The notes below the pieces were generated by a model. The model had not been told where the DNA came from. It ran no database searches and was given only the letters and a program-made list of their open reading frames with translations. Both the position numbers and the translations under genes were made by a program. Source: Bolinopsis microptera (taxonomy: Eukaryota > Ctenophora > Tentaculata > Lobata > Bolinopsidae). Taken from it: a DNA stretch of 64,000 nt. This document shows positions 1 through 64,000 of this stretch, in pieces; the stretch's first letter is position 1; the number at the start of each line of letters is the position of its first letter. The stretch lies in contig NC_087079.1 of the NCBI RefSeq assembly GCF_026151205.1, positions 3,111,730 to 3,175,729 on the forward strand, given 5' to 3'.

Positions 1-3000
1 CTGAGAGCAGGTAGAGTGAAGGTTACACTAAAACAATATTCAACCTGAGAGCAGGTAGAGTGAAGGTTACACTAAAACAATATTCAACCTGAGAGCAGGT
101 AGAGTGAAGGTTACACTAAAACAATATTAAACCTGAGAGCAGGTAGAGTGAAGGTTACACTAAAACAATATTCAACCTGAGAGCAGGTAGAGTGAAGGTT
201 ACACTAAAACAACATTAAACCTGAGAGCAGGTAGAGTGAAGGTTACACTAAAACAATATTAAACCTGAGAGCAGGTAGAGTGAAGGTTACACTAAAACAA
301 TATTCAACCTGAGAGCAGGTAGAGTGAAGGTTACACTAAAACAATATTAAACCTGAGAGCAGGTAGAGTGAAGGTTACACTAAAACAATATTAAACCTGA
401 GAGCAGGTAGAGTGAAGGTTACACTAAAACAATATTAAACCTGAGAGCAGGTAGAGTGAAGGTTACACTAAAACAATATTAAACCTGAGAGCAGGTAGAG
501 TGAAGGTTACACTAAAACAATATTAAACCTGAGAGCAGGTAGAGTGAAGGTTACACTAAAACAATATTAAACCTGAGAGCAGGTAGAGTGAAGGTTACAC
601 TAAAACAATATTAAACCTGAGAGCAGGTAGAGTGAAGGTTACACTAAAACAATATTAAACCTGAGAGCAGGTAGAGTGAAGGTTACACTAAAACAATATT
701 AAACCTGAGAGCAGGTAGAGTGAAGGTTACACTAAAACAATATTAAACCTGAGAGCAGGTAGAGTGAAGGTTACACTAAACAATATTAAACCTGAGAGCA
801 GGTAGAGTGAAGGTTACACTAAAACAATATTAAACCTGAGAGCAGGTAGAGTGAAGGTTACACTAAAACAATATTAAACCTGAGAGCAGGTAGAGTGAAG
901 GTTACACTAAAACAATATTAAACCTGAGAGCAGGTAGAGTGAAGGTTACACTAAAACAATATTCAACCTGAGAGCAGGTAGAGTGAAGGTTACACTAAAA
1001 CAATATTCAACCTGAGAGCAGGTAGAGTGAAGGTTACACTAAAACAATATTAAACCTGAGAGCAGGTAGAGTGAAGGTTACACTAAAACAATATTAAACC
1101 TGAGAGCAGGTAGAGTGAAGGTTACACTAAAACAATATTCAACCTGAGAGCAGGTAGAGTGAAGGTTACACTAAAACAATATTAAACCTGAGAGCAGGTA
1201 GAGTGAAGGTTACACTAAAACAATATTCAACCTGAGAGCAGGTAGAGTGAAGGTTACACTAAAACAATATTAAACCTGAGAGCAGGTAGAGTGAAGGTTA
1301 CACTAAAACAATATTAAACCTGAGAGCAGGTAGAGTGAAGGTTACACTAAAACAATATTAAACCTGAGAGCAGGTAGAGTGAAGGTTACACTAAAACAAT
1401 ATTAAACCTGAGAGCAGGTAGAGTGAAGGTTACACTACAACAATATTAAACCTGAGAGCAGGTAGAGTGAAGGTTACACTAAAACAATATTCAACCTGAG
1501 AGCAGGTAGAGTGAAGGTTACACTACAACAATATTCAACCTGAGAGCAGGTAGAGTGAAGGTTACACTAAAACAATATTCAACCTGAGAGCAGGTAGAGT
1601 GAAGGTTACACTAAAACAATATTAAACCTGAGAGCAGGTAGAGTGAAGGTTACACTACAACAATATTAAACCTGAGAGCAGGTAGAGTGAAGGTTACACT
1701 AAAACAATATTAAACCTGAGAGCAGGTAGAGTGAAGGTTACACTAAAACAATATTAAACCTGAGAGCAGGTAGAGTGAAGGTTACACTAAAACAATATTC
1801 AACCTGAGAGCAGGTAGAGTGAAGGTTACACTAAAACAATATTCTACCTGAGAGCAGGTAGAGTGAAGGTTACACTAAAACAATATTAAACCTGAGAGCA
1901 GGTAGAGTGAAGGTTACACTACAACAATATTCAACCTGAGAGCAGGTTGAGTGAAGGTTACACTAAAACAATATTCAACCTGAGAGCAGGTAGAGTGAAG
2001 GTTACACTAAAACAATATTAAACCTGAGAGCAGGTAGAGTGAAGGTTACACTACAACAACATTAAACCTGAGAGCAGGTAGAGTGAAGGTTACACTAAAA
2101 CAATATTCTACCTGAGAGCAGGTAGAGTGAAGGTTACACTAAAACAATATTCTACCTGAGAGCAGGTAGAGTGAAGGTTACACTACAACAATATTAAACC
2201 TGAGAGCAGGTAGAGTGAAGGTTACACTAAAACAATATTCTACCTGAGAGCAGGTAGAGTGAAGGTTACACTACAACAATATTCAACCTGAGAGCAGGTA
2301 GAGTGAAGGTTACACTAAAACAATATTAAACCTGAGAGCAGGTAGAGTGAAGGTTACACTAAAACAATATTCAACCTGAGAGCAGGTAGAGTGAAGGTTA
2401 CACTACAACAATATTAAACCTGAGAGCAGGTAGAGTGAAGGTTACACTAAAACAATATTCAACCTGAGAGCAGGTAGAGTGAAGGTTACACTACAACAAT
2501 ATTAAACCTGAGAGCAGGTAGAGTGAAGGTTACACTAAAACAATATTCAACCTGAGAGCAGGTAGAGTGAAGGTTACACTAAAACAATATTAAACCTGAG
2601 AGCAGGTAGAGTGAAGGTTACACTAAAACAATATTAAACCTGAGAGCAGGTAGAGTGAAGGTTACACTAAAACAATATTAAACCTGAGAGCAGGTAGAGT
2701 GAAGGTTACACTAAAACAATATTAAACCTGAGAGCAGGTAGAGTGAAGGTTACACTAAAACAATATTAAACCTGAGAGCAGGTAGAGTGAAGGTTACACT
2801 AAAACAATATTAAACCTGAGAGCAGGTAGAGTGAAGGTTACACTAAAACAATATTAAACCTGAGAGCAGGTAGAGTGAAGGTTACACTAAAACAATATTA
2901 AACCTGAGAGCAGGTAGAGTGAAGGTTACACTAAAACAATATTAAACCTGAGAGCAGGTAGAGTGAAGGTTACACTAAAACAATATTAAACCTGAGAGCA

Positions 3001-6000
3001 GGTAGAGTGAAGGTTACACTAAAACAATATTCAACCTGAGAGCAGGTAGAGTGAAGGTTACACTAAAACAATATTAAACCTGAGAGCAGGTAGAGTGAAG
3101 GTTACACTAAAACAATATTAAACCTGAGAGCAGGTAGAGTGAAGGTTACACTAAAACAATATTAAACCTGAGAGCAGGTAGAGTGAAGGTTACACTAAAA
3201 CAATATTAAACCTGAGAGCAGGTAGAGTGAAGGTTACACTAAAACAATATTAAACCTGAGAGCAGGTAGAGTGAAGGTTACACTAAAACAATATTCAACC
3301 TGAGAGCAGGTAGAGTGAAGGTTACACTACAACAATATTCAACCTGAGAGCAGGTAGAGTGAAGGTTACACTAAAACAATATTCAACCTGAGAGCAGGTA
3401 GAGTGAAGGTTACACTAAAACAATATTCAACCTGAGAGCAGGTAGAGTGAAGGTTACACTAAAACAATATTCAACCTGAGAGCAGGTAGAGTGAAGGTTA
3501 CACTACAACAATATTAAACCTGAGAGCAGGTAGAGTGAAGGTTACACTAAAACAATATTCAACCTGAGAGCAGGTAGAGTGAAGGTTACACTAAAACAAT
3601 ATTAAACCTGAGAGCAGGTAGAGTGAAGGTTACACTAAAACAATATTCAACCTGAGAGCAGGTAGAGTGAAGGTTACACTAAAACAATATTAAACCTGAG
3701 AGCAGGTAGAGTGAAGGTTACACTAAAACAATATTCAACCTGAGAGCAGGTAGAGTGAAGGTTACACTAAAACAATATTCAACCTGAGAGCAGGTAGAGT
3801 GAAGGTTACACTAAAACAATATTCAACCTGAGAGCAGGTAGAGTGAAGGTTACACTAAAACAATATTCAACCTGAGAGCAGGTAGAGTGAAGGTTACACT
3901 AAAACAATATTCAACCTGAGAGCAGGTAGAGTGAAGGTTACACTAAAACAATATTCAACCTGAGAGCAGGTAGAGTGAAGGTTACACTAAAACAATATTA
4001 AACCTGAGAGCAGGTAGAGTGAAGGTTACACTACAACAATATTCAACCTGAGAGCAGGTAGAGTGAAGGTTACACTAAAACAATATTCAACCTGAGAGCA
4101 GGTAGAGTGAAGGTTACACTAAAACAATATTAAACCTGAGAGCAGGTAGAGTGAAGGTTACACTAAAACAATATTAAACCTGAGAGCAGGTAGAGTGAAG
4201 GTTACACTAAAACAATATTAAACCTGAGAGCAGGTAGAGTGAAGGTTACACTAAAACAATATTCAACCTGAGAGCAGGTAGAGTGAAGGTTACACTAAAA
4301 CAATATTAAACCTGAGAGCAGGTAGAGTGAAGGTTACACTAAAACAATATTAAACCTGAGAGCAGGTAGAGTGAAGGTTACACTAAAACAATATTAAACC
4401 TGAGAGCAGGTAGAGTGAAGGTTACACTAAAACAATATTCAACCTGAGAGCAGGTAGAGTGAAGGTTACACTAAAACAATATTCAACCTGAGAGCAGGTA
4501 GAGTGAAGGTTACACTAAAACAATATTCAACCTGAGAGCAGGTAGAGTGAAGGTTACACTAAAACAATATTCAACCTGAGAGCAGGTAGAGTGAAGGTTA
4601 CACTAAAACAATATTCAACCTGAGAGCAGGTAGAGTGAAGGTTACACTAAAACAATATTCAACCTGAGAGCAGGTAGAGTGAAGGTTACACTAAAACAAT
4701 ATTCAACCTGAGAGCAGGTAGAGTGAAGGTTACACTAAAACAATATTAAACCTGAGAGCAGGTAGAGTGAAGGTTACACTAAAACAATATTAAACCTGAG
4801 AGCAGGTAGAGTGAAGGTTACACTAAAACAATATTCAACCTGAGAGCAGGTAGAGTGAAGGTTACACTAAAACAATATTAAACCTGAGAGCAGGTAGAGT
4901 GAAGGTTACACTAAAACAATATTAAACCTGAGAGCAGGTAGAGTGAAGGTTACACTAAAACAATATTCAACCTGAGAGCAGGTAGAGTGAAGGTTACACT
5001 AAAACAATATTCAACCTGAGAGCAGGTAGAGTGAAGGTTACACTAAAACAATATTCAACCTGAGAGCAGGTAGAGTGAAGGTTACACTAAAACAATATTC
5101 AACCTGAGAGCAGGTAGAGTGAAGGTTACACTAAAACAATATTCAACCTGAGAGCAGGTAGAGTGAAGGTTACACTAAAACAATATTCAACCTGAGAGCA
5201 GGTAGAGTGAAGGTTACACTAAAACAATATTCAACCTGAGAGCAGGTAGAGTGAAGGTTACACTAAAACAATATTCAACCTGAGAGCAGGTAGAGTGAAG
5301 GTTACACTAAAACAATATTCAACCTGAGAGCAGGTAGAGTGAAGGTTACACTAAAACAATATTCAACCTGAGAGCAGGTAGAGTGAAGGTTACACTAAAA
5401 CAATATTCAACCTGAGAGCAGGTAGAGTGAAGGTTACACTAAAACAATATTCAACCTGAGAGCAGGTAGAGTGAAGGTTACACTAAAACAATATTAAACC
5501 TGAGAGCAGGTAGAGTGAAGGTTACACTAAAACAATATTAAACCTGAGAGCAGGTAGAGTGAAGGTTACACTAAAACAATATTAAACCTGAGAGCAGGTA
5601 GAGTGAAGGTTACACTAAAACAATATTAAACCTGAGAGCAGGTAGAGTGAAGGTTACACTAAAACAATATTAAACCTGAGAGCAGGTAGAGTGAAGGTTA
5701 CACTAAAACAATATTAAACCTGAGAGCAGGTAGAGTGAAGGTTACACTAAAACAATATTAAACCTGAGAGCAGGTAGAGTGAAGGTTACACTAAAACAAT
5801 ATTAAACCTGAGAGCAGGTAGAGTGAAGGTTACACTAAAACAATATTAAACCTGAGAGCAGGTAGAGTGAAGGTTACACTAAAACAATATTAAACCTGAG
5901 AGCAGGTAGAGTGAAGGTTACACTAAAACAATATTAAACCTGAGAGCAGGTAGAGTGAAGGTTACACTAAAACAATATTAAACCTGAGAGCAGGTAGAGT

Positions 6001-9000
6001 GAAGGTTACACTAAAACAATATTAAACCTGAGAGCAGGTAGAGTGAAGGTTACACTAAAACAATATTAAACCTGAGAGCAGGTAGAGTGAAGGTTACACT
6101 AAAACAATATTCAACCTGAGAGCAGGTAGAGTGAAGGTTACACTAAAACAATATTCAACCTGAGAGCAGGTAGAGTGAAGGTTACACTAAAACAATATTA
6201 AACCTGAGAGCAGGTAGAGTGAAGGTTACACTAAAACAATATTAAACCTGAGAGCAGGTAGAGTGAAGGTTACACTAAAACAATATTAAACCTGAGAGCA
6301 GGTAGAGTGAAGGTTACACTAAAACAATATTCAACCTGAGAGCAGGTAGAGTGAAGGTTACACTAAAACAATATTAAACCTGAGAGCAGGTAGAGTGAAG
6401 GTTACACTAAAACAATATTAAACCTGAGAGCAGGTAGAGTGAAGGTTACACTAAAACAATATTAAACCTGAGAGCAGGTAGAGTGAAGGTTACACTAAAA
6501 CAATATTAAACCTGAGAGCAGGTAGAGTGAAGGTTACACTAAAACAATATTCAACCTGAGAGCAGGTAGAGTGAAGGTTACACTAAAACAATATTAAACC
6601 TGAGAGCAGGTAGAGTGAAGGTTACACTAAAACAATATTAAACCTGAGAGCAGGTAGAGTGAAGGTTACACTAAAACAATATTCAACCTGAGAGCAGGTA
6701 GAGTGAAGGTTACACTAAAACAATATTAAACCTGAGAGCAGGTAGAGTGAAGGTTACACTAAAACAATATTAAACCTGAGAGCAGGTAGAGTGAAGGTTA
6801 CACTAAAACAATATTCAACCTGAGAGCAGGTAGAGTGAAGGTTACACTAAAACAATATTCAACCTGAGAGCAGGTAGAGTGAAGGTTACACTAAAACAAT
6901 ATTAAACCTGAGAGCAGGTAGAGTGAAGGTTACACTAAAACAATATTAAACCTGAGAGCAGGTAGAGTGAAGGTTACACTAAAACAATATTCAACCTGAG
7001 AGCAGGTAGAGTGAAGGTTACACTAAAACAATATTCAACCTGAGAGCAGGTAGAGTGAAGGTTACACTAAAACAATATTAAACCTGAGAGCAGGTAGAGT
7101 GAAGGTTACACTAAAACAATATTAAACCTGAGAGCAGGTAGAGTGAAGGTTACACTAAAACAATATTAAACCTGAGAGCAGGTAGAGTGAAGGTTACACT
7201 AAAACAATATTCAACCTGAGAGCAGGTAGAGTGAAGGTTACACTAAAACAATATTCAACCTGAGAGCAGGTAGAGTGAAGGTTACACTAAAACAATATTA
7301 AACCTGAGAGCAGGTAGAGTGAAGGTTACACTAAAACAATATTAAACCTGAGAGCAGGTAGAGTGAAGGTTACACTAAAACAATATTCAACCTGAGAGCA
7401 GGTAGAGTGAAGGTTACACTAAAACAATATTAAACCTGAGAGCAGGTAGAGTGAAGGTTACACTAAAACAATATTCAACCTGAGAGCAGGTAGAGTGAAG
7501 GTTACACTAAAACAATATTAAACCTGAGAGCAGGTAGAGTGAAGGTTACACTAAAACAATATTCAACCTGAGAGCAGGTAGAGTGAAGGTTACACTAAAA
7601 CAATATTAAACCTGAGAGCAGGTAGAGTGAAGGTTACACTAAAACAATATTAAACCTGAGAGCAGGTAGAGTGAAGGTTACACTAAAACAATATTAAACC
7701 TGAGAGCAGGTAGAGTGAAGGTTACACTAAAACAATATTCAACCTGAGAGCAGGTAGAGTGAAGGTTACACTAAAACAATATTAAACCTGAGAGCAGGTA
7801 GAGTGAAGGTTACACTAAAACAATATTAAACCTGAGAGCAGGTAGAGTGAAGGTTACACTAAAACAATATTAAACCTGAGAGCAGGTAGAGTGAAGGTTA
7901 CACTAAAACAATATTCAACCTGAGAGCAGGTAGAGTGAAGGTTACACTAAAACAATATTCAACCTGAGAGCAGGTAGAGTGAAGGTTACACTAAAACAAT
8001 ATTAAACCTGAGAGCAGGTAGAGTGAAGGTTACACTAAAACAATATTAAACCTGAGAGCAGGTAGAGTGAAGGTTACACTAAAACAATATTCAACCTGAG
8101 AGCAGGTAGAGTGAAGGTTACACTAAAACAATATTAAACCTGAGAGCAGGTAGAGTGAAGGTTACACTAAAACAATATTAAACCTGAGAGCAGGTAGAGT
8201 GAAGGTTACACTAAAACAATATTAAACCTGAGAGCAGGTAGAGTGAAGGTTACACTAAAACAATATTCAACCTGAGAGCAGGTAGAGTGAAGGTTACACT
8301 AAAACAATATTAAACCTGAGAGCAGGTAGAGTGAAGGTTACACTAAAACAATATTAAACCTGAGAGCAGGTAGAGTGAAGGTTACACTAAAACAATATTA
8401 AACCTGAGAGCAGGTAGAGTGAAGGTTACACTAAAACAATATTAAACCTGAGAGCAGGTAGAGTGAAGGTTACACTAAAACAATATTAAACCTGAGAGCA
8501 GGTAGAGTGAAGGTTACACTAAAACAATATTAAACCTGAGAGCAGGTAGAGTGAAGGTTACACTAAAACAATATTAAACCTGAGAGCAGGTAGAGTGAAG
8601 GTTACACTAAAACAATATTCAACCTGAGAGCAGGTAGAGTGAAGGTTACACTAAAACAATATTCAACCTGAGAGCAGGTAGAGTGAAGGTTACACTAAAA
8701 CAATATTCAACCTGAGAGCAGGTAGAGTGAAGGTTACACTAAAACAATATTAAACCTGAGAGCAGGTAGAGTGAAGGTTACACTAAAACAATATTAAACC
8801 TGAGAGCAGGTAGAGTGAAGGTTACACTACAACAATATTAAACCTGAGAGCAGGTAGAGTGAAGGTTACACTAAAACAATATTAAACCTGAGAGCAGGTA
8901 GAGTGAAGGTTACACTAAAACAATATTAAACCTGAGAGCAGGTAGAGTGAAGGTTACACTACAACAATATTAAACCTGAGAGCAGGTAGAGTGAAGGTTA

Positions 9001-10383
9001 CACTAAAACAATATTAAACCTGAGAGCAGGTAGAGTGAAGGTTACACTAAAACAACATTAAACCTGAGAGCAGGTAGAGTGAAGGTTACACTAAAACAAT
9101 ATTAAACCTGAGAGCAGGTAGAGTGAAGGTTACACTAAAACAATATTAAACCTGAGAGCAGGTAGAGTGAAGGTTACACTAAAACAATATTAAACCTGAG
9201 AGCAGGTAGAGTGAAGGTTACACTACAACAATATTAAACCTGAGAGCAGGTAGAGTGAAGGTTACACTAAAACAATATTAAACCTGAGAGCAGGTAGAGT
9301 GAAGGTTACACTAAAACAATATTAAACCTGAGAGCAGGTAGAGTGAAGGTTACACTAAAACAATATTAAACCTGAGAGCAGGTAGAGTGAAGGTTACACT
9401 AAAACAATATTAAACCTGAGAGCAGGTAGAGTGAAGGTTACACTACAACAATATTAAACCTGAGAGCAGGTAGAGTGAAGGTTACACTAAAACAATATTA
9501 AACCTGAGAGCAGGTAGAGTGAAGGTTACACTAAAACAATATTAAACCTGAGAGCAGGTAGAGTGAAGGTTACACTAAAACAATATTAAACCTGAGAGCA
9601 GGTAGAGTGAAGGTTACACTACAACAATATTCAACCTGAGAGCAGGTAGAGTGAAGGTTACACTACAACAATATTAAACCTGAGAGCAGGTAGAGTGAAG
9701 GTTACACTACAACAATATTAAACCTGAGAGCAGGTAGAGTGAAGGTTACACTAAAACAATATTAAACCTGAGAGCAGGTAGAGTGAAGGTTACACTACAA
9801 CAATATTAAACCTGAGAGCAGGTAGAGTGAAGGTTACACTACAACAATATTAAACCTGAGAGCAGGTAGAGTGAAGGTTACACTAAAACAATATTAAACC
9901 TGAGAGCAGGTAGAGTGAAGGTTACACTACAACAATATTAAACCTGAGAGCAGGTAGAGTGAAGGTTACATTAAAACAATATTAAACCTGAGAGCAGGTA
10001 GAGTGAAGGTTACACTAAAACAATATTCAACCTGAGAGCAGGTAGAGTGAAGGTTACACTACAACAATATTAAACCTGAGAGCAGGTAGAGTGAAGGTTA
10101 CACTAAAACAATATTAAACCTGAGAACAGGTAGAGTGAAGGTTACACTACAACAATATTAAACCTGAGAGCAGGTAGAGTGAAGGTTACACTAAAACAAT
10201 ATTAAACCTGAGAGCAGGTAGAGTGAAGGTTACACTACAACAATATTAAACCTGAGAGCAGGTAGAGTGAAGGTTACACTAAAACAATATTCAACCTGAG
10301 AGCAGGTAGAGTGAAGGTTACACTAAAACAATATTCAACCTGAGAGCAGGTAGAGTGAAGGTTACACTAAAACAATATTAAAC
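1..10383 (-). repeat. 44-bp satellite in MEGF8 intron 26, copied from the exon 26 donor junction
   Basis: About 236 head-to-tail copies of a 44-bp unit run from the left edge to the edge of exon 26. Read on the minus (transcribed) strand, each unit is the last 27 nt of exon 26 (codons for CNLHSTCSQ) followed by the first 17 nt of the intron (gtttaatattgttttag). Each unit therefore carries a donor (CAG|gtt) and, at the join, an acceptor-like ttttag|TGT. Common variants are ttaaac, ttcaac or ttctac and ctaaaac or ctacaac on the plus strand, all in the intron-derived part. The array is not closed on the left. Confidence 0.97.
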
Positions 10384-10925
10384 CTGAGAACAGGTAGAGT
10401 GAAGGTTACACAAGCAGTCCTGGTCACAGTTAGGCCCAGTGTAACCTAGATCACACTCACACAGGTTGTACTCGCTACACTTGCCGTGTTTGCAGGTGGA
10501 ACTCGTGTCACACCTGCGGTGGTAACAGTTTTATCGAGCCATGTATTTACAATTGAAATAGGGTCATTATATCGGGCATTGTTTTTAGAAGTGTCACTGA
10601 TAATAACTTGGGTATTTTACCCCTTTTACAAATTAATATTTGCTTGATTTTCGCTGAACTTGACAAACAGTGTTTAGTTGTACCACAAGTCACTAAAAAT
10701 CTCAAACTAACTAACTTCAACCGACAATCTCCTCCCAACTCACTTGGACTCACAGACCCCATCGTGGTCCTGATAACCCAGTTTACACTGACAAGTAAAC
10801 CCGTCCTCTGTATCTATACACTCGGCGTTGTCATGGCAGTGGTGGAGTCCCAGGGCACACTCGTTAACTGCTGGACACTCCTGGTAGTACCAGCTCAGCG
10901 AGCAGTAACCCTCCTCAAAGTTACC
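10384..10925 (-). CDS. MEGF8: MEGF8 exons 25-26: calcium-binding EGF and laminin-type EGF
   Basis: Exon 25 finishes the last PSI (GNFEEGYCSLSWYYQEC) and encodes a calcium-binding EGF starting VNECALGLHHC with DTEDGFTCQC, the usual D/N-x-E-C and aromatic-residue pattern. Its donor splits the AAG codon (phase 2), joining CESK to CDTSSTC in exon 26. Exon 26 encodes CKHGKC and CECDLGYTGPNC and ends in CNLHSTCSQ, the start of a laminin-type EGF. The next exon must lie left of position 1, beyond at least 10.4 kb of satellite. Confidence 0.87.
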
Positions 10926-13900
10926 CTGACAGAGCATGTTAGTGTGCTTCTAGATTCAAAGTTACCCTGACAGAGCATGTTAGTGTGCTTCTAGATTCAA
11001 AGTTACCCTGACAGAGCATGTTAGTGTGCTTCTAGATTCAAAGTTACCCTGACAGAGCATGTTAGTGTGCTTCTAGATTCAAAGTTACCCTGACAGAGCA
11101 TGTTAGTGTGCTTCTAGATTCAAAGTTACCCTGACAGAGCATGTTAGTGTGCTTCTAGATTCAAAGTTACCCTGACAGAGCATGTTAGTGTGCTTCTAGA
11201 TTCAAAGTTACCCTGACAGAGCATGTTAGTGTGCTTCTAGATTCAAAGTTACCCTGACAGAGCATGTTAGTGTGCTTCTAGATTCAAAGTTACCCTGACA
11301 GAGCATGTTAGTGTGCTTCTAGATTCAAAGTTACCCTGACAGAGCATGTTAGTGTGCTTCTAGATTCAAAGTTACCCCGACAGAGCATGTTAGTGTGCTT
11401 CTAGATTCAAAGTTACCCTGACAGAGCATGTTAGTGTGCTTCTAGATTCAAAGTTACCCTGACAGAGCATGTTAGTGTGCTTCTAGATTCAAAGTTACCC
11501 TGACAGAGCATGTTAGTGTGCTTCTAGATTCAAAGTTACCCTGACAGAGCATGTTAGTGTGCTTCTAGATTCAAAGTTACCCTGACAAATCATGTTAGTG
11601 TGCTTCTAGATTCAAAGTTACCCTGACAGAGCATGTTAGTGTGCTTCTAGATTCAAAGTTACCCTGACAGAGCATGTTAGTGTGCTTCTAGATTCAAAGT
11701 TACCCTGACAGAGCATGTTAGTGTGCTTCTAGATTCAAAGTTACCCTGACAGAGCATGTTAGTGTGCTTCTAGATTCAAAGTTACCCTGACAGAGCAGGT
11801 TAGTGTGCTTCTAGATTCAAAGTTACCCTGACAGAGCATGTTAGTGTGCTTCTAGATTCAAAGTTACCCTGACAGAGCATGTTAGTGTGCTTCTAGATTC
11901 AAAGTTACCCAGACAGAGCATGTTAGTGTGCTTCTAGATTCAAAGTTACCCTGACAGAGCATGTTAGTGTGCTTCTAGATTCAAAGTTACCCTGACAGAG
12001 CAGGTTAGTGTGCTTCTAGATTCAAAGTTACCCTGACAGAGCATGTTAGTGTGCTTCTAGATTCAAAGTTACCCTGACAGAGCATGTTAGTGTGCTTCTA
12101 GATTCAAAGTTACCCTGACAGAGCATGTTAGTGTGATTCTAGATTCAAAGTTACCCTGACACAGCATGTTAGTGTGCTTCTAGATTCAAAGTTACCCTGA
12201 CACAGCATGTTAGTGTGCTTCTAGATTCAAAGTTACCCTGACAGAGCATGTTAGTGTGCTTCTAGATTCAAAGTTACCCTGACAGAGCATGTTAGTGTGC
12301 TTCTAGATTCAAAGTTACCCTGACAGAGCATGTTAGTGTGCTTCTAGATTCAAAGTTACCCCGACAGAGCATGTTAGTGTGCTTCTAGATTCAAAGTTAC
12401 CCTGACAGAGCATGTTAGTGTGCTTCTAGATTCAAAGTTACCCTGACAGAGCATGTTAGTGTGCTTCTAGATTCAAAGTTACCCTGACAGAGCATGTTAG
12501 TGTGCTTCTAGATTCAAAGTTACCCTGACACAGCATGTTAGACGTTAGTGTGCTTCTAGATTCAAAGTTACCCTGACAGAGCATGCTAGTGTGCTTCTAG
12601 ATTCAAAGTTACCCTGACAGAGCATGTTAGTGTGCTTCTAGATTCCCTGACAGAGCATGTTAGTGTGCTTCTAGATTCAAAGTTACCCTGACAGAGCATG
12701 TTAGTGTGCTTCTAGATTCAAAGTTACCCTGACAGAGCATGTTAGTGTGCTTCTAGATTCAAAGTTACCCTGACAGAGCAGGTTAGTGTGCTTCTAGATT
12801 GTATCTTAGAGGTGGTAAATTTGGGTAGACAACACAGAATTGAAAGACGGATAAGCTTGTAAACATTCCTCCTGAACAAATACCTGGGTGAGGTTGAGAC
12901 TGCAGAGTGACTGCAGACCTACCTTAATACAAGTACCGGAGTGACGTGAGGTTGAGACTCCAGACCTACCTTAATACAAATACCTGGGTGAGGTTGAGAC
13001 TCCAGACCTACCTTAATACAAGTACCGGAGTGAGGTTGAGACTCCAGTCCGCACCACCCACACCCGCGCACACTCTGACACTCTCTGCACGTGCGGTACA
13101 TCTCGCACTCGTCACAGTGGGACGATCCACCCCTGAAACAAGTTCCGTGAGATTTAATATTAATTGATAAAATCCCTATTTTATTATACTAGATTCGTCT
13201 TTATTTCGTCTTTATTTCTGAAGCAGACTGATATGGTAGATAAGCTTCCAAAAATCCAAAACTAATAATAATTAATCAATACCCAAATATTAACATATTA
13301 TCTACATTAATTCACAAGATATTGTGTTAAAGCACACAAAAGGACTCAGACTCACGGGGTAACAAATCCGTTGTACCACACGGAGCACTCCCCAAACGGG
13401 TAGAGAGCCACCTGTACGTTTATGGAGAAACACCGTCCCAGCGCCTTGCACCAAACACAGTCGTCCAGCCTGGGGTCACGTGATTATTTAGAGTCACGTG
13501 ATTAGTAAGGGTCACGTGGTTTGTTAGGGTCGCGTGATTAGTTCAAATAATTTAGATATTTGGTGGGTAGAGATTTTATGACACAACTCTAATATACTAT
13601 TATATTGCCAGGCAAACCTTCCGGTTTTTAAAAAGATAGAGATTAATGTTGGTATTGAAACATAATTAAACTGCTATAATCACTGATTAGTACCGAAATA
13701 ACTTTATAACTAGGAATCACTAAGTTACTAAATGTGTCAGGAAAATGAACTGACTCAGTGCAGGAGTAGCAGGAAGACTGTCGAGAGCAGGTATCCGGGC
13801 AGCGGTATCTCGATCTGATCGCTTCCTCGTATCTCCCACGTCTGTGGCATCTGAAGTTAAGCCACTCACAGTTACCGTCCTGAGGGAGGGGTAGTGTCTT

Positions 13901-15567
13901 ATCTGGCAAAACTGTGGTTAATTAAAACTGTGGTTAACTAAAACTGTGGTTAACTAAAACTGTGGTGAATTAAAACTGCGAATAACTAAAACTGCAGTTA
14001 AATAAAACTGTGGTAAACTAAAACTATGGTTAACTAAAACTGTGGTTAACTAATTACTAAAACTGTGATTAACTAAAACTGTGGTTTAAAAACTGTGGTA
14101 AACTAAAACTGTGGTTAACTAAAACTGCAGTTAAATAAAACTGTGGCAAACTAAAACTTTGGTTAATTAAAACTGTGGTTAACTAAAACTGTGGTTAACT
14201 AAAACTGTGGTTAAATAAAACTGTGGTTAACTAAAACTGTGGTTAACTAAAACTGCAGTTAAATGAAACTGTGGTAAACTAAAACTGTGGTTAGTTAAAA
14301 CTGTGGTAAACTAAAACTCACTCCAGCACAAGCAGAACAAGTGATACGTTCGTCACACTTGGTACAGGAATCAAAGTCAGTTATCAGGTACCCTGCTCTG
14401 AACTTCTGATTGGTGGAGAAGGTGTGCACTGATCTTAGCTGGCATCTGGGAGGAAGGAGGGTGTTACATGCCACATACCAAAGCTTTCGACTAGTGGGTT
14501 TATAGTATATTATGTACGGATACTTCTAGTTAGAGTAACCAGGGCCAGGGTTTGAGAATTATACCGTATACGTCGAAGTGTCACTAACCGTGCTAAAGAA
14601 GAGTGATGACGTCACTAACCATGATATAGAAGAAAGATGACGTCACTAACCGTGATAAAGAAGAGTGATGACGTCACTAACCGTGATATAGAAGAGTGAT
14701 GACGTCACTAACCGTGATATAGAAGAAAGATGACGTCACTAACCGTGATAAAGAAATAAGAAGAGTGATGACGTCACTAACCGTGATATAGAAGAGTGAT
14801 GACGTCACTAACCGTGATATAGAAGAAAGATGACGTCACTAACCGTGATAAAGAAGAGTGATGACGTCACTAACCGTGATAAAGAAGAGTGATGACGTCA
14901 CTAACCGTGATATAGAAGAGTGATGACGTCACTAACCGTGATAAAGAAGAGTGATGACGTCACTAACCGTGATATAGAAGAGTGATGACGTCACTAACCG
15001 TGATATAGAAGAGTGATGACGTCACTAACCGTAATATAGAAGAGTGATGACGTCACTAACCGTGATATAGAAGAGTTCCAGCCACACAGTTGATCAGTAA
15101 GACACCCCAGACAGGTTCCAAAGTGAGTACAGGAACCGTTCCTGTAGGGCACTAACACGTCCTGATAATGTATACCGTTACTGTGAGATACCTTCAGTTT
15201 TACTGTCATTTAGAGATGGCCACTAGAATTGAACAATAAGAGAGTAAAATCACATCCAGTAAACGAGGTAACGGGGGAAAACAAAGGGTTATCTTGTTAT
15301 TCTGTCCATCACGCAATGACGTTATAAACCGACGGATAACGTCACGTGACCTCCTTATGACGTCACGTGACCTCCTAATGACGTCACATGACAGTGTACC
15401 TCGTTGAGTATCTCCTCGGAGTGGTAGTCAGATCCCCCACCGTCCCACATGATCGTCATGTTACTCCTCTGTTGCTGATCATTAATGTACTGACTTAACA
15501 CTGCTTTTATGTATACCTGGTGTGAAACAATATTACCATTGTAAGAAGGAGGGGGCGGGGCGGCGAA

Positions 15568-15605
<38 letters not shown>

Positions 15606-18600
15606 GACATAACATTCCTTATGATATTAATCATCTTATTTTCATCATTACATCCCCCCATCATTAATCTGCAGTTTGATTTCAATAGACCATTTTACAT
15701 ACATAACTTTATCATAATACGACCAAACTATTCACTAAAACGACTTGACAAATATAAAGAAATAATAATAAAAGAAATTTTAATCTTAAATATGTAGAAA
15801 GAATAAAAAAGCGACTCGACAATCTTCTCGACAATAATGTCACTAAAAATTCACTAAAAAAGTTCTCACAATTTTGTATCTAGGCAGCGAGTAACGGTTC
15901 TCCTTTTGTATCTTCCGGCTGGCATTCCTGAACACTAACTCTGCGTCACGTGACGTCCTGCCCACGTGCAGATCAACTAAGCCGTCCGTGTACTGGACTC
16001 GTAGATTGTACTGCGGAATTTGGGGGAGGGATAGTTATTAGGCCAATAATTAAATACTTGAACAAACTGTTTGTTTTAATTGTCACATAGGTTTATTGAA
16101 ATATCGTGACAAAAAGTGGCAAAATGTACTACAAGAACTCAAGAACTGTGCGAAGAAAATATCAATGCAGTGATCATAGTTCAAATAATTGACAATCATA
16201 TTCTAGACTAAAAGTGTAAACTGAAGGTTAAAACACTAAAAACCCATTCTACGCAACTAAACTCCAGAGAGATCTCCTCTCTGTGGGGTGGTCACACAAT
16301 GTGATGGCTTTGTTAAGTTGTTAAAGCTTAACAAATCTCAACATAGGTGACATAGGTGGATAAACTGTAAGATATTAGATAAACCTTGTTGGAATATTCC
16401 CTGTGCGTGCTGTTGATGTAGCCCCGGAGGTGTCCGTAGTATCTCTTATCTTCCCCCGTATCTCTTGTATGTGTCTGGTATTGTGAAATAATGGTCACGT
16501 GATCTAATTACTTACTCTCAAATTGGGTCTTATTTAAAAGCCTGAATATCAACCTTAAATCAGCACGTCCTCGCTTATTTTCTTTGTCGCACTCACGCAG
16601 TAGCAATCTCAAACTATTATCAACTTTAAATATTATTGAACTTAGGGAAAAGTAACCAATGTTAAAGATCATTACATGTTTGGAGTAGAGCAGGTCGACA
16701 CGTGCTGACTTGACAATAGACACGTGATCAGGGAGGTCCCAGTTAACCGGGTCCACTACTTTCACCCAGTGTAGTCCTGGAGGCATATCGTCTGTCTGGG
16801 AGGATCTTAATTAGTCAGTTAATTACTAATTAGTCAATAAGGTGATTAGATAATTGGTCAGTAATTAAACCGGGGTTCAGGGGACAGTGTTTACCTGGCA
16901 CTGTATAGGTGAAGTTAGCAGGGTTCCCTCAGGACCCCACCATGGTTCTGGAGATTGTACTCCACAATAGTCGCCACTGTTCCGGGATCTACAGTTTCCG
17001 TCTTGTACACACCTGTTATTATTAGAAAGTGAATATAAATAAAATCTAAAATAAATAATATTAAGGTTTTAATAATTGACGGTCGGAGGGAAAGAAAACG
17101 CAAAGATATCAAATTTAATCCAAATAATGACATAGATAAGGTGACCTTTGGAAAATCTAATTAGTCGCTGCCCCCGCTAATTGTTGCATCATTGACTCTT
17201 ATAGACGCCAACTCCTCACCAGTATAAACAAATAAACAAAATATAAGTATCCTAATAAATCCTGTACGCCGTGATGATATGATAGATTTTAGGAAGTATT
17301 GTGTGATATTAATACCAGTTAGTTATATTTCTACGTAATGGAAGTGGAAAACCGAGTTCCGGTCGGCGGGTCCGATAGGGCGGGTCAGACAGCACCTGGG
17401 GGAGTGACAAATGCACCACCTCAGAGGGAACAGCTGTGAAACACTGGAGCTAGAATTAAGGGCTGTCAAACACAATGATGCTAAATTAACATAATATAAT
17501 GATGATAGATTAACACAGCGTGATAGAGAGGAACAATAACTAGTCAACGGAGTGCGAAGGTAGCAGGTGAGAGGTCTAAAACAACGGACAGGACATTATT
17601 TATAGCTGGGAGCTGGAGCTGGGCAAAGAGAGTTTCTAGTTTGTTCTATCGAAGGACGGTTGGTGGCGGACGACTAAGGAACCTGTTACTCTGGTTGAGT
17701 TCTGGTTGGCCTGGAGAGTTGTCGATAGTTGACATAATGTTATTGGTCACGGCACATTTAAGTTAGGAGTTTCAGCGGGACATAATGCAGGTGTAACTGT
17801 AATTGTAGACAAGCATTGACGGAGTTTCAGCGGGACATAATGCAGGTGTAACTGTAACTGTAGACAAGCATTGACGGCACATTTAAGTTAGGAGTTTCAG
17901 CGGGACATAATGCAGGTGTAACTGTAATTGTAGACAAGCATTGACGGAGTTTCAGCGGGACATAATGCAGGTGTAACTGTAACTGTAGACAAGCATTGAC
18001 GGCACATTTAAGTTAGGAGTTTCAGCGGGACATAATGCAGGTGTAACTGTAATTGTAGACAAGCATTGACGGAGTTTCAGCGGGACATAATGCAGGTGTA
18101 ACTGTAACTGTAGACAAGCATTGACGGCACATTTAAGTTAGGAGTTTCAGCGGGACATGATGCAGGTGTAACTGTAATTGTAGACAAGCATTGACGGAGT
18201 TTCAGCGGGACATGATGCAGGTGTAACTGTAATTGTAGACAAGCATTGACGGCACATTTAAGTTAGGAGTTTCAGCGGGACATGATGCAGGTGTAACTGT
18301 AATTGTAGACAAGCATTGACGGAGTTTCAGCGGGACATGATGCAGGTGTAACTGTAATTGTAGACAAGCATTGACATTTAAATTAGGAGTTTCAGCGGGA
18401 CATGATGCAGGTGTAATTGTAGACAAGCATTGACGGCCGACTTTATTATAGTGTGTCTGAATAAAGTAGGTTTGTACTGATTGTATTTCATATAATAATG
18501 TTAGTTATATCGTCTTAGAACACGTTTATTAATTGTTAGGCCCTGAACGTCAGTGTCTAATAATCGCCACTGTTGGTATCAATTAAGCAGGAATACCCAC

Positions 18601-21600
18601 TGCTAACAAGCCACGTACCACTCACAACCAGCTAGTGCACACTCGGTGCACCTTGTTAGTCTGTAGCACACACTGCACTGGTTCATCTGCTGACGGCATC
18701 TCTTGACTGGTCGGCACTTCTTGCCGCACCGTACGCAGTGCTGTAACGCGTTACACTCGTCATATGCGGCACTGCTTACTTCACCTCCCTGTAGGTAGTA
18801 ATGCGTCAACAATTATAGAATTATACGGTAGCTGTGTTGTGAACTTTACTATAAAATTAAAATGTCTTAAATGAAACTGTTAATTACATCGCATTTAATC
18901 TCATCAGTTCGTCGGACGTAGGACAGATAAATCAAAAATCCTACGTCATAATAGTGCCCAATTAATAGCCGAATAAAGGCAGAATCTAATGGAATTGTAA
19001 CATTCACGTCAGAACGAACCACTGTTTTAAAGTTTTAACACACCTTTTTATCCTTGTTCGGAATGGAAGAGCAATCCTCCCTGGGCGGATAATATAACAG
19101 CACATCGTTCATGGGCTGTCCGTTAAACCCCCCTACAACAACCATACTGTCTCTGTATCTAGCTGCCGCGTGCGCGTATCTCAAGCTGGCTGTCACGTGG
19201 CTCTCGTCTTTGGGGAGCGGGGACACCCAGTCCATGCAACCCAGGTCGAAAACTATAGTGTCCGGGTTAAAACACTGCTCGACATTCTGGTTTTCTTTGT
19301 TGCCACCTGACAAAGGGAAGTTTAGGTTAGAGTTAACGAAATAAATAACGATACAATTAATGAAACAACAATGTCCTCTCGGTGCAATCCATTTGTCAAG
19401 GTTGGTTAAATATTTATTTGGAAATTGGATTATGGATGGAATTAGTACGATGATTTTGGTCCATCGTTTAGAGAAATAGTAAACAGAGTTAGAATTAACC
19501 AGATTCTTAGTTGTCACATTGACTTACCGAATACAACCATAAATCTGCCCAGTTTGACTGCTGTGTGAAAAACAATACCAGGAATTTGGGTAGTGATTTT
19601 AAGCTTCGACCATACCTGCAAGGGGTAATACAGTTATTAATATATCAAGCTATAATCAACAAATGTATTAGAACTTGAAGAAGTTATTTCCAATTTGCTA
19701 TGCCAATTGGTTAAAACACTGTTCCACAGTAGGCTTTACTTTGGGTAAATTGGCAACTGTTATTTTTTTATTTTTTTATTATATCAGGGCATTATCGACA
19801 AATTACACCCGAAGATATTGTTTAAACTACCTAGGAAGGGAGCACCCAATTTTTTCCTCAAAATTAATTTAATCTTTAAAAAAATGAGAACTGCTAATCG
19901 GTAATACGTAAAGCTACTAATCATTGTTCCTGTCACAACCCGTGAATCCATGATAGAGGCTGTAACAATGCAGTCTGAAGCTCCACGATGGTCCGTGCAC
20001 CCTGCTTATCTCCCCATAAACCCTGTAAACCGTCCCAACTAACAAGCTATTCACTAGAACATCCCCTGTCTGTGAAGCTCTCTGCATCCAGAAAGCAGCT
20101 ACTCTTCCTTATATGGGCATCACGTGGCTACGCTTGCCCTACTGCTCCTTGTATCGGGGGTTGTCTGGACACAAGAACCCTTACCAGGCTGATAATAACA
20201 TGCGGGCAGATGTAGACAGGGCTGTTGTCTGGAGATATAGGTAGTATGTCTTCAGTCACACTTGTCAGAACCGCCCCTCAGGAGCTTATTTAATATCAGC
20301 ATCAGACCAAAGGTCAGATCAGTGCTCAGTGGTTTGTTTTTCGAGAGCTCCATTGAGGTATGGAGCCGTTAGTTTTATTTCTCAGTTCTTCTATATGGAC
20401 TGAGTGCGTGGAACTTTTTTGTCTAAAATTTGGAGGTTATTTTCTTTTCGGACACATTTAAATTATATTAGATCAAGGCGAACTAAATAGTTGTTAGGGC
20501 CACGCTTTTTTAACTCGTACGTTTTTATCTGTAGATCTGTGTAGTATTTGTTTAATAAGTTCATGAAAACTTTTGTTATCTATTTCGTTACACGATGTAA
20601 CATTTAAACGGAAGTAGTTTTTTCTCAAGCCCATTGAGAGTCATATTTACTGTCTAAGCGCAGTAACAATAGGTTTTTGAATAATAATATAAGAATTTGT
20701 TTATTCCACGCCAGCAATCATTCGTCGATAATGCCCATTTTACAAGCTTATATAAGTCACCTTGTTCTTTATACTGAAGAGTAAAACATCCGAACTCTTG
20801 TCGTAGCGTACATGAGGTATTGGAACAAAACCTGTGTGAGAAACAAGGTTAGTACTTTAGTAGTAGTGTGAGAAACAGTGTTAGTACTTTAGTAGTATCC
20901 AGCATATCCACCTGTTTGAGAGGGTTAGTACTTTAGTAGTATTCAGCATATCCATATTCCATATCCGGCCCCAATTGTAATGATATCATGGTCCCACCGC
21001 TGTGTTCCGGGTTATCCGACATAAAGTTTACAAATGTTAGCATTGATCATATGCTCTAACAAAATATAAGCTCACCTCCGAACACGACAATACTTCCTGA
21101 GTCCTCATCATACACAGCAGAGTGACCGTACCGTCTTATCTCAGAACACTTGTAGATAGTGGGGGTCACCAGACCCCATACAGGACTCCGGGAGGATAGG
21201 TCCATGGTGTGAAGTGAGCAGGAATAGTGGTCCGTGTCTCCGCCAGTAAGACCTGTCAAGTGATTAGATTATTATATATTAGCTGATTAGTAATAAATAG
21301 GAGATCGTAAATTTATCGGTAAATTTAAAAAACATACTGAATATTTTGGATTACCGCCCCAAAAAATTTAACAAAGAATGTTAATTGTAACCCGCCCTAT
21401 GATGAATGTAACCCGCCCTATGATGAATGTACTACGGCAGACTTTTCTAAAAATACATTTCGTTATCCGTATATTTGATTACAATTAAACGACTAAAAAC
21501 CTTATGAGACCCGAGAACACTTTTCAGGTGGTCAAAATGAATATTATTCAAGTAATAAAAACAAATTTAAAAATGTTATATGGGTCAATCAATAATATTA

Positions 21601-24600
21601 TCATGTGATTATGACTGATTTCAACACATGATAATATTTCAAAAACGTAATTATTAATAAACAATTAATAAGATCGTAGAAAATACTCAAACCAAATTAT
21701 AAATTATTTAATAGTAATCTTAAACCAGGATCATGTTTTTGCAACTCCTATCAGCCCTGCTAGCCCTCCATTGCACCATCCCCACTATATCGGCTTCAGA
21801 GGGATCCTCAGCAAAGGCACTGCAGTTCGGTACCACCTTTGGTGACTACGTAAAGTTTTTCCCTGATATGAGCCAGGTCAAAGACTCCCTAACGGTGTGT
21901 TCATGGGTAAAGAAACAGCTGACTGGCCCCTACAGATCCTGGTTTAGCTACAAAACGTCCACACACGAGATCCTAATATCAGATGCTGGTTACTACAACT
22001 ACATTCACAACAGCGGCAATTACCAGTCAAGTGCTATTACTGTAACAGTACCTCTTGATACGTGGAGTCATCAATGTCAAAGCTGGTCAACAAGCACTGG
22101 GACAATGAAGACATACTATAATGGTACTCTCATAGGGTCTAAAAGTATTTCCTCAGCTCCATTAAAAGAGGGGGTGTCATTACTCTGGGACACAATGCTG
22201 CAGCGTAGAACAAGTAGAAGTATTCGGTGGGCAGCTGATGAAACTAGATATCTTCGGAAAAGTGCTCAGTTCAGAAGAAATTGCAGATATATACAACGCT
22301 GGGAGATGTTCCGATGTAGAAAAGAAGCACCAGGAAGTCAGGTTCATCACCTGGGAGAGCATCCTGAGTCAGGACAAAACTGGTAATGTCACAGAAGTGG
22401 ACTCTGGGTGTCCTGCTGAAGAAGAAGAGGAGGAAGAAGAGGAAGAAAAAGAAGTTTGAGTGTCACAGTATTTGGGACATACTCTATGATCAGACCTACT
22501 TCAACCAAACACTCGCCGCCGAGAAACTGACCGAGCTAAATGCTAACTGGAACATGTTGGGTAAGTAGATAATTACCATGAGTAGGTTAAGTTCATGTCT
22601 TATTATTTTTAGAGATTTTCCTTCGTTCTGGTTAGACTACGACTGGATACTGGTGCAGGGGAGGTTAGCCGTATTTGTTGTGACACGTGATAAAGAGTCT
22701 TGTTTGATTGGCCAATTATACTGGAAGCTGACTGGTTAATTACTGGCACGTGTCATAGTAAATAGAGTTCAAATCCGGTCTTCCTGACCGTGTCTAGATA
22801 TATTGAACGCGAACAATTTTTCTTGTACCCTAGAAATAAACTAATAATAAGTTTACTTGCAGATTATTTCGTCGGCACACCGATCACGGAGAATATCATA
22901 GCTTATTTTAAGGCTTACCATCCTATGCCGGCAGAGAAAGATGACAGCAGCTAGAGGAAAGAAATCAAGGGGAAGATTAACTCATCGGTACGTTGATTTT
23001 AATAACAGCACAATAACTTATTATTAACTAGGTTTGCTGATTAGACATTTTAAGATTATTAATTACTATCAATATTATTGGTTATCCCTCCGTCTCCGGC
23101 CGGTAAAATGTATGATATTACTAATCAACTTCTCTTCAGGTCCTACTACAAAGTACACTGTTCTCCTTACAGCTGCTTGGTTACTAATTTGGAGACGAGG
23201 ATCTAATTTTTCTGATACGTATCATGGGATTAGTCTGATGTCAGAGCTTTTGTTGCCTTAATGTTGCCTTAATGTTGCCTTAATGTTGTCTTAATGTTGT
23301 CTTATCGTTTGTTGTCTTATTGGTGTTTGTTGCGTTAACGTTGGCTTAATGTTGTCTTATTGTTGTCTTAATATTGTCTTATTGTTGTCTTAATGTTGTC
23401 TTAATGTCCCATCGGTGATTGTTCAAGTGGCCGAGCTTTTTGAACCCATTTCCATTATAACAGTAACCCGTTTTAGAACATTCTTAATAATTATCATTAG
23501 AATAGTTATACTGACCCTATATTTTTGAACAATAATTTTACTATCAATTATTGGCATTTTGATGTCAGGAATTTGTTTTACCAACCGATTGTCATTGCAG
23601 TAACTAATTTTAGAACATTTTGAACATCAATTTATTGACCCCTATAATACTATTCAGTTGAGTGCCATTTTAGAACATTTTTGATACGTAATTATTTTAA
23701 TAATGACTCTTATTTGATTTAGAGCTAATTTTAGCTAATACTAGTATCTACTATCAACGTATCATAAATATAAAATAAAGATACGTTTTTAAAAATTTGA
23801 ATCTTAGTCTTACATTTAAAGTATGGTTAGTGAATTTATTTACGATCTATTTACGATAATAATTATTTACGATAATTTATTACGATAATAATATGTTATA
23901 GGGAACTTAGAGATTTTTCAACATGAATGCTTTCATCAATTGTGATTTGAAACGATTTAAATTTTATTCGAAATCGTATCTTTTATTGGTTCAAATATAT
24001 AACTGGGTTAAATGGGGGTCAGAAATGAGATTGGTGGCAGATAATTCAACTTTATCTCGGAAAAAAATATTTGTGCGGCCAACACTAGCTTCCAGCATTA
24101 TATTTGGAAATAATGTAATATTATGTGTTCTACAAGGGAAGGTGTCCCAAAAAGTGATCAGTTTTAATAACTCGGAAACAGTTATGAAATAATTATGACA
24201 GGGTTACGACATGCAGTCGAATCCCTATGCCACAACCAAAAACCAAATCGTATTTACATATTTAACAACCATGCCATAACTGTGTCACAACATGGTTATG
24301 AAATGGTTAAATAAAGTTTACCCAGCCAAGAGGGAGACATCTTCAACATTTGAATTTAAAAGTTTAAATGTTATTATTGAATGGAAAAAATACTACAATT
24401 CTGTTGGATTTGTCCAAATAAATGCTAAGATTACTTTTACTTCTTTTCTCTTGAACAGACAGGAATTAAGTGACACGATATTGTGAGAACAAAACGTTAA
24501 TATAACCCTAACCATAATAACGTAATTGACAATAATCTTTGATGAATCCCCCTCCCCCTTTTTCAACAACGCCCAAAAGGCAAAAACTTCAAGACCCCCC

Positions 24601-27600
24601 TGCCCCACAGCAATTTTGAACAAACCTCCGAAAAGGTAAACGTTGCCAGCTGGCACCACAGTGGTTGTGTGCCCGGTAACCGGTACTGGAAGAGACGGGT
24701 ACTGGTACCAGCACGAGTCTGACGTGTTGTACAGCCAACAGTCGCCTCCGATAGTCGTTGTGCTCTGATGTATAATTGTAGACAATTTTTTCGATTATTT
24801 TTCTTAATTATATCTAGCCATAAATAATAATGGAGACCGTGTACACTGCACAGCATAATTTTGTTTAAAAATCTGACTGTAATAAAAATGTGCGCTATTT
24901 CAGTATTGCTTAGACAATTCGAATAATTCACCTTGAAGAATCCGCCACAATACAGGATACTATCACCAAACACCGCAGAACTGTGCATATAGCGTCCTGA
25001 GGTTAAAATAGTGTTATTTCGAATAAAATCAAGTTTCACGTCTTTTATTAAAACAACAAAGAATTTATCTTTTTTAAAAATAATAAGTGTACCAACTAGC
25101 GGGGTACACTTAGTTTTCTTGTTGAGAAGTTTTCTTGTTGCTTTTAAAAAATAGTCACAAAATAATCTTGTTTTACTGTAATATCATAGTGCAACAGTAA
25201 TGTAAAAGTAGTGCAACAGTAATGTAAAAGTAGTGCAACAGTAATGTAAAAGTAGTGCAACAGTAATGTAAAAGTAGTGCAACAGTAATGTAAAAGTAGT
25301 GCAACAGTAATGTAAAAGTAGTGCAACAGTAATGTAAAAGTAGTGCAACAGTAATGTAAAAGTAGCGCAACAGTAATGTAAAAGTAGTGCAACAGTAATG
25401 TAAAAGTAGCGCAACAGTAATGTAAAAGTAGCGCAACAGTAATGTAAAAGTAGTGCAACAGTAATGTAAAAGTAGCGCAACAGTAATGTAAAAGTAGTGC
25501 AACAGTAATGTAAAAGTAGTGCAACAGTAATGTAAAAGTAGTGCAACAGTAATGTAAAAGTAGCGCAACAGTAATGTAAAAGTAGTGCAACAGTAATGTA
25601 AAAGAAGTGCAACAGTAATGTAAAAGTAGCGCAACAGTAATGTAAAAGTAGTGCAACAGTAATGTAAAAGTAGCGCAACAGTAATGTAAAAGTAGCGCAA
25701 CAGTAATGTAAAAGTAGCGCAACAGTAATGTAAAAGTAGTGCAACAGTAATGTAAAAGTAGCGCAACAGTAATGTAAAAGTAGTGCAACAGTAATGTAAA
25801 AGTAGTGCAACAGTAATGTAAAAGTAGTGCAACAGTAATGTAAAAGTAGTGCAACAGTAATGTAAAAGTAGCGCAACAGTAATGTAAAAGTAGTGCAACA
25901 GTAATGTAAAAGTAGTGCAACAGTAATGTAAAAGTAGCGCAACAGTAATGTAAAAGTAGTGCAACAGTAATGTAAAAGTAGCGCAACAGTAATGTAAAAG
26001 TAGTGCAACAGTAATGTAAAAGTAGTGCAACAGTAATGTAAAAGTAGTGCAACAGTAATGTAAAAGTAGCGCAACAGTAATGTAAAAGTAGTGCAACAGT
26101 AATGTAAAAGTAGCGCAACAGTAATGTAAAAGTAGTGCAACAGTAATGTAAAAGTAGTGCAACAGTAATGTAAAAGTAGCGCAACAGTAATGTAAAAGTA
26201 GTGCAACAGTAATGTAAAAGTAGCGCAACAGTAATGTAAAAGTAGTGCAACAGTAATGTAAAAGTAGTGCAACAGTAATGTAAAAGTAGTGCAACAGTAA
26301 TGTAAAAGTAGCGCAACAGTAATGTAAAAGTAGCGCAACAGTAATGTAAAAGTAGTGCAACAGTAATGTAAAAGTAGTGCAACAGTAATGTAAAAGTAGT
26401 GCAACAGTAATGTAAAAGTAGTGCAACAGTAATGTAAAAGTAGTGCAACAGTAATGTAAAAGTAGTGCAACAGTAATGTAAAAGTAGTGCAACAGTAATG
26501 TAAAAGTAGCGCAACAGTAATGTAAAAGTAGTGCAACAGTAATGTAAAAGTAGCGCAACAGTAATGTAAAAGTAGTGCAACAGTAATGTAAAAGTAGTGC
26601 AACAGTAATGTAAAAGTAGTGCAACAGTAATGTAAAAGTAGCGCAACAGTAATGTAAAAGTAGTGCAACAGTAATGTAAAAGTAGTGCAACAGTAATGTA
26701 AAAGTAGCGCAACAGTAATGTAAAAGTAGTGCAACAGTAATGTAAAAGTAGCGCAACAGTAATGTAAAAGTAGTGCAACAGTAATGTAAAAGTAGTGCAA
26801 CAGTAATGTAAAAGTAGCGCAACAGTAATGTAAAAGTAGCGCAACAGTAATGTAAAAGTAGTGCAACAGTAATGTAAAAGTAGTGCAACAGTAATGTAAA
26901 AGTAGTGCAACAGTAATGTAAAAGTAGCGCAACAGTAATGTAAAAGTAGTGCAACAGTAATGTAAAAGTAGCGCAACAGTAATGTAAAAGTAGTGCAACA
27001 GTAATGTAAAAGTAGTGCAACAGTAATGTAAAGTAGTGCAACAGTAATGTAAAAGTAGCGCAACAGTAATGTAAAAGTAGTGCAACAGTAATGTAAAAGT
27101 AGCGCAACAGTAATGTAAAAGTAGTGCAACAGTAATGTAAAAGTAGTGCAACAGTAATGTAAAAGTAGTGCAACAGTAATGTAAAAGTAGTGCAACAGTA
27201 ATGTAAAAGTAGTGCAACAGTAATGTAAAAGTAGTGCAACAGTAATGTAAAAGTAGCGCAACAGTAATGTAAAAGTAGTGCAACAGTAATGTAAAAGTAG
27301 CGCAACAGTAATGTAAAAGTAGTGCAACAGTAATGTAAAAGTAGTGCAACAGTAATGTAAAAGTAGCGCAACAGTAATGTAAAAGTAGTGCAACAGTAAT
27401 GTAAAAGTAGCGCAACAGTAATGTAAAAGTAGTGCAACAGTAATGTAAAAGTAGTGCAACAGTAATGTAAAAGTAGTGCAACAGTAATGTAAAAGTAGCG
27501 CAACAGTAATGTAAAAGTAGCGCAACAGTAATGTAAAAGTAGTGCAACAGTAATGTAAAAGTAGTGCAACAGTAATGTAAAAGTAGCGCAACAGTAATGT

Positions 27601-30600
27601 AAAAGTAGTGCAACAGTAATGTAAAAGTAGCGCAACAGTAATGTAAAAGTAGTGCAACAGTAATGTAAAAGTAGTGCAACAGTAATGTAAAAGTAGCGCA
27701 ACAGTAATGTAAAAGTAGCGCAACAGTAATGTAAAAGTAGCGCAACAGTAATGTAAAAGTAGTGCAACAGTAATGTAAAAGTAGTGCAACAGTAATGTAA
27801 AAGTAGTGCAACAGTAATGTAAAAGTAGTGCAACAGTAATGTGAAAGTAGTGCAACAGTAATGTAAAAGTAGTGCAACAGTAATGTAAAAGTAGTGCAAC
27901 AGTAATGTAAAAGTAGTGCAACAGTAATGTAAAAGTAGTGCAACAGTAATGTGAAAGTAGTGCAACAGAAAACAGAAATGTAAAAGTAGTGCAACAGTAA
28001 TGTGAAAGTAGTGCAACAGTAATGTAAAAGTAGTGCAACAGTAATGTAAAAGTAGCGCAACAGTAATGTAAAAGTAGCGCAACAGTAATGTAAAAGTAGT
28101 GCAACAGTAATGTAAAAGTAGTGCAACAGTAATGTAAAAGTAGCGCAACAGTAATGTAAAAGTAGTGCAACAGTAATGTAAAAGTAGCGCAACAGTAATG
28201 TAAAAGTAGTGCAACAGTAATGTAAAAGTAGTGCAACAGTAATGTAAAAGTAGCGCAACAGTAATGTAAAAGTAGCGCAACAGTAATGTAAAAGTAGCGC
28301 AACAGTAATGTAAAAGTAGTGCAACAGTAATGTAAAAGTAGTGCAACAGTAATGTAAAAGTAGTGCAACAGTAATGTAAAAGTAGTGCAACAGTAATGTG
28401 AAAGTAGTGCAACAGTAATGTAAAAGTAGTGCAACAGTAATGTAAAAGTAGTGCAACAGTAATGTAAAAGTAGTGCAACAGTAATGTAAAAGTAGTGCAA
28501 CAGTAATGTGAAAGTAGTGCAACAGAAAACAGAAATGTAAAAGTAGTGCAACAGTAATGTGAAAGTAGTGCAACAGTAATGTAAAAGTAGTGCAACAGTA
28601 ATGTAAAAGTAGTGCAACAGTAATGTAAAAGTAGTGCAACAGTAATGTAAAATTAGTGCAACAGTAATGTAAAAGTAGCGCAACAGTAATGTAAAAGTAG
28701 TGCAACAGTAATGTAAAAGTAGCGCAACAGTAATGTAAAAGTAGTGCAACAGTAATGTAAAAGTAGCGCAACAGTAATGTAAAAGTAGCGCAACAGTAAT
28801 GTAAAAGTAGTGCAACAGTAATGTAAAAGTAGCGCAACAGTAATGTAAAAGTAGCGCAACAGTAATGTAAAAGTAGTGCAACAGTAATGTAAAAGTAGTG
28901 CAACAGTAATGTAAAAGTAGTGCAACAGTAATGTAAAAGTAGTGCAACAGTAATGTGAAAGTAGTGCAACAGTAATGTAAAAGTAGTGCAACAGTAATGT
29001 AAAAGTAGTGCAACAGTAATGTAAAAGTAGTGCAACAGTAATGTAAAAGTAGTGCAACAGTAATGTGAAAGTAGTGCAACAGAAAACAGAAATGTAAAAG
29101 TAGTGCAACAGTAATGTGAAAGTAGTGCAACAGTAATGTAAAAGTAGTGCAACAGTAATGTAAAAGTAGTGCAACAGTAATGTAAAAGTAGTGCAACAGT
29201 AATGTAAAATTAGTGCAACAGTAATGTAAAAGTAGCGCAACAGTAATGTAAAAGTAGTGCAACAGTAATGTAAAAGTAGCGCAACAGTAATGTAAAAGTA
29301 GTGCAACAGTAATGTAAAAGTAGTGCAACAGTAATGTAAAAGTAGTGCAACAGTAATGTAAAGTAGCGCAACAGTAATGTAAAAGTTGTGTTTAAGTGAA
29401 CACTTTGACTGGGGAGATAGTAATAGCATAATATGATTTATTGATAAAACATAATATTATAACTGTAATAAACACCTCCAGGAAGCGAGGAAGAGGCAGG
29501 ACTAATCGGGACATCAGACCAGTCACCGGACACCACGTGCAGTCTCTTGAAGCTGTACAGGACCAGGTTTAGATCGTACCCTCCAAAAACGTACAGGTAG
29601 TCTCCGATAACATCAGCCGTGTGACCTTGTCTTGGTAACATTCTCTGCAACAAGTTGTGATCTATTTATTGTGCTAAGGGACCGTTTGAATAAGCGAGAT
29701 TTTAACCTTTTGAGACCCTCACCTCCCCTTCCCTTGTCCGTAGGCCATTTTACACGTTATTAGGTGTAGAGATAACAAGCTTTTCCAAACCATCTCCACC
29801 CCTAGCTTACGTAATATGTGACCGATCACTCTGCCGTTTTCTGACAAAAGTGCTTAAATTTGAGGTTTTTAAACTCTTTTGTCAATTTCCCCACTAACGG
29901 TATAAATTTATAGAATGAAATTTTTCAAGGAATTAAACTAAACACAAAACATTCATGAGACACAGACAATAATTCTCAGTAAAACAATCTAATATACAGT
30001 AGAATAAATCCAAAGTAATTGCAAAAGCGCAGAGATTTAATGAAATAAAACCAACCTTGGCTTGATCCCAGCTGAGGATAGACTGTCTACTCTCTGGCTG
30101 TACTAAACTAAACCAACTATTGTAAGGGGGCTCCTCAGCTTTAGAGATCAACTTGATGTTGCACTTCCAGCCAAAATATCCTTCATTACACCTGTACAGA
30201 TAGAAACATCATCATATTGAAATTTGAATTAGCAGAATAATGACCATACAAATATTCGAGTCCTATACTTGGAAAAGAGAGGACTCATGAAAATCAATCA
30301 GTCAAAAGGTAGTAATAAAATTTATAGAACACTTTCGGATTTCTGATTATAAAATTGAATGTTTGACAAGAGGTACCTTACAAGACATATTTATGTGGAT
30401 CATAATTAGCGGGGATCGAAATTATGGGGGAACGAAAATATGGGGATTTTTTACAGAAATTCAGTAATTCAGTACGAAATTTCAGAAATTCAGTACGAAA
30501 ATATGGGGATTTTTTCCCATTTTTTCCAAAAATCCCCGAATTTCGTACCATATAAATATGTTTCGTAAGGTATACCCAATAACGAATCCTTGGTCCAACA

Positions 30601-31836
30601 ACTACAAACGAATGAAATAGCTAAAGTGAAGAACCTGCATTTGTTGAGAAGTGTATCCAGCTGGCCGTGTGACCCACAATCTAGTGCTCCCTTATCACAC
30701 TTGTCTCCATACCAGCCAGCATTACATGTGCACTTGTTGGAGTTCGGATTACACCTAAGATGTTGGTTTTAAGGAACAGAGACGGTTATCTAAATAGTAT
30801 GATATTATCATTCACATTCCTTGTACCTCAGCCATGAAATTTATTATGCTGTATAATATTATGGTAGGACTATAATATTATCTCAATACTGTTCCTACCT
30901 TCCATTGCTTCCAGTACAGTTGTTAGGACAGATAGTGACACTAAAAGTAGCTTTAAACCCCCTGAACACTCTATCTGCATCACTAGTCAAGTGTATGTAC
31001 ATTTGTCCTGAGGTGTTTAGTCAAAATCTACTGGGCTCACAAACACCTGTTCAAATTTCACACTTTTATCTAAAATATTGTCTCTCTGTTATATTATACC
31101 TATTTACAGTGCTGTAAAATTTACAAAATGTTCATAATATTTGAACAATTATTAAAAATGAACTATTTATTTGTCCTGCCAATTATAATGTTCAAACCTG
31201 TATCAGAGACAATGTCTTCCATGGAACGTAAATTTCCACTTATGGCAGCCAATTGTAATCTGTTATCCTGTAAATATGTACTGAATAGGGAAGCTAAAAT
31301 AGCACAAATTAATATAACAATCTATGCTCACAAAAAGAGTGAAGCAACACACAGAAATGAAAAACCAGTCCAGGAAAAAAACAATTAACTGATATAAATT
31401 TAAGATACCTAGGCTCACAGACTTACCTCATCATTATTGTTGTATACTGACACGTAGTCATATAAGCACTCGGTTAGAAAGGCAGGAAACTTTAATTCTA
31501 TGAACTTTCCACCAACAGGCACTGGAGTTAACTAAGGTTAAGATAATGCAATCTCAAAAAAATCAATTATTTGAATTAGCATAACAATCAGCGAATTTTG
31601 TATAGAGAAACAATTAATAATTGAGGGAAAGAGTGCAACAAATAAAAATTCTTTCAAACTTTCAAACCATTACCTTTTATCAGCCATTCATACTCTTGAT
31701 TTTTCAGATATTTGTTCCCTGGATTACTAGTTATGTTTCCAGACCACTTGTCAAAAATGACTTTTCTTGGGCTTCCATCAAAAGAAATAACCAATGATAG
31801 CAAGACAGCAATCACCAAATATAATCTATCTACCAT
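10384..31836 (-). CDS. MEGF8: MEGF8-type multi-domain receptor, 5' 26 exons (partial)
   Basis: Exons (minus strand): 31836-31674, 31521-31427, 31267-31198, 31007-30899, 30754-30635, 30191-30056, 29644-29476, 24996-24932, 24764-24626, 21252-21076, 20831-20761, 19615-19528, 19306-19044, 18788-18619, 17012-16895, 16795-16676, 16474-16385, 16010-15870, 15516-15400, 15191-15061, 14445-14318, 13902-13755, 13469-13356, 13132-13012, 10925-10744, 10513-10384. They total 3375 nt, 1125 codons; every junction is GT-AG and phases agree. Order: signal peptide, CUB, two EGFs, kelch repeats, PSI cysteine repeats, calcium-binding EGF, laminin EGF. CUB before the EGFs and no C-type lectin domain point to MEGF8 rather than attractin. 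In vertebrates MEGF8 is a large single-pass membrane protein that, with the MOSMO and MGRN1 ubiquitin-ligase partners, lowers surface Smoothened. The membrane segment would lie past the left edge. Less certain junctions: exon 20 (AAG acceptor) and exon 21 (gtttta donor chosen over gtgagt for phase). Confidence 0.88.
10514..10743 (-). other. MEGF8 intron 25
   Basis: A 230-bp intron between exons 25 and 26. Donor AA|gtgagt and acceptor accgcag are both good. I see no repeat or gene in it. Confidence 0.8.
10915..12810 (-). repeat. 41-bp satellite in MEGF8 intron 24, copied from the exon 25 acceptor junction
   Basis: About 45 copies of a 41-bp unit abut and overlap the start of exon 25. On the transcribed strand each unit is the last 30 nt of intron 24, including a branch-point-like CACTAAC and the acceptor ctgtcag, followed by the first 11 nt of exon 25 (GGTAACTTTGA). 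Variants such as caggtta, acaaatc and cacagc fall in the intron-derived part. One copy is shortened near 12645 and one carries a small insertion near 12540. Confidence 0.96.
12905..13050 (-). repeat. Three-fold 42-bp duplication of the exon 24 donor junction
   Basis: On the minus strand the end of exon 24 (coding GLESQPHSGTCIK) and its donor AAG|gtaggt recur twice more downstream. The 42-bp spacing keeps the reading frame, so the second donor would add 14 residues. The third copy has a 2-nt insertion that shifts the frame. Confidence 0.9.
13012..18788 (-). CDS. MEGF8: MEGF8 exons 14-24: PSI repeats and spacer domain
   Basis: Exons 14-15 encode cysteine clusters ending in CTECALAGCEWC, a PSI signature; this requires the gtacgt donor at 18618, which also keeps phase. 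Exons 16-19 (residues about 652-807) have no cysteine pattern and encode a beta-rich spacer I do not recognise. Exon 20 restarts PSI motifs (CLGCLTDQLCGWN), followed by CTKCDERITCSAC, CPDTCSRQSSCYSC, TELDDCVWCKALGRC and CRECQSVRGCGWCG. This alternation of PSI clusters and spacers is typical of MEGF8. Exon 24 ends with a donor that lies in a three-fold 42-bp duplication, so longer in-frame splice forms are possible. Confidence 0.86.
13474..13545 (-). repeat. Short CACGTG-bearing repeat at the exon 23 acceptor
   Basis: Four imperfect units of about 18-20 bp (tcacgtgatta, tcacgtggttt, tcgcgtgatta on the plus strand) lie directly against the acceptor of exon 23. Three keep an intact CACGTG E-box. 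Confidence 0.7.
13552..13754 (-). other. MEGF8 intron 22, remainder
   Basis: Plain AT-rich intron sequence between exon 22 and the small E-box repeat. I see no gene in it. Confidence 0.6.
13903..14317 (-). repeat. 17-bp repeat that makes up all of MEGF8 intron 21
   Basis: The whole 415-bp intron between exons 21 and 22 consists of about 24 copies of a 17-bp unit (plus strand aaaactgtggttaacta), except five bases before exon 22. On the transcribed strand each unit has ccacag and gtttta, resembling an acceptor and a donor, so the true splice sites are copies of the repeat. The unit varies slightly in length and at a few positions. Confidence 0.93.
14563..15076 (-). repeat. 31-bp satellite copied from the exon 20 donor junction, with a CRE in most units
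   Basis: About 16 copies of a 31-bp unit follow exon 20. On the minus strand a unit is the last 15 nt of exon 20 (CTCTTCTATATCACG) followed by 16 nt of intron starting gttagtgacgtcatc. Each unit thus repeats the donor CACG|gttagt. Most units also hold the palindrome TGACGTCA. Exon-derived positions do vary here (gatata, gataaa, gtaata). Confidence 0.94.
14600..15060. promoter_or_regulatory. Cluster of about 15 TGACGTCA (CRE-type) sites
   Basis: TGACGTCA, the full palindromic cAMP-response element bound by CREB/ATF dimers, occurs roughly every 31 bp in this intron array. Two further copies lie at about 15358 and 15379, next to CACGTG. The sites are seen directly; regulatory function is inference and may be accidental, because the motif was simply carried along by the amplified junction. 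Confidence 0.35.
15305..15396. repeat. 20-bp repeat with joined CRE and E-box, by the exon 19 donor
   Basis: Three units of about 20 bp (gacgtcacgtgacctcc type) lie just downstream of the exon 19 donor in transcription order. Each combines a GACGTCA or ACGTCA half with CACGTG or a close variant. Confidence 0.75.
15568..15604 (+). repeat. Uninterrupted run of 37 G
   Basis: A G homopolymer of 37 bases in MEGF8 intron 18, preceded by a G-rich stretch with a few A and C. On the transcribed strand it is a poly-C run about 50 nt upstream of the exon 19 acceptor, where it could act as the pyrimidine tract. The true length is likely uncertain. Confidence 0.9.
17745..18440 (+). repeat. Two-level tandem repeat in MEGF8 intron 14
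   Basis: A 55-bp unit (begins ggagtttcagcgggacat, ends aagcattgac) alternates with the same unit plus a 15-bp tail (ggcacatttaagtta), giving a 125-bp higher-order repeat present about five times. The first repeats read gggacataatg and the later ones gggacatgatg, so the two ends of the array are distinct sub-families. I find no match to the flanking exons. Confidence 0.92.
19044..29644 (-). CDS. MEGF8: MEGF8 exons 7-13: kelch beta-propeller
   Basis: Residues about 232-555 form a run of kelch repeats. Each shows a blade pattern of Arg/Gly-His followed some residues later by a hydrophobic strand and Gly-Gly: RQGHTADVIGDYLYVFGG, RYMHSSAVFGDSILYCGG, GHTTTVVPAGNVYLFGG, RYGHSAVYDEDSGSIVVFGG, FHTAVKLGRFMVVFGG and RYAHAAARYRDSMVVVGG. 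Six blades are visible, matching the six-bladed N-terminal propeller expected for MEGF8. Four exons (7, 9, 10, 12) end in phase 1 within the Gly-Gly pair, a regular intron placement that supports the model. Intron 7 holds a 4.2-kb satellite and intron 9 a nested pentraxin-like pseudogene. Confidence 0.9.
19616..20760 (-). other. MEGF8 intron 11
   Basis: 1145 bp between exons 11 and 12. No repeat array or convincing exon on either strand; the short open frames at 19675-19872 and 19988-20215 look like chance. Confidence 0.6.
20832..20960 (-). repeat. Tandem copies of the exon 11 acceptor region with branch point
   Basis: On the minus strand a unit of about 35 bp, containing a perfect TACTAAC branch-point motif inside aagtactaac and a pyrimidine stretch gtttctcacac, is repeated two to three times immediately before exon 11. 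Only the copy next to the exon keeps the acceptor AG. Confidence 0.82.
21733..22954 (+). pseudogene. Pentraxin/LamG-like secreted protein gene with frameshifts, nested in MEGF8 intron 9
   Basis: Starts with ATG at 21733 and a signal peptide (LLSALLALHC), then a pentraxin-like concanavalin-fold domain (LQFGTTFGDYVKFF, SLTVCSWVK, TWSHQCQSW, TYYNGTLIG). After GVSL, near 22170, the family-like continuation moves to another frame (LGHNAAA), and by about 22205 to a third (EQVEVFGGQLMKLDIFGK, VLSSEEIADIYNAGRC). A third shift lies in the purine-rich Glu tract near 22430-22460, after which FECHSIWDILYDQTYFNQ continues to a good donor at 22560|gtaagt. The second exon, 22863-22954, is in phase and ends PAEKDDSS-stop. 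Intact signal peptide and splice sites with three shifts suggest a recent pseudogene or local indel errors. The gene lies opposite to MEGF8 between its exons 9 and 10. Function not assigned. Confidence 0.68.
22955..24625 (+). other. Rest of MEGF8 intron 9, with an 11-bp repeat
   Basis: AT-rich intron. A run of about 14 copies of an 11-bp unit (ttaatgttgtc, ttaatgttgcc) lies at 23255-23407, and short tttacgataa repeats at 23835-23893. I see no further exon of the nested gene. Confidence 0.7.
25186..29385 (-). repeat. 4.2-kb satellite of 22-bp units in MEGF8 intron 7
   Basis: About 190 copies of a 22-bp unit (plus strand gtagtgcaacagtaatg followed by taaaa; gcgcaac is a frequent variant). On the transcribed strand the unit has no AG and no stop codon in any frame, so all three frames stay open for kilobases. 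A marker block containing cagaaaacag occurs at 27966, 28523 and 29080, exactly 557 bp apart, showing recent block duplication at this end. The array lies between the kelch exons 7 and 8 and does not resemble them. Confidence 0.96.
30056..31836 (-). CDS. MEGF8: MEGF8 exons 1-6: signal peptide, CUB, two EGF domains
   Basis: The ATG at 31836 opens a hydrophobic signal peptide (VIAVLLSLVISFDG) followed by a CUB domain over residues about 25-136. CUB landmarks are YEWLIK, IELKFPAF, CLYDYVSVYNN and the closing FKATFSVTI. Exon 4 ends and exon 5 begins inside an EGF (CPNNCTGSNGRC, then CTCNAGWYGDKC). A second EGF spans exons 5-6 (CGSHGQLDTLLNKC, then CNEGYFGWKC). Exon 2 uses the acceptor ctccag, because the nearer cttag would break the frame. 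The start is supported by the signal peptide and by the absence of any other ATG-led exon just upstream, where a mariner remnant begins within 60 bp. Confidence 0.88.
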
Positions 31837-31894
31837 TGATGATGAAATAGAATATACTGTTCTGCAACTGACATTGCCTGATTAAATGTGGGAC

Positions 31895-32660
31895 TTACAG
31901 GGTGTTTCAAAAATAATGTCCTGATTTTAAAAACCAATACATTTTTTTATAAAGGAGCAAAATGCCCATTATCGGTTGCCATTAGTTTATAAAGCTTACA
32001 AATTTAATTTGTTCCAGCGATTCAACTTTGTTAATTTTTTTTGGCTCTGTTCCAAAAAGTCGAATTTTGAGAAAAATACCATGATACCCGATCCCCATCC
32101 AAGCTGTGACTTTCTCTCTAGTGATAGGCGACTCAACTGTTGCATGGGGGTTCTCATCTGCCCAAAACCTACGATTTTGGCGATTGACATGACCGCTCAG
32201 ATGAAAATGAGCCTCATCTGAAAAAATATCTGTTTCAAGAATTCTGAGTCAGATTCGATGTGATCAGCCATCATGCTGCCAAATTCGGTCCTTAATTGTT
32301 CTCTATTTTTTGGAGTTTGTGTCTGTTTGATTTGAATTTTTTAGGCAAACTTCTTCAGCTCTTTCCTCAAAATTCCCCAAACTGAAGTTGTCGATAACTT
32401 AAGCTCCCTACCAAGTGTTCTGGTTGACCTCCTTGGACTGTTCTCCAAATTTCTTTGCACCCTTTTGATATTCTTCTCAGAAAGAGCAGATTTCGGCCTA
32501 CCCGTACGCGTGTTCTTTATCAGGGTACAATCAGTAAATTCAGTTTCTAGCTTCGTTACAAGACGTCGTATTGTCCTATCATCAAGTTTGCTGTAGCAAA
32601 CGCCTAGCAATGGTCACTCTGCCTCCACAAATCCAATAAGTCCTCACAATATCAAGTTTT
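31895..32660 (-). mobile_element. Decayed Tc1/mariner-type transposon fragment
   Basis: The plus-strand left end has the terminal-repeat-like cagggtgtttcaaaaataat. On the minus strand 32610-32341 encodes a transposase helix-turn-helix region (TGRPKSALSEKNIKRV, LGRELKLSTTSVWGIL). After stops and frameshifts, 32230-32040 reads as the catalytic region (frame-shifted pieces of EAHFHLSG, then NRQNRRFW, TAWMGI and GIF in related elements). The C-terminal catalytic block and the right terminal repeat are not found, so this is a truncated, inactive copy. It ends within 60 bp of the MEGF8 start codon. Confidence 0.78.
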
Positions 32661-32679
32661 GTTTTTTTTTGTATAATGA

Positions 32680-33180
32680 GGTTGTTACTGCTGCTTGTGA
32701 TGAACATACCAACTTGTCATTGAAAGATAAACTTTTAAATGATTTAAATAATAGTAATAATAATAATTTAAACTTATAGATTATAGTGGCACAGCAACTT
32801 AAAGTGCACAAGTGTGCCACAAAAACAAGTCAGGATACAAGAAAACCTGAAAAGCAATCCACATAATATATATAGGTTCCAAACCATGGAAAATTGATAC
32901 TTGATACATTATATTACAAGGTAAAGGGTATGTGCACTTAACAGTAGAAACATTACAAAAATATTAGATTAATTAATATCATAAGCACTTTTTAAAAGAA
33001 AATTTTTCAGATACACTTTAAAAGAGTCCAGTGACATGCAATTCTTAATTCCAAGAGGCAGCTCATTCCATAATTTATTACTGTGATAATTTCAAAATAA
33101 TCACAAAAAATTATGCAACTTTCCCCACTTCATATAACCACACCTGATTACTGATTCCCTGTGATATTTTTGCCTTCAGC
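32680..33180 (-). mobile_element. 3' end of a CR1/L2-like LINE
   Basis: On the minus strand about 33090-32950 reads LWNELPLGIKNCMSLDSF followed by KVYLKNFL, the usual C-terminal ending of reverse transcriptases in CR1/L2/Jockey elements. AT-rich sequence and a TAA/TAAT-rich tail near 32745-32780 follow. The rest of the element is absent: a 5'-truncated insertion between the mariner fragment and the R2-like element. It could instead be the 3' untranslated region of that element, but the coding match argues against it. Confidence 0.5.
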
Positions 33181-33199
33181 AATAGTAGGGAAAAAATTA

Positions 33200-36100
33200 A
33201 TATATATAAAATTATTCAAACAATATACACATAATAATATAGCAATGACCCTATATAAAATCAACCCTTCAAGAATTCAAAAAATTCCCTTAATAATTAA
33301 AAATTACCCTTGGCCTTGTGGCTCCAAGTTAAGATCTAGACTGTTTATATCAACAATGTTTTTTCTCGCACCTCTGTCTCCACGGAGAGAAATCACTGTT
33401 GTTCTGAGAATTTCAAAGCGAAGGCGCTTTCTTATGTATCCTACGGCGTCTGAGTATCTCTGGCCAGTGTGGTACTCCATCTTACTGGCCAGCTTCTTGA
33501 CCAGTCTCTCAGCTTCACCACCCATTCCACCAGAAGTCGAGAACACTAAAGGTGTGAAGCTTCCTTTCTCCACTTCAAGAACCCTTGCATTGTAACATCG
33601 CTTTTTCTCATTTTCATGGGACAGGTACATTGCTGGTATCGGTTTGCATGCATTGGAGGGGGCTGGGGCATGAAATACCCTTACATCAAAAAATGCCCTC
33701 TCTGAAGCATTCCAAATCGATCTTGCAGAAATGTCCAGCCTGGCTTGGTCTCCTAGGACTGTTCCCCTTGGTAACTCTAGGCCATCAACTGGAAGAAGAA
33801 CTGGCTCAGTCTGCACACCCTTGCATTTCACAGTTCTCATTAGTTCTGCAAAGGTGTCTCTCAGCGAGTTGTGGCGCAGTGACACATATCCACCAAGTTT
33901 GCAGATGAGCGCATGGTTTGCTGAGTATTTCTGGCCACACGTACATGTTTTAGGGCAGTCCTTCAAGTTCAGGTTGTATCTGAGAGCTATTGCATCTGAG
34001 AACTGTTGTTTATTCATCAGATATCCATACTCTTTTAAAGGTAGTGCTGTTAACCAAGCACTTGCCCCTTTCTCAGCCGCTAGTTGGAACATCAACTTTG
34101 CCAGTGGTGTTGACTCGAGCTCCTGGCGTATTTCTGCTTGTTTTTGTCGATAAAAGAGATTTCGTTCAGTCGTTATCTCAGTTTTCACTCCTTTACTGTG
34201 TCTCCAGTCCTCTGTGTAGTTGTCTATCTGCTCGAGAATAGCTTCTTTAAGGGGTTTTGTGGCTCTACATGAGAAATTGTACTCTCGGTCTGCCATTTCC
34301 ATCATAACTGGTATACCCAATCCTCCATATCTTGGTGGTAGAGCCATTATGTTCCTTATTTCATCAGTGCAGCTAAACAGCCTGTTAATGATAGCTGGGA
34401 TAAACTCATCACGTGTTACTTGTTCTAGAGGAGTGAGCCTATCTGCAACTCCTGGGGTAGTTCTGCACACATAGTTCCATCTTTTACTAAGCCCATACAT
34501 GTATGCACTGTATGCTATTTGAGGTTCTCTTGATGCTATATCACTTAACTGTTTAAGATCACGACACCATTCTTGAACTTTTTCCTCAATGAAAGCCTCT
34601 TTTCCTTGGTCTGTTCCGATGAAGCTGCCCAGATATCGTCGACCAATGCTTGTCACATTGACATCTGGGAATAGGGTTCTTGCCTTCTCTTCGTGCTCAG
34701 GCTTGACTATCACCCATGTTTTAGAAGATTTAGGGTTGTATCCAAAGAGTGGTCCTTTAATAAAGAGGTTATCCCACCACTTCCTTATTTCCTCCAGTTT
34801 TCCCCCAGCAGCAGAGTCATCAGCATACCAGATCTGAGTCACCTTTCTCTCAATGTTTCCTGCATCAATTAATGGTATTGTACCACAGGCATAAAATCCC
34901 ATGGCAGGTGGATCACCTTGTGTGGTCCCTTCTTCACTAAAAAGATGCTCATCTCCTCCTGCAATGAACAGTCTAGCAGGCATTCTGTAGGTGTTCATTG
35001 TAATGTAAGTAGCAACTTCTGGACAAACGATGTTCATGTTGTTGAGAGCAGCCTCTCGGTTCAGCAAGTTGAATGCATTCTCTGCATCCACTAAGATGAT
35101 AGCTTCAGTTTCAGGGTCTTCAAAGCAGTCCCTTGCAGCATGGACTGCTGCTTCCACTCCTCCCTGAAGACCAGCACAAACTTGAATAGGAGCAGTGGCT
35201 CCAACCAGATCTTTCTGTAGGAGGGTCATTACTGTTTTCCCTATTATCCTTCTTAAGACTTCACCTATACCTACTGGCCTGACTCCAGGCTTTTTATCCA
35301 GGGGGACAAGTCGACATGCTGTCAATGAGGTCAACAGCGTTGGATCCAAATTCCGGACACATAGTTTCCTTGCTATCCCTGCTATGGCATTACATAGATC
35401 CTCACACTTCTTACCAAACTGTTTAGAACACAGTAGTCTCTTCCATGCATCCGCATCCATCCCTGAAGGCCCTGCAGCACCCTGTACTCTCTTTGCTGCT
35501 TGTCTTATCAATTCCCCGTCAATACTGTTGAATATAACCGGCTCTACCCTCCTCGCTGGTCCACTCAGACAGCTTCCCTTTGATGCAGGTGATGCCTTGG
35601 GATGCTTCTCTTTTAGCACTTTAATCACATCTGGAGTAGGTTCAAGAATCCTGGTGGCATTTTCACCAATCCACCGCATTGCTGCACTGACTTTTCCTTT
35701 CATCATGAGTCGAGTGAAGACTCTCTCAACATGGCCATGTTTATGCTTCCCCTTTCCCAATCTCCTCTGAATCTCCTGTCCTTCTCGCAGCAGCTCTTCT
35801 AGCTTACCTGCCTGCCACAAAACAAGTCTTCTCTTCAACACTTCAGTGTGTTCCTTTGCTTTGGACCTCTTTGAGGGTTTCTGCAACAGCAGTGATGGCA
35901 TTATCATCAAAAGGGTGATGGTCACTGATTCCATAGCACTGCCTGATGTGAAATTGTTGGCCACTTTAGTCATTTCTTCGATGAATGCTTTTCCTGCCGC
36001 CCCTGAGGGAAGCAAAAATATGTTTCTTTTCCATTTAACTATAACACCATATATTTCCTCACATTTTGTCAGAACTTCCCAACTATTCCATGGTCCTAAT

Positions 36101-36610
36101 TTCAATCGAGATGGATCACTTACATTTTCATGATCTGGAAAACAGCATTCCTTTGCCTCTTCTACCACAGTATCAGCGTCCTTTGATGTTGTTTTTAGGC
36201 ATCTTGTACATAGATATTCATCATCGCTTTCACTCAGTTTCTTGTATTCTGTTTTACTGATCTTCAAGCAAGTCCTATGATGCCATGAGTAACATCTTTC
36301 GCACAGCAAGCCATCGTCATACTCAGTCACTTTAAGATCGCATATTGGACAAGTCTCGGTAAGTGTCCTCAAGTCCTTGATTGCTTGAGAGACAGTTTTA
36401 TTTGTTTCTTCTGGGTCTGTACATTGATCTGGATTAGTAAGCTTACTAGAATCGGTATTTTTGTTCTCAACTGATTTAGATCTGGTTTTCATCATTTCCA
36501 ACCCAAAAACGGGGACCACCACTGTTTTCCGAGTCGATTACCAGCAGGAGCTGTAGCTTACCGCTGACAGTCCCTACTGGATGCGGGTCTCCTTAACAGT
36601 AGTGGATCCG
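33200..36610 (-). mobile_element. R2-like retrotransposon insertion, approximate extent
   Basis: The 5' side extends past the ATG to about 36610 with GC-richer sequence unlike the flanking AT-rich DNA. The 3' side is unclear between 33300 and 33100. I could not identify a target-site duplication or a poly-A tail with confidence. Confidence 0.55.
33304..36495 (-). CDS. R2/NeSL-type non-LTR retrotransposon polyprotein with PHD-type finger
   Basis: An intact 1063-codon frame from the ATG at 36495 (upstream codons in frame have no earlier ATG before a stop). N-terminus: a C4HC3 PHD-like finger (CPICDLKVTEYDDGLLC, CYSWHHRTC, CTRC). Middle: reverse transcriptase with motif A VDAENAF (Asp 470), TTQGDPPAM, and the catalytic YADD at 557-560. 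C-terminus: a zinc knuckle CTCGQKYSANHALIC, then RLDIS and FFDVRVF, consistent with the PD-(D/E)XK restriction-like endonuclease that R2-type elements use to nick target DNA. No apurinic-type endonuclease is present. The frame is complete, so the copy is recent and may be active. It lies in the same orientation as MEGF8, upstream of it. Confidence 0.85.
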   Translation of the reverse strand: MMKTRSKSVENKNTDSSKLTNPDQCTDPEETNKTVSQAIKDLRTLTETCPICDLKVTEYDDGLLCERCYSWHHRTCLKISKTEYKKLSESDDEYLCTRCLKTTSKDADTVVEEAKECCFPDHENVSDPSRLKLGPWNSWEVLTKCEEIYGVIVKWKRNIFLLPSGAAGKAFIEEMTKVANNFTSGSAMESVTITLLMIMPSLLLQKPSKRSKAKEHTEVLKRRLVLWQAGKLEELLREGQEIQRRLGKGKHKHGHVERVFTRLMMKGKVSAAMRWIGENATRILEPTPDVIKVLKEKHPKASPASKGSCLSGPARRVEPVIFNSIDGELIRQAAKRVQGAAGPSGMDADAWKRLLCSKQFGKKCEDLCNAIAGIARKLCVRNLDPTLLTSLTACRLVPLDKKPGVRPVGIGEVLRRIIGKTVMTLLQKDLVGATAPIQVCAGLQGGVEAAVHAARDCFEDPETEAIILVDAENAFNLLNREAALNNMNIVCPEVATYITMNTYRMPARLFIAGGDEHLFSEEGTTQGDPPAMGFYACGTIPLIDAGNIERKVTQIWYADDSAAGGKLEEIRKWWDNLFIKGPLFGYNPKSSKTWVIVKPEHEEKARTLFPDVNVTSIGRRYLGSFIGTDQGKEAFIEEKVQEWCRDLKQLSDIASREPQIAYSAYMYGLSKRWNYVCRTTPGVADRLTPLEQVTRDEFIPAIINRLFSCTDEIRNIMALPPRYGGLGIPVMMEMADREYNFSCRATKPLKEAILEQIDNYTEDWRHSKGVKTEITTERNLFYRQKQAEIRQELESTPLAKLMFQLAAEKGASAWLTALPLKEYGYLMNKQQFSDAIALRYNLNLKDCPKTCTCGQKYSANHALICKLGGYVSLRHNSLRDTFAELMRTVKCKGVQTEPVLLPVDGLELPRGTVLGDQARLDISARSIWNASERAFFDVRVFHAPAPSNACKPIPAMYLSHENEKKRCYNARVLEVEKGSFTPLVFSTSGGMGGEAERLVKKLASKMEYHTGQRYSDAVGYIRKRLRFEILRTTVISLRGDRGARKNIVDINSLDLNLEPQGQG

Positions 36611-37250
36611 AATTTGGGATCTGATGGAGTAATCTCGACACCAGAGGGTTTTACAGAATATTTCGTCAAATTCCATCACTCGATTTAAATGAATGTATAT
36701 TATATGAATGTATATTATATGAATGAATATTATATAAATGAATGTATATTATATTTGTGTTATATAGTAGGGAAAAATAGATTTTCCGAGATTTCAGATA
36801 TGGGTCAAATTAGATGCCCTGAAAATTTTGTAAACTTTCAAAGAATTCCATCATAAAATAAGAGCATTTGAGTTAAGAATATATCAGTGCACAAATGATC
36901 TTTGTGAAATTTGGTGTTGTAGGGTTTCAATCCTCGTTTGGACAACTAAGCCACGCAGTTTTAACACATAGTTAATTGTAAACGGTACAAAACACATCAA
37001 GTGCATCCCACTACAGGTAATTTATATGATTTGGTCGTCCAGGACACTTTGCGATTTGAACTATTGACTGCTATGATACTGCGCGGCTGAGATTGTACAC
37101 GTGTGGACGTGTGGTGTCCTGTATCCATGTTATAAGTATTTGTTTTTGTTTGCTGTCGCCTGTGACACATTACATACATGAGGCCCTGTAAAGTAAAGTA
37201 ATGTAAAGTAGTGTAACTGTAATGTACGTTGGAATAATTTAATTAATTAA
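36611..37250. other. Intergenic, AT-rich
   Basis: Holds short tatatgaatg repeats near 36688-36745 and no convincing gene. The 60-codon open frame at 36997-37179 has no recognisable features. Confidence 0.6.
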
Positions 37251-37254
37251 TTAA

Positions 37255-38761
37255 GGCCAGAGGGGGGGGTAAATGGCACTTTTGTAGTTTTTGCATATTT
37301 GATAATAGCTACTGGAGACGAACAAAAAGAAAAAAACCGGATCAAAATCTGACATTGCGCTTCTGAGATATCGCGCGCTCAATTTTGAGGTTTACCTGTA
37401 ATTACATGATAAACTGGAACTTTAAACGGCTGTAACTTTTTTGACCTTTCGATTCCTTAGTTGAGAAACCCGGCCAATCCCTGATCTTGAGATTTGGTAC
37501 AGTGGTTCCTTGGACAATTATCCTCACATCTGGTGCAGCGATTTTTTTTATTTGACTCTGTTCTCAAATTATGAGGTTAACCATGTCAAAAATTCGGAAA
37601 ATTTAATTGGTTAACCTCATAATTCGAGAAACGAGTCAAATAAAAAAAATCGCTGCACCAGATATCTAGATAGTTGTCCAAGGAACCACTGTACCAAATC
37701 TCAATATCAGGGAGTGGCCGGTTTTCTCAACTAAGGAATCGAAAGGTCAAAAAATGTGTTTTGAGATAGATGCAATTTAGTGTTTTCAAAATTTTGAATA
37801 TTCACTGGAATGTATCACAGTTCGTTAGTTAGGACTTTTTATACACTTAATAACGTTTGCTTGATCAGACCTGGCCGTCTCCTAAATGATTTTAGCCACT
37901 TTCAGTAGTTAATGTCCTTGTATTGTAAAAAATGAGGTTAACCAAGACTTCCTGTAAACACTAACTGCTTAGAATTTGGTTGTTAACCTCGCTTTAGACC
38001 ATATAACACTGGGATTGGTTTATCAATATGTTACTATATATGTAGTAAAACATTTGTACAGTATAACGATTAAGTTTTTGAGGTTAACATGTAATTGACT
38101 GGTCAGATATTCAAAAAATGAGAGGTTAACCTCATTTTTTAGCCATTTACGGGTAAAATCTTCTACTAAAATATGGTCAGTTCAAATCACCTTTGTCACG
38201 TGATTATAGTTGTAGGCATTGTGATACCAATAGATACCTCACTTCGATATTGTGGTACATTACATAAGTAAGAATCGTATGTATATTCCCTACGGTACCA
38301 AAATGTGATGGTTAACCTCATTTTTTTCATTTTCTCAAGATAAAAGAAAGTCAATCAACACGTCATCTATTTAGAAATTTGTATACCGTAAACTTACGAT
38401 GAAAATAATAACTCTATCATTTGATCTATTCTCGATATATCTAAAAGAAGAGGTTAACCTCATTTAATCACGTTTGGATATTACTTTTTCTGATAATTAT
38501 GAACCTAAAATTTAGAGTTTACATTTGCTGACCGAAATAACAAAAAATTATGGCGTGTAATAAAATATGAACCTCAATTTTATTAACCTCAATGTTGTAT
38601 AGTCAATTTTGTGAAAATCGGTTAACCTCAATTATAAAATAAAGTTAATCAGCTACAAATATGTGAATAGCAGCAATGTTTTTGTCATCAAAAATTAAAT
38701 CGATTTAGAAAATAATATTTTGGTAGAATTTTTTGACCCCTTACCCCCCCCCCCTCTGGCC
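37255..38761. mobile_element. 1.5-kb non-autonomous DNA transposon flanked by TTAA
   Basis: Ends are inverted: ggccagagggggggg at 37255 and its complement ending cccctctggcc at 38761, each directly flanked by TTAA (37251-37254, 38762-38765). A TTAA duplication is the hallmark of piggyBac-type transposition. There is no transposase frame. Inside is a large hairpin (arms 37438-37582 and 37609-37754) and, from 37571 to about 38640, ten or so copies of the palindromic motif GAGGTTAACCTC or its half AGGTTAAC. Confidence 0.75.
37438..37754. repeat. Inverted repeat, arms of about 145 bp
   Basis: The two arms are near-perfect reverse complements (one end cttttttgacctttcgattc, the other gaatcgaaaggtcaaaaaat) separated by about 26 bp. 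They could form a long hairpin within the TTAA-flanked element. Confidence 0.88.
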
Positions 38762-38765
38762 TTAA

Positions 38766-40940
38766 CTCTCTGCTATGGTAATGGTATTGTATGTAGTCTT
38801 CAGTGTATAAAGCCACGTGATAATGTAAAAATTGAGGATGCCAATTTAACATATTACGGTCGATACACATTTTTAAAAATATATTCAATACAATGAATTG
38901 TACAATATATACATTTATATAAATCGATTAGAATACTTTTGAAAAAGAGTAACAAGCTCAAAATCGCTACTGTCTAATTTCTCCGTAAAAAAGCACAGTA
39001 GCATGAATAGCGTTTGTCAATGTGCATCAAAAATGATTTTAAACGATTCCCTGTTCAATTTTGGTTCCACCGCAACTTAATTAATATTGCAATCAAGCAT
39101 GGGTTATAAACATATTTCATACGTATCAAATTCAATGTGTTTTTTGTGGATAAATATAACTTTTGATTACCTGGGCTATACATTGATTACCTGGGGATTG
39201 GAGGACTTCGCCGCTTCGACGCGCCGCGCGAACTAACATTCTTGCTTCGATCGTCGTCAATACTTGCTCTGCTTCGCAGAGCAACGATCTCGACGGATTG
39301 ACATGTCGTCAATCAACCTGGTATGGGGAATATATGGGTTGACCATTGTTAATGATCTGGCCCGGCGCGCGCTACTTCGTAGCTCGTGCCATCGGGCCAA
39401 CATAACATTTCGAGAAGAAAGCGGCGCGCGCTACTTCGAAGAAATTTAGACGAGTAACATCCGTCAAATATATGGGGTATGGGGACACCGGCCATTATGT
39501 CCAATAATCAGATTAACAATCTCACTCCAGACACTCAGCGCGCAGCTTTTGTAACTTATGTGTCACTTCTTTTTAGTTTGTAGTTCGAGCGTGCTAAATC
39601 ACTCTACAGTCGATCTTCGAGATTGTTCTAAAAGGGTCCCCGACAGTTGAAACCAACTTCAATCGATGTATTTTTGGACGCTGATTCCGAATCACCCCCC
39701 ATGACATAGGGTTAAAATGCTCCCCTGACGATATATTGGCGAAAAACTGTCTTGATCACGTGATATGACCGTATAAGGAAGTTAGTCTAATTTCTCGATA
39801 GGGTTAGGGTTTCAGCATATGCTTTTGTTAAGGATTGGGTTAGGGTTAGGGTTGGGATCAGATATGATTATAGGGTTAAATTTTCGAATAGTCGTTCAGG
39901 ACCAGCTAGAGAAGGGATTGAAAAAGTCACGTGACAGTCGAGTGTAGAGTGATTAATCATCATCCTTTGTAGTTAGCCTGCATTTGTTTTTTATTCTGCG
40001 ATTGATTGTATTAATCAGTAAACGGTCACACTTTACTTTACTTTTATTATTATATGAATGCAATAAAATTTATAATTTACTTCACTCAAATATAATGAAG
40101 ATTCTGCGAAATGATAAGGTTGGCTGAGCGCCGCCCAGTAACGCTTTGCATTGAAAACTCTCTCGATTATTTTTATTTGTGTTCTGTTTATATACTTAAG
40201 GCTTTTGTTTAATTGATGACATTTATATATAAACCCACTTTAAATTTGTACCATTTTGTGATACATGATGTAATTAAAATTAAAATTTTATTTAGTTTTA
40301 AAACAAACAGCGGTGGAAAATGTATTCAGTGCGCGGCTCGGCCCAGTCACGTAACATAATTCAGACAAAAATTCGGCCTAAAATAAATCTTTTCGGAATA
40401 ACTCAAAATCTTTGTATATTTTTTAAATATTTTAGAAAATATGTTCGTGAACAATTTGATTATTAGCCTGGGTTTCCAAAAAAATAAGACTTTTTCTAAT
40501 CTTATTGATATCATAAAATATGATAATATTCAAATAAGTCACCACGAGAATAAAGTGACTTGCCCGAGGATCTACAAACTCCCTGTTACCAACGGATCAA
40601 GAAAACAACAATTTTTATGAAAACAGCAACTTTATTTAGTATCAATTAAAGCAGACAAAAATATATTCATATATATAACTAGCACAAACTTTAGGCCAGA
40701 TATCTTAGGGGACTTGGAGTAGCAAGAGAGTGACTAGAAGGTAGATATATACTTTTTACAAAAATATGTCGAAGGAACAGAGAGTGACCGTAAAGTTTAC
40801 GCACCCACCTGACCCTTGCTTCCTGAATTCTTGGTTAGATAGACATTTATGCAAACATGGTCGTTTATACTCCAAGTCCCTTCGTTAAAAGAAGTAGTAT
40901 TATTTATGTTTGGAGCTAGCTTCATTCAATAATAACGATA
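38766..40940. other. Intergenic stretch with a GC-rich hairpin patch and a possible MITE
   Basis: 39195-39440 is unusually CpG-rich and contains hairpins such as ttgctctgcttcgcagagcaa (shown shorter: gctctg-cttcg-cagagc) and gctacttcgtagc. 39597-39613 (aatcactctacagtcga) and 39938-39954 (tcgagtgtagagtgatt) are imperfect inverted repeats that may bound a 360-bp MITE. 39832-39856 has about three TTAGGG units. No gene seen. Confidence 0.55.
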
Positions 40941-40941
40941 T

Positions 40942-41574
40942 CAAGGTATTTGGTTGGGGAGGTGGTCGTGATGTACTGTACTACTTACGAAGTACTGTAC
41001 ACGATGTTTTCAACCCACGAGTCAGAGAGCAAGCTCTGATGACGGCTCCCAGATGACGTATGCACATGTGGGTGAATCGGTCCGATCAAGTAGTTGGTTG
41101 GGCTGTGATTGTATCGACCATGAGTACCAAGCATGAGCAAGCAGATATTTGAATTGAGTAGATTTCCACTGGTAAGCAATTCGGAAAATCATGGGCCGGC
41201 ATAGTGCTGGGGCGGGTATTATCCGCCAACCTCCGAGTTACATGCCTGGTGCTCTACCGATTGAGCTACCAGCCCTATTCAGCTCAGGAATTTCTTGCAA
41301 GCCTATCAAGCTATCAGTAAGCAATCGTGTTGTTATCTCATATCTGCTGCCATTAGTACACTGCATTGTATGCAGCTGGGATAGTCACTGCCATAATTGT
41401 GAGTGTACACACTGTGTGTAATGTTTTTAATTTAAGGTATTTTGTTGGGGAGGCGGATTATCGTTGTGAAGTACTGTAATGTACTACTCACGAAGTACTG
41501 TACACGATGTTTTCAACCCACGAGTCTGAGAGCAAGCTCAACTGACGGCTCACAGATGACGTTTATGCACATAT
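40942..41574. repeat. Two direct repeats of about 125-140 bp flanking a tRNA-like sequence
   Basis: 40942-41068 and 41434-41574 share aaggtatt, cgaagtactgtacacgatg, ttttcaacccacgagtc and gatgacgt blocks. The 365 bp between them holds a tRNA-like sequence. Confidence 0.75.
41203..41275 (-). tRNA. tRNA-Thr(TGT)-like pseudogene or SINE head
   Basis: On the minus strand a 73-nt cloverleaf can be drawn: acceptor stem GGGCTGG with CCAGCAC (6 of 7 pairs), D arm GCTC-GAGC with a normal A box (TAGCTCAATCGGTAGAGC), anticodon loop CATGTAA (anticodon TGT, Thr), and T stem GGCGG-CCGCC. The anticodon stem has a mismatch and the T loop is ATAATAC rather than TTCRANN, so the B box is broken. Probably a pseudogene or tRNA-derived SINE. 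Confidence 0.6.
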
Positions 41575-42101
41575 TGTAGGTGAAAAATATCAATATATAA
41601 TCAATATCAATATCAATATCAGACTAAACTATCGAATAAATAAATTATCAAATATTAATTATTAATTCGTTCTGATGAAAATGTATAAATCAAGATGTTT
41701 AATAATCAAAACATTACAAGTGGTTAAAAACGCCCAAAATCGATCTGAGAGTTTTTTACCTGGGGACCTCAGGCTATTATGTTCATTAACATCGGCAGAA
41801 TGACAGGCTGAGCGCGGCCCAGTAAAGAGTTTTTCAGTCTATAGTACAATCATGATAGTAAGAGAAATAATAAGAACAAAACAACAGCACTAATCAAATA
41901 TGGTCATATGTATAGCTAGTAGGCTGTATACTTTTCACTCACAAAAATTGCATGGATTGCATCACAAATTAAGTAAAGTAAAATAAAGTAAGCCTGAGTC
42001 GAAATTTAAAATTTAGAGACTCTAATCAATTCAGGAGCTGCATAATAATAATTCAATCCACCGTATTACAACAGTATAAGGAGTTCGTAGGTTCAGCGAT
42101 C

Positions 42102-42215
42102 TGTTCATCATTCAGTACCTCTCTAAGTGACAGACTGAGAGGTGCACAGAAACCCCTGTTCATCATTCAGTACCTCTCTAAGTGACAGACTGAGAGGTGC
42201 ACAGAAACCCCTGAT
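42102..42215 (+). repeat. Two-copy 55-bp tandem duplication
   Basis: The block beginning tgttcatcattcagtacc and ending cacagaaacccc occurs twice in a row. Each copy contains the inverted pair cctctc and gagagg. Confidence 0.9.
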
Positions 42216-44285
42216 AGTGTTTTCAATCAGCAAATTCATTACACCTGCAATATATCGCTCATATAACAACACGATGCATGTTTTCAATTAAATGAGGGGG
42301 ATAATCTAAGGCCAACATCATGATATTCACGAGTACAAGCTGATATCATAAATCATTAAAATGGACAGGTATTAGACAATTTGTAAAAGTAGGCCTTTAA
42401 GATGACCACAAGTCTGCTGTCAAAGCAGCTGGCCTATTAAATTTAACCCTCAATAACGTAATTACCACTTTTATATCCTTGTATCGTATCATTCCATATT
42501 AAAATCAGTAAATTCTATTAAGTCAGAGGACAATAAGTTACACAATCAAACAAATGTATAGAGGTTTATACTCTATGCAGCACGTTACATGCCTGATGAC
42601 ATAGCTTTGATACTTCATGGTACTGACCATCTCAGCAGTAAAAAGTCAGTAAACAAGTCTCCAGTGAGACACTGCTTTTAGAACATCCATGCAGGCTCCA
42701 GTTTGAAACTAAGATATAAGTTTGAAACTAAGATATAAAACTAAGATACAGTGCATACCCCTAGAAACCTGCATCTATCGTATTGCAGTTTCATAGACCA
42801 ATTTGCTACTGAATACCCGCTACTTGCACTATCATAAAATATTTACACAATTTATAATAATATGATAAATTAGTATGTTAGTTGCATAATAGTGTTGAAA
42901 CACCGTTACATTCTCTAAATTTTGCGATTTATATTGTACTGCCTGTATTTACTGTACCGGTTACACACTTTTCTTGGTCCGGTCTACAGTACACAATATA
43001 ATAATCATAGTATTAGCAAATATTTAGAGTTATGTGGTAGTCTGTTAATAAATCTTGTGTTGTCAACAAATTTACAATAATTATATATAAGACGAGACGT
43101 AAGATTTGTATGGGCTATTTAACAAGACGAGATGTAAGATTTGTATGGGTTATGACAAGACGAGATGTAAGATTTGTATGGGTTATGATAAGACGAGACG
43201 TAAGATTTTATGGGCTATGACAAGAATTTTATGTCGGCCGATATCGAATTTCAAGCGCACAGAAGTTTGTAGAATAATACACAAGCTGCATAGTCATCAT
43301 ACGGGAAATTGTATCATACAATGTACTCGTTTAGATAATTAGATAATATGAAGTGCTCGAGTAGAAACAATAAAAGTGGCAAAGTTTTACTGAGTTATGT
43401 ACCATTAAATTCCTTTGTATGGTGCACAGAGACTGTGGTTAGAGATATTTTATATCTTCATACCCTCCCAAACAATCTCTAACAGACGTGTCATGAAAAC
43501 TACTTGCACCCATGTATTCTTTCTTTGTGGCGCCTAATATTTGATTACATCTGATTATTGTCAATTATCAATAAATTTCCATATCATTAGTAATAAAAAC
43601 ACGATACAAGCTACATGGTTGTTAACCGGTAACCATAGCAACAGAGTCTAAACATCACAGGACCCCCTGCACGGCTGTCAACTAGAGAATATATAACAAC
43701 ACGTGACCGGTGACTTATCACGTGACTTATTATACACTTTAATTAGCTAAACATACCACCTGCTTGTGTTTGTTATACTGGGAGCTGCAGAGAGTTCAAC
43801 ATTGAAGTATTGAAACACTTTCTGGGGCTCCAGGGAGATTTACGTGGATTTAAAGTTGTAGCAACATTATTATTGGATTATTATAACGTTTTGGATCTCT
43901 TAGCCGATGATAGAGATCATGTAGACCCAGTTGTTTCAGTGATGATTTGTGCAATGGGAATCTTGTGGTACATTGACACCCATTTATATCTTCCCTAGTT
44001 TAAATGTCAATTTAGTACTATTTGAATGATGAATATTCTGAATATGTTGACGTCACGTGTACATACATGTCTACAAAAGTCGTCAATAAAGATAGCTTCA
44101 TGCTTTTTTTATTTAGCACGATTTCTTATATTGTTCTTCAATTTTATGATATATCATTTCACCTTTGTTATTACAATTTTCATAGATTCCTGAACTTGTG
44201 ATCAATTAATAATAATGTTGGCAGTTGTCCCAATTATGCTGAAATGAAATTACCGGAATACAATTGTTATCATTATTTAGGATCG
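42216..44285. other. Intergenic, with a 33-bp minisatellite
   Basis: About four copies of a 33-bp unit (agacgagatgtaagatttgt core) lie at 43088-43220. A 62-codon frame at 43810-43998 has no ATG at its start and no known motif. Otherwise plain AT-rich sequence. Confidence 0.6.
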
Positions 44286-44597
44286 ATGGACGTTATTAAG
44301 ACTGTTGCTTCTGTTCGAAGAGCTGTAAGTTTCGATTGCAGGGAGGGGTTTTAGCCACACTTTGTAGCTTTAACTATACCCATCTATTCAACTCGAATTG
44401 AAATATTTTGGGATCAATCAGATATTTCGCTAGAAACACATTTTAAATAAATCATATTATTATCTATATTATGTTATTAAACTACATGTACACCTAACTG
44501 TAACCTTTTTCAGAGCCAGAGCTGTATGCCTCGAAAATCTGAGAACTTCATCAAACCTGTTATCCCGAGAAAAATTAATTCGACCAAAGTAACCGAA
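44286..44597 (+). CDS. Two exons of an unrecognised plus-strand gene
   Basis: Exon 44286-44324 starts with ATG (MDVIKTVASVRRA) and ends at a consensus donor gtaagt. Exon 44514-44597 follows a good acceptor (cctttttcag), is open for 28 codons (SQSCMPRKSENF, then IKPVIPRKINSTKVTE) and ends at another gtaagt. Both exons are phase 0 and multiples of three, which is unlikely by chance. A further 23-nt exon at about 44651-44673 before gtatgt is possible. I do not recognise the protein; it is basic and has no membrane segment so far. The next intron would enter the 9-bp array at 44871. Later exons were not found. The first exon could also be internal, because an acceptor-like ttatttag precedes it. 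Confidence 0.5.
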
Positions 44598-44870
44598 GTA
44601 AGTCCACGAATTGATAACATTTTAACAATCTTATCTGGAGTTTGCAAGAAATGAAATTCAGAGGTATGTACTATCTTTTTATTATGATTTACAAACGGAC
44701 ACAATAATATTATAATATCACTATCCGCTGTTAGGGGAGTAGGGGGTGCAACGTATTCTTACCAGTAGGTAACAGTGTCATCTTGTAAATAAAGTAAACT
44801 GTCGCTCTTATTGAAATCCGGGAAATCCCTGTACTCGTCTACAAAAGTTACTTTACATGAGTGACTTACC

Positions 44871-45820
44871 CCTCTACCCCTCTACCCCTCTACCCCTCTA
44901 CCCCTCTACCCCTCTACCCCTCTACCCCTCTACCCCTCTACCCCTCTACCCCTCTACCCCTCTACCCCTCTACCCCTCTACCCCTCTACCCCTCTACCCC
45001 TCTACCCCTCTACCCCTCTACCCCTCTACCCCTCTACCCTCTACCCCTCTACCCCTCTACCCTCTCTACCCCTCTACCCCTCTACCCCTCTACCCCTCTA
45101 CCCCTCTACCTCTCTACCCCTCTACCCTTCTAACCCTCTACCCCTTTACCCCTTTACCCCTCTACCCCTCTACCCCTCTACCCCTCTACCCCTCTACCCC
45201 TCTACTCCTCTACCCCTCTACCCCTCTACCCCTCTACCCTTCTAAACCTCTACCCCTCTACCCCTCTACCCTTCTAACCCTCTACCCCTCTACCCCTCTA
45301 CCAGTCTATCCCTCTACCCCTCTACCCCTCTACCCCTCTTCCCCTCTACCCCTCTACCCCTCTACCAGTCTAATAGTCTACCAGTCTACCCCTCTACCCC
45401 TCTGCCAGTCTACCCCTCTACCAGTCTACCCCTCTACTAGTCTACCAGTCTACCCCTCTACCAATCTACCCCTCTACCAGTCTACCCCTCTACCCCTCTA
45501 CCAGTCTACCCCTCTACCCCTCTACCCCTCTACCCCTCTACCCCTCTACCCCTCTACCCCTCTACCCCTCTACCCCTCTACCCCTCTACCCCTCTACCCC
45601 TCTACCAGTCTACCCCTCTACCCCTCTACCCCTCTACCCCTCTACCCCTCTACCCTTCTAAACCTCTACCCCTTTACCCCTCTACCCCTCTACCCCTCTA
45701 CCCCTCTACCCCTCTACCCCTCTACCCCTCTACCCCTCTACCCCTCTACCCCTCTACCCCTCTACCCCTCTACCCCTCTACCCTTCTAACCCTTTACCCC
45801 TCTACCCCTCTACCCCTGCC
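44871..45820 (+). repeat. 9-bp satellite, CTCTACCCC
   Basis: About 105 copies of CTCTACCCC, with variants taccagtct, tacccttct and tacccttta. Because the unit is a multiple of three, reading frames through it stay open (Tyr-Pro-Ser-Thr-Pro-Leu type) without coding meaning. The minus strand has four G in each unit and could form G-quadruplexes. Confidence 0.95.
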
Positions 45821-45839
45821 CTCTACCCCTGGCATTGGG

Positions 45840-47709
45840 GGTTAATTGTTAAAACTGAGATACATTCCTCGGGTACGGGAGCAAATGTATTAGATCTTCA
45901 CAAAACAAAGAGTGTCCAATATACCTACAATATATAATATCTACTGATGCTGTTAGATGTGGTACATTACACACACACACACACAACAGTGCAAGTGGGC
46001 CTTTATAAGTTCATATTACTGAAGGTAATTACTTTACACTGTAATACGGTACACTACACTGTGTACTGTACACTGTACACTGTACACTGTACACTGTACA
46101 CTATATACTGTACACTGTACACTATACACTGCACACTGTACACTGTACACTGTACACTGTAGTCTATAATACGGTATCATCAGACCTCACGCCTTGTAGC
46201 TTTGTAGCACGATACGAATTAGTTATACCTTTATCAGATACCCGTAATGTACAGTGTAGAGTATACATTGCAGTGTATAGTGTGCAGACTGTTAATAGGG
46301 ATTTATGTCACTGTTACGTGGGTTAATACAACAAATAAAACACAGATATTATAAATAAATAAGCTGAAAAAAGTGGGTTATATAATGTAATACAACGCAC
46401 TTGCTCTCTCGCGTCCTGTTGTACACAACGTAACTAAACAGTAAACACCACAACAAAAACACCTGAAACATGATCTACATAAGTTACAACTACAAAGCTA
46501 AGAAATCTTATTATAAAGCCTCATAACCAAAACAAGGTAATTATTTATTATATTAATAACTCCAAAGAGAGAGAGAGAGAACCCTAGACCAACTATCCAG
46601 ATTGATGATCACTTCCTGATGTTCGTACACCTTCTACGAATACAACCAAGTTACTCACAGGGACGTCTACTCCCTTGTGAGTAATCAGGACATGTCTTTC
46701 TCCTTGTAATCAATCTCAGTACACATTTTGTAATGTCTCCTGCTCCTAGTCTCCCAGTTTCATCTTCTATCTAGACTCCGTGACATATATAGCTAAAATA
46801 TAAACATTATAATATGTAACAATTAGATCGATTAAACAATAAACACCATGTCATTATAATATATTATAACACAGACTGCAGTGTACAGTGATATTATAAA
46901 GTTAACAGTGAGAATGAGAAGGTATACAGTAAAATATGGAATAACTTTGCTCTGCAAGGAAAAGGGGTTAATCCCATAATCATTATAATATAATGGTATT
47001 GTATTACGTGAGTATTTTCAATACAATTAACTTTAAACTCTAACATTAGGATAGGTTGAGAATACAAGAGAAACACTGTCAAGCTATTTAAAAAATTAGT
47101 TTACACACAATGTTTACCCACATATTACCCTATAATATTCTATTTAATATTTTTTGTTGTTCTTGAGAAGATGCTGAACTATTAACCATTTTTTTTATTA
47201 CTTTTATCAATTCAACTATATTTCTGACAAAATTTAGTTAAAAATAACCGTAAATTTAATTTTGTCAAAAACTATTAAAGTGGAAGAAAGTCACACTTTA
47301 TGCGTTACACCCTGTATATGAAAATATGGATATATTTAATTCTATACATGCAGATAATGAAATAAAGGGTTATAAACATAAAAATAATTATTTAATAATA
47401 TGAACTTCGCTAATGCGTACTCATTGCTATAATAATTGATAAATCAGTTCATTATTTATTTACTGAATAATGAATATTTAGTGAGGATGATACAGAAGGA
47501 ATATAATAATATGTTATTGTTATAGTATCATGGTAATGTAGTTCGCAGAGTCCTAGTGCTTCTAGAGTCCGAAATTGGCGTTTTTGATTGTATCGAGAAA
47601 AAAAACAGCAACTGCAAAGCTATATCATTAGCTTTCATAGTTAGAATCGACCCTCGGCAGATGTTTCAATCCATTTTTCTTCCAGAAATCTCCGGAAAAT
47701 AAGAACGTC
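45840..47709. other. Intergenic, with simple repeats
   Basis: An AC run at 45970-45984, and about 15 copies of the 7-bp tgtacac at 46055-46160, whose GTAC cores allow cruciforms. 46827-46905 resembles 52697-52765 (shared blocks acacagactgcagtgt and cagtgatattataa). No convincing gene. Confidence 0.65.
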
Positions 47710-50700
47710 CTATACCTGTTCAGTAGCTGTTCCTGTAGATGTGTTATCATCAGAATCTACTGCTTCTCCGTTGGGTGGCTGTGGTAGCGGTCTATACCTG
47801 TAATTTTCCATTTCAGCATACTTCAGCAAGGCTTCGTTTATCGTCAATATCTCTGTTTGATAGTTTCTCTCCATACGAGAATTAGTACGTCCAATTTTCT
47901 TTGCCATTTCCTTTATTATCGTTTGGAGATCCTCTTGGTAAACGTCAAAGCCTTCATTCTTTTCAATCACTTCTTTGATGATGTCTTTGGCTTTCCTGGA
48001 ACAAGATGCGTCAATATCGTCGTCAATCTTATCCATCAAGATAAGAATCTCTAACTTTTTCTCATCCGATAAAGATTGCACATGTTGAGGATCGGCCCAG
48101 TAAACCATCACAAGCAAACTTGTCAGGTGAAGAACTTCAATGCCAACACCAACCATGGTCAAGTGAAATGGACTTATCCCTATATCAATGTTAGAGAATC
48201 GGTCATCTCCTCTCGTGTATATTACGACTGAGAAAATAACGGTCCCGAAAGCTTGCAGCAGAGAGGGTAAGATTTTTATTCCAAATGTAATCACCTTGAG
48301 ATTGGGAAGATGATTTGTGATAGGCGACATAAAGTGATTTTGGGAGAAGACCATGACCCCGGCAAACGAGAATGCTTGAAATAAGAGATTCCCAAGCATC
48401 ATACCAATGAATTTGATTATTTTAATACAACCTTCTACTCCGCTTTTGGCACGATCTTGTATTTCGCTCAAAGATGACGTCTTGAGATTTTCCCAATAGA
48501 TTATCATGATTCCAACTACACCTATCAAACTAATGATAACGTACCAAACGAGAATGTATAGAAAAAAAAGCCATGTGACTTTTGTTTCAAAGAAGCAGCT
48601 AGATTTAGACTGTGATCTGATAACGTTTAGTGTTGTCGAAAGGGAACAAGATCCAGAGTTAACGTCTATCGAGAAGTTATGATTGACCAATATCACTAGA
48701 AATATCACAGTGAGAACTTTGGATGCAATAGCTGAGGCGTGAACTATGAATAGCAACCACTTTTGAGGATAGAGTGCATACCAACCTGTTCCTATAGAGT
48801 GAAAACTAAATTTGCGCACCAACAGTTCTGCATGGTTGAAGTTATAGCTGACGCAAGAGCGTGCAAGGGAGACAATCGTAAATAGCAGCGATACCAGTTT
48901 CCAGTAAAACCAGAAATCCTTCTCCGAGTTTTGAGTAGAAAAATAATCAGGAGCCACATTGATAATTTGTAGGATGAACTGAGGTTGGTTCTCGAACATT
49001 TTTTCTACAATCATGCCAACGTAAATCAGTCTTAATTTATGCCTCATATTATTACAGTCATTCGTTTTACAACTGAGCCTATCAAAAACTGTGCATTTCT
49101 TGCGATCATATTTGTTTTCTGGGCCATGATTTAGAAGGAACTTCTTTATGATGAAGTGCTGTGTCGAAGAGAATGTACAGAGTGTAAGAATTTTTCTCCA
49201 TGACCACTTCCGTCGGTACCGATGTTGACCGTCCGAACCAACGTCATCTAATGATCTGAATTGAACAGGTGCAATCCATCCGACGACTATAATAACGACA
49301 ACCGAAAGAGCTCCTAATACATATTTCCTTTCCTTAAACATGCCAACAGCGGTCACCAAATCAGTGACCGTGTCCATGTAGTTGAACAGGCAGATAGCTA
49401 ACAGCGATATTTTTGTAGTCAGAGGGAGGAATGCACAGTCATGGGTTACAGTCTCTTTCACCAGCGGGGTCTTTTTGCCTTCCGAGTTTTTCCAATATGT
49501 TCGTTTACCGTCTCCCTGCGGTTAGCCGTAAGCAAGTTTCAAATGAAATTATAGTAATTAAGATTATGAGATTTCTTTGATACTTTATGGAGTTATGGTG
49601 TTATCGTAACTTAATTGATCAGAGGAAAGCTTTCGCCCAAAATTTGATCAAATTAAAATATTTTTAAATGAGACTAGCTCAATATCTTTTGAATAGTGTA
49701 CACTAAGTAAAAAGACCTTCATGAACAAAATTGCACATAATATCTAGCCAAAATGACTTCATTAAAATCGAAATAACTCCATCAATTTTCAATATTTTTG
49801 CATGAAATTTTCCGAATCGATTAAGAATTGCATTTTAAGCTTATTGTGGGCGAATTTCGATTTAGGCCTCCAAAAAGATAGGGATGTATTAAAGTATATC
49901 AAAGCATATTAAAATCCTAAATCGGGAAAAAACCTACATTATAATATACTTTAATATGGTCAGCCCCCCCCCCCCACCCCCAAGATTCGGGCTGTGGCGC
50001 GAGCCGTCGGGCTGTGGCGCGAACCTAGTAAAGTAAAGCTAGCCAAGTAAAGCTACACGGTACAACCCTGTTCATTATCCAATATACCACGTTCATCAGA
50101 CCTTATGATGTCATCGTAACTCAATTGATCAGAGGAAAAGTTCGGGTGCGGCAAAGTAAAGCTAGCAAAATAAAGCTAGCAAAGTAAAGCAAGAAAAGTA
50201 ATGCTAGAAAAGTAAAGCTAGCAAAGTAAAACTAGCAAAGTAAAGCAAGCAAAGTAAAGCTAGCAAAGTAAAGCTAGCAAAGTAAAGAGGTAAAGCTAGC
50301 AAAGTAAAGCTAGCAAAGTAAAGCTAGCAAAGTAAAGCTAGCAAAGTAAAGCTAGCAAAGTAAAGCTAGCAAAGTAAAGCTAGCAAAGTAAAGCTATTAA
50401 AGTAAAGCTAGCAAAGTAAAGCTAGCAAAGTAGTGCTAGCAAAGTAAAGCTAGCCAAGTAAAGCTAGCCAAGTAAAGCTAGCCAAGTAAAGCTAGCCAAG
50501 TAAAGCTAGCCAAGTAAAGCTAGCCAAGTAAAGCTAGCCAAGTAAAGCTAGCCAAGTAAAGCTAGCCAAGTAAAGCTAGCCAAGTAAAGCTAGCCAAGTA
50601 AAGCTAGCCAAGTAAAGCTAGCCAAGTAAAGCTAGCCAAGTAAAGCTAGCCAAGTAAAGCTAGCCAAGTAAAGCTAGCAAAGTAAAGCTAGCAAAGTAAA

Positions 50701-52686
50701 GCTAGCAAAGTAAAGCTAGCAAAGTAAAGCTAGCAAAGTAAAGCTAGCAAAGTAAAGCTAGCAAAGTAAAGCTAGCAAAGTAAAGCTAGCAAAGTAAAGC
50801 TAGCAAAGTAAAGCTAGCAAAATAAAGCTAGCAAAGTAAAGCTAGCAAAGTAAAGCTTACAAAGTAAAGCTAGCAAAGTAAAGCTAGCAAAATATAGCTA
50901 GCAAAGTAAAGCTAGCAAAGTAAAGCTTACAAAGTAAAGCTAGCAAAGTGAAGCTTTCACAACAGCAGAAACCCGAACTCCAAATTCAAATGAACTAATC
51001 TGAGCTAATCTCACTTACATTTTGAGCTTGCGCAAGCCTTTCTTTTTCTTCCTGCTTTGCTTCTATTTCTTGAGCAAGTCTTCCTAGTTCTTGGTGCTTC
51101 TGATCTTTGTCCTACAAGGATTAATCAATTCATTTTCCAATATACCACGTTCATCAGTCCTTATGGTGTCATCGTAACTCAACTGATCAGAGGAAAAGTT
51201 CGGGTGCGGCAAAGAAAAGCTTTCTCAACAGCAAAAACCCGAAAGCCAAATTGAAATAAACTAATTTGAGCTAATCTCACTTACATTTTGAGCTTGAGCA
51301 AGTTCTTCTTTAAGCCTTTCTTTCTCTTCCTGCTTTGCTTCTATTTCTTGAGCAAGTTTTCCTAGTTCTTGGTGCTTCTGATCTTTGTCCTACAAGGATT
51401 AATGAATTCATTATCCAATATACCACGTTCATCAGTCCTTATGGTGTCATCGTAACTCAACTGATCAAAGGAAAAGTTCGGGTGCGGCAAAGAAAAGCTT
51501 TCTTAACAGCAAAAACCCGAAAGCCAAATTGAAATAAACTAATTTGAGCTAATCTCACTTACATTTTGAGCTTGAGCAAGTTCTTCTTTAAGCCTTTCTT
51601 TCTCTTCCTGCTGTGCTTCTATTTCTTGAGCAAGTTTTCCTAGTTCTTGGTGCTTCTGATCTTTGTCCTACAATGATTAATGAATTCATTATCCAATATA
51701 CCACGTTCATCAGTCCTTATGGTGTCATCGTAACTCAACTGATCAAAGGAAAAGTTCGGGTGCGGCAAAGAAAAGCTTTCTTAACAGCAAAAACCCGAAA
51801 GCCAAATTGAAATAAACTAATTTGAGCTAATCTCACTTACATTTTGAGCTTGAGCAAGTTCTTCTTTAAGCCTTTCTTTTTCTTCCTGCTTTGCTTCTAT
51901 TTCTTGAGCAAGTTTTCCTAGTTCTTGATGCTTCAGTTCTTGTTCCTGCAAGGAATAATAAATTCATTATCCAGTATATCACGCTCATATCATCAGACCT
52001 TATTTTTAAACTTACATCTTCTCAAATAATATATAATTATACGAAATTGAGTGATTCTTAACACACCCAGAATCCATATATAAAAGGAGAAAACTAATAT
52101 AGCCCGATAGCCCAACAATTAATCATCTAACATAATATAATAATTAATAATATTGTACTTATAGCATAGGAAATATAAAACTCGCAAGTTTTCTTCTCAG
52201 AGGTGACGATCTTTAAGTTTATGATTCGTTTACAACTCCAACAGAATACCACCTACCAGATACTTTAGCATGTAAGTTCTCCTCAGTATCTGCTCTGGTA
52301 GCTCAGAAATTATCAGATTTTTATTTCAAATTTCACTCAAATTGCCATACCATCTTTACTGATCAGAGGAAACGTTCGGGTGCCGCAAAATATTGCAAAG
52401 CATTCCGTAGCCCCCCAGAATGGTGAGTTTATGCAGTAAAGGTACGGTTGACTGAATATTTGTTCTTAATAACAGAGCTTCAAAATCAAATCTTCCAAGG
52501 TATGTTGGAAGCAGGGGGCAAAGAGGGTGACCCAACTAAATTTAGCGTACATGTCTAACAAATCAAAACTGTTACCTCTTGGATCGCAAGGCTAACGTTA
52601 GGTGGTACTTCAGCTTCAGGTGGTACTTTCTGTTTATCTTCAGTATGATCAGCAGATTCCTGTTCCAACATATCATCAGCTGCCAT
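47710..52686 (-). CDS. XK-related (scramblase family) membrane protein with coiled-coil N-terminus
   Basis: Exons: 52686-52576, 51945-51841, 51667-51563, 51389-51285, 51111-51019, 49515-47710; all phase 0, 774 codons. Exon 1 starts with ATG (MAADDMLEQESADHTEDK) and ends CAAGAG|gtaaca. Exons 2-5 are tandem copies of a coiled-coil exon (core HQELGKLAQEIEAKQEEK), each ending AAT|gtaagt. The last exon begins after cgcag and holds about eight membrane helices. XK-family marks: MDTVTDLVTAVGMF in the first helix (family D-x-x-TD) and FENQPQFILQ near residue 345 (family E-x-x-PQ-x-x-LQ), plus the following helix pair. The C-tail is charged, with heptad-like stretches and PLPQPP. XK proteins are plasma-membrane proteins; several scramble phospholipids, some after caspase cleavage of the C-tail. 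Activity here is inferred from family only. I know of no coiled-coil repeats in vertebrate members. The last-exon acceptor is the weakest junction. Confidence 0.78.
49516..50068 (-). other. Start of the last intron of the XK-like gene
   Basis: Contains a faint further copy of the 278-bp unit's intron part near 49593-49640 (shared blocks atcgtaact, ttgatcagaggaaa) and a C run at 49965. No exon seen. Confidence 0.55.
50069..51962 (-). repeat. Four tandem copies of a 278-bp exon-plus-intron unit
   Basis: Each unit is an intron segment (ttcattatccaatatacc to gagctaatctcacttac) followed on the plus strand by a coiled-coil exon. Exons lie at 51019, 51285, 51563 and 51841; the last three start exactly 278 bp apart. 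In the first unit the intron segment is split and swollen by a 14-bp satellite (50142-50955). Units are nearly identical, so the duplication is recent or homogenised. A short remnant of a fifth intron segment follows 51945. Confidence 0.95.
50142..50955 (+). repeat. 14-bp satellite, aaagtaaagctagc
   Basis: About 58 copies of aaagtaaagctagc, with a central block reading ccaagtaaagctag (50448-50660). It starts after gtgcggc and ends before aaagtgaagctttc, so it fills the place where the other 278-bp units have gcaaagaaaagctttc. It therefore grew from that short segment. A smaller patch lies at 50028-50056. Confidence 0.95.
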
Positions 52687-53029
52687 TTCTAACGATTAAA
52701 TCGATTAAACACTATGTCATTATGTAATAACACAGACTGCAGTGTGCAGTGATATTATAATGTAATGTAAATATAAAATAACCCACTATAAAGAACTTTG
52801 ACGATGCAGGACAGCATGATACTATGTCATCATAGTAATTGATTGCCAATGGATCTACCAAAATAGGTTTCTCAGTAGACCAAACAGATAGTTGTTTCTG
52901 GGAATAACCCACATTGCATTATAAAAGAATTTTAAAATATCTTTAATTCACATTTAGTCAGTACACAATACACATACGTACGTTGGGTCTTATAACATAG
53001 CCATGTTTCGTATTTGAGACCTTTTTATC

Positions 53030-53600
53030 TAAATCTTTTCAAACAATACATAATTATACAGAAGTGAATGCATCTAAATAAACCCAAATATAAAAGGAGA
53101 AAACCAATATAGCTCAATACAAATATCCAGTAGCCCAGTATATCGAAACCCAAATTATGTATTGAAAGAAAGGTCACAAAATCACGGTAGTGTGCAGTAA
53201 GAAATACCAAACCCGCAATAACATTGCCATTGGGCCCTAGCAAAAAATAATAACAATGAATGAAATCATATATTCTCACATGATCATTGTATAACTGTCC
53301 ATTATGTAAAAGTTTTTCTCTCACTATTGTTTACGCTAATATAATGTAACATACCCAAGTGATAACTACCCATGCGATAACTATTTAAGCAGCAATGGTG
53401 TGGTTGACTCAATACTTCGTTCTTAAGGGGGTATACACCAAAACAGGGGTAAAAAAGGTAACACTAACAGATGACCAAATCTTCCTTATAATCACAATAG
53501 TTTCATAATTCGAATCGATTAACCAAACTAAATTTAGTGTACATATTTAACAGATCAAAACTGTGACCTCTTGGATCACAACTCGCAAGGCTAAAAACTG
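53030..53600 (-). pseudogene. Decayed duplicate of the XK-like gene's 5' region
   Basis: 53030-53230 matches intron 1 of the XK-like gene at about 52020-52200 (shared blocks ataaaaggagaaaac and taattata). 53390-53600 matches 52440-52605, including the end of exon 1 (acctcttggatc, gcaaggcta). In the copy the donor is gtcaca instead of gtaaca, so it is broken. The 99-codon hydrophobic frame here is within intron-derived sequence and is not treated as a gene. Confidence 0.65.
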
Positions 53601-53784
53601 TCTTATACATAAATACAGTATATTCTGTTATCTGTGTATACTTATATTAAAATAATTTTTGCGCTTTAAATTAACTAAATCTTTATAAGAACTGCTGATC
53701 AATGCATGTCTTTTTCCGTGTGTTTATAAATGTGTTTATAAATGTGTCTATCAGCGTTATTTCTATTAAAAGTTTAACACAAAC

Positions 53785-56700
53785 ATGTTCTCTCAGAATA
53801 TAACAGAACAGCTGAAGAGACAAGGTATAAGATGTTGCACCGACGTCTGTGAGCTGTATCTAGCTAATAACAACTTTGTGGACATTCCAACTCTCGGAGA
53901 GTATAAAGCCTTGCACGTGCTCTGGCTCAACAACAATAAGGTTTGTTAATATGTTTATATTTCCATTTTATTTTTTTACGCCTACCAAATTTACCATGTC
54001 ACGTGTGACACGTGTTGTATCACGTTGTTTAAGCCCTCCCTCCAGTCTCCACCGATTTTAACCTAAACCGTAACCTTACACCTTAACCTTAATAACCTAA
54101 CTAAACTAAACATTTCAAAATTGAATTTATTCCCATGGGATTGGATTCTGGCAAATCCCTCCCATCTTACCCTTACACGTGACTTAAATCTGTAAAATTA
54201 TGAACGCCCTTTTTCTGACACGAGTTTTCCCTCAGATTTATAAAGTAGATTTCCTGAAGACCAACTTCCAGATAACAGAGCTGTATCTCCAACAAAACAT
54301 GATCGTTAACATTGGTGGGGCCCTGAAACATCTCTCTTGTTTACAGGTACGTTCAGGGAGTTTGCAATTGTTTGACAAAATAGATTTTTAGACTCGATTT
54401 TCAGGGCGCCCGATCAAAAATCGCTTATGTGTAATACTAGGAACCGACCGGATATCCGGCTGAATCCGAATCCGGCTTCAATATCCGGTTTTGGCGCCGG
54501 CTCTGGTTTCAAAAAATGTTGCTGGATTTTTGCCGGATATTTATTCCGCTTCCGAGCTCGTGTTGCAAAGGGGAGGTCTGCCTTCCGAGATCGCATTACC
54601 AGGGGAAGCTTCGAGTCCAAAAAATTGTGTATCCCCCGGCTATAAACGCAACATATGTAGTATACAATAGGAAAACCGAACCTTATTACGAACAGTAGCT
54701 CTAGTATTGCTCTTTAATCTTTATCAATATCACGTTTTATTATTATGAAGTTACTAGTGTAACCCGGCCTACGGCCGGGATTTCACTGCCGCAGTTAAAA
54801 AGGGTAGGAGTAATTACCCGCTGAGTCAAAACCCGCATTAGGTGACCCAATAGTTTCTTAAACAATAATCTCATAATCAGTTATTTCTTGTGGATAATTA
54901 AGTCATTATTAGCCATGAGGCACCACACTCCATGATCATAAGGTCTGAACACCGAGTATTACACCTCATCACTCCCGTCTTGAACCGCTTTCTATTTTTA
55001 TTTAAATCGTTATAGAAATTAACCCTTGTTAACTCCGCACCACACCCGCATATTATATTTGAAAACACGCATAACATTGTCGTATGAACTCTCTCTCTCT
55101 CTCTGCAGTCCAAACAGACCCCAAACACTAACAGTCCCCCCTCCCCTAATAAGCTTAAGGTATAACATTACAGCGAATCTTCCGGGCTAATCCAATTATG
55201 ACGCTACTTAAATGCAGCTATAACATATTACACAGTAATGAGAGAGAGAGCAAGCCCCGTAACTCTTGCCGTTCTGCTCAAGCAATTTTATGTAACATTT
55301 GTGGTACAAAACCATCAATTAAACCACTTACCACCGGCCGATTTAAAAAAAAATTCCTATGGGCTTCATCAGAGTTTTGTCGGCACTATACCGAAAAAAA
55401 CCAGTCCCGTAACTATTACCGTTTTTTTTGTATAACCGTTCGGAAATTACACACAGACAGACAGACAGACACACACACATTCTGGTGTTATTAAGTTGAT
55501 GATCCAGTTTTGGCTCCGAGTCAACTATTGTGCAGACAGAAGACTGCTGTCTTACTGTCTACTAAACATGATCCAGTAATTATAAAATATGCTTGCATGC
55601 GTATCAGGGTACTATTGTACCTGAATCGGGAACTACTGTGTCGCTTAATTAGAACTAACCAGTGATTAAGTGCGCCTGCATGCTAAAAATGTACAATTGT
55701 ACACTCCTTGGCTTTAATTATTCTTTGTATTGTTGTAAAAAACCAACTTGAAATTTTGGGAAAGCACTTCAGTTATCAAACCAAATGTTTCTAGAAACTT
55801 TGGAGTTCCTAGCGTAAAACGCTCTCACTTTATGGTGACAATAGCGAAAAAGAGGGAGTGGCGAGCCATAACTACTATAATTTTGCTATATTTTCATTGA
55901 AAACTGCTGTGACTTCAAGATTTAAGTACTGTAGTTTTACACCTAGCTGGAGCTGAAACCCACTATTCCTGCGGAATTTGGGTCTTTTTTGAGTACTATT
56001 ATAGTAAGTGTTCCTGGATCAGCACAGATTCACTGACCCTGCCCTTTTGACCCCCTATTATAGATGTGAAATCCGCAAGGCACAGTAATGGCTGGCCTCC
56101 CCGTAAAAAGCAAAATCTGACGGACAGGAATATCAACAGAAGAAGTGGAAGAATTATGATATATAATTTTTGAACTCTATAATAGTCATAGAGTTTGAAC
56201 TCCATAATAGTAACAAACTGGGATACTTCTAGTGTGTCAGTGTGGACCACAGTGTGGCACTTACAGTTACAGTTACGGTTGTTAGATGAAATTTCATATT
56301 CTTGTCAATATAATTGTGACAGCTTATTTTTTAACAATCTTATAAATGACTCCTGGTTGTTCAATAAACAAGTTCGACAGAGCAAGATATTGAAAATGAA
56401 AGCAGACCGGATCAGTGAACGAACCAAATGTCCAATCGGCTGCCAGTTGACTCCTAGTTTGTAAACAACAGTATATGAATAGCAGGAAAATAAATGTTAA
56501 TTTAAATATGAAATCTTACAAGACAAATATAATTAAATTTGAACGTAAAATTCATAAGCGTGGTCGCAAACTATAGTATTCTGAATAAATGCGTCTGAAA
56601 ATGAGCAAAGCAGCATTTAAGACACGAAATTTCTCCTGATAAGAAATTAAAAAACTACCTTATGCGTGTAGAAATGTTGTGACAAATAAAACAGCGTGAT

Positions 56701-59700
56701 GATGCTTAAAGATTAGTCACTGCTGGCTACCAGTTAGTGACTGTCCATATAATATAATATGTAAGCTCTCCTCTAAATATTTACTTGGGTTTATATACGC
56801 GCAACAATGTCGTCATCAGACGAAAGTTAAGAACTTTTGAGTTGCGGAGTTATTTGATAAATTGCGGTGACCATGATCTGCTTTATATTATAATTGAATT
56901 TATTCCGCTCGAGATCAACGATCTGAAGAACTGACAAAGTTTTCCGATCTTAACTTTTTAATTACGGTGCAAATTACAGTTAGCCACTAAGACGGTACCA
57001 CGATCTAATTAGTCAAAATAACATAGTTAAAAAAATGCAGTAAAAAAGAGTAAACTTGTGGCGGCTCACAGCACCACAACTTGTTTATTTGTATATTAGG
57101 ACGCAATGAAACTACCGGACCACGATGTATGGGGATTTGCCACCCCATGGCAACATTAAAATATATCGACTCTGTTACATCGTTTCCTGTCAATATAAAA
57201 CTCCGTTACAAAATGAACTGGGATCTGGCAATACTACACCTTAGTTCGATAAAATATGATAAAGTAATGTATAACTAGACTTAAGTAAAAGTCTGAAAGA
57301 ATATAGAAAACAAAATATATACTGCTAGAAAGCTAAATAATAAACTGCCAAAGAATAGTTAACGTGATATAAAACTGAACTCCAAAACGATCAAAGGGGG
57401 AAGTGAATAGATCACGGACGAGGTAACATGCATAAGGAATTACAAGGTTTGGCCTCACACACAATATAATTACATGAAGTCATTTACTGTGAAATTGTGC
57501 CAGTGTTTAAGGATGCACGCTGGTTGACTGTTAATAAATAATTTAAGATGTCTATGTAAGATTTTCCGTTCAAAATTCTGGGTGATCAGTTTATCGATTA
57601 ATAATTTAACATCATGAATAAATTCATTCACTACTGAGGAGGATTTGCATATCCTATATAGTTCACCTACAAATATTCCATATGAAGGTTTCACAGGTAC
57701 GTTGGATTTAAGGTTAGGAATATCTTTTAACTTGCGTACTACTGTCTTTTAACTTGCGTACTACTGTATTTTAACTTGCGTACTACTGTCAAGGTAGATA
57801 TTTGGATAATGTCATCCACTTTTTTCGTGAATTATCCATTGACAATAATCTACAAATATCTACATTTATCTACAAAAAATGTATATCTCAAATATGTGCC
57901 CAGAAATTCTACTGAGTTTTTGGAGATAAATGTATAAATTTGTAGAATTTGTAGAATTTTCGTGAATTATCCATTGACAATAATCTACAAATATCTACAT
58001 TTATCTACAAAAAATGTAATCTCAAATATGTGCCCAGAAATTCTACTGAATTTTTGGAGATAAATGTATAAATTTGTAGAATATCATCCACTTTTTTCGT
58101 GGATTATCCATTCTACATTAATCTACAAATATCTACAAATATCCACTTGGCTCCCCCCCCCCCCCTGTCAAGGGGCATTATACTAATTACACTGTAGATA
58201 GAAACACTGCCCTGATCACTAGAAGTCCATCATTCAATAGTTAGGTTACCAAACAAATCAAGTGATTAAGTGCGCCTGCATGAGTGCATGCTATTATAAA
58301 GGTACAATTGTGCCCTGAATCGGGAACTATTGTCCTTTGATAATTGATATTCAGACCTGCATGACAAAAACAACTGTGCCTCGCATTTGTAAAATTGTAA
58401 TCGCGCTCAATGGCCCTGGGCCTGGTAGGATATGCCAATTGCCTATCATTCCTGATAATCTTTGTATATAATATATAAAATATATATTATATATATTTTC
58501 AATAAATCTGTGTGTGTGTGTATGTATGTGTGTGTGCGGGAAATTTCTGAGCGGCTATATTAAATAACAGTAAGAGTTATGGGACTGGTGTTTTCGGTAT
58601 AGTGCCGACAAAATTGTGACAAAGCCAATAACTAAATTTTTCTAGATCGGCCGGTGGTAAGTGGTTTAATTGATGGTTCTGTACCACAAATGTAACATAA
58701 AATGACTCACTTTTTCTCCCTCTTCGCCCTCCCTTCCATTACTGCCGATTATGTAGCGTTGGTACATGAATCATAATTAGGTTAGCCCCGAAAGTAATTA
58801 AGCTTATTAGGGGTGAAGGGCGCTGATTGCGATCTGTTTGGACTGTAGAGAGAGTTCATACTTTCATACGACAATGTAATGCATGTTTTCAAATAGGCGG
58901 GTGTGGTGCAGAGTTAATAAGGGTTAATTTCTAAAAAGATTTAAATAAAAATTGAAAGTGGTTCAAGACGGGAATAATGAGATGTAATTGTCGTGGTACA
59001 GAGTTTACGGACCTTGTGATCACGGAATGTGGTGCCTAATATAATAATGACTTAATTATCCACGAGAAAGAACTGATCATGCGATTATGCGATACTGAAA
59101 AAATGTTTCAATTTTTATTTGTGAAATAAAATCAATACGAGTGACCTGATCCATGCTATTACTATTGGTGGTGTCGGGCACATTTTTGAACATTTAAAAT
59201 ATAATTTGAAACATTACAGTAACGTTATTCAAATCTCAAACAGAAACAGTATATTATATATATATTACAAAGTTTTGTGTTTTGATCATATGATCGTGGA
59301 TGTATAGTGATTGATTGCATAATTTTGAATTTGATTGATGGTGATTGTGAGTGAGAAGATGTTTGGAGTGCCAGCCAGTAACTCTGTCAAATGAACAGCC
59401 CACTGAAGAGCGGGTGAGCGCAAGCGCGGGAACAGCAGAGAGGGTGGCACAAAACGGCACACACGGAAAGGACGAAACAAAAAAATACGCTGAGCGCGGT
59501 AAGCTTGCCTATGTCTGAGAGCCGGTGTTACCTGGCAGGGGGCCTCAAAGGAGGTGCCGTGGTGGAGTGTGAAGGGCAAGATCAGGACTGCGGTCACACG
59601 ACTCACGTGTTTTAACGGAATATAGTTGATCCCAGAAACTTGCGGGACAACAAAATTCAATTATAATATCGATTACGACCGCAGCGACTGTATTAATACA

Positions 59701-60380
59701 GTGAGAAAAATGTCATCGTATGTTTTTTACATGTTTACCTTTTTTTTAAAGCTGCATTTATTCAGTGAATCGAAAAGAGAGAGAGCCAAAAAATCGGATG
59801 TATTTTTTTGAGCGTATTAATACAGTGAAAAATTGGCCATGGAACTAGTATAGAGGGTAACAGTGTTTCAGTAATCAAATCTAAGTATCACCATGGCACC
59901 CGTTCTTATTACGTAGACACAAGACACAAGACACATTCGTTAACAACATTACTGAGAATTTGTAAAAGTGTGAAGTTTTAAGTGCAACGCAAGCTTCACA
60001 AGTATAAGTAAAGGTGCAGTCAGAATTATGAGTAAGTTAAAATATTAGGCAATCATGTTTATGCACTTACAAGGATCATAACGATTATTTTGTATGTATA
60101 TTGTCTGAGCCGAAGAATATTTGCTTATAAATATATTATTATATTTATAATATATAATATCTAATATGTTAAAATGCGACAAGAAATTAGAAAATTAATA
60201 AAAATAATAATTCCTATCAAATCGCTTTAAACTATATTTTATGCACTAGAAACTAATTGGAAACTAATTGGATAAGTATTATTAATTCATTTCAGATTCT
60301 AATGCTGCATGCAAATCAACTGACGTGCTCGCATACAACAGTAAAGGAACTGAAAAACATGCTCAGTCTTCATACTCTTA
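53785..60380 (+). CDS. LRRC72: LRRC72-like leucine-rich repeat protein, first three exons (partial)
   Basis: Exons 53785-53940, 54236-54346 and 60296-60380, all GT-AG, phases 0, 0 and 1. The product so far is 117 residues with consecutive leucine-rich repeats: CELYLANNNFVDI, HVLWLNNNKIYKVDFL, ITELYLQQNMIVNIGG and LQILMLHANQLTC. Spacing and the LWLNNNK and TELYL motifs resemble LRRC72, a short LRR protein; its role is little known. A fourth exon at 60947-60997 (tcgtag acceptor, gtaagt donor, correct phase) is possible but its sequence is not LRR-like. The ATG at 53785 fits the family length. It is divergent from the XK-like gene, 1.1 kb away. The 3' part lies beyond the window, past an RTE-like insertion in the same orientation. 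Confidence 0.72.
54758..55490 (+). repeat. Dispersed repeat, copy A (inverted relative to 58510-59090)
   Basis: Starts with the hairpin cccggcctacggccggg and ends in (ACAG)n and (AC)n. Blocks such as gtccaaacag, ccaccggccgat and gtcggcactataccgaaa reappear reverse-complemented at 58510-59090. Likely a non-coding mobile element; class not recognised. Confidence 0.75.
55491..57716. other. LRRC72-like intron 2, middle part
   Basis: 55580-55720 shares blocks with 58240-58345 (direct copies: gtgattaagtgcgcctgcat, ctgaatcgggaacta). No exon seen in the remainder. Confidence 0.6.
57717..58165 (+). repeat. Small tandem duplications and a C run
   Basis: Three copies of a 22-bp unit (ttttaacttgcgtactactg core) at 57717-57790. 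Two and a half copies of an about 135-bp block (starts acttttttcgtgaattatcc) follow at 57808-58145. A run of about 14 C lies near 58155. Confidence 0.85.
58510..59090 (-). repeat. Dispersed repeat, copy B (inverted relative to 54758-55490)
   Basis: Begins with a TG-rich microsatellite and runs through cggtatagtgccgac, atcggccggtgg and ctgtttggactgtagag to a ccacgagaaag end. It matches copy A in reverse complement with many differences. Confidence 0.75.
59091..60295. other. LRRC72-like intron 2, last part
   Basis: No repeat array or exon recognised before the acceptor ttcatttcag at 60295. A local rise in GC (59385-59530) has no clear coding content. Confidence 0.5.
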
Positions 60381-61119
60381 GTAAGATGATCTTATTTTTG
60401 CACAAAACTGCAGTTTATATTAGTGTCAAGTTATTAGTTATTAATTAATTAATTAATTAATCTTTCAAACATGGTATTTTTTATTACTTATTAGTGTGTA
60501 CAATATATTTTTCTATGACTGGAATTTTGTCTGTGATTCACAGAGAATAATGAATTCGTGCTGTGTGGTAAATTAGATATCCTCTCCTAACATCTTCTTC
60601 CTATAAATACAGCTTAGCTGTCTTCGTATTTTTCACATAGTTTAATTTCGTTGGCAAGGACGCCGTGCAAACAAAATAAACTTAGTAATTAGATTTTTAC
60701 CTGCGACGTGGGCACCAATTCAAATATTTGAGTGGAAAAGGTTACATCGTAGAAGCTAGTGTGACATTTTGAACGCCGCGCATTCGTTTGTAGTGGCGTG
60801 CACGCTAATATAATATTAATATGGCTTATTCAATTCCGAAAATTTTAGTTTGTTGCATTTATAGTATTTGAAAATGATAATTTACGTAGTTTTAAAAACT
60901 GTAATCAGTTTCGAAAAATTTTAATCGTTTTTACTCATATTCGTAGGCAGCAAGCAAGTTCAAAACTATGAGAGAAATGGTTATATCCAACGTAATAGTA
61001 AGTTCGGAAAATTAGCATTGTCAACCTCAGCTAAGAAAGTGCTTGAAGTAAAGGTTCAATCGAAAATCGACGTTGTACCCGAAAATAACTACCCAAATAA
61101 TATACCTTACTCGGGATTA

Positions 61120-61835
61120 TTATGACCGGGATAAAGTGGCGGGTTTAGGGTAATTTCGCCATATTTTTCCCGAACCACATTTTCACCGGTCGTTAATAAA
61201 CCCGCCGACTCAGCTTTTAGAGTTCCCAAGGGGTATGGGTGCTCATATTTTAATCGTTGTCTTATATTCACTAAAGAAGACTATTGGGACACTTGTTGTA
61301 GGTTTTTCGACTTCATTTGGCTAAAATTGCAAAAAATTCACCTTTTTGCCCAATTCTTGTCATATATCCTTATTGTCAAAGTTGATTTAAATAGGCCAAT
61401 TTTTAATTTCTTAGGTATTGATTATCTCTACATAATGAAATAGGACTCAAAGTAAAAGTAACAGTTAAATTAAAACTTGAATTAATTAAAACTGTCAATA
61501 ACATGAATCAGTTTCATCAGTCATTTATTCATAATTCTAAACAATGTGAACGATGCATTCTTTCGAAGAAAATTATTTTCCATCTAGTTTGATTAACCAC
61601 GAGTCATTATTTCTGTCTACTTTCAACAATTATTGATAATTCGACTTGTTTCACAAGTTTTAGCAATGCGAAAATTTCTAAACTTGCTTATATTATCTCT
61701 GATCAGGAAATTTACATCTGAGACAAAATTTTTTCAATCTAAAATTGAAAGGTTGGACACCGGTAAAATGGCGACCGGGAAAATGTGGTGGGTTTTGAGC
61801 AATTTCGCCATATTTTTCCCGAACCATATTTTAAG
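61120..61835 (+). repeat. Pair of direct repeats upstream of the RTE-like element
   Basis: 61120-61195 and 61755-61835 share accggga, aaagtggcggg or aaatgtggtggg, and a common block tttcgccatatttttcccga. The second copy ends about 50 bp before the retrotransposon ATG, so the pair may be its 5' sequence or remains of an older copy. Confidence 0.65.
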
Positions 61836-61888
61836 CCATTCCAGTGGCGCAGGTGGCTCACGTGTCACATAGCCAACAGAAAAGAAAC

Positions 61889-64000
61889 ATGATGAATAGT
61901 TCTTACAGCACTAGGGTATCAGCCCCTACTTTTGTTTCTGGATGTGGAGGTGGTAATGATTTCACCAACTTAAATCCGAATGGAAGGTTGGTGAATGATG
62001 AGCCTAATCAACCTGAAACACCCAACAGCATAAACGAAAACAACAAAAAAAGTTTATTTTCATGTACCGACATTACCTGGGTAGGCACTCTTAACACTAG
62101 AACGATAAGAACTGCCCAGAGGAAACTGGAGATGGTACATCTTTTCGAGAAGAGTGGAGCAGAGATTGTAGGTATCCAAGAGCACAGGATAGTCCATGAA
62201 GAGCCTGTCAAAGTAGAGAGAGTTGGCAAGAGCAGCTATCTAATTACTTCATCAGCTACTAGGAATCGGGCCCAGGCAGCAGTGGGCGGAGTGGGATTCA
62301 TCCTAACTAGCAAGGCATTTGACGCAACTACGGAGATAACACCAGTAACGGAGAGAATCCTTAAAATATCTCTAAATGGTAATCCTAAACCAACCTTCGT
62401 CTGTGTCTACGGACCTACGGAGGCAGATAGTGTAGAAGCAGCAGAGAAGTTTCATACCGATCTAAGGTGTGCAGTCTCACAGATCCCTGCTCACAACTTC
62501 TTGGAGGTGATTGGGGATTTTAACGCTCACCTATCAAAGAGGGACGAGAATGACTTTGGTTGGTATTTCCATGAGAGAACCAACAGAAATGGGGAGCTGC
62601 TTCGGGATACTGCCCTGGAATGTAATCTGGAGATTACAAACACCAGGTTCAGAAAGAAGCGGGGTAAAATGTGGACTCACCTATCGGATGGAACCCTGAA
62701 TAAGTCTCAGATAGACTTTATTCTAGTGAGGAAGAAGTGGAGGAACAGTGTCAAAAACACTGAAGTCTACAGCTTCTTTAGTACACTGGGTACTGATCAT
62801 AGATTTGTTTTGTCTAAGATCAAGCTATCTCTTCGACGAGCAAAAAAGCAACCCAAGAAAACCTGGTATAATTGGGGAGCACTTAAATCGGATGAAGACC
62901 TACAGAAGAGATACGCAGTAGAAGTCAAGAATCGGTACTCTGCTCTATGCGAGCAAACCGATGAAAGTGAGGTTACGGAACTGTATGGGCATTTTGTTGA
63001 TGCGATTGCTGATACCAACAAAGCCATACTGCCTAAGAGAGAAAAGAAGAGACGTGACGATTTCGCGGGTGATCAGCGAGTTGAAAACGTGCGTACAGCC
63101 CTGCAGCAAGCAGAGACTGTCTATCACCGGGATCCTAGTGAAGACAGTCGATTGTCTGTTAACCTACTAAAAACTGAACTGGATCAGGTGTACCAGGACA
63201 TCTTTGAAGAAGATCTAGTTGCCAAGGTTAGAAGGGTCGAAATGGCTGCAGACAGATGCAAAAACAAAGAAAGTTGGAATGTCATTAATGAGATAACTGG
63301 CAGGAAGGCCAAGGGGGCAACTCAAATAAGGGGCAACGGAGCCGAAGAAAGGAAGGAAAATTGGCTTAGGCATTTCACGAATCTGCTAGGGAGTACACCT
63401 GATGTAGAAAACGAGCATCCTAGGATCGAGACTCAATTTGAAGGACTCAACATCAGTACAGAACCTTTTACTCTTGAGGAGCTTAAAGCTGCTAAACACA
63501 GGATAAAAGAAGGTAAAGCACCAGGTGATGACGGCATACCACCTGAAGTCCTCAAAAGGTGCGACCTGGATGAAATCGTGCTGTCCTTCTGCAACAAAGC
63601 CCTGACAGATGGTATTGCGCCAGATCAGTGGAGGATAAGCAACATCATCCCGGTCCCCAAAAAGGGAGACTTGACAAACCCTGGAAACTGGAGGGGGATA
63701 TCTTTGACTTCACTTGTAGCTAAGACTCTTAATAGAATGGTGCTTAATAGGATCCAGCCGGCTATAGAGGGGGTACTTAGGGACACTCAGAATGGTTTTC
63801 GGGAAGGACGGTCCACTACTAGTCATATCTTGGCACTCAGAAGGATTCTAGAGGGGGCTAGACAGAGAAATTTACCGGCAGCTATGGTGTTTGTTGATTT
63901 TAAGAAGGCCTTTGATTCACTTCACCGGGGAATTTTGATGCAAATACTAAAGGCCTATGGAATACCGGACAGTATTGTAGATATCATTAATCTACTCTAT
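61889..64000 (+). CDS. RTE-like non-LTR retrotransposon polyprotein (cut by window edge)
   Basis: An open frame from ATG 61889 to the last base, 704 codons with no stop. N-terminal apurinic-type endonuclease: VGTLNTRT, IVGIQEHR (catalytic Glu), VCVYGPT, GDFNAH (Asp 210, Asn 212), QIDFILV and GTDHRFV. C-terminal reverse transcriptase: KAPGDDGIPPEVLK, IIPVPKKGDLTNPGNWRGIS, QNGFREGRSTTSHIL and motif A VFVDFKKAFDS (Asp 670). The YADD motif would follow beyond the edge. The linked endonuclease and motif spelling fit the RTE/BovB group. The frame is intact so far, so the copy is young. It lies downstream of the last LRRC72-like exon seen, on the same strand. Confidence 0.87.
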   Translation, partial: MMNSSYSTRVSAPTFVSGCGGGNDFTNLNPNGRLVNDEPNQPETPNSINENNKKSLFSCTDITWVGTLNTRTIRTAQRKLEMVHLFEKSGAEIVGIQEHRIVHEEPVKVERVGKSSYLITSSATRNRAQAAVGGVGFILTSKAFDATTEITPVTERILKISLNGNPKPTFVCVYGPTEADSVEAAEKFHTDLRCAVSQIPAHNFLEVIGDFNAHLSKRDENDFGWYFHERTNRNGELLRDTALECNLEITNTRFRKKRGKMWTHLSDGTLNKSQIDFILVRKKWRNSVKNTEVYSFFSTLGTDHRFVLSKIKLSLRRAKKQPKKTWYNWGALKSDEDLQKRYAVEVKNRYSALCEQTDESEVTELYGHFVDAIADTNKAILPKREKKRRDDFAGDQRVENVRTALQQAETVYHRDPSEDSRLSVNLLKTELDQVYQDIFEEDLVAKVRRVEMAADRCKNKESWNVINEITGRKAKGATQIRGNGAEERKENWLRHFTNLLGSTPDVENEHPRIETQFEGLNISTEPFTLEELKAAKHRIKEGKAPGDDGIPPEVLKRCDLDEIVLSFCNKALTDGIAPDQWRISNIIPVPKKGDLTNPGNWRGISLTSLVAKTLNRMVLNRIQPAIEGVLRDTQNGFREGRSTTSHILALRRILEGARQRNLPAAMVFVDFKKAFDSLHRGILMQILKAYGIPDSIVDIINLLY

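Follow-up and report, generated by a model that had tools for sequence, protein, structure and literature searches.

Tandem arrays built from exon-intron junctions in a ctenophore genome, a probable outcome of untargeted duplication filtered by splicing

Why should several exon borders of one gene carry tandem repeats whose unit is a copy of the border itself? The question arises from a window of 64,000 nucleotides (C8:3111730-3175729; GC content 32-46%) in the genome assembly of the ctenophore Bolinopsis microptera. A sequence-only reading of this window had noted such repeats at several junctions of a single gene and had proposed a process that duplicates DNA at exon-intron borders or, alternatively, selection against the spread of repeats into exons. 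The assembly totals 264.65 Mb in 232 contigs, 13 of which appear chromosome-sized (15.2-26.2 Mb for twelve of them; matches on C10 reach 12.9 Mb). A search of it for the nuclear-receptor DNA-binding domain, which ctenophores are not known to have, gave no match, a negative that falls short of demonstrating absence; a COX1 search was likewise negative. According to the available text of PMC10232365, this species has n = 13, and its genome size as estimated from k-mers is about 254 Mbp.

The gene lies on the minus strand, and 40 of its exons were placed, with the start of exon 20 and the end of exon 39 left unset. Exons 1-19 and 21-31 maintain an open frame across their splices; beyond exon 31 the joins are not in open frame, and the exon edges there therefore rest on local reading. 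Pfam searches identified CUB, an attractin-type kelch propeller, PSI and laminin/attractin EGF domains, together with a second kelch stretch, and this domain set fits a predicted protein of MEGF8 type; an NCBIfam search gave no match. The name MEGF8, taken from the sequence-only reading, is presumably the right one. Tandem arrays with a TRF score of 60 account for 22,077 of the 34,269 intron bases of the gene (64%).

Table 1. Exons and tandem arrays of the MEGF8-type gene within the window (positions are those of the window unless a contig is named).
Feature	Position	Strand	Basis
Exon 26, ends ...CLCNLHSTCSQ	10384..10513	-	Open frame across exons 25-27, laminin/attractin EGF match
Exon 25, begins GNFEEGYC	10744..10925	-	Frame and splice sites
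44-bp array, exon 26 donor	1..10411, continuing leftward past the window to C8:3108811	-	TRF, junction reading
41-bp array, exon 25 acceptor, 46 copies, 11 nt of exon	10915..12800	-	TRF
42-bp array, exon 24 donor, 3.2 copies, 36 nt of exon	12909..13047	-	TRF
18-bp array, 3.9 copies, stops 3 nt before exon 23, purely intronic	13473..13543	-	TRF
16-bp array, intron 21, 25.4 copies, starts at +3 and stops 28 nt short of the acceptor	13908..14318	-	TRF
31-bp array, exon 20 donor, 15.8 copies, 16 nt of exon	14580..15076	-	TRF
125-bp array within intron 14, far from both borders (comparison)	17749..18421	-	TRF
32-bp duplication, 2.0 copies, upstream of exon 11	20834..20897	-	TRF
22-bp array, 190 copies, within intron 7 (comparison)	25187..29390	-	TRF

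At five junctions of the gene the exon edge lies inside the tandem unit: the donors of exons 20, 24 and 26 and the acceptors of exons 25 and 34 (Table 1; the exon 34 array, left of the window, has a 46-bp unit in 8.9 copies and includes 16 nt of exon). The arrays at exons 20, 24, 25 and 26 had been described in the sequence-only reading as built from the junction, and in each of them the unit does contain exon sequence. The exon 26 donor array extends over 13.3 kb and comprises 303 copies that are 98% alike, with 236.6 copies inside the window. Its unit consists of 27 nt of exon and 17 nt of intron, and the array holds 28 nt of exon. The 301 clean 44-mers fall into 14 variants; the donor GT is invariant in 301 of 301, and 3 of 27 exonic positions vary as against 6 of 17 intronic ones. 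In this one assembly, 303 copies with so few variants looks like ongoing turnover. The exon 25 acceptor unit (42 clean 41-mers were compared) contains a branch-point-like CACTAAC, a pyrimidine tract and TCAG ahead of its exonic part.

Other arrays touch borders without copying them. Upstream of exon 11 there is a repeat at the border, as had been claimed, but it consists of the branch region and pyrimidine tract, stops 2 nt short of the exon and excludes both the terminal AG and any exon sequence; it is not confirmed as a junction copy. Intron 21 is nearly filled by an array, as described, although the unit is 16 rather than 17 bp and is without exon sequence. The array before exon 23, for which a weaker case had been made, is intronic only. 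The intron 7 array lies 85 and 190 nt from the intron borders and has a higher-order pattern, with one 29-bp variant every 557 bp (27942, 28499 and 29056). Among exons with both edges placed, the only array wholly inside an exon of the gene at a score of 40 is a 12-bp unit in 2.9 copies, encoding in-frame GAST repeats, in exon 31 (C8:3106707-3106741, left of the window).

Further features of the window were recorded in passing. A 278-bp unit is repeated 3.8 times at 50943-51988, each copy with its own donor and an entire coiled-coil-like exon, which by eye measures about 105 nt and less in the last copy; this array of whole exons adjoins a 14-bp array of 58 copies. An 8-bp array, TACCCCTC, is present in 119 copies at 44867-45817. 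On the plus strand within intron 9, at about 21730-22440, an apparent open frame with a signal-peptide-like start, noted by eye, is perhaps a nested gene.

The search was extended beyond the MEGF8-type gene to 84 loci of kinesin, myosin, CCT, dynein and HECT genes. Exons were located through conserved domains, and introns through splice-site scores trained on the MEGF8-type gene combined with the length of the domain model. Six family searches gave 409 exon matches, 353 of them within the loci analysed; single-exon matches were left out, as were some multi-exon clusters, including those of kinesins at C2:22.5 Mb and C11:11.3 Mb and of myosins on C11 and C13. A protein kinase search was excluded, as many of its matches covered the whole domain within one open frame; clusters of such matches in single open frames occur at C11:1438036-1805885 and, with a spacing of about 2.8 kb, at C5:14315027-14332439. 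Introns were accepted for 135 of 191 candidate exon pairs in a first set and 59 of 78 in a second, the other 56 and 19 pairs being dropped for lack of a clear intron; with 38 introns of the MEGF8-type gene this gave 232. Their median length is 233 nt, and 58 of the 232 contain a TRF array with a score of at least 60. Outside the MEGF8-type gene, arrays at score 60 occupy 13,864 of 104,278 intron bases (13%).

Within the accepted introns 11 arrays span a border, nine at donors and two at acceptors. When the 353 exon matches were searched without intron models, arrays were found to leave the exon match at 15 places (19 rows), of which 11 donors and two acceptors stood after reading. One apparent acceptor array (L055) proved to be intronic and was dropped, and one apparent donor array (L007) begins exactly at the donor, only abuts it and was not counted. 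The total is thus 18 junction-spanning arrays, 14 at donors and four at acceptors, five in the MEGF8-type gene and 13 in other genes, with units of 18-65 bp. They occur on seven of the 12 large contigs sampled (C1, C2, C5, C6, C8, C12 and C13; 15-26 Mb). The statement that one gene has junction-derived arrays at several of its borders is therefore borne out, and it extends to other genes; their presence in other gene families rules out a gene-specific cause. Spanning junctions were more frequent in the MEGF8-type gene (5/76) than elsewhere (6/388, accepted introns only; Fisher p = 0.021), in a comparison for which that gene had been picked because its arrays had been noticed. Two dynein heavy chain paralogues (L046, 1115-1883; L052, 3595-3705) have donor arrays at what appears to be the matching exon end, each including 53 nt of exon, and this is possibly a recurrent site.

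The two kinds of splice site are not equally affected. Donor-spanning arrays outnumber acceptor-spanning ones by 14 to 4 overall (p = 0.031) and by 11 to 2 outside the MEGF8-type gene (p = 0.022). Five arrays come to an end 0-3 nt short of an acceptor where 0.81 would be expected (P = 0.0015, by a test chosen post hoc), and in four of the five the terminal AG lies outside the unit; three arrays begin 0-3 nt after a donor. An apparent wall at acceptors (0/193 outside the MEGF8-type gene) had to be lowered to an asymmetry when acceptor arrays were found at loci L009 and L020.

Whether arrays span borders more often than uniform seeding would produce was examined with a model in which a unit may land at any place overlapping an intron and its chance of spanning a given border is (L-1)/(I+L-1), where L is the length of the unit and I the contracted length of the intron. 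In the first 173 introns, at score 60, nine donors and two acceptors were spanned among 60 arrays, against 4.17 expected per side (P = 0.18). At score 100, 11 of 30 arrays spanned a border against 5.6 expected (2.81 per side; P = 0.007), and among the 24 arrays at score 140 the excess had P = 0.003. Outside the MEGF8-type gene this first sample gave six donors, against 1.46 expected among 19 arrays at score 100 (P = 0.001) and 2.48 among 43 arrays at score 60 (P = 0.027), with no acceptor-spanning array in its accepted introns. In the 59 introns of the second sample none of 17 arrays spanned a border (1.26 expected per side), nor did any of the eight at score 100 (0.89 per side), in a pair test that could not use three donor arrays in outer exons of the same loci. 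Enrichment at borders thus appeared in the first sample and failed to recur in the second. Pooled outside the MEGF8-type gene, six donors compare with 2.35 expected at score 100 (Poisson P = 0.033) and 3.74 at score 60 (Poisson P = 0.18); for donors and acceptors together the comparison is 6 with 4.7 or 7.5, respectively. A relaxed filter applied to kinesin, HECT and DHC_N2 exons (115 of 147 pairs, 22 arrays) gave five donors and one acceptor against 2.01 per side. A modest donor excess may therefore be present; a consistent excess at borders as such is absent.

A second view was obtained by scoring 16-nt windows for a near copy (14/16) within 300 nt, in accepted introns only. Copies were found for 8 of 230 windows across donors, 12 of 208 at +60 and none of 228 at -60 in the exon, and on the acceptor side for 10 of 206 at -60 and 2 of 231 across the acceptor. 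Local repeats exceed chance, since reversed sequence gave 0 or 1 match at every position. Relative to windows 60 nt inside introns (26/361), acceptor windows were depleted (p = 0.0002), whereas donor windows showed no enrichment (p = 0.07, the difference being towards fewer copies). The direct comparison of donors with acceptors gave p = 0.062, and four other settings pointed the same way (0.056-0.17). This profile missed the acceptor arrays of L009 and L020, whose exon edges fall outside accepted introns, and it understates seeding at borders because repeat growth inflates the coverage of intron interiors.

On neither strand do as many as three of the 18 units have an 8-mer in common, so that no common sequence seeds the arrays. 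How much of the unit is exonic varies widely from array to array (KS p = 0.23 against uniform), from which it follows that breakpoints are not placed at the border. Unit length is divisible by 3 in only four of 18, and a retained extra copy would therefore usually shift the frame. In 10 of 11 scorable donor arrays an inner donor scores as high as the outer one (the exception is L052; L018, L046 and L085 could not be scored, owing to register); the inner sites must therefore be ignored because of their position and not their weakness. Two-copy arrays exceed two units by 1, 1, 0 and 4 nt (L019, L020, L052 and L080), which in this single assembly points to little homology at the breakpoints. In L052 and L080 the two copies are 100% identical, which suggests that these duplications are recent. 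No array wholly within an exon was found among the 353 exon matches at a score of 80.

The explanation that we consider probable is untargeted tandem duplication filtered by splicing. Short tandem duplications would start along genes regardless of exon borders, and through unequal exchange or a comparable form of turnover some would expand into hundreds of almost identical copies. Those within exons would mostly be lost because they alter the protein. Duplications straddling a 5' splice site would be harmless if the spliceosome picks the exon-proximal donor, which is transcribed first, so that later copies leave with the intron. Those straddling a 3' splice site would add upstream acceptors, transcribed first and presumably used, and most such events would be lost; arrays would then halt just short of the acceptor AG. 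First-come choice among splice sites is an existing idea, and a partial literature search found no direct test of it. Because the introns are short (median given above) and rich in tandem arrays, many random arrays would come to contain a border, and a border-directed process is unneeded. The alternative named in the sequence-only reading, selection against spread into exons, is accordingly the better fit among its two proposals, with splicing as the filter. Counted against untargeted seeding are the border excess of strong arrays in the first 173 introns and the donor excess outside the MEGF8-type gene. The existence of four acceptor-spanning arrays counts against a splicing filter; in two of them, at exon 25 and L009, the upstream acceptors score equal to the real one, and such arrays should have been lost unless recursive splicing or exon definition protects them.

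A process aimed at borders, in which the first duplications are made mainly at 5' splice sites by splicing-linked R-loops, pausing or break repair, seems unlikely to us. It would account for the first-sample excesses at score 100, both that at donors outside the MEGF8-type gene and that at donors and acceptors together, and for the matching donors of the dynein paralogues. However, the second sample has no strong array across a border, the pooled donor excess is modest and comes with no acceptors, donor windows are no richer than interior ones, and breakpoints are spread across the border; nor is the MEGF8-type gene unique. On these grounds the border-directed mechanism first proposed for this locus is not supported. 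It is more doubtful still that the arrays are kept for a purpose, as mini-exons, steps of recursive splicing or a means of regulating intron length. The 44-bp unit does contain TTTTAG, 27 nt (9 codons) and CAG/GT and could be an in-frame mini-exon, and a GT lies 0-3 nt past the acceptor AG in all four acceptor arrays, as it likewise follows closely after AG in recursive or dual-specific sites (available text of PMC10809524). Yet AG is followed directly by GT at 14 of 38 acceptors of the MEGF8-type gene anyway, units differ between genes, and few have a length divisible by 3.

About as improbable is the idea that some arrays mark recent introns, arisen by tandem duplication of exon sequence carrying AG and GT, a known mechanism of intron gain (PMC4974935 and PMC3087553, in the parts available). 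Intron 21 is almost all array, and the strong present donor of L052 is a GT joined to a copy of the exon, as this idea would predict; in six donor cases outside the MEGF8-type gene, though, the far end of the intron seems unique, as in an older intron. We give very little weight to errors of long-read assembly as the source of the copy numbers or of the arrays themselves: long arrays are hard to assemble, but many genes have arrays, each with its own unit, and the frame of the MEGF8-type gene is intact over the exons joined above. A role of the arrays as loop anchors was also considered and set aside; the main text of PMC12221973, in its available part, contains neither 'tandem' nor 'minisatellite'.

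Judged by their structure, the arrays are likely to be minisatellites of the kind called 'mirages' or 'exon stuttering' in other animals. In amphioxus, mirages have been described in the Adh3, TnC, globin and PGBD5 genes as minisatellite-like copies of 5' or 3' boundaries that reportedly leave normal splicing undisturbed; few genes and few copies are involved (6 and 3 in the BflGb6 haplotypes), with RT-PCR support (available portions of PMC3087553 and PMC3902484). The ctenophore arrays resemble them in that the tandem unit spans the exon-intron boundary and that both 5' and 3' boundaries are affected. They differ in reaching 303 copies, and normal splicing is here predicted from open frames across the junctions of the MEGF8-type gene. 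In chicken, introns with exon stuttering hold local tandem repeats, some derived from the exon edge plus the donor or acceptor; coding sequence is intact, in more than 90% of cases no more than 1 base separates the source from the exon border, and 190 of 236 such introns are on dot chromosomes, a concentration that the authors speculatively link to replication stress caused by high GC content or DNA structures; donors and acceptors are not counted separately (PMC12954441, as far as its text was available). Here too the intronic repeats derive from nearby sequence, in some cases the exon edge, but there is no concentration on dot chromosomes: they are spread over the large contigs listed above, and the window is AT-rich. 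The dot-chromosome pattern reads as a property of the chicken host, and we have not filed the arrays as stuttering.

Two other systems are related. Intron gain by tandem duplication shares the duplication across an intron-exon boundary, but there a new intron results, whereas here, as far as is visible, existing introns lengthen. Dual-specific sites in human UBC are similar in that tandem units with AG and GT can be removed by splicing; the UBC repeats, however, are coding ubiquitin monomers, included in variable number by splicing (PMC10809524, available text). A partial literature search found no published junction-spanning arrays in a ctenophore. A kind of repeat known from lancelets and one bird is extended to a likely non-bilaterian animal and to several gene families.

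This argues for seeing border-spanning repeats as a general consequence of the growth of repeats where introns are short. The asymmetry may be general as well: if whichever of several identical sites is transcribed first wins, junction duplications would pass freely through 5' splice sites and for the most part be held back at 3' splice sites; we put this forward tentatively. If true, the genome would hold many natural experiments, with up to 303 near-identical donors in an intron, in which splicing is decided by position alone. The arrays also supply test cases for the choice that a spliceosome makes between numerous equivalent sites, as well as raw material from which introns can lengthen and new ones arise.

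Follow-up and report, generated by a model that had tools for sequence, protein, structure and literature searches.

A 302-unit exon-edge minisatellite in a MEGF8 orthologue of the ctenophore Bolinopsis microptera

Does a tandem repeat whose every unit joins the end of an exon to the start of an intron serve as a series of miniature exons, or is it a minisatellite that happened to grow across an exon edge? The question is raised by a 64,000-nt stretch of the Bolinopsis microptera genome (the window; contig C8, NC_087079.1, C8:3111730-3175729, in an assembly of 264.65 Mb and 232 contigs), in which Tandem Repeats Finder calls a 44-nt tandem array as a single array filling positions 1-10411. Read on the minus strand, the unit consists of 27 nt of exon end, TGTAACCTTCACTCTACCTGCTCTCAG, followed by 17 nt of intron, GTTTAATATTGTTTTAG. 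The 27 + 17 layout given in the initial annotation, with its exon-derived part in frame, is therefore borne out, and window 10384-10410 is the last part of the true exon that was copied. This array (array A; Table 1) runs across the left edge of the window, spanning 13.3 kb between position 10411 and a point 2.9 kb beyond that edge, and comprises 302 units in addition to the true exon edge. The units represent 15 haplotypes; 301 are 44 nt long, and the sole 43-nt unit lies at window 749.

Table 1. Coordinates of array A, its host gene, and other exon-edge arrays. Positions are those of the window unless a contig or locus is named; a slash marks the splice site.
Feature	Position	Strand	Description	Basis
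Array A	1..10383, and beyond the left edge to C8:3108811 (= L009:7082)	minus	44-nt units	
MEGF8 orthologue, in-window part	10384..31881	minus		by eye and homology
True exon, source of array A	10384..10513	minus	EGF-like, ends CNLHSTCSQ, donor CAG/GTTTAA	
Preceding EGF exon	10744..10925	minus	starts GGTAACTTTGAGG; array B derives from its 5' edge	boundaries by hand
Array B	10915..12800	minus	41-nt units, ~46 copies, 3' splice site, branch-like CACTAAC, CTCTGTCAG/GGTAACTTTGA	
Array C	L009:3743-4148, left of window		46-nt units, 3' splice site	
Array D	12909..13047	minus	42-nt units, ~3 copies, 5' splice site CTTGTATTAAG/GTAGGT	
Array E	14580..15076	minus	31-nt units, ~16 copies, 5' splice site TATATCACG/GTTAGT	
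L048 exon-edge arrays			32-nt x35 (donor); 95-nt x9.7 and 102-nt x2.7 (acceptors)	by eye
L050 exon-edge array			37-nt x3.1 (acceptor)	by eye

The assembled length and unit count of array A are provisional because of a second contig, C91 (positions 1-28401, L012-L014; 28.4 kb), which consists mostly of the same 44-nt repeat and came from a DNA search whose listed matches were all in C91, array A itself not being among them. Its quality is low, with homopolymer A runs (2183 and 3701) and many dropped bases, and the longest run of identical units is 32 in this error-laden contig compared with 14 in C8. C91 is probably poor-quality sequence from the array A locus, or a longer allele of it. The locus must have either an allele longer than the one assembled or reads that were left unplaced. 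The same contig makes collapse of array A in the assembly a possibility to be kept in mind.

To place the array in its gene, we relied on homology and on reading by eye. Minus-strand open frames on either side of array A encode EGF-like, PSI, kelch, and laminin-EGF modules, and a search with the draft protein returned 31 proteins at E <= 1e-10. Eight homologues with 33-35% identity were used for comparison, seven of them named MEGF8 (from sea spider, snails, fishes, and crab) and one a snail protein without a name; the remaining matches were mostly laminin beta-1. With three of the eight (P0001, P0003, and P0004) as queries, tblastn matches are spread over the region and largely keep their order, although repeated modules also hit one another. 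The resulting MEGF8 orthologue, with its signal-peptide-like start and its CUB, EGF, kelch, and PSI modules, runs on past the left edge of the window, and its far 5' part is a rough model only.

The next real exon after array A starts with GQGICDDC at window -3036. The junction CNLHSTCSQ/GQGICDDC aligned ungapped in seven of the eight homologues, and P0008 has a one-residue gap there. The CNLHSTCSQ block is single-copy in all eight, and extra blocks, when sought, were found in none of these encoded homologues, which places array A inside one intron. This intron measures ~13.4 kb, of which ~134 nt are non-array (coordinates by hand), and the exons that flank it join in phase 0 according to the hand reading and the homologue alignment. 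Two automated gene models put the splice sites elsewhere; the junction used here thus relies on the hand reading together with the homologue alignment. The one-copy homologues are consistent with a regular splicing pattern that array A would leave undisturbed.

The window holds further features outside this intron. A 22-nt array of ~190 copies (25187-29390) has minus-strand open frames of up to 1415 aa, which are probably a by-product of the unit sequence. A 1077-aa minus-strand open frame (33304-36537) resembles retrotransposon proteins, with PHD-like and reverse-transcriptase-like stretches by eye, and a 603-aa minus-strand frame (47713-49521) has XK-related relatives (10 hits, in the ENA source only; best identity 78%; PF09815 in 2 of the 10). 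On the minus strand at 50943-51988, a 278-nt tandem repeat (3.8 copies), adjoined by a 14-nt array of ~58 copies, carries in its copies a coiled-coil-like exon of ~105 nt with an acceptor and an AAT/GTAAGT donor by eye, and is a better candidate than the 44-nt array for a real tandem exon duplication.

We then asked whether the units carry usable splice signals. Sites were scored with matrices learnt from 90 exons and junctions that were predicted, not observed, in eight loci, and branch points were assessed by eye. All 302 units keep the donor GT and 301 of them keep the AG, and the unit donors fall at the 21st-28th percentile of predicted donors, that is, weak to middling. Acceptors as strong as real ones, as would be expected of cassette exons or microexons, were not found in the units: the TTTTAG before the 27 nt has a scant pyrimidine tract and scores -1.9 to -2.8, below all 90 predicted acceptors, and ranks at the 36th-51st percentile among other AGs, like a random AG. 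The real acceptor downstream of the array is at the 79th percentile. The 17-nt gap between exon pieces is also shorter than an ordinary animal intron.

The edges of the array suggest where this AG comes from. At the far end of the array from the source exon, the last copy ends in ATTGTTTTTAATTG, which is plain intron, and passes into the plain intron sequence GTTTTTAATTG, whereas the internal joints, point variants aside, read ATTGTTTTAG/TGTAACC. The AG in front of the 27 nt thus looks joint-made, and TTTTAG looks like a duplication joint between the intron and exon pieces. The proposal of a miniature exon with splice signals in every unit holds for exon origin, reading frame, and donor, and fails at the acceptor.

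These data bear on the reading in which the units serve as in-frame microexons, so that a share of transcripts would cross the array by ~61-nt introns and add CNLHSTCSQ blocks to the EGF-like domain. Inclusion would keep the frame, as the unit part is 27 nt and its flanks are in phase 0, and the intact GT and AG and the middling donors agree with such use; in addition, PMC2812944 describes human exon-intron-boundary minisatellites that can alter splicing. However, the unit acceptors lie below every predicted one, the eight homologues each hold a single block, and each added block would bring two cysteines into a disulphide-bonded fold. We consider this use of the units very unlikely.

The initial annotation had also contrasted a nearly constant exon part with a variable intron part, offering purifying selection, gene conversion with the true exon, or amplification history as the cause. 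When each cell of the array A units and the true exon was compared with the consensus, 6 of 8181 cells were changed in the exon part and 154 of 5150 in the intron part. The few exon-part changes noted near 1947 and 10125 were confirmed at 1948 and 10126; three more lie left of the window (-2583, -2539, and -2500), giving 5 of 302 units with an exon-part change, and the true exon itself differs from the consensus at 10390. By hand reading, two of the three distinct exon-part changes are synonymous, a number too small for a test. Intron-part changes are present in 138 of the 302 units, in agreement with the description of very many variable units, and affect six sites plus a 1-nt deletion, with a 1-nt insertion in the leftmost, partial copy. 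Of the 154 changes, 140 fall at just two sites (107 and 33).

Counted per position as the initial annotation had proposed, the exon part is less variable by cells and weakly so by sites, with 3 of 27 variable sites in the exon part against 6 of 17 in the intron part (Fisher P 0.068), or 3 of 27 against 4 of 15 without the two common sites (P 0.23). With site frequencies kept and positions randomised, 1.5% of draws reached 154 cells in the 17 nt (P 0.015). In simulations of neutral growth at three mutation rates, the observed share was reached in 21%, 12%, and 1.3% of 131, 149, and 150 runs, respectively. The third setting (median 7 variable sites and 65.5 changed cells; 2 of 150 runs reaching the share) comes closest to array A itself, with its 9 variable sites and 160 changed cells. 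Together, the randomisation and the simulations place the contrast in array A somewhat beyond chance.

Array A is one of five arrays that lie across exon-intron edges in the MEGF8 gene, A, D, and E at donors and B and C at acceptors. The splice sites in the other four are good, with acceptors at the 58th (B) and 48th (C) percentiles and donors at the 63rd (D) and 66th (E). Variable sites in the exon and intron parts number 0/11 and 6/30 in array B and 0/15 and 5/31 in array C, neither difference being significant, and 4/36 and 0/6 in array D, which is too small and likewise not significant. Array E leans in the opposite direction, with 5/15 exon sites and 1/16 intron sites (P 0.08 by sites and 0.12 by cells). 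Pooling the five arrays gave 12/104 exon and 18/100 intron sites (P 0.24). The same gene has a 16-nt array of ~25 copies (window 13908-14318) that nearly fills one intron, beginning at the donor and stopping about five bases short of the acceptor.

The exon part of the units could in principle be held constant by purifying selection or by a constraint that splicing places on decoy exons. The difference in changed cells, the position-randomised P value, and the same lean in arrays B and C speak for it. On the other hand, neither the site counts of array A nor the pooled counts reach significance, array E leans the other way, also without significance, and no route is known by which selection could reach a single copy among 302. 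The five arrays give this explanation no consistent support, and we regard it as very improbable.

Amplification history fits best of the three proposed causes, as the commonest variant clusters and two sites make up most of the contrast. Neighbouring units agree at the commonest variant site with a frequency of 0.651, compared with 0.542 after shuffling, a value reached in none of 5000 shuffles; the second and third commonest variants showed no clustering beyond the shuffles. Haplotypes per 50-unit bin number 9, 5, 7, 3, 2, and 7, with 2 in the last bin of 2 units, and the low numbers suggest that one stretch of the array looks recently homogenised. A single base provides a further indication: the true exon reads TGT, whereas 300 units read TGC and 1 reads TTC, so that 301 of 302 units differ from the exon. 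Amplification from an early copy predicts this, whereas a steady supply of converted bases from the exon does not. If the true exon did convert the units, this would account for the exon-identical part being the least variable and for the one unit with the exon's TGT (its change lies at 10126, six units away from the edge of the exon), but that base argues against routine conversion, and this already disfavoured explanation is the least likely of all.

To see whether exon-edge arrays occur elsewhere, six laminin-like loci were inspected by eye, and 4 clear straddlers were found among 21 arrays with a unit of at least 17 nt (Table 1). Other arrays have units with a splice site and little or no exon (L048, 23-nt x116; L049, 29-nt x11). 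One of these loci, L048 (C1:281001-291000), thus carries three clear exon-edge arrays and a 116-copy acceptor-bearing array. Two-copy exon-edge duplications were also seen by eye in L046 near 1007-1040 (donor) and in L052 near 8690-8800 in gene orientation (acceptor); these are possible first steps of exon-edge arrays.

Whether tandem arrays prefer exon edges was assessed by two counts. In the MEGF8 core, counted by hand, 5 of 11 arrays straddle an exon edge compared with 2.2 expected (P 0.046, for arrays chosen after seeing them); this count left out a poly-G stretch, a 12-nt array within an exon, and arrays below the size and copy limits, and had one exon start entered 3 nt off. With an automated gene model, an edge lay inside 5 of 46 arrays compared with 5.8 expected (P 0.72), and 12 of 46 arrays were within 10 nt of an edge compared with 7.4 expected (P 0.048), 4 of 50 arrays having been dropped as wholly exonic. 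The automated model missed four straddlers known by hand and so cannot decide on an edge preference. In a sample of kinase loci, 8 of 30 had a repeat that satisfied the size and copy limits; most of the kinase matches listed run full-length through a single open frame and are therefore poor material for exon edges.

Arrays of this kind have been described before. In amphioxus, exon-intron boundaries duplicated in tandem in the manner of minisatellites are known as mirages and are reported in Adh3, the globins BflGb6 and BflGb9, PGBD5, and troponin C (PMC3087553, PMC3902484). According to these reports, mirage units lie across the boundary at a donor or an acceptor and AG/GT signals ride in many of the repeats; the authors report undisturbed regular splicing and lengths that differ between haplotypes. 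In array A, likewise, the unit spans the boundary, and AG and GT recur in nearly all units, though in a weak acceptor context. As for the concerted evolution looked for inside a mirage, boundary units apart, array A has clustering at the commonest site only and an exon-edge copy that differs at one base from 301 of 302 units. Units in Adh3 measure 10-72 bp, and the two BflGb6 haplotypes have 6 and 3 units, each of 150-160 bp, compared with 302 units and 13.3 kb here. Array A matches the description of a mirage, with far more copies than BflGb6, and differs in gene, in animal, and in its weak acceptor, which is a repeat joint.

Variable internal tandem repeats (minisatellites) are also described at exon-intron boundaries in human segmental-duplication genes (PMC2812944). 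There, units average ~30 bp and some are spliced out as new introns; with ~4 repeats on average and documented alternative transcripts, they differ from array A and its 302 units. Tandem duplication of AG/GT proto-splice sites as a route to intron gain (internal gene duplication), as cited in PMC3087553, resembles array A in that a tandem copy brings its own splice signals; it differs in that array A lies within an existing intron.

Taken together, we consider it very probable that array A is an exon-edge minisatellite that is spliced out whole, with its units as decoys and the low variation of the exon part coming mainly from amplification history. Neutral growth of a repeat is the most likely account of it, more so than a store of very small functional exons. 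In this scenario, the 27-nt exon end and ~16-17 nt of the following intron would have been duplicated in tandem, and unequal exchange or replication slippage may then have expanded them to 302 extra copies. The first donor, that of the true exon, and the distant real acceptor would still work, removing the whole array as one 13.4-kb intron, so that the units would be decoys whose function is slight or nil. Less variation in the exon part would mainly reflect chance, the two common variants that rose as the array grew lying by accident in the 17 nt. The four further splice-junction arrays in the MEGF8 gene, at donors and acceptors, and those in laminin-like loci speak for exon-edge growth. Against it stand a contrast nominally unlikely by chance (P 0.015; 2 of 150 simulations), the lack of exon-part substitutions in arrays B and C as well (0/11 and 0/15 sites), the unclustered second and third commonest variants, and the other splice sites chosen by two automated models.

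Array A is thus real and striking, and of an already known kind; the miniature-exon reading is half right. Should it instead conceal 302 in-frame microexons of 27 nt, all phase 0, for which we see little chance, low-level splicing would yield MEGF8 proteins whose EGF-like domains are extended by varying numbers of CNLHSTCSQ blocks, and new exons in this genome could be drawn from exon-edge minisatellites as raw material. With five exon-edge arrays, one of them holding 302 extra copies, the gene offers a natural test of how the spliceosome chooses one site among hundreds of near-identical decoys, and of whether repeats of this kind contribute to the gain of introns or exons.
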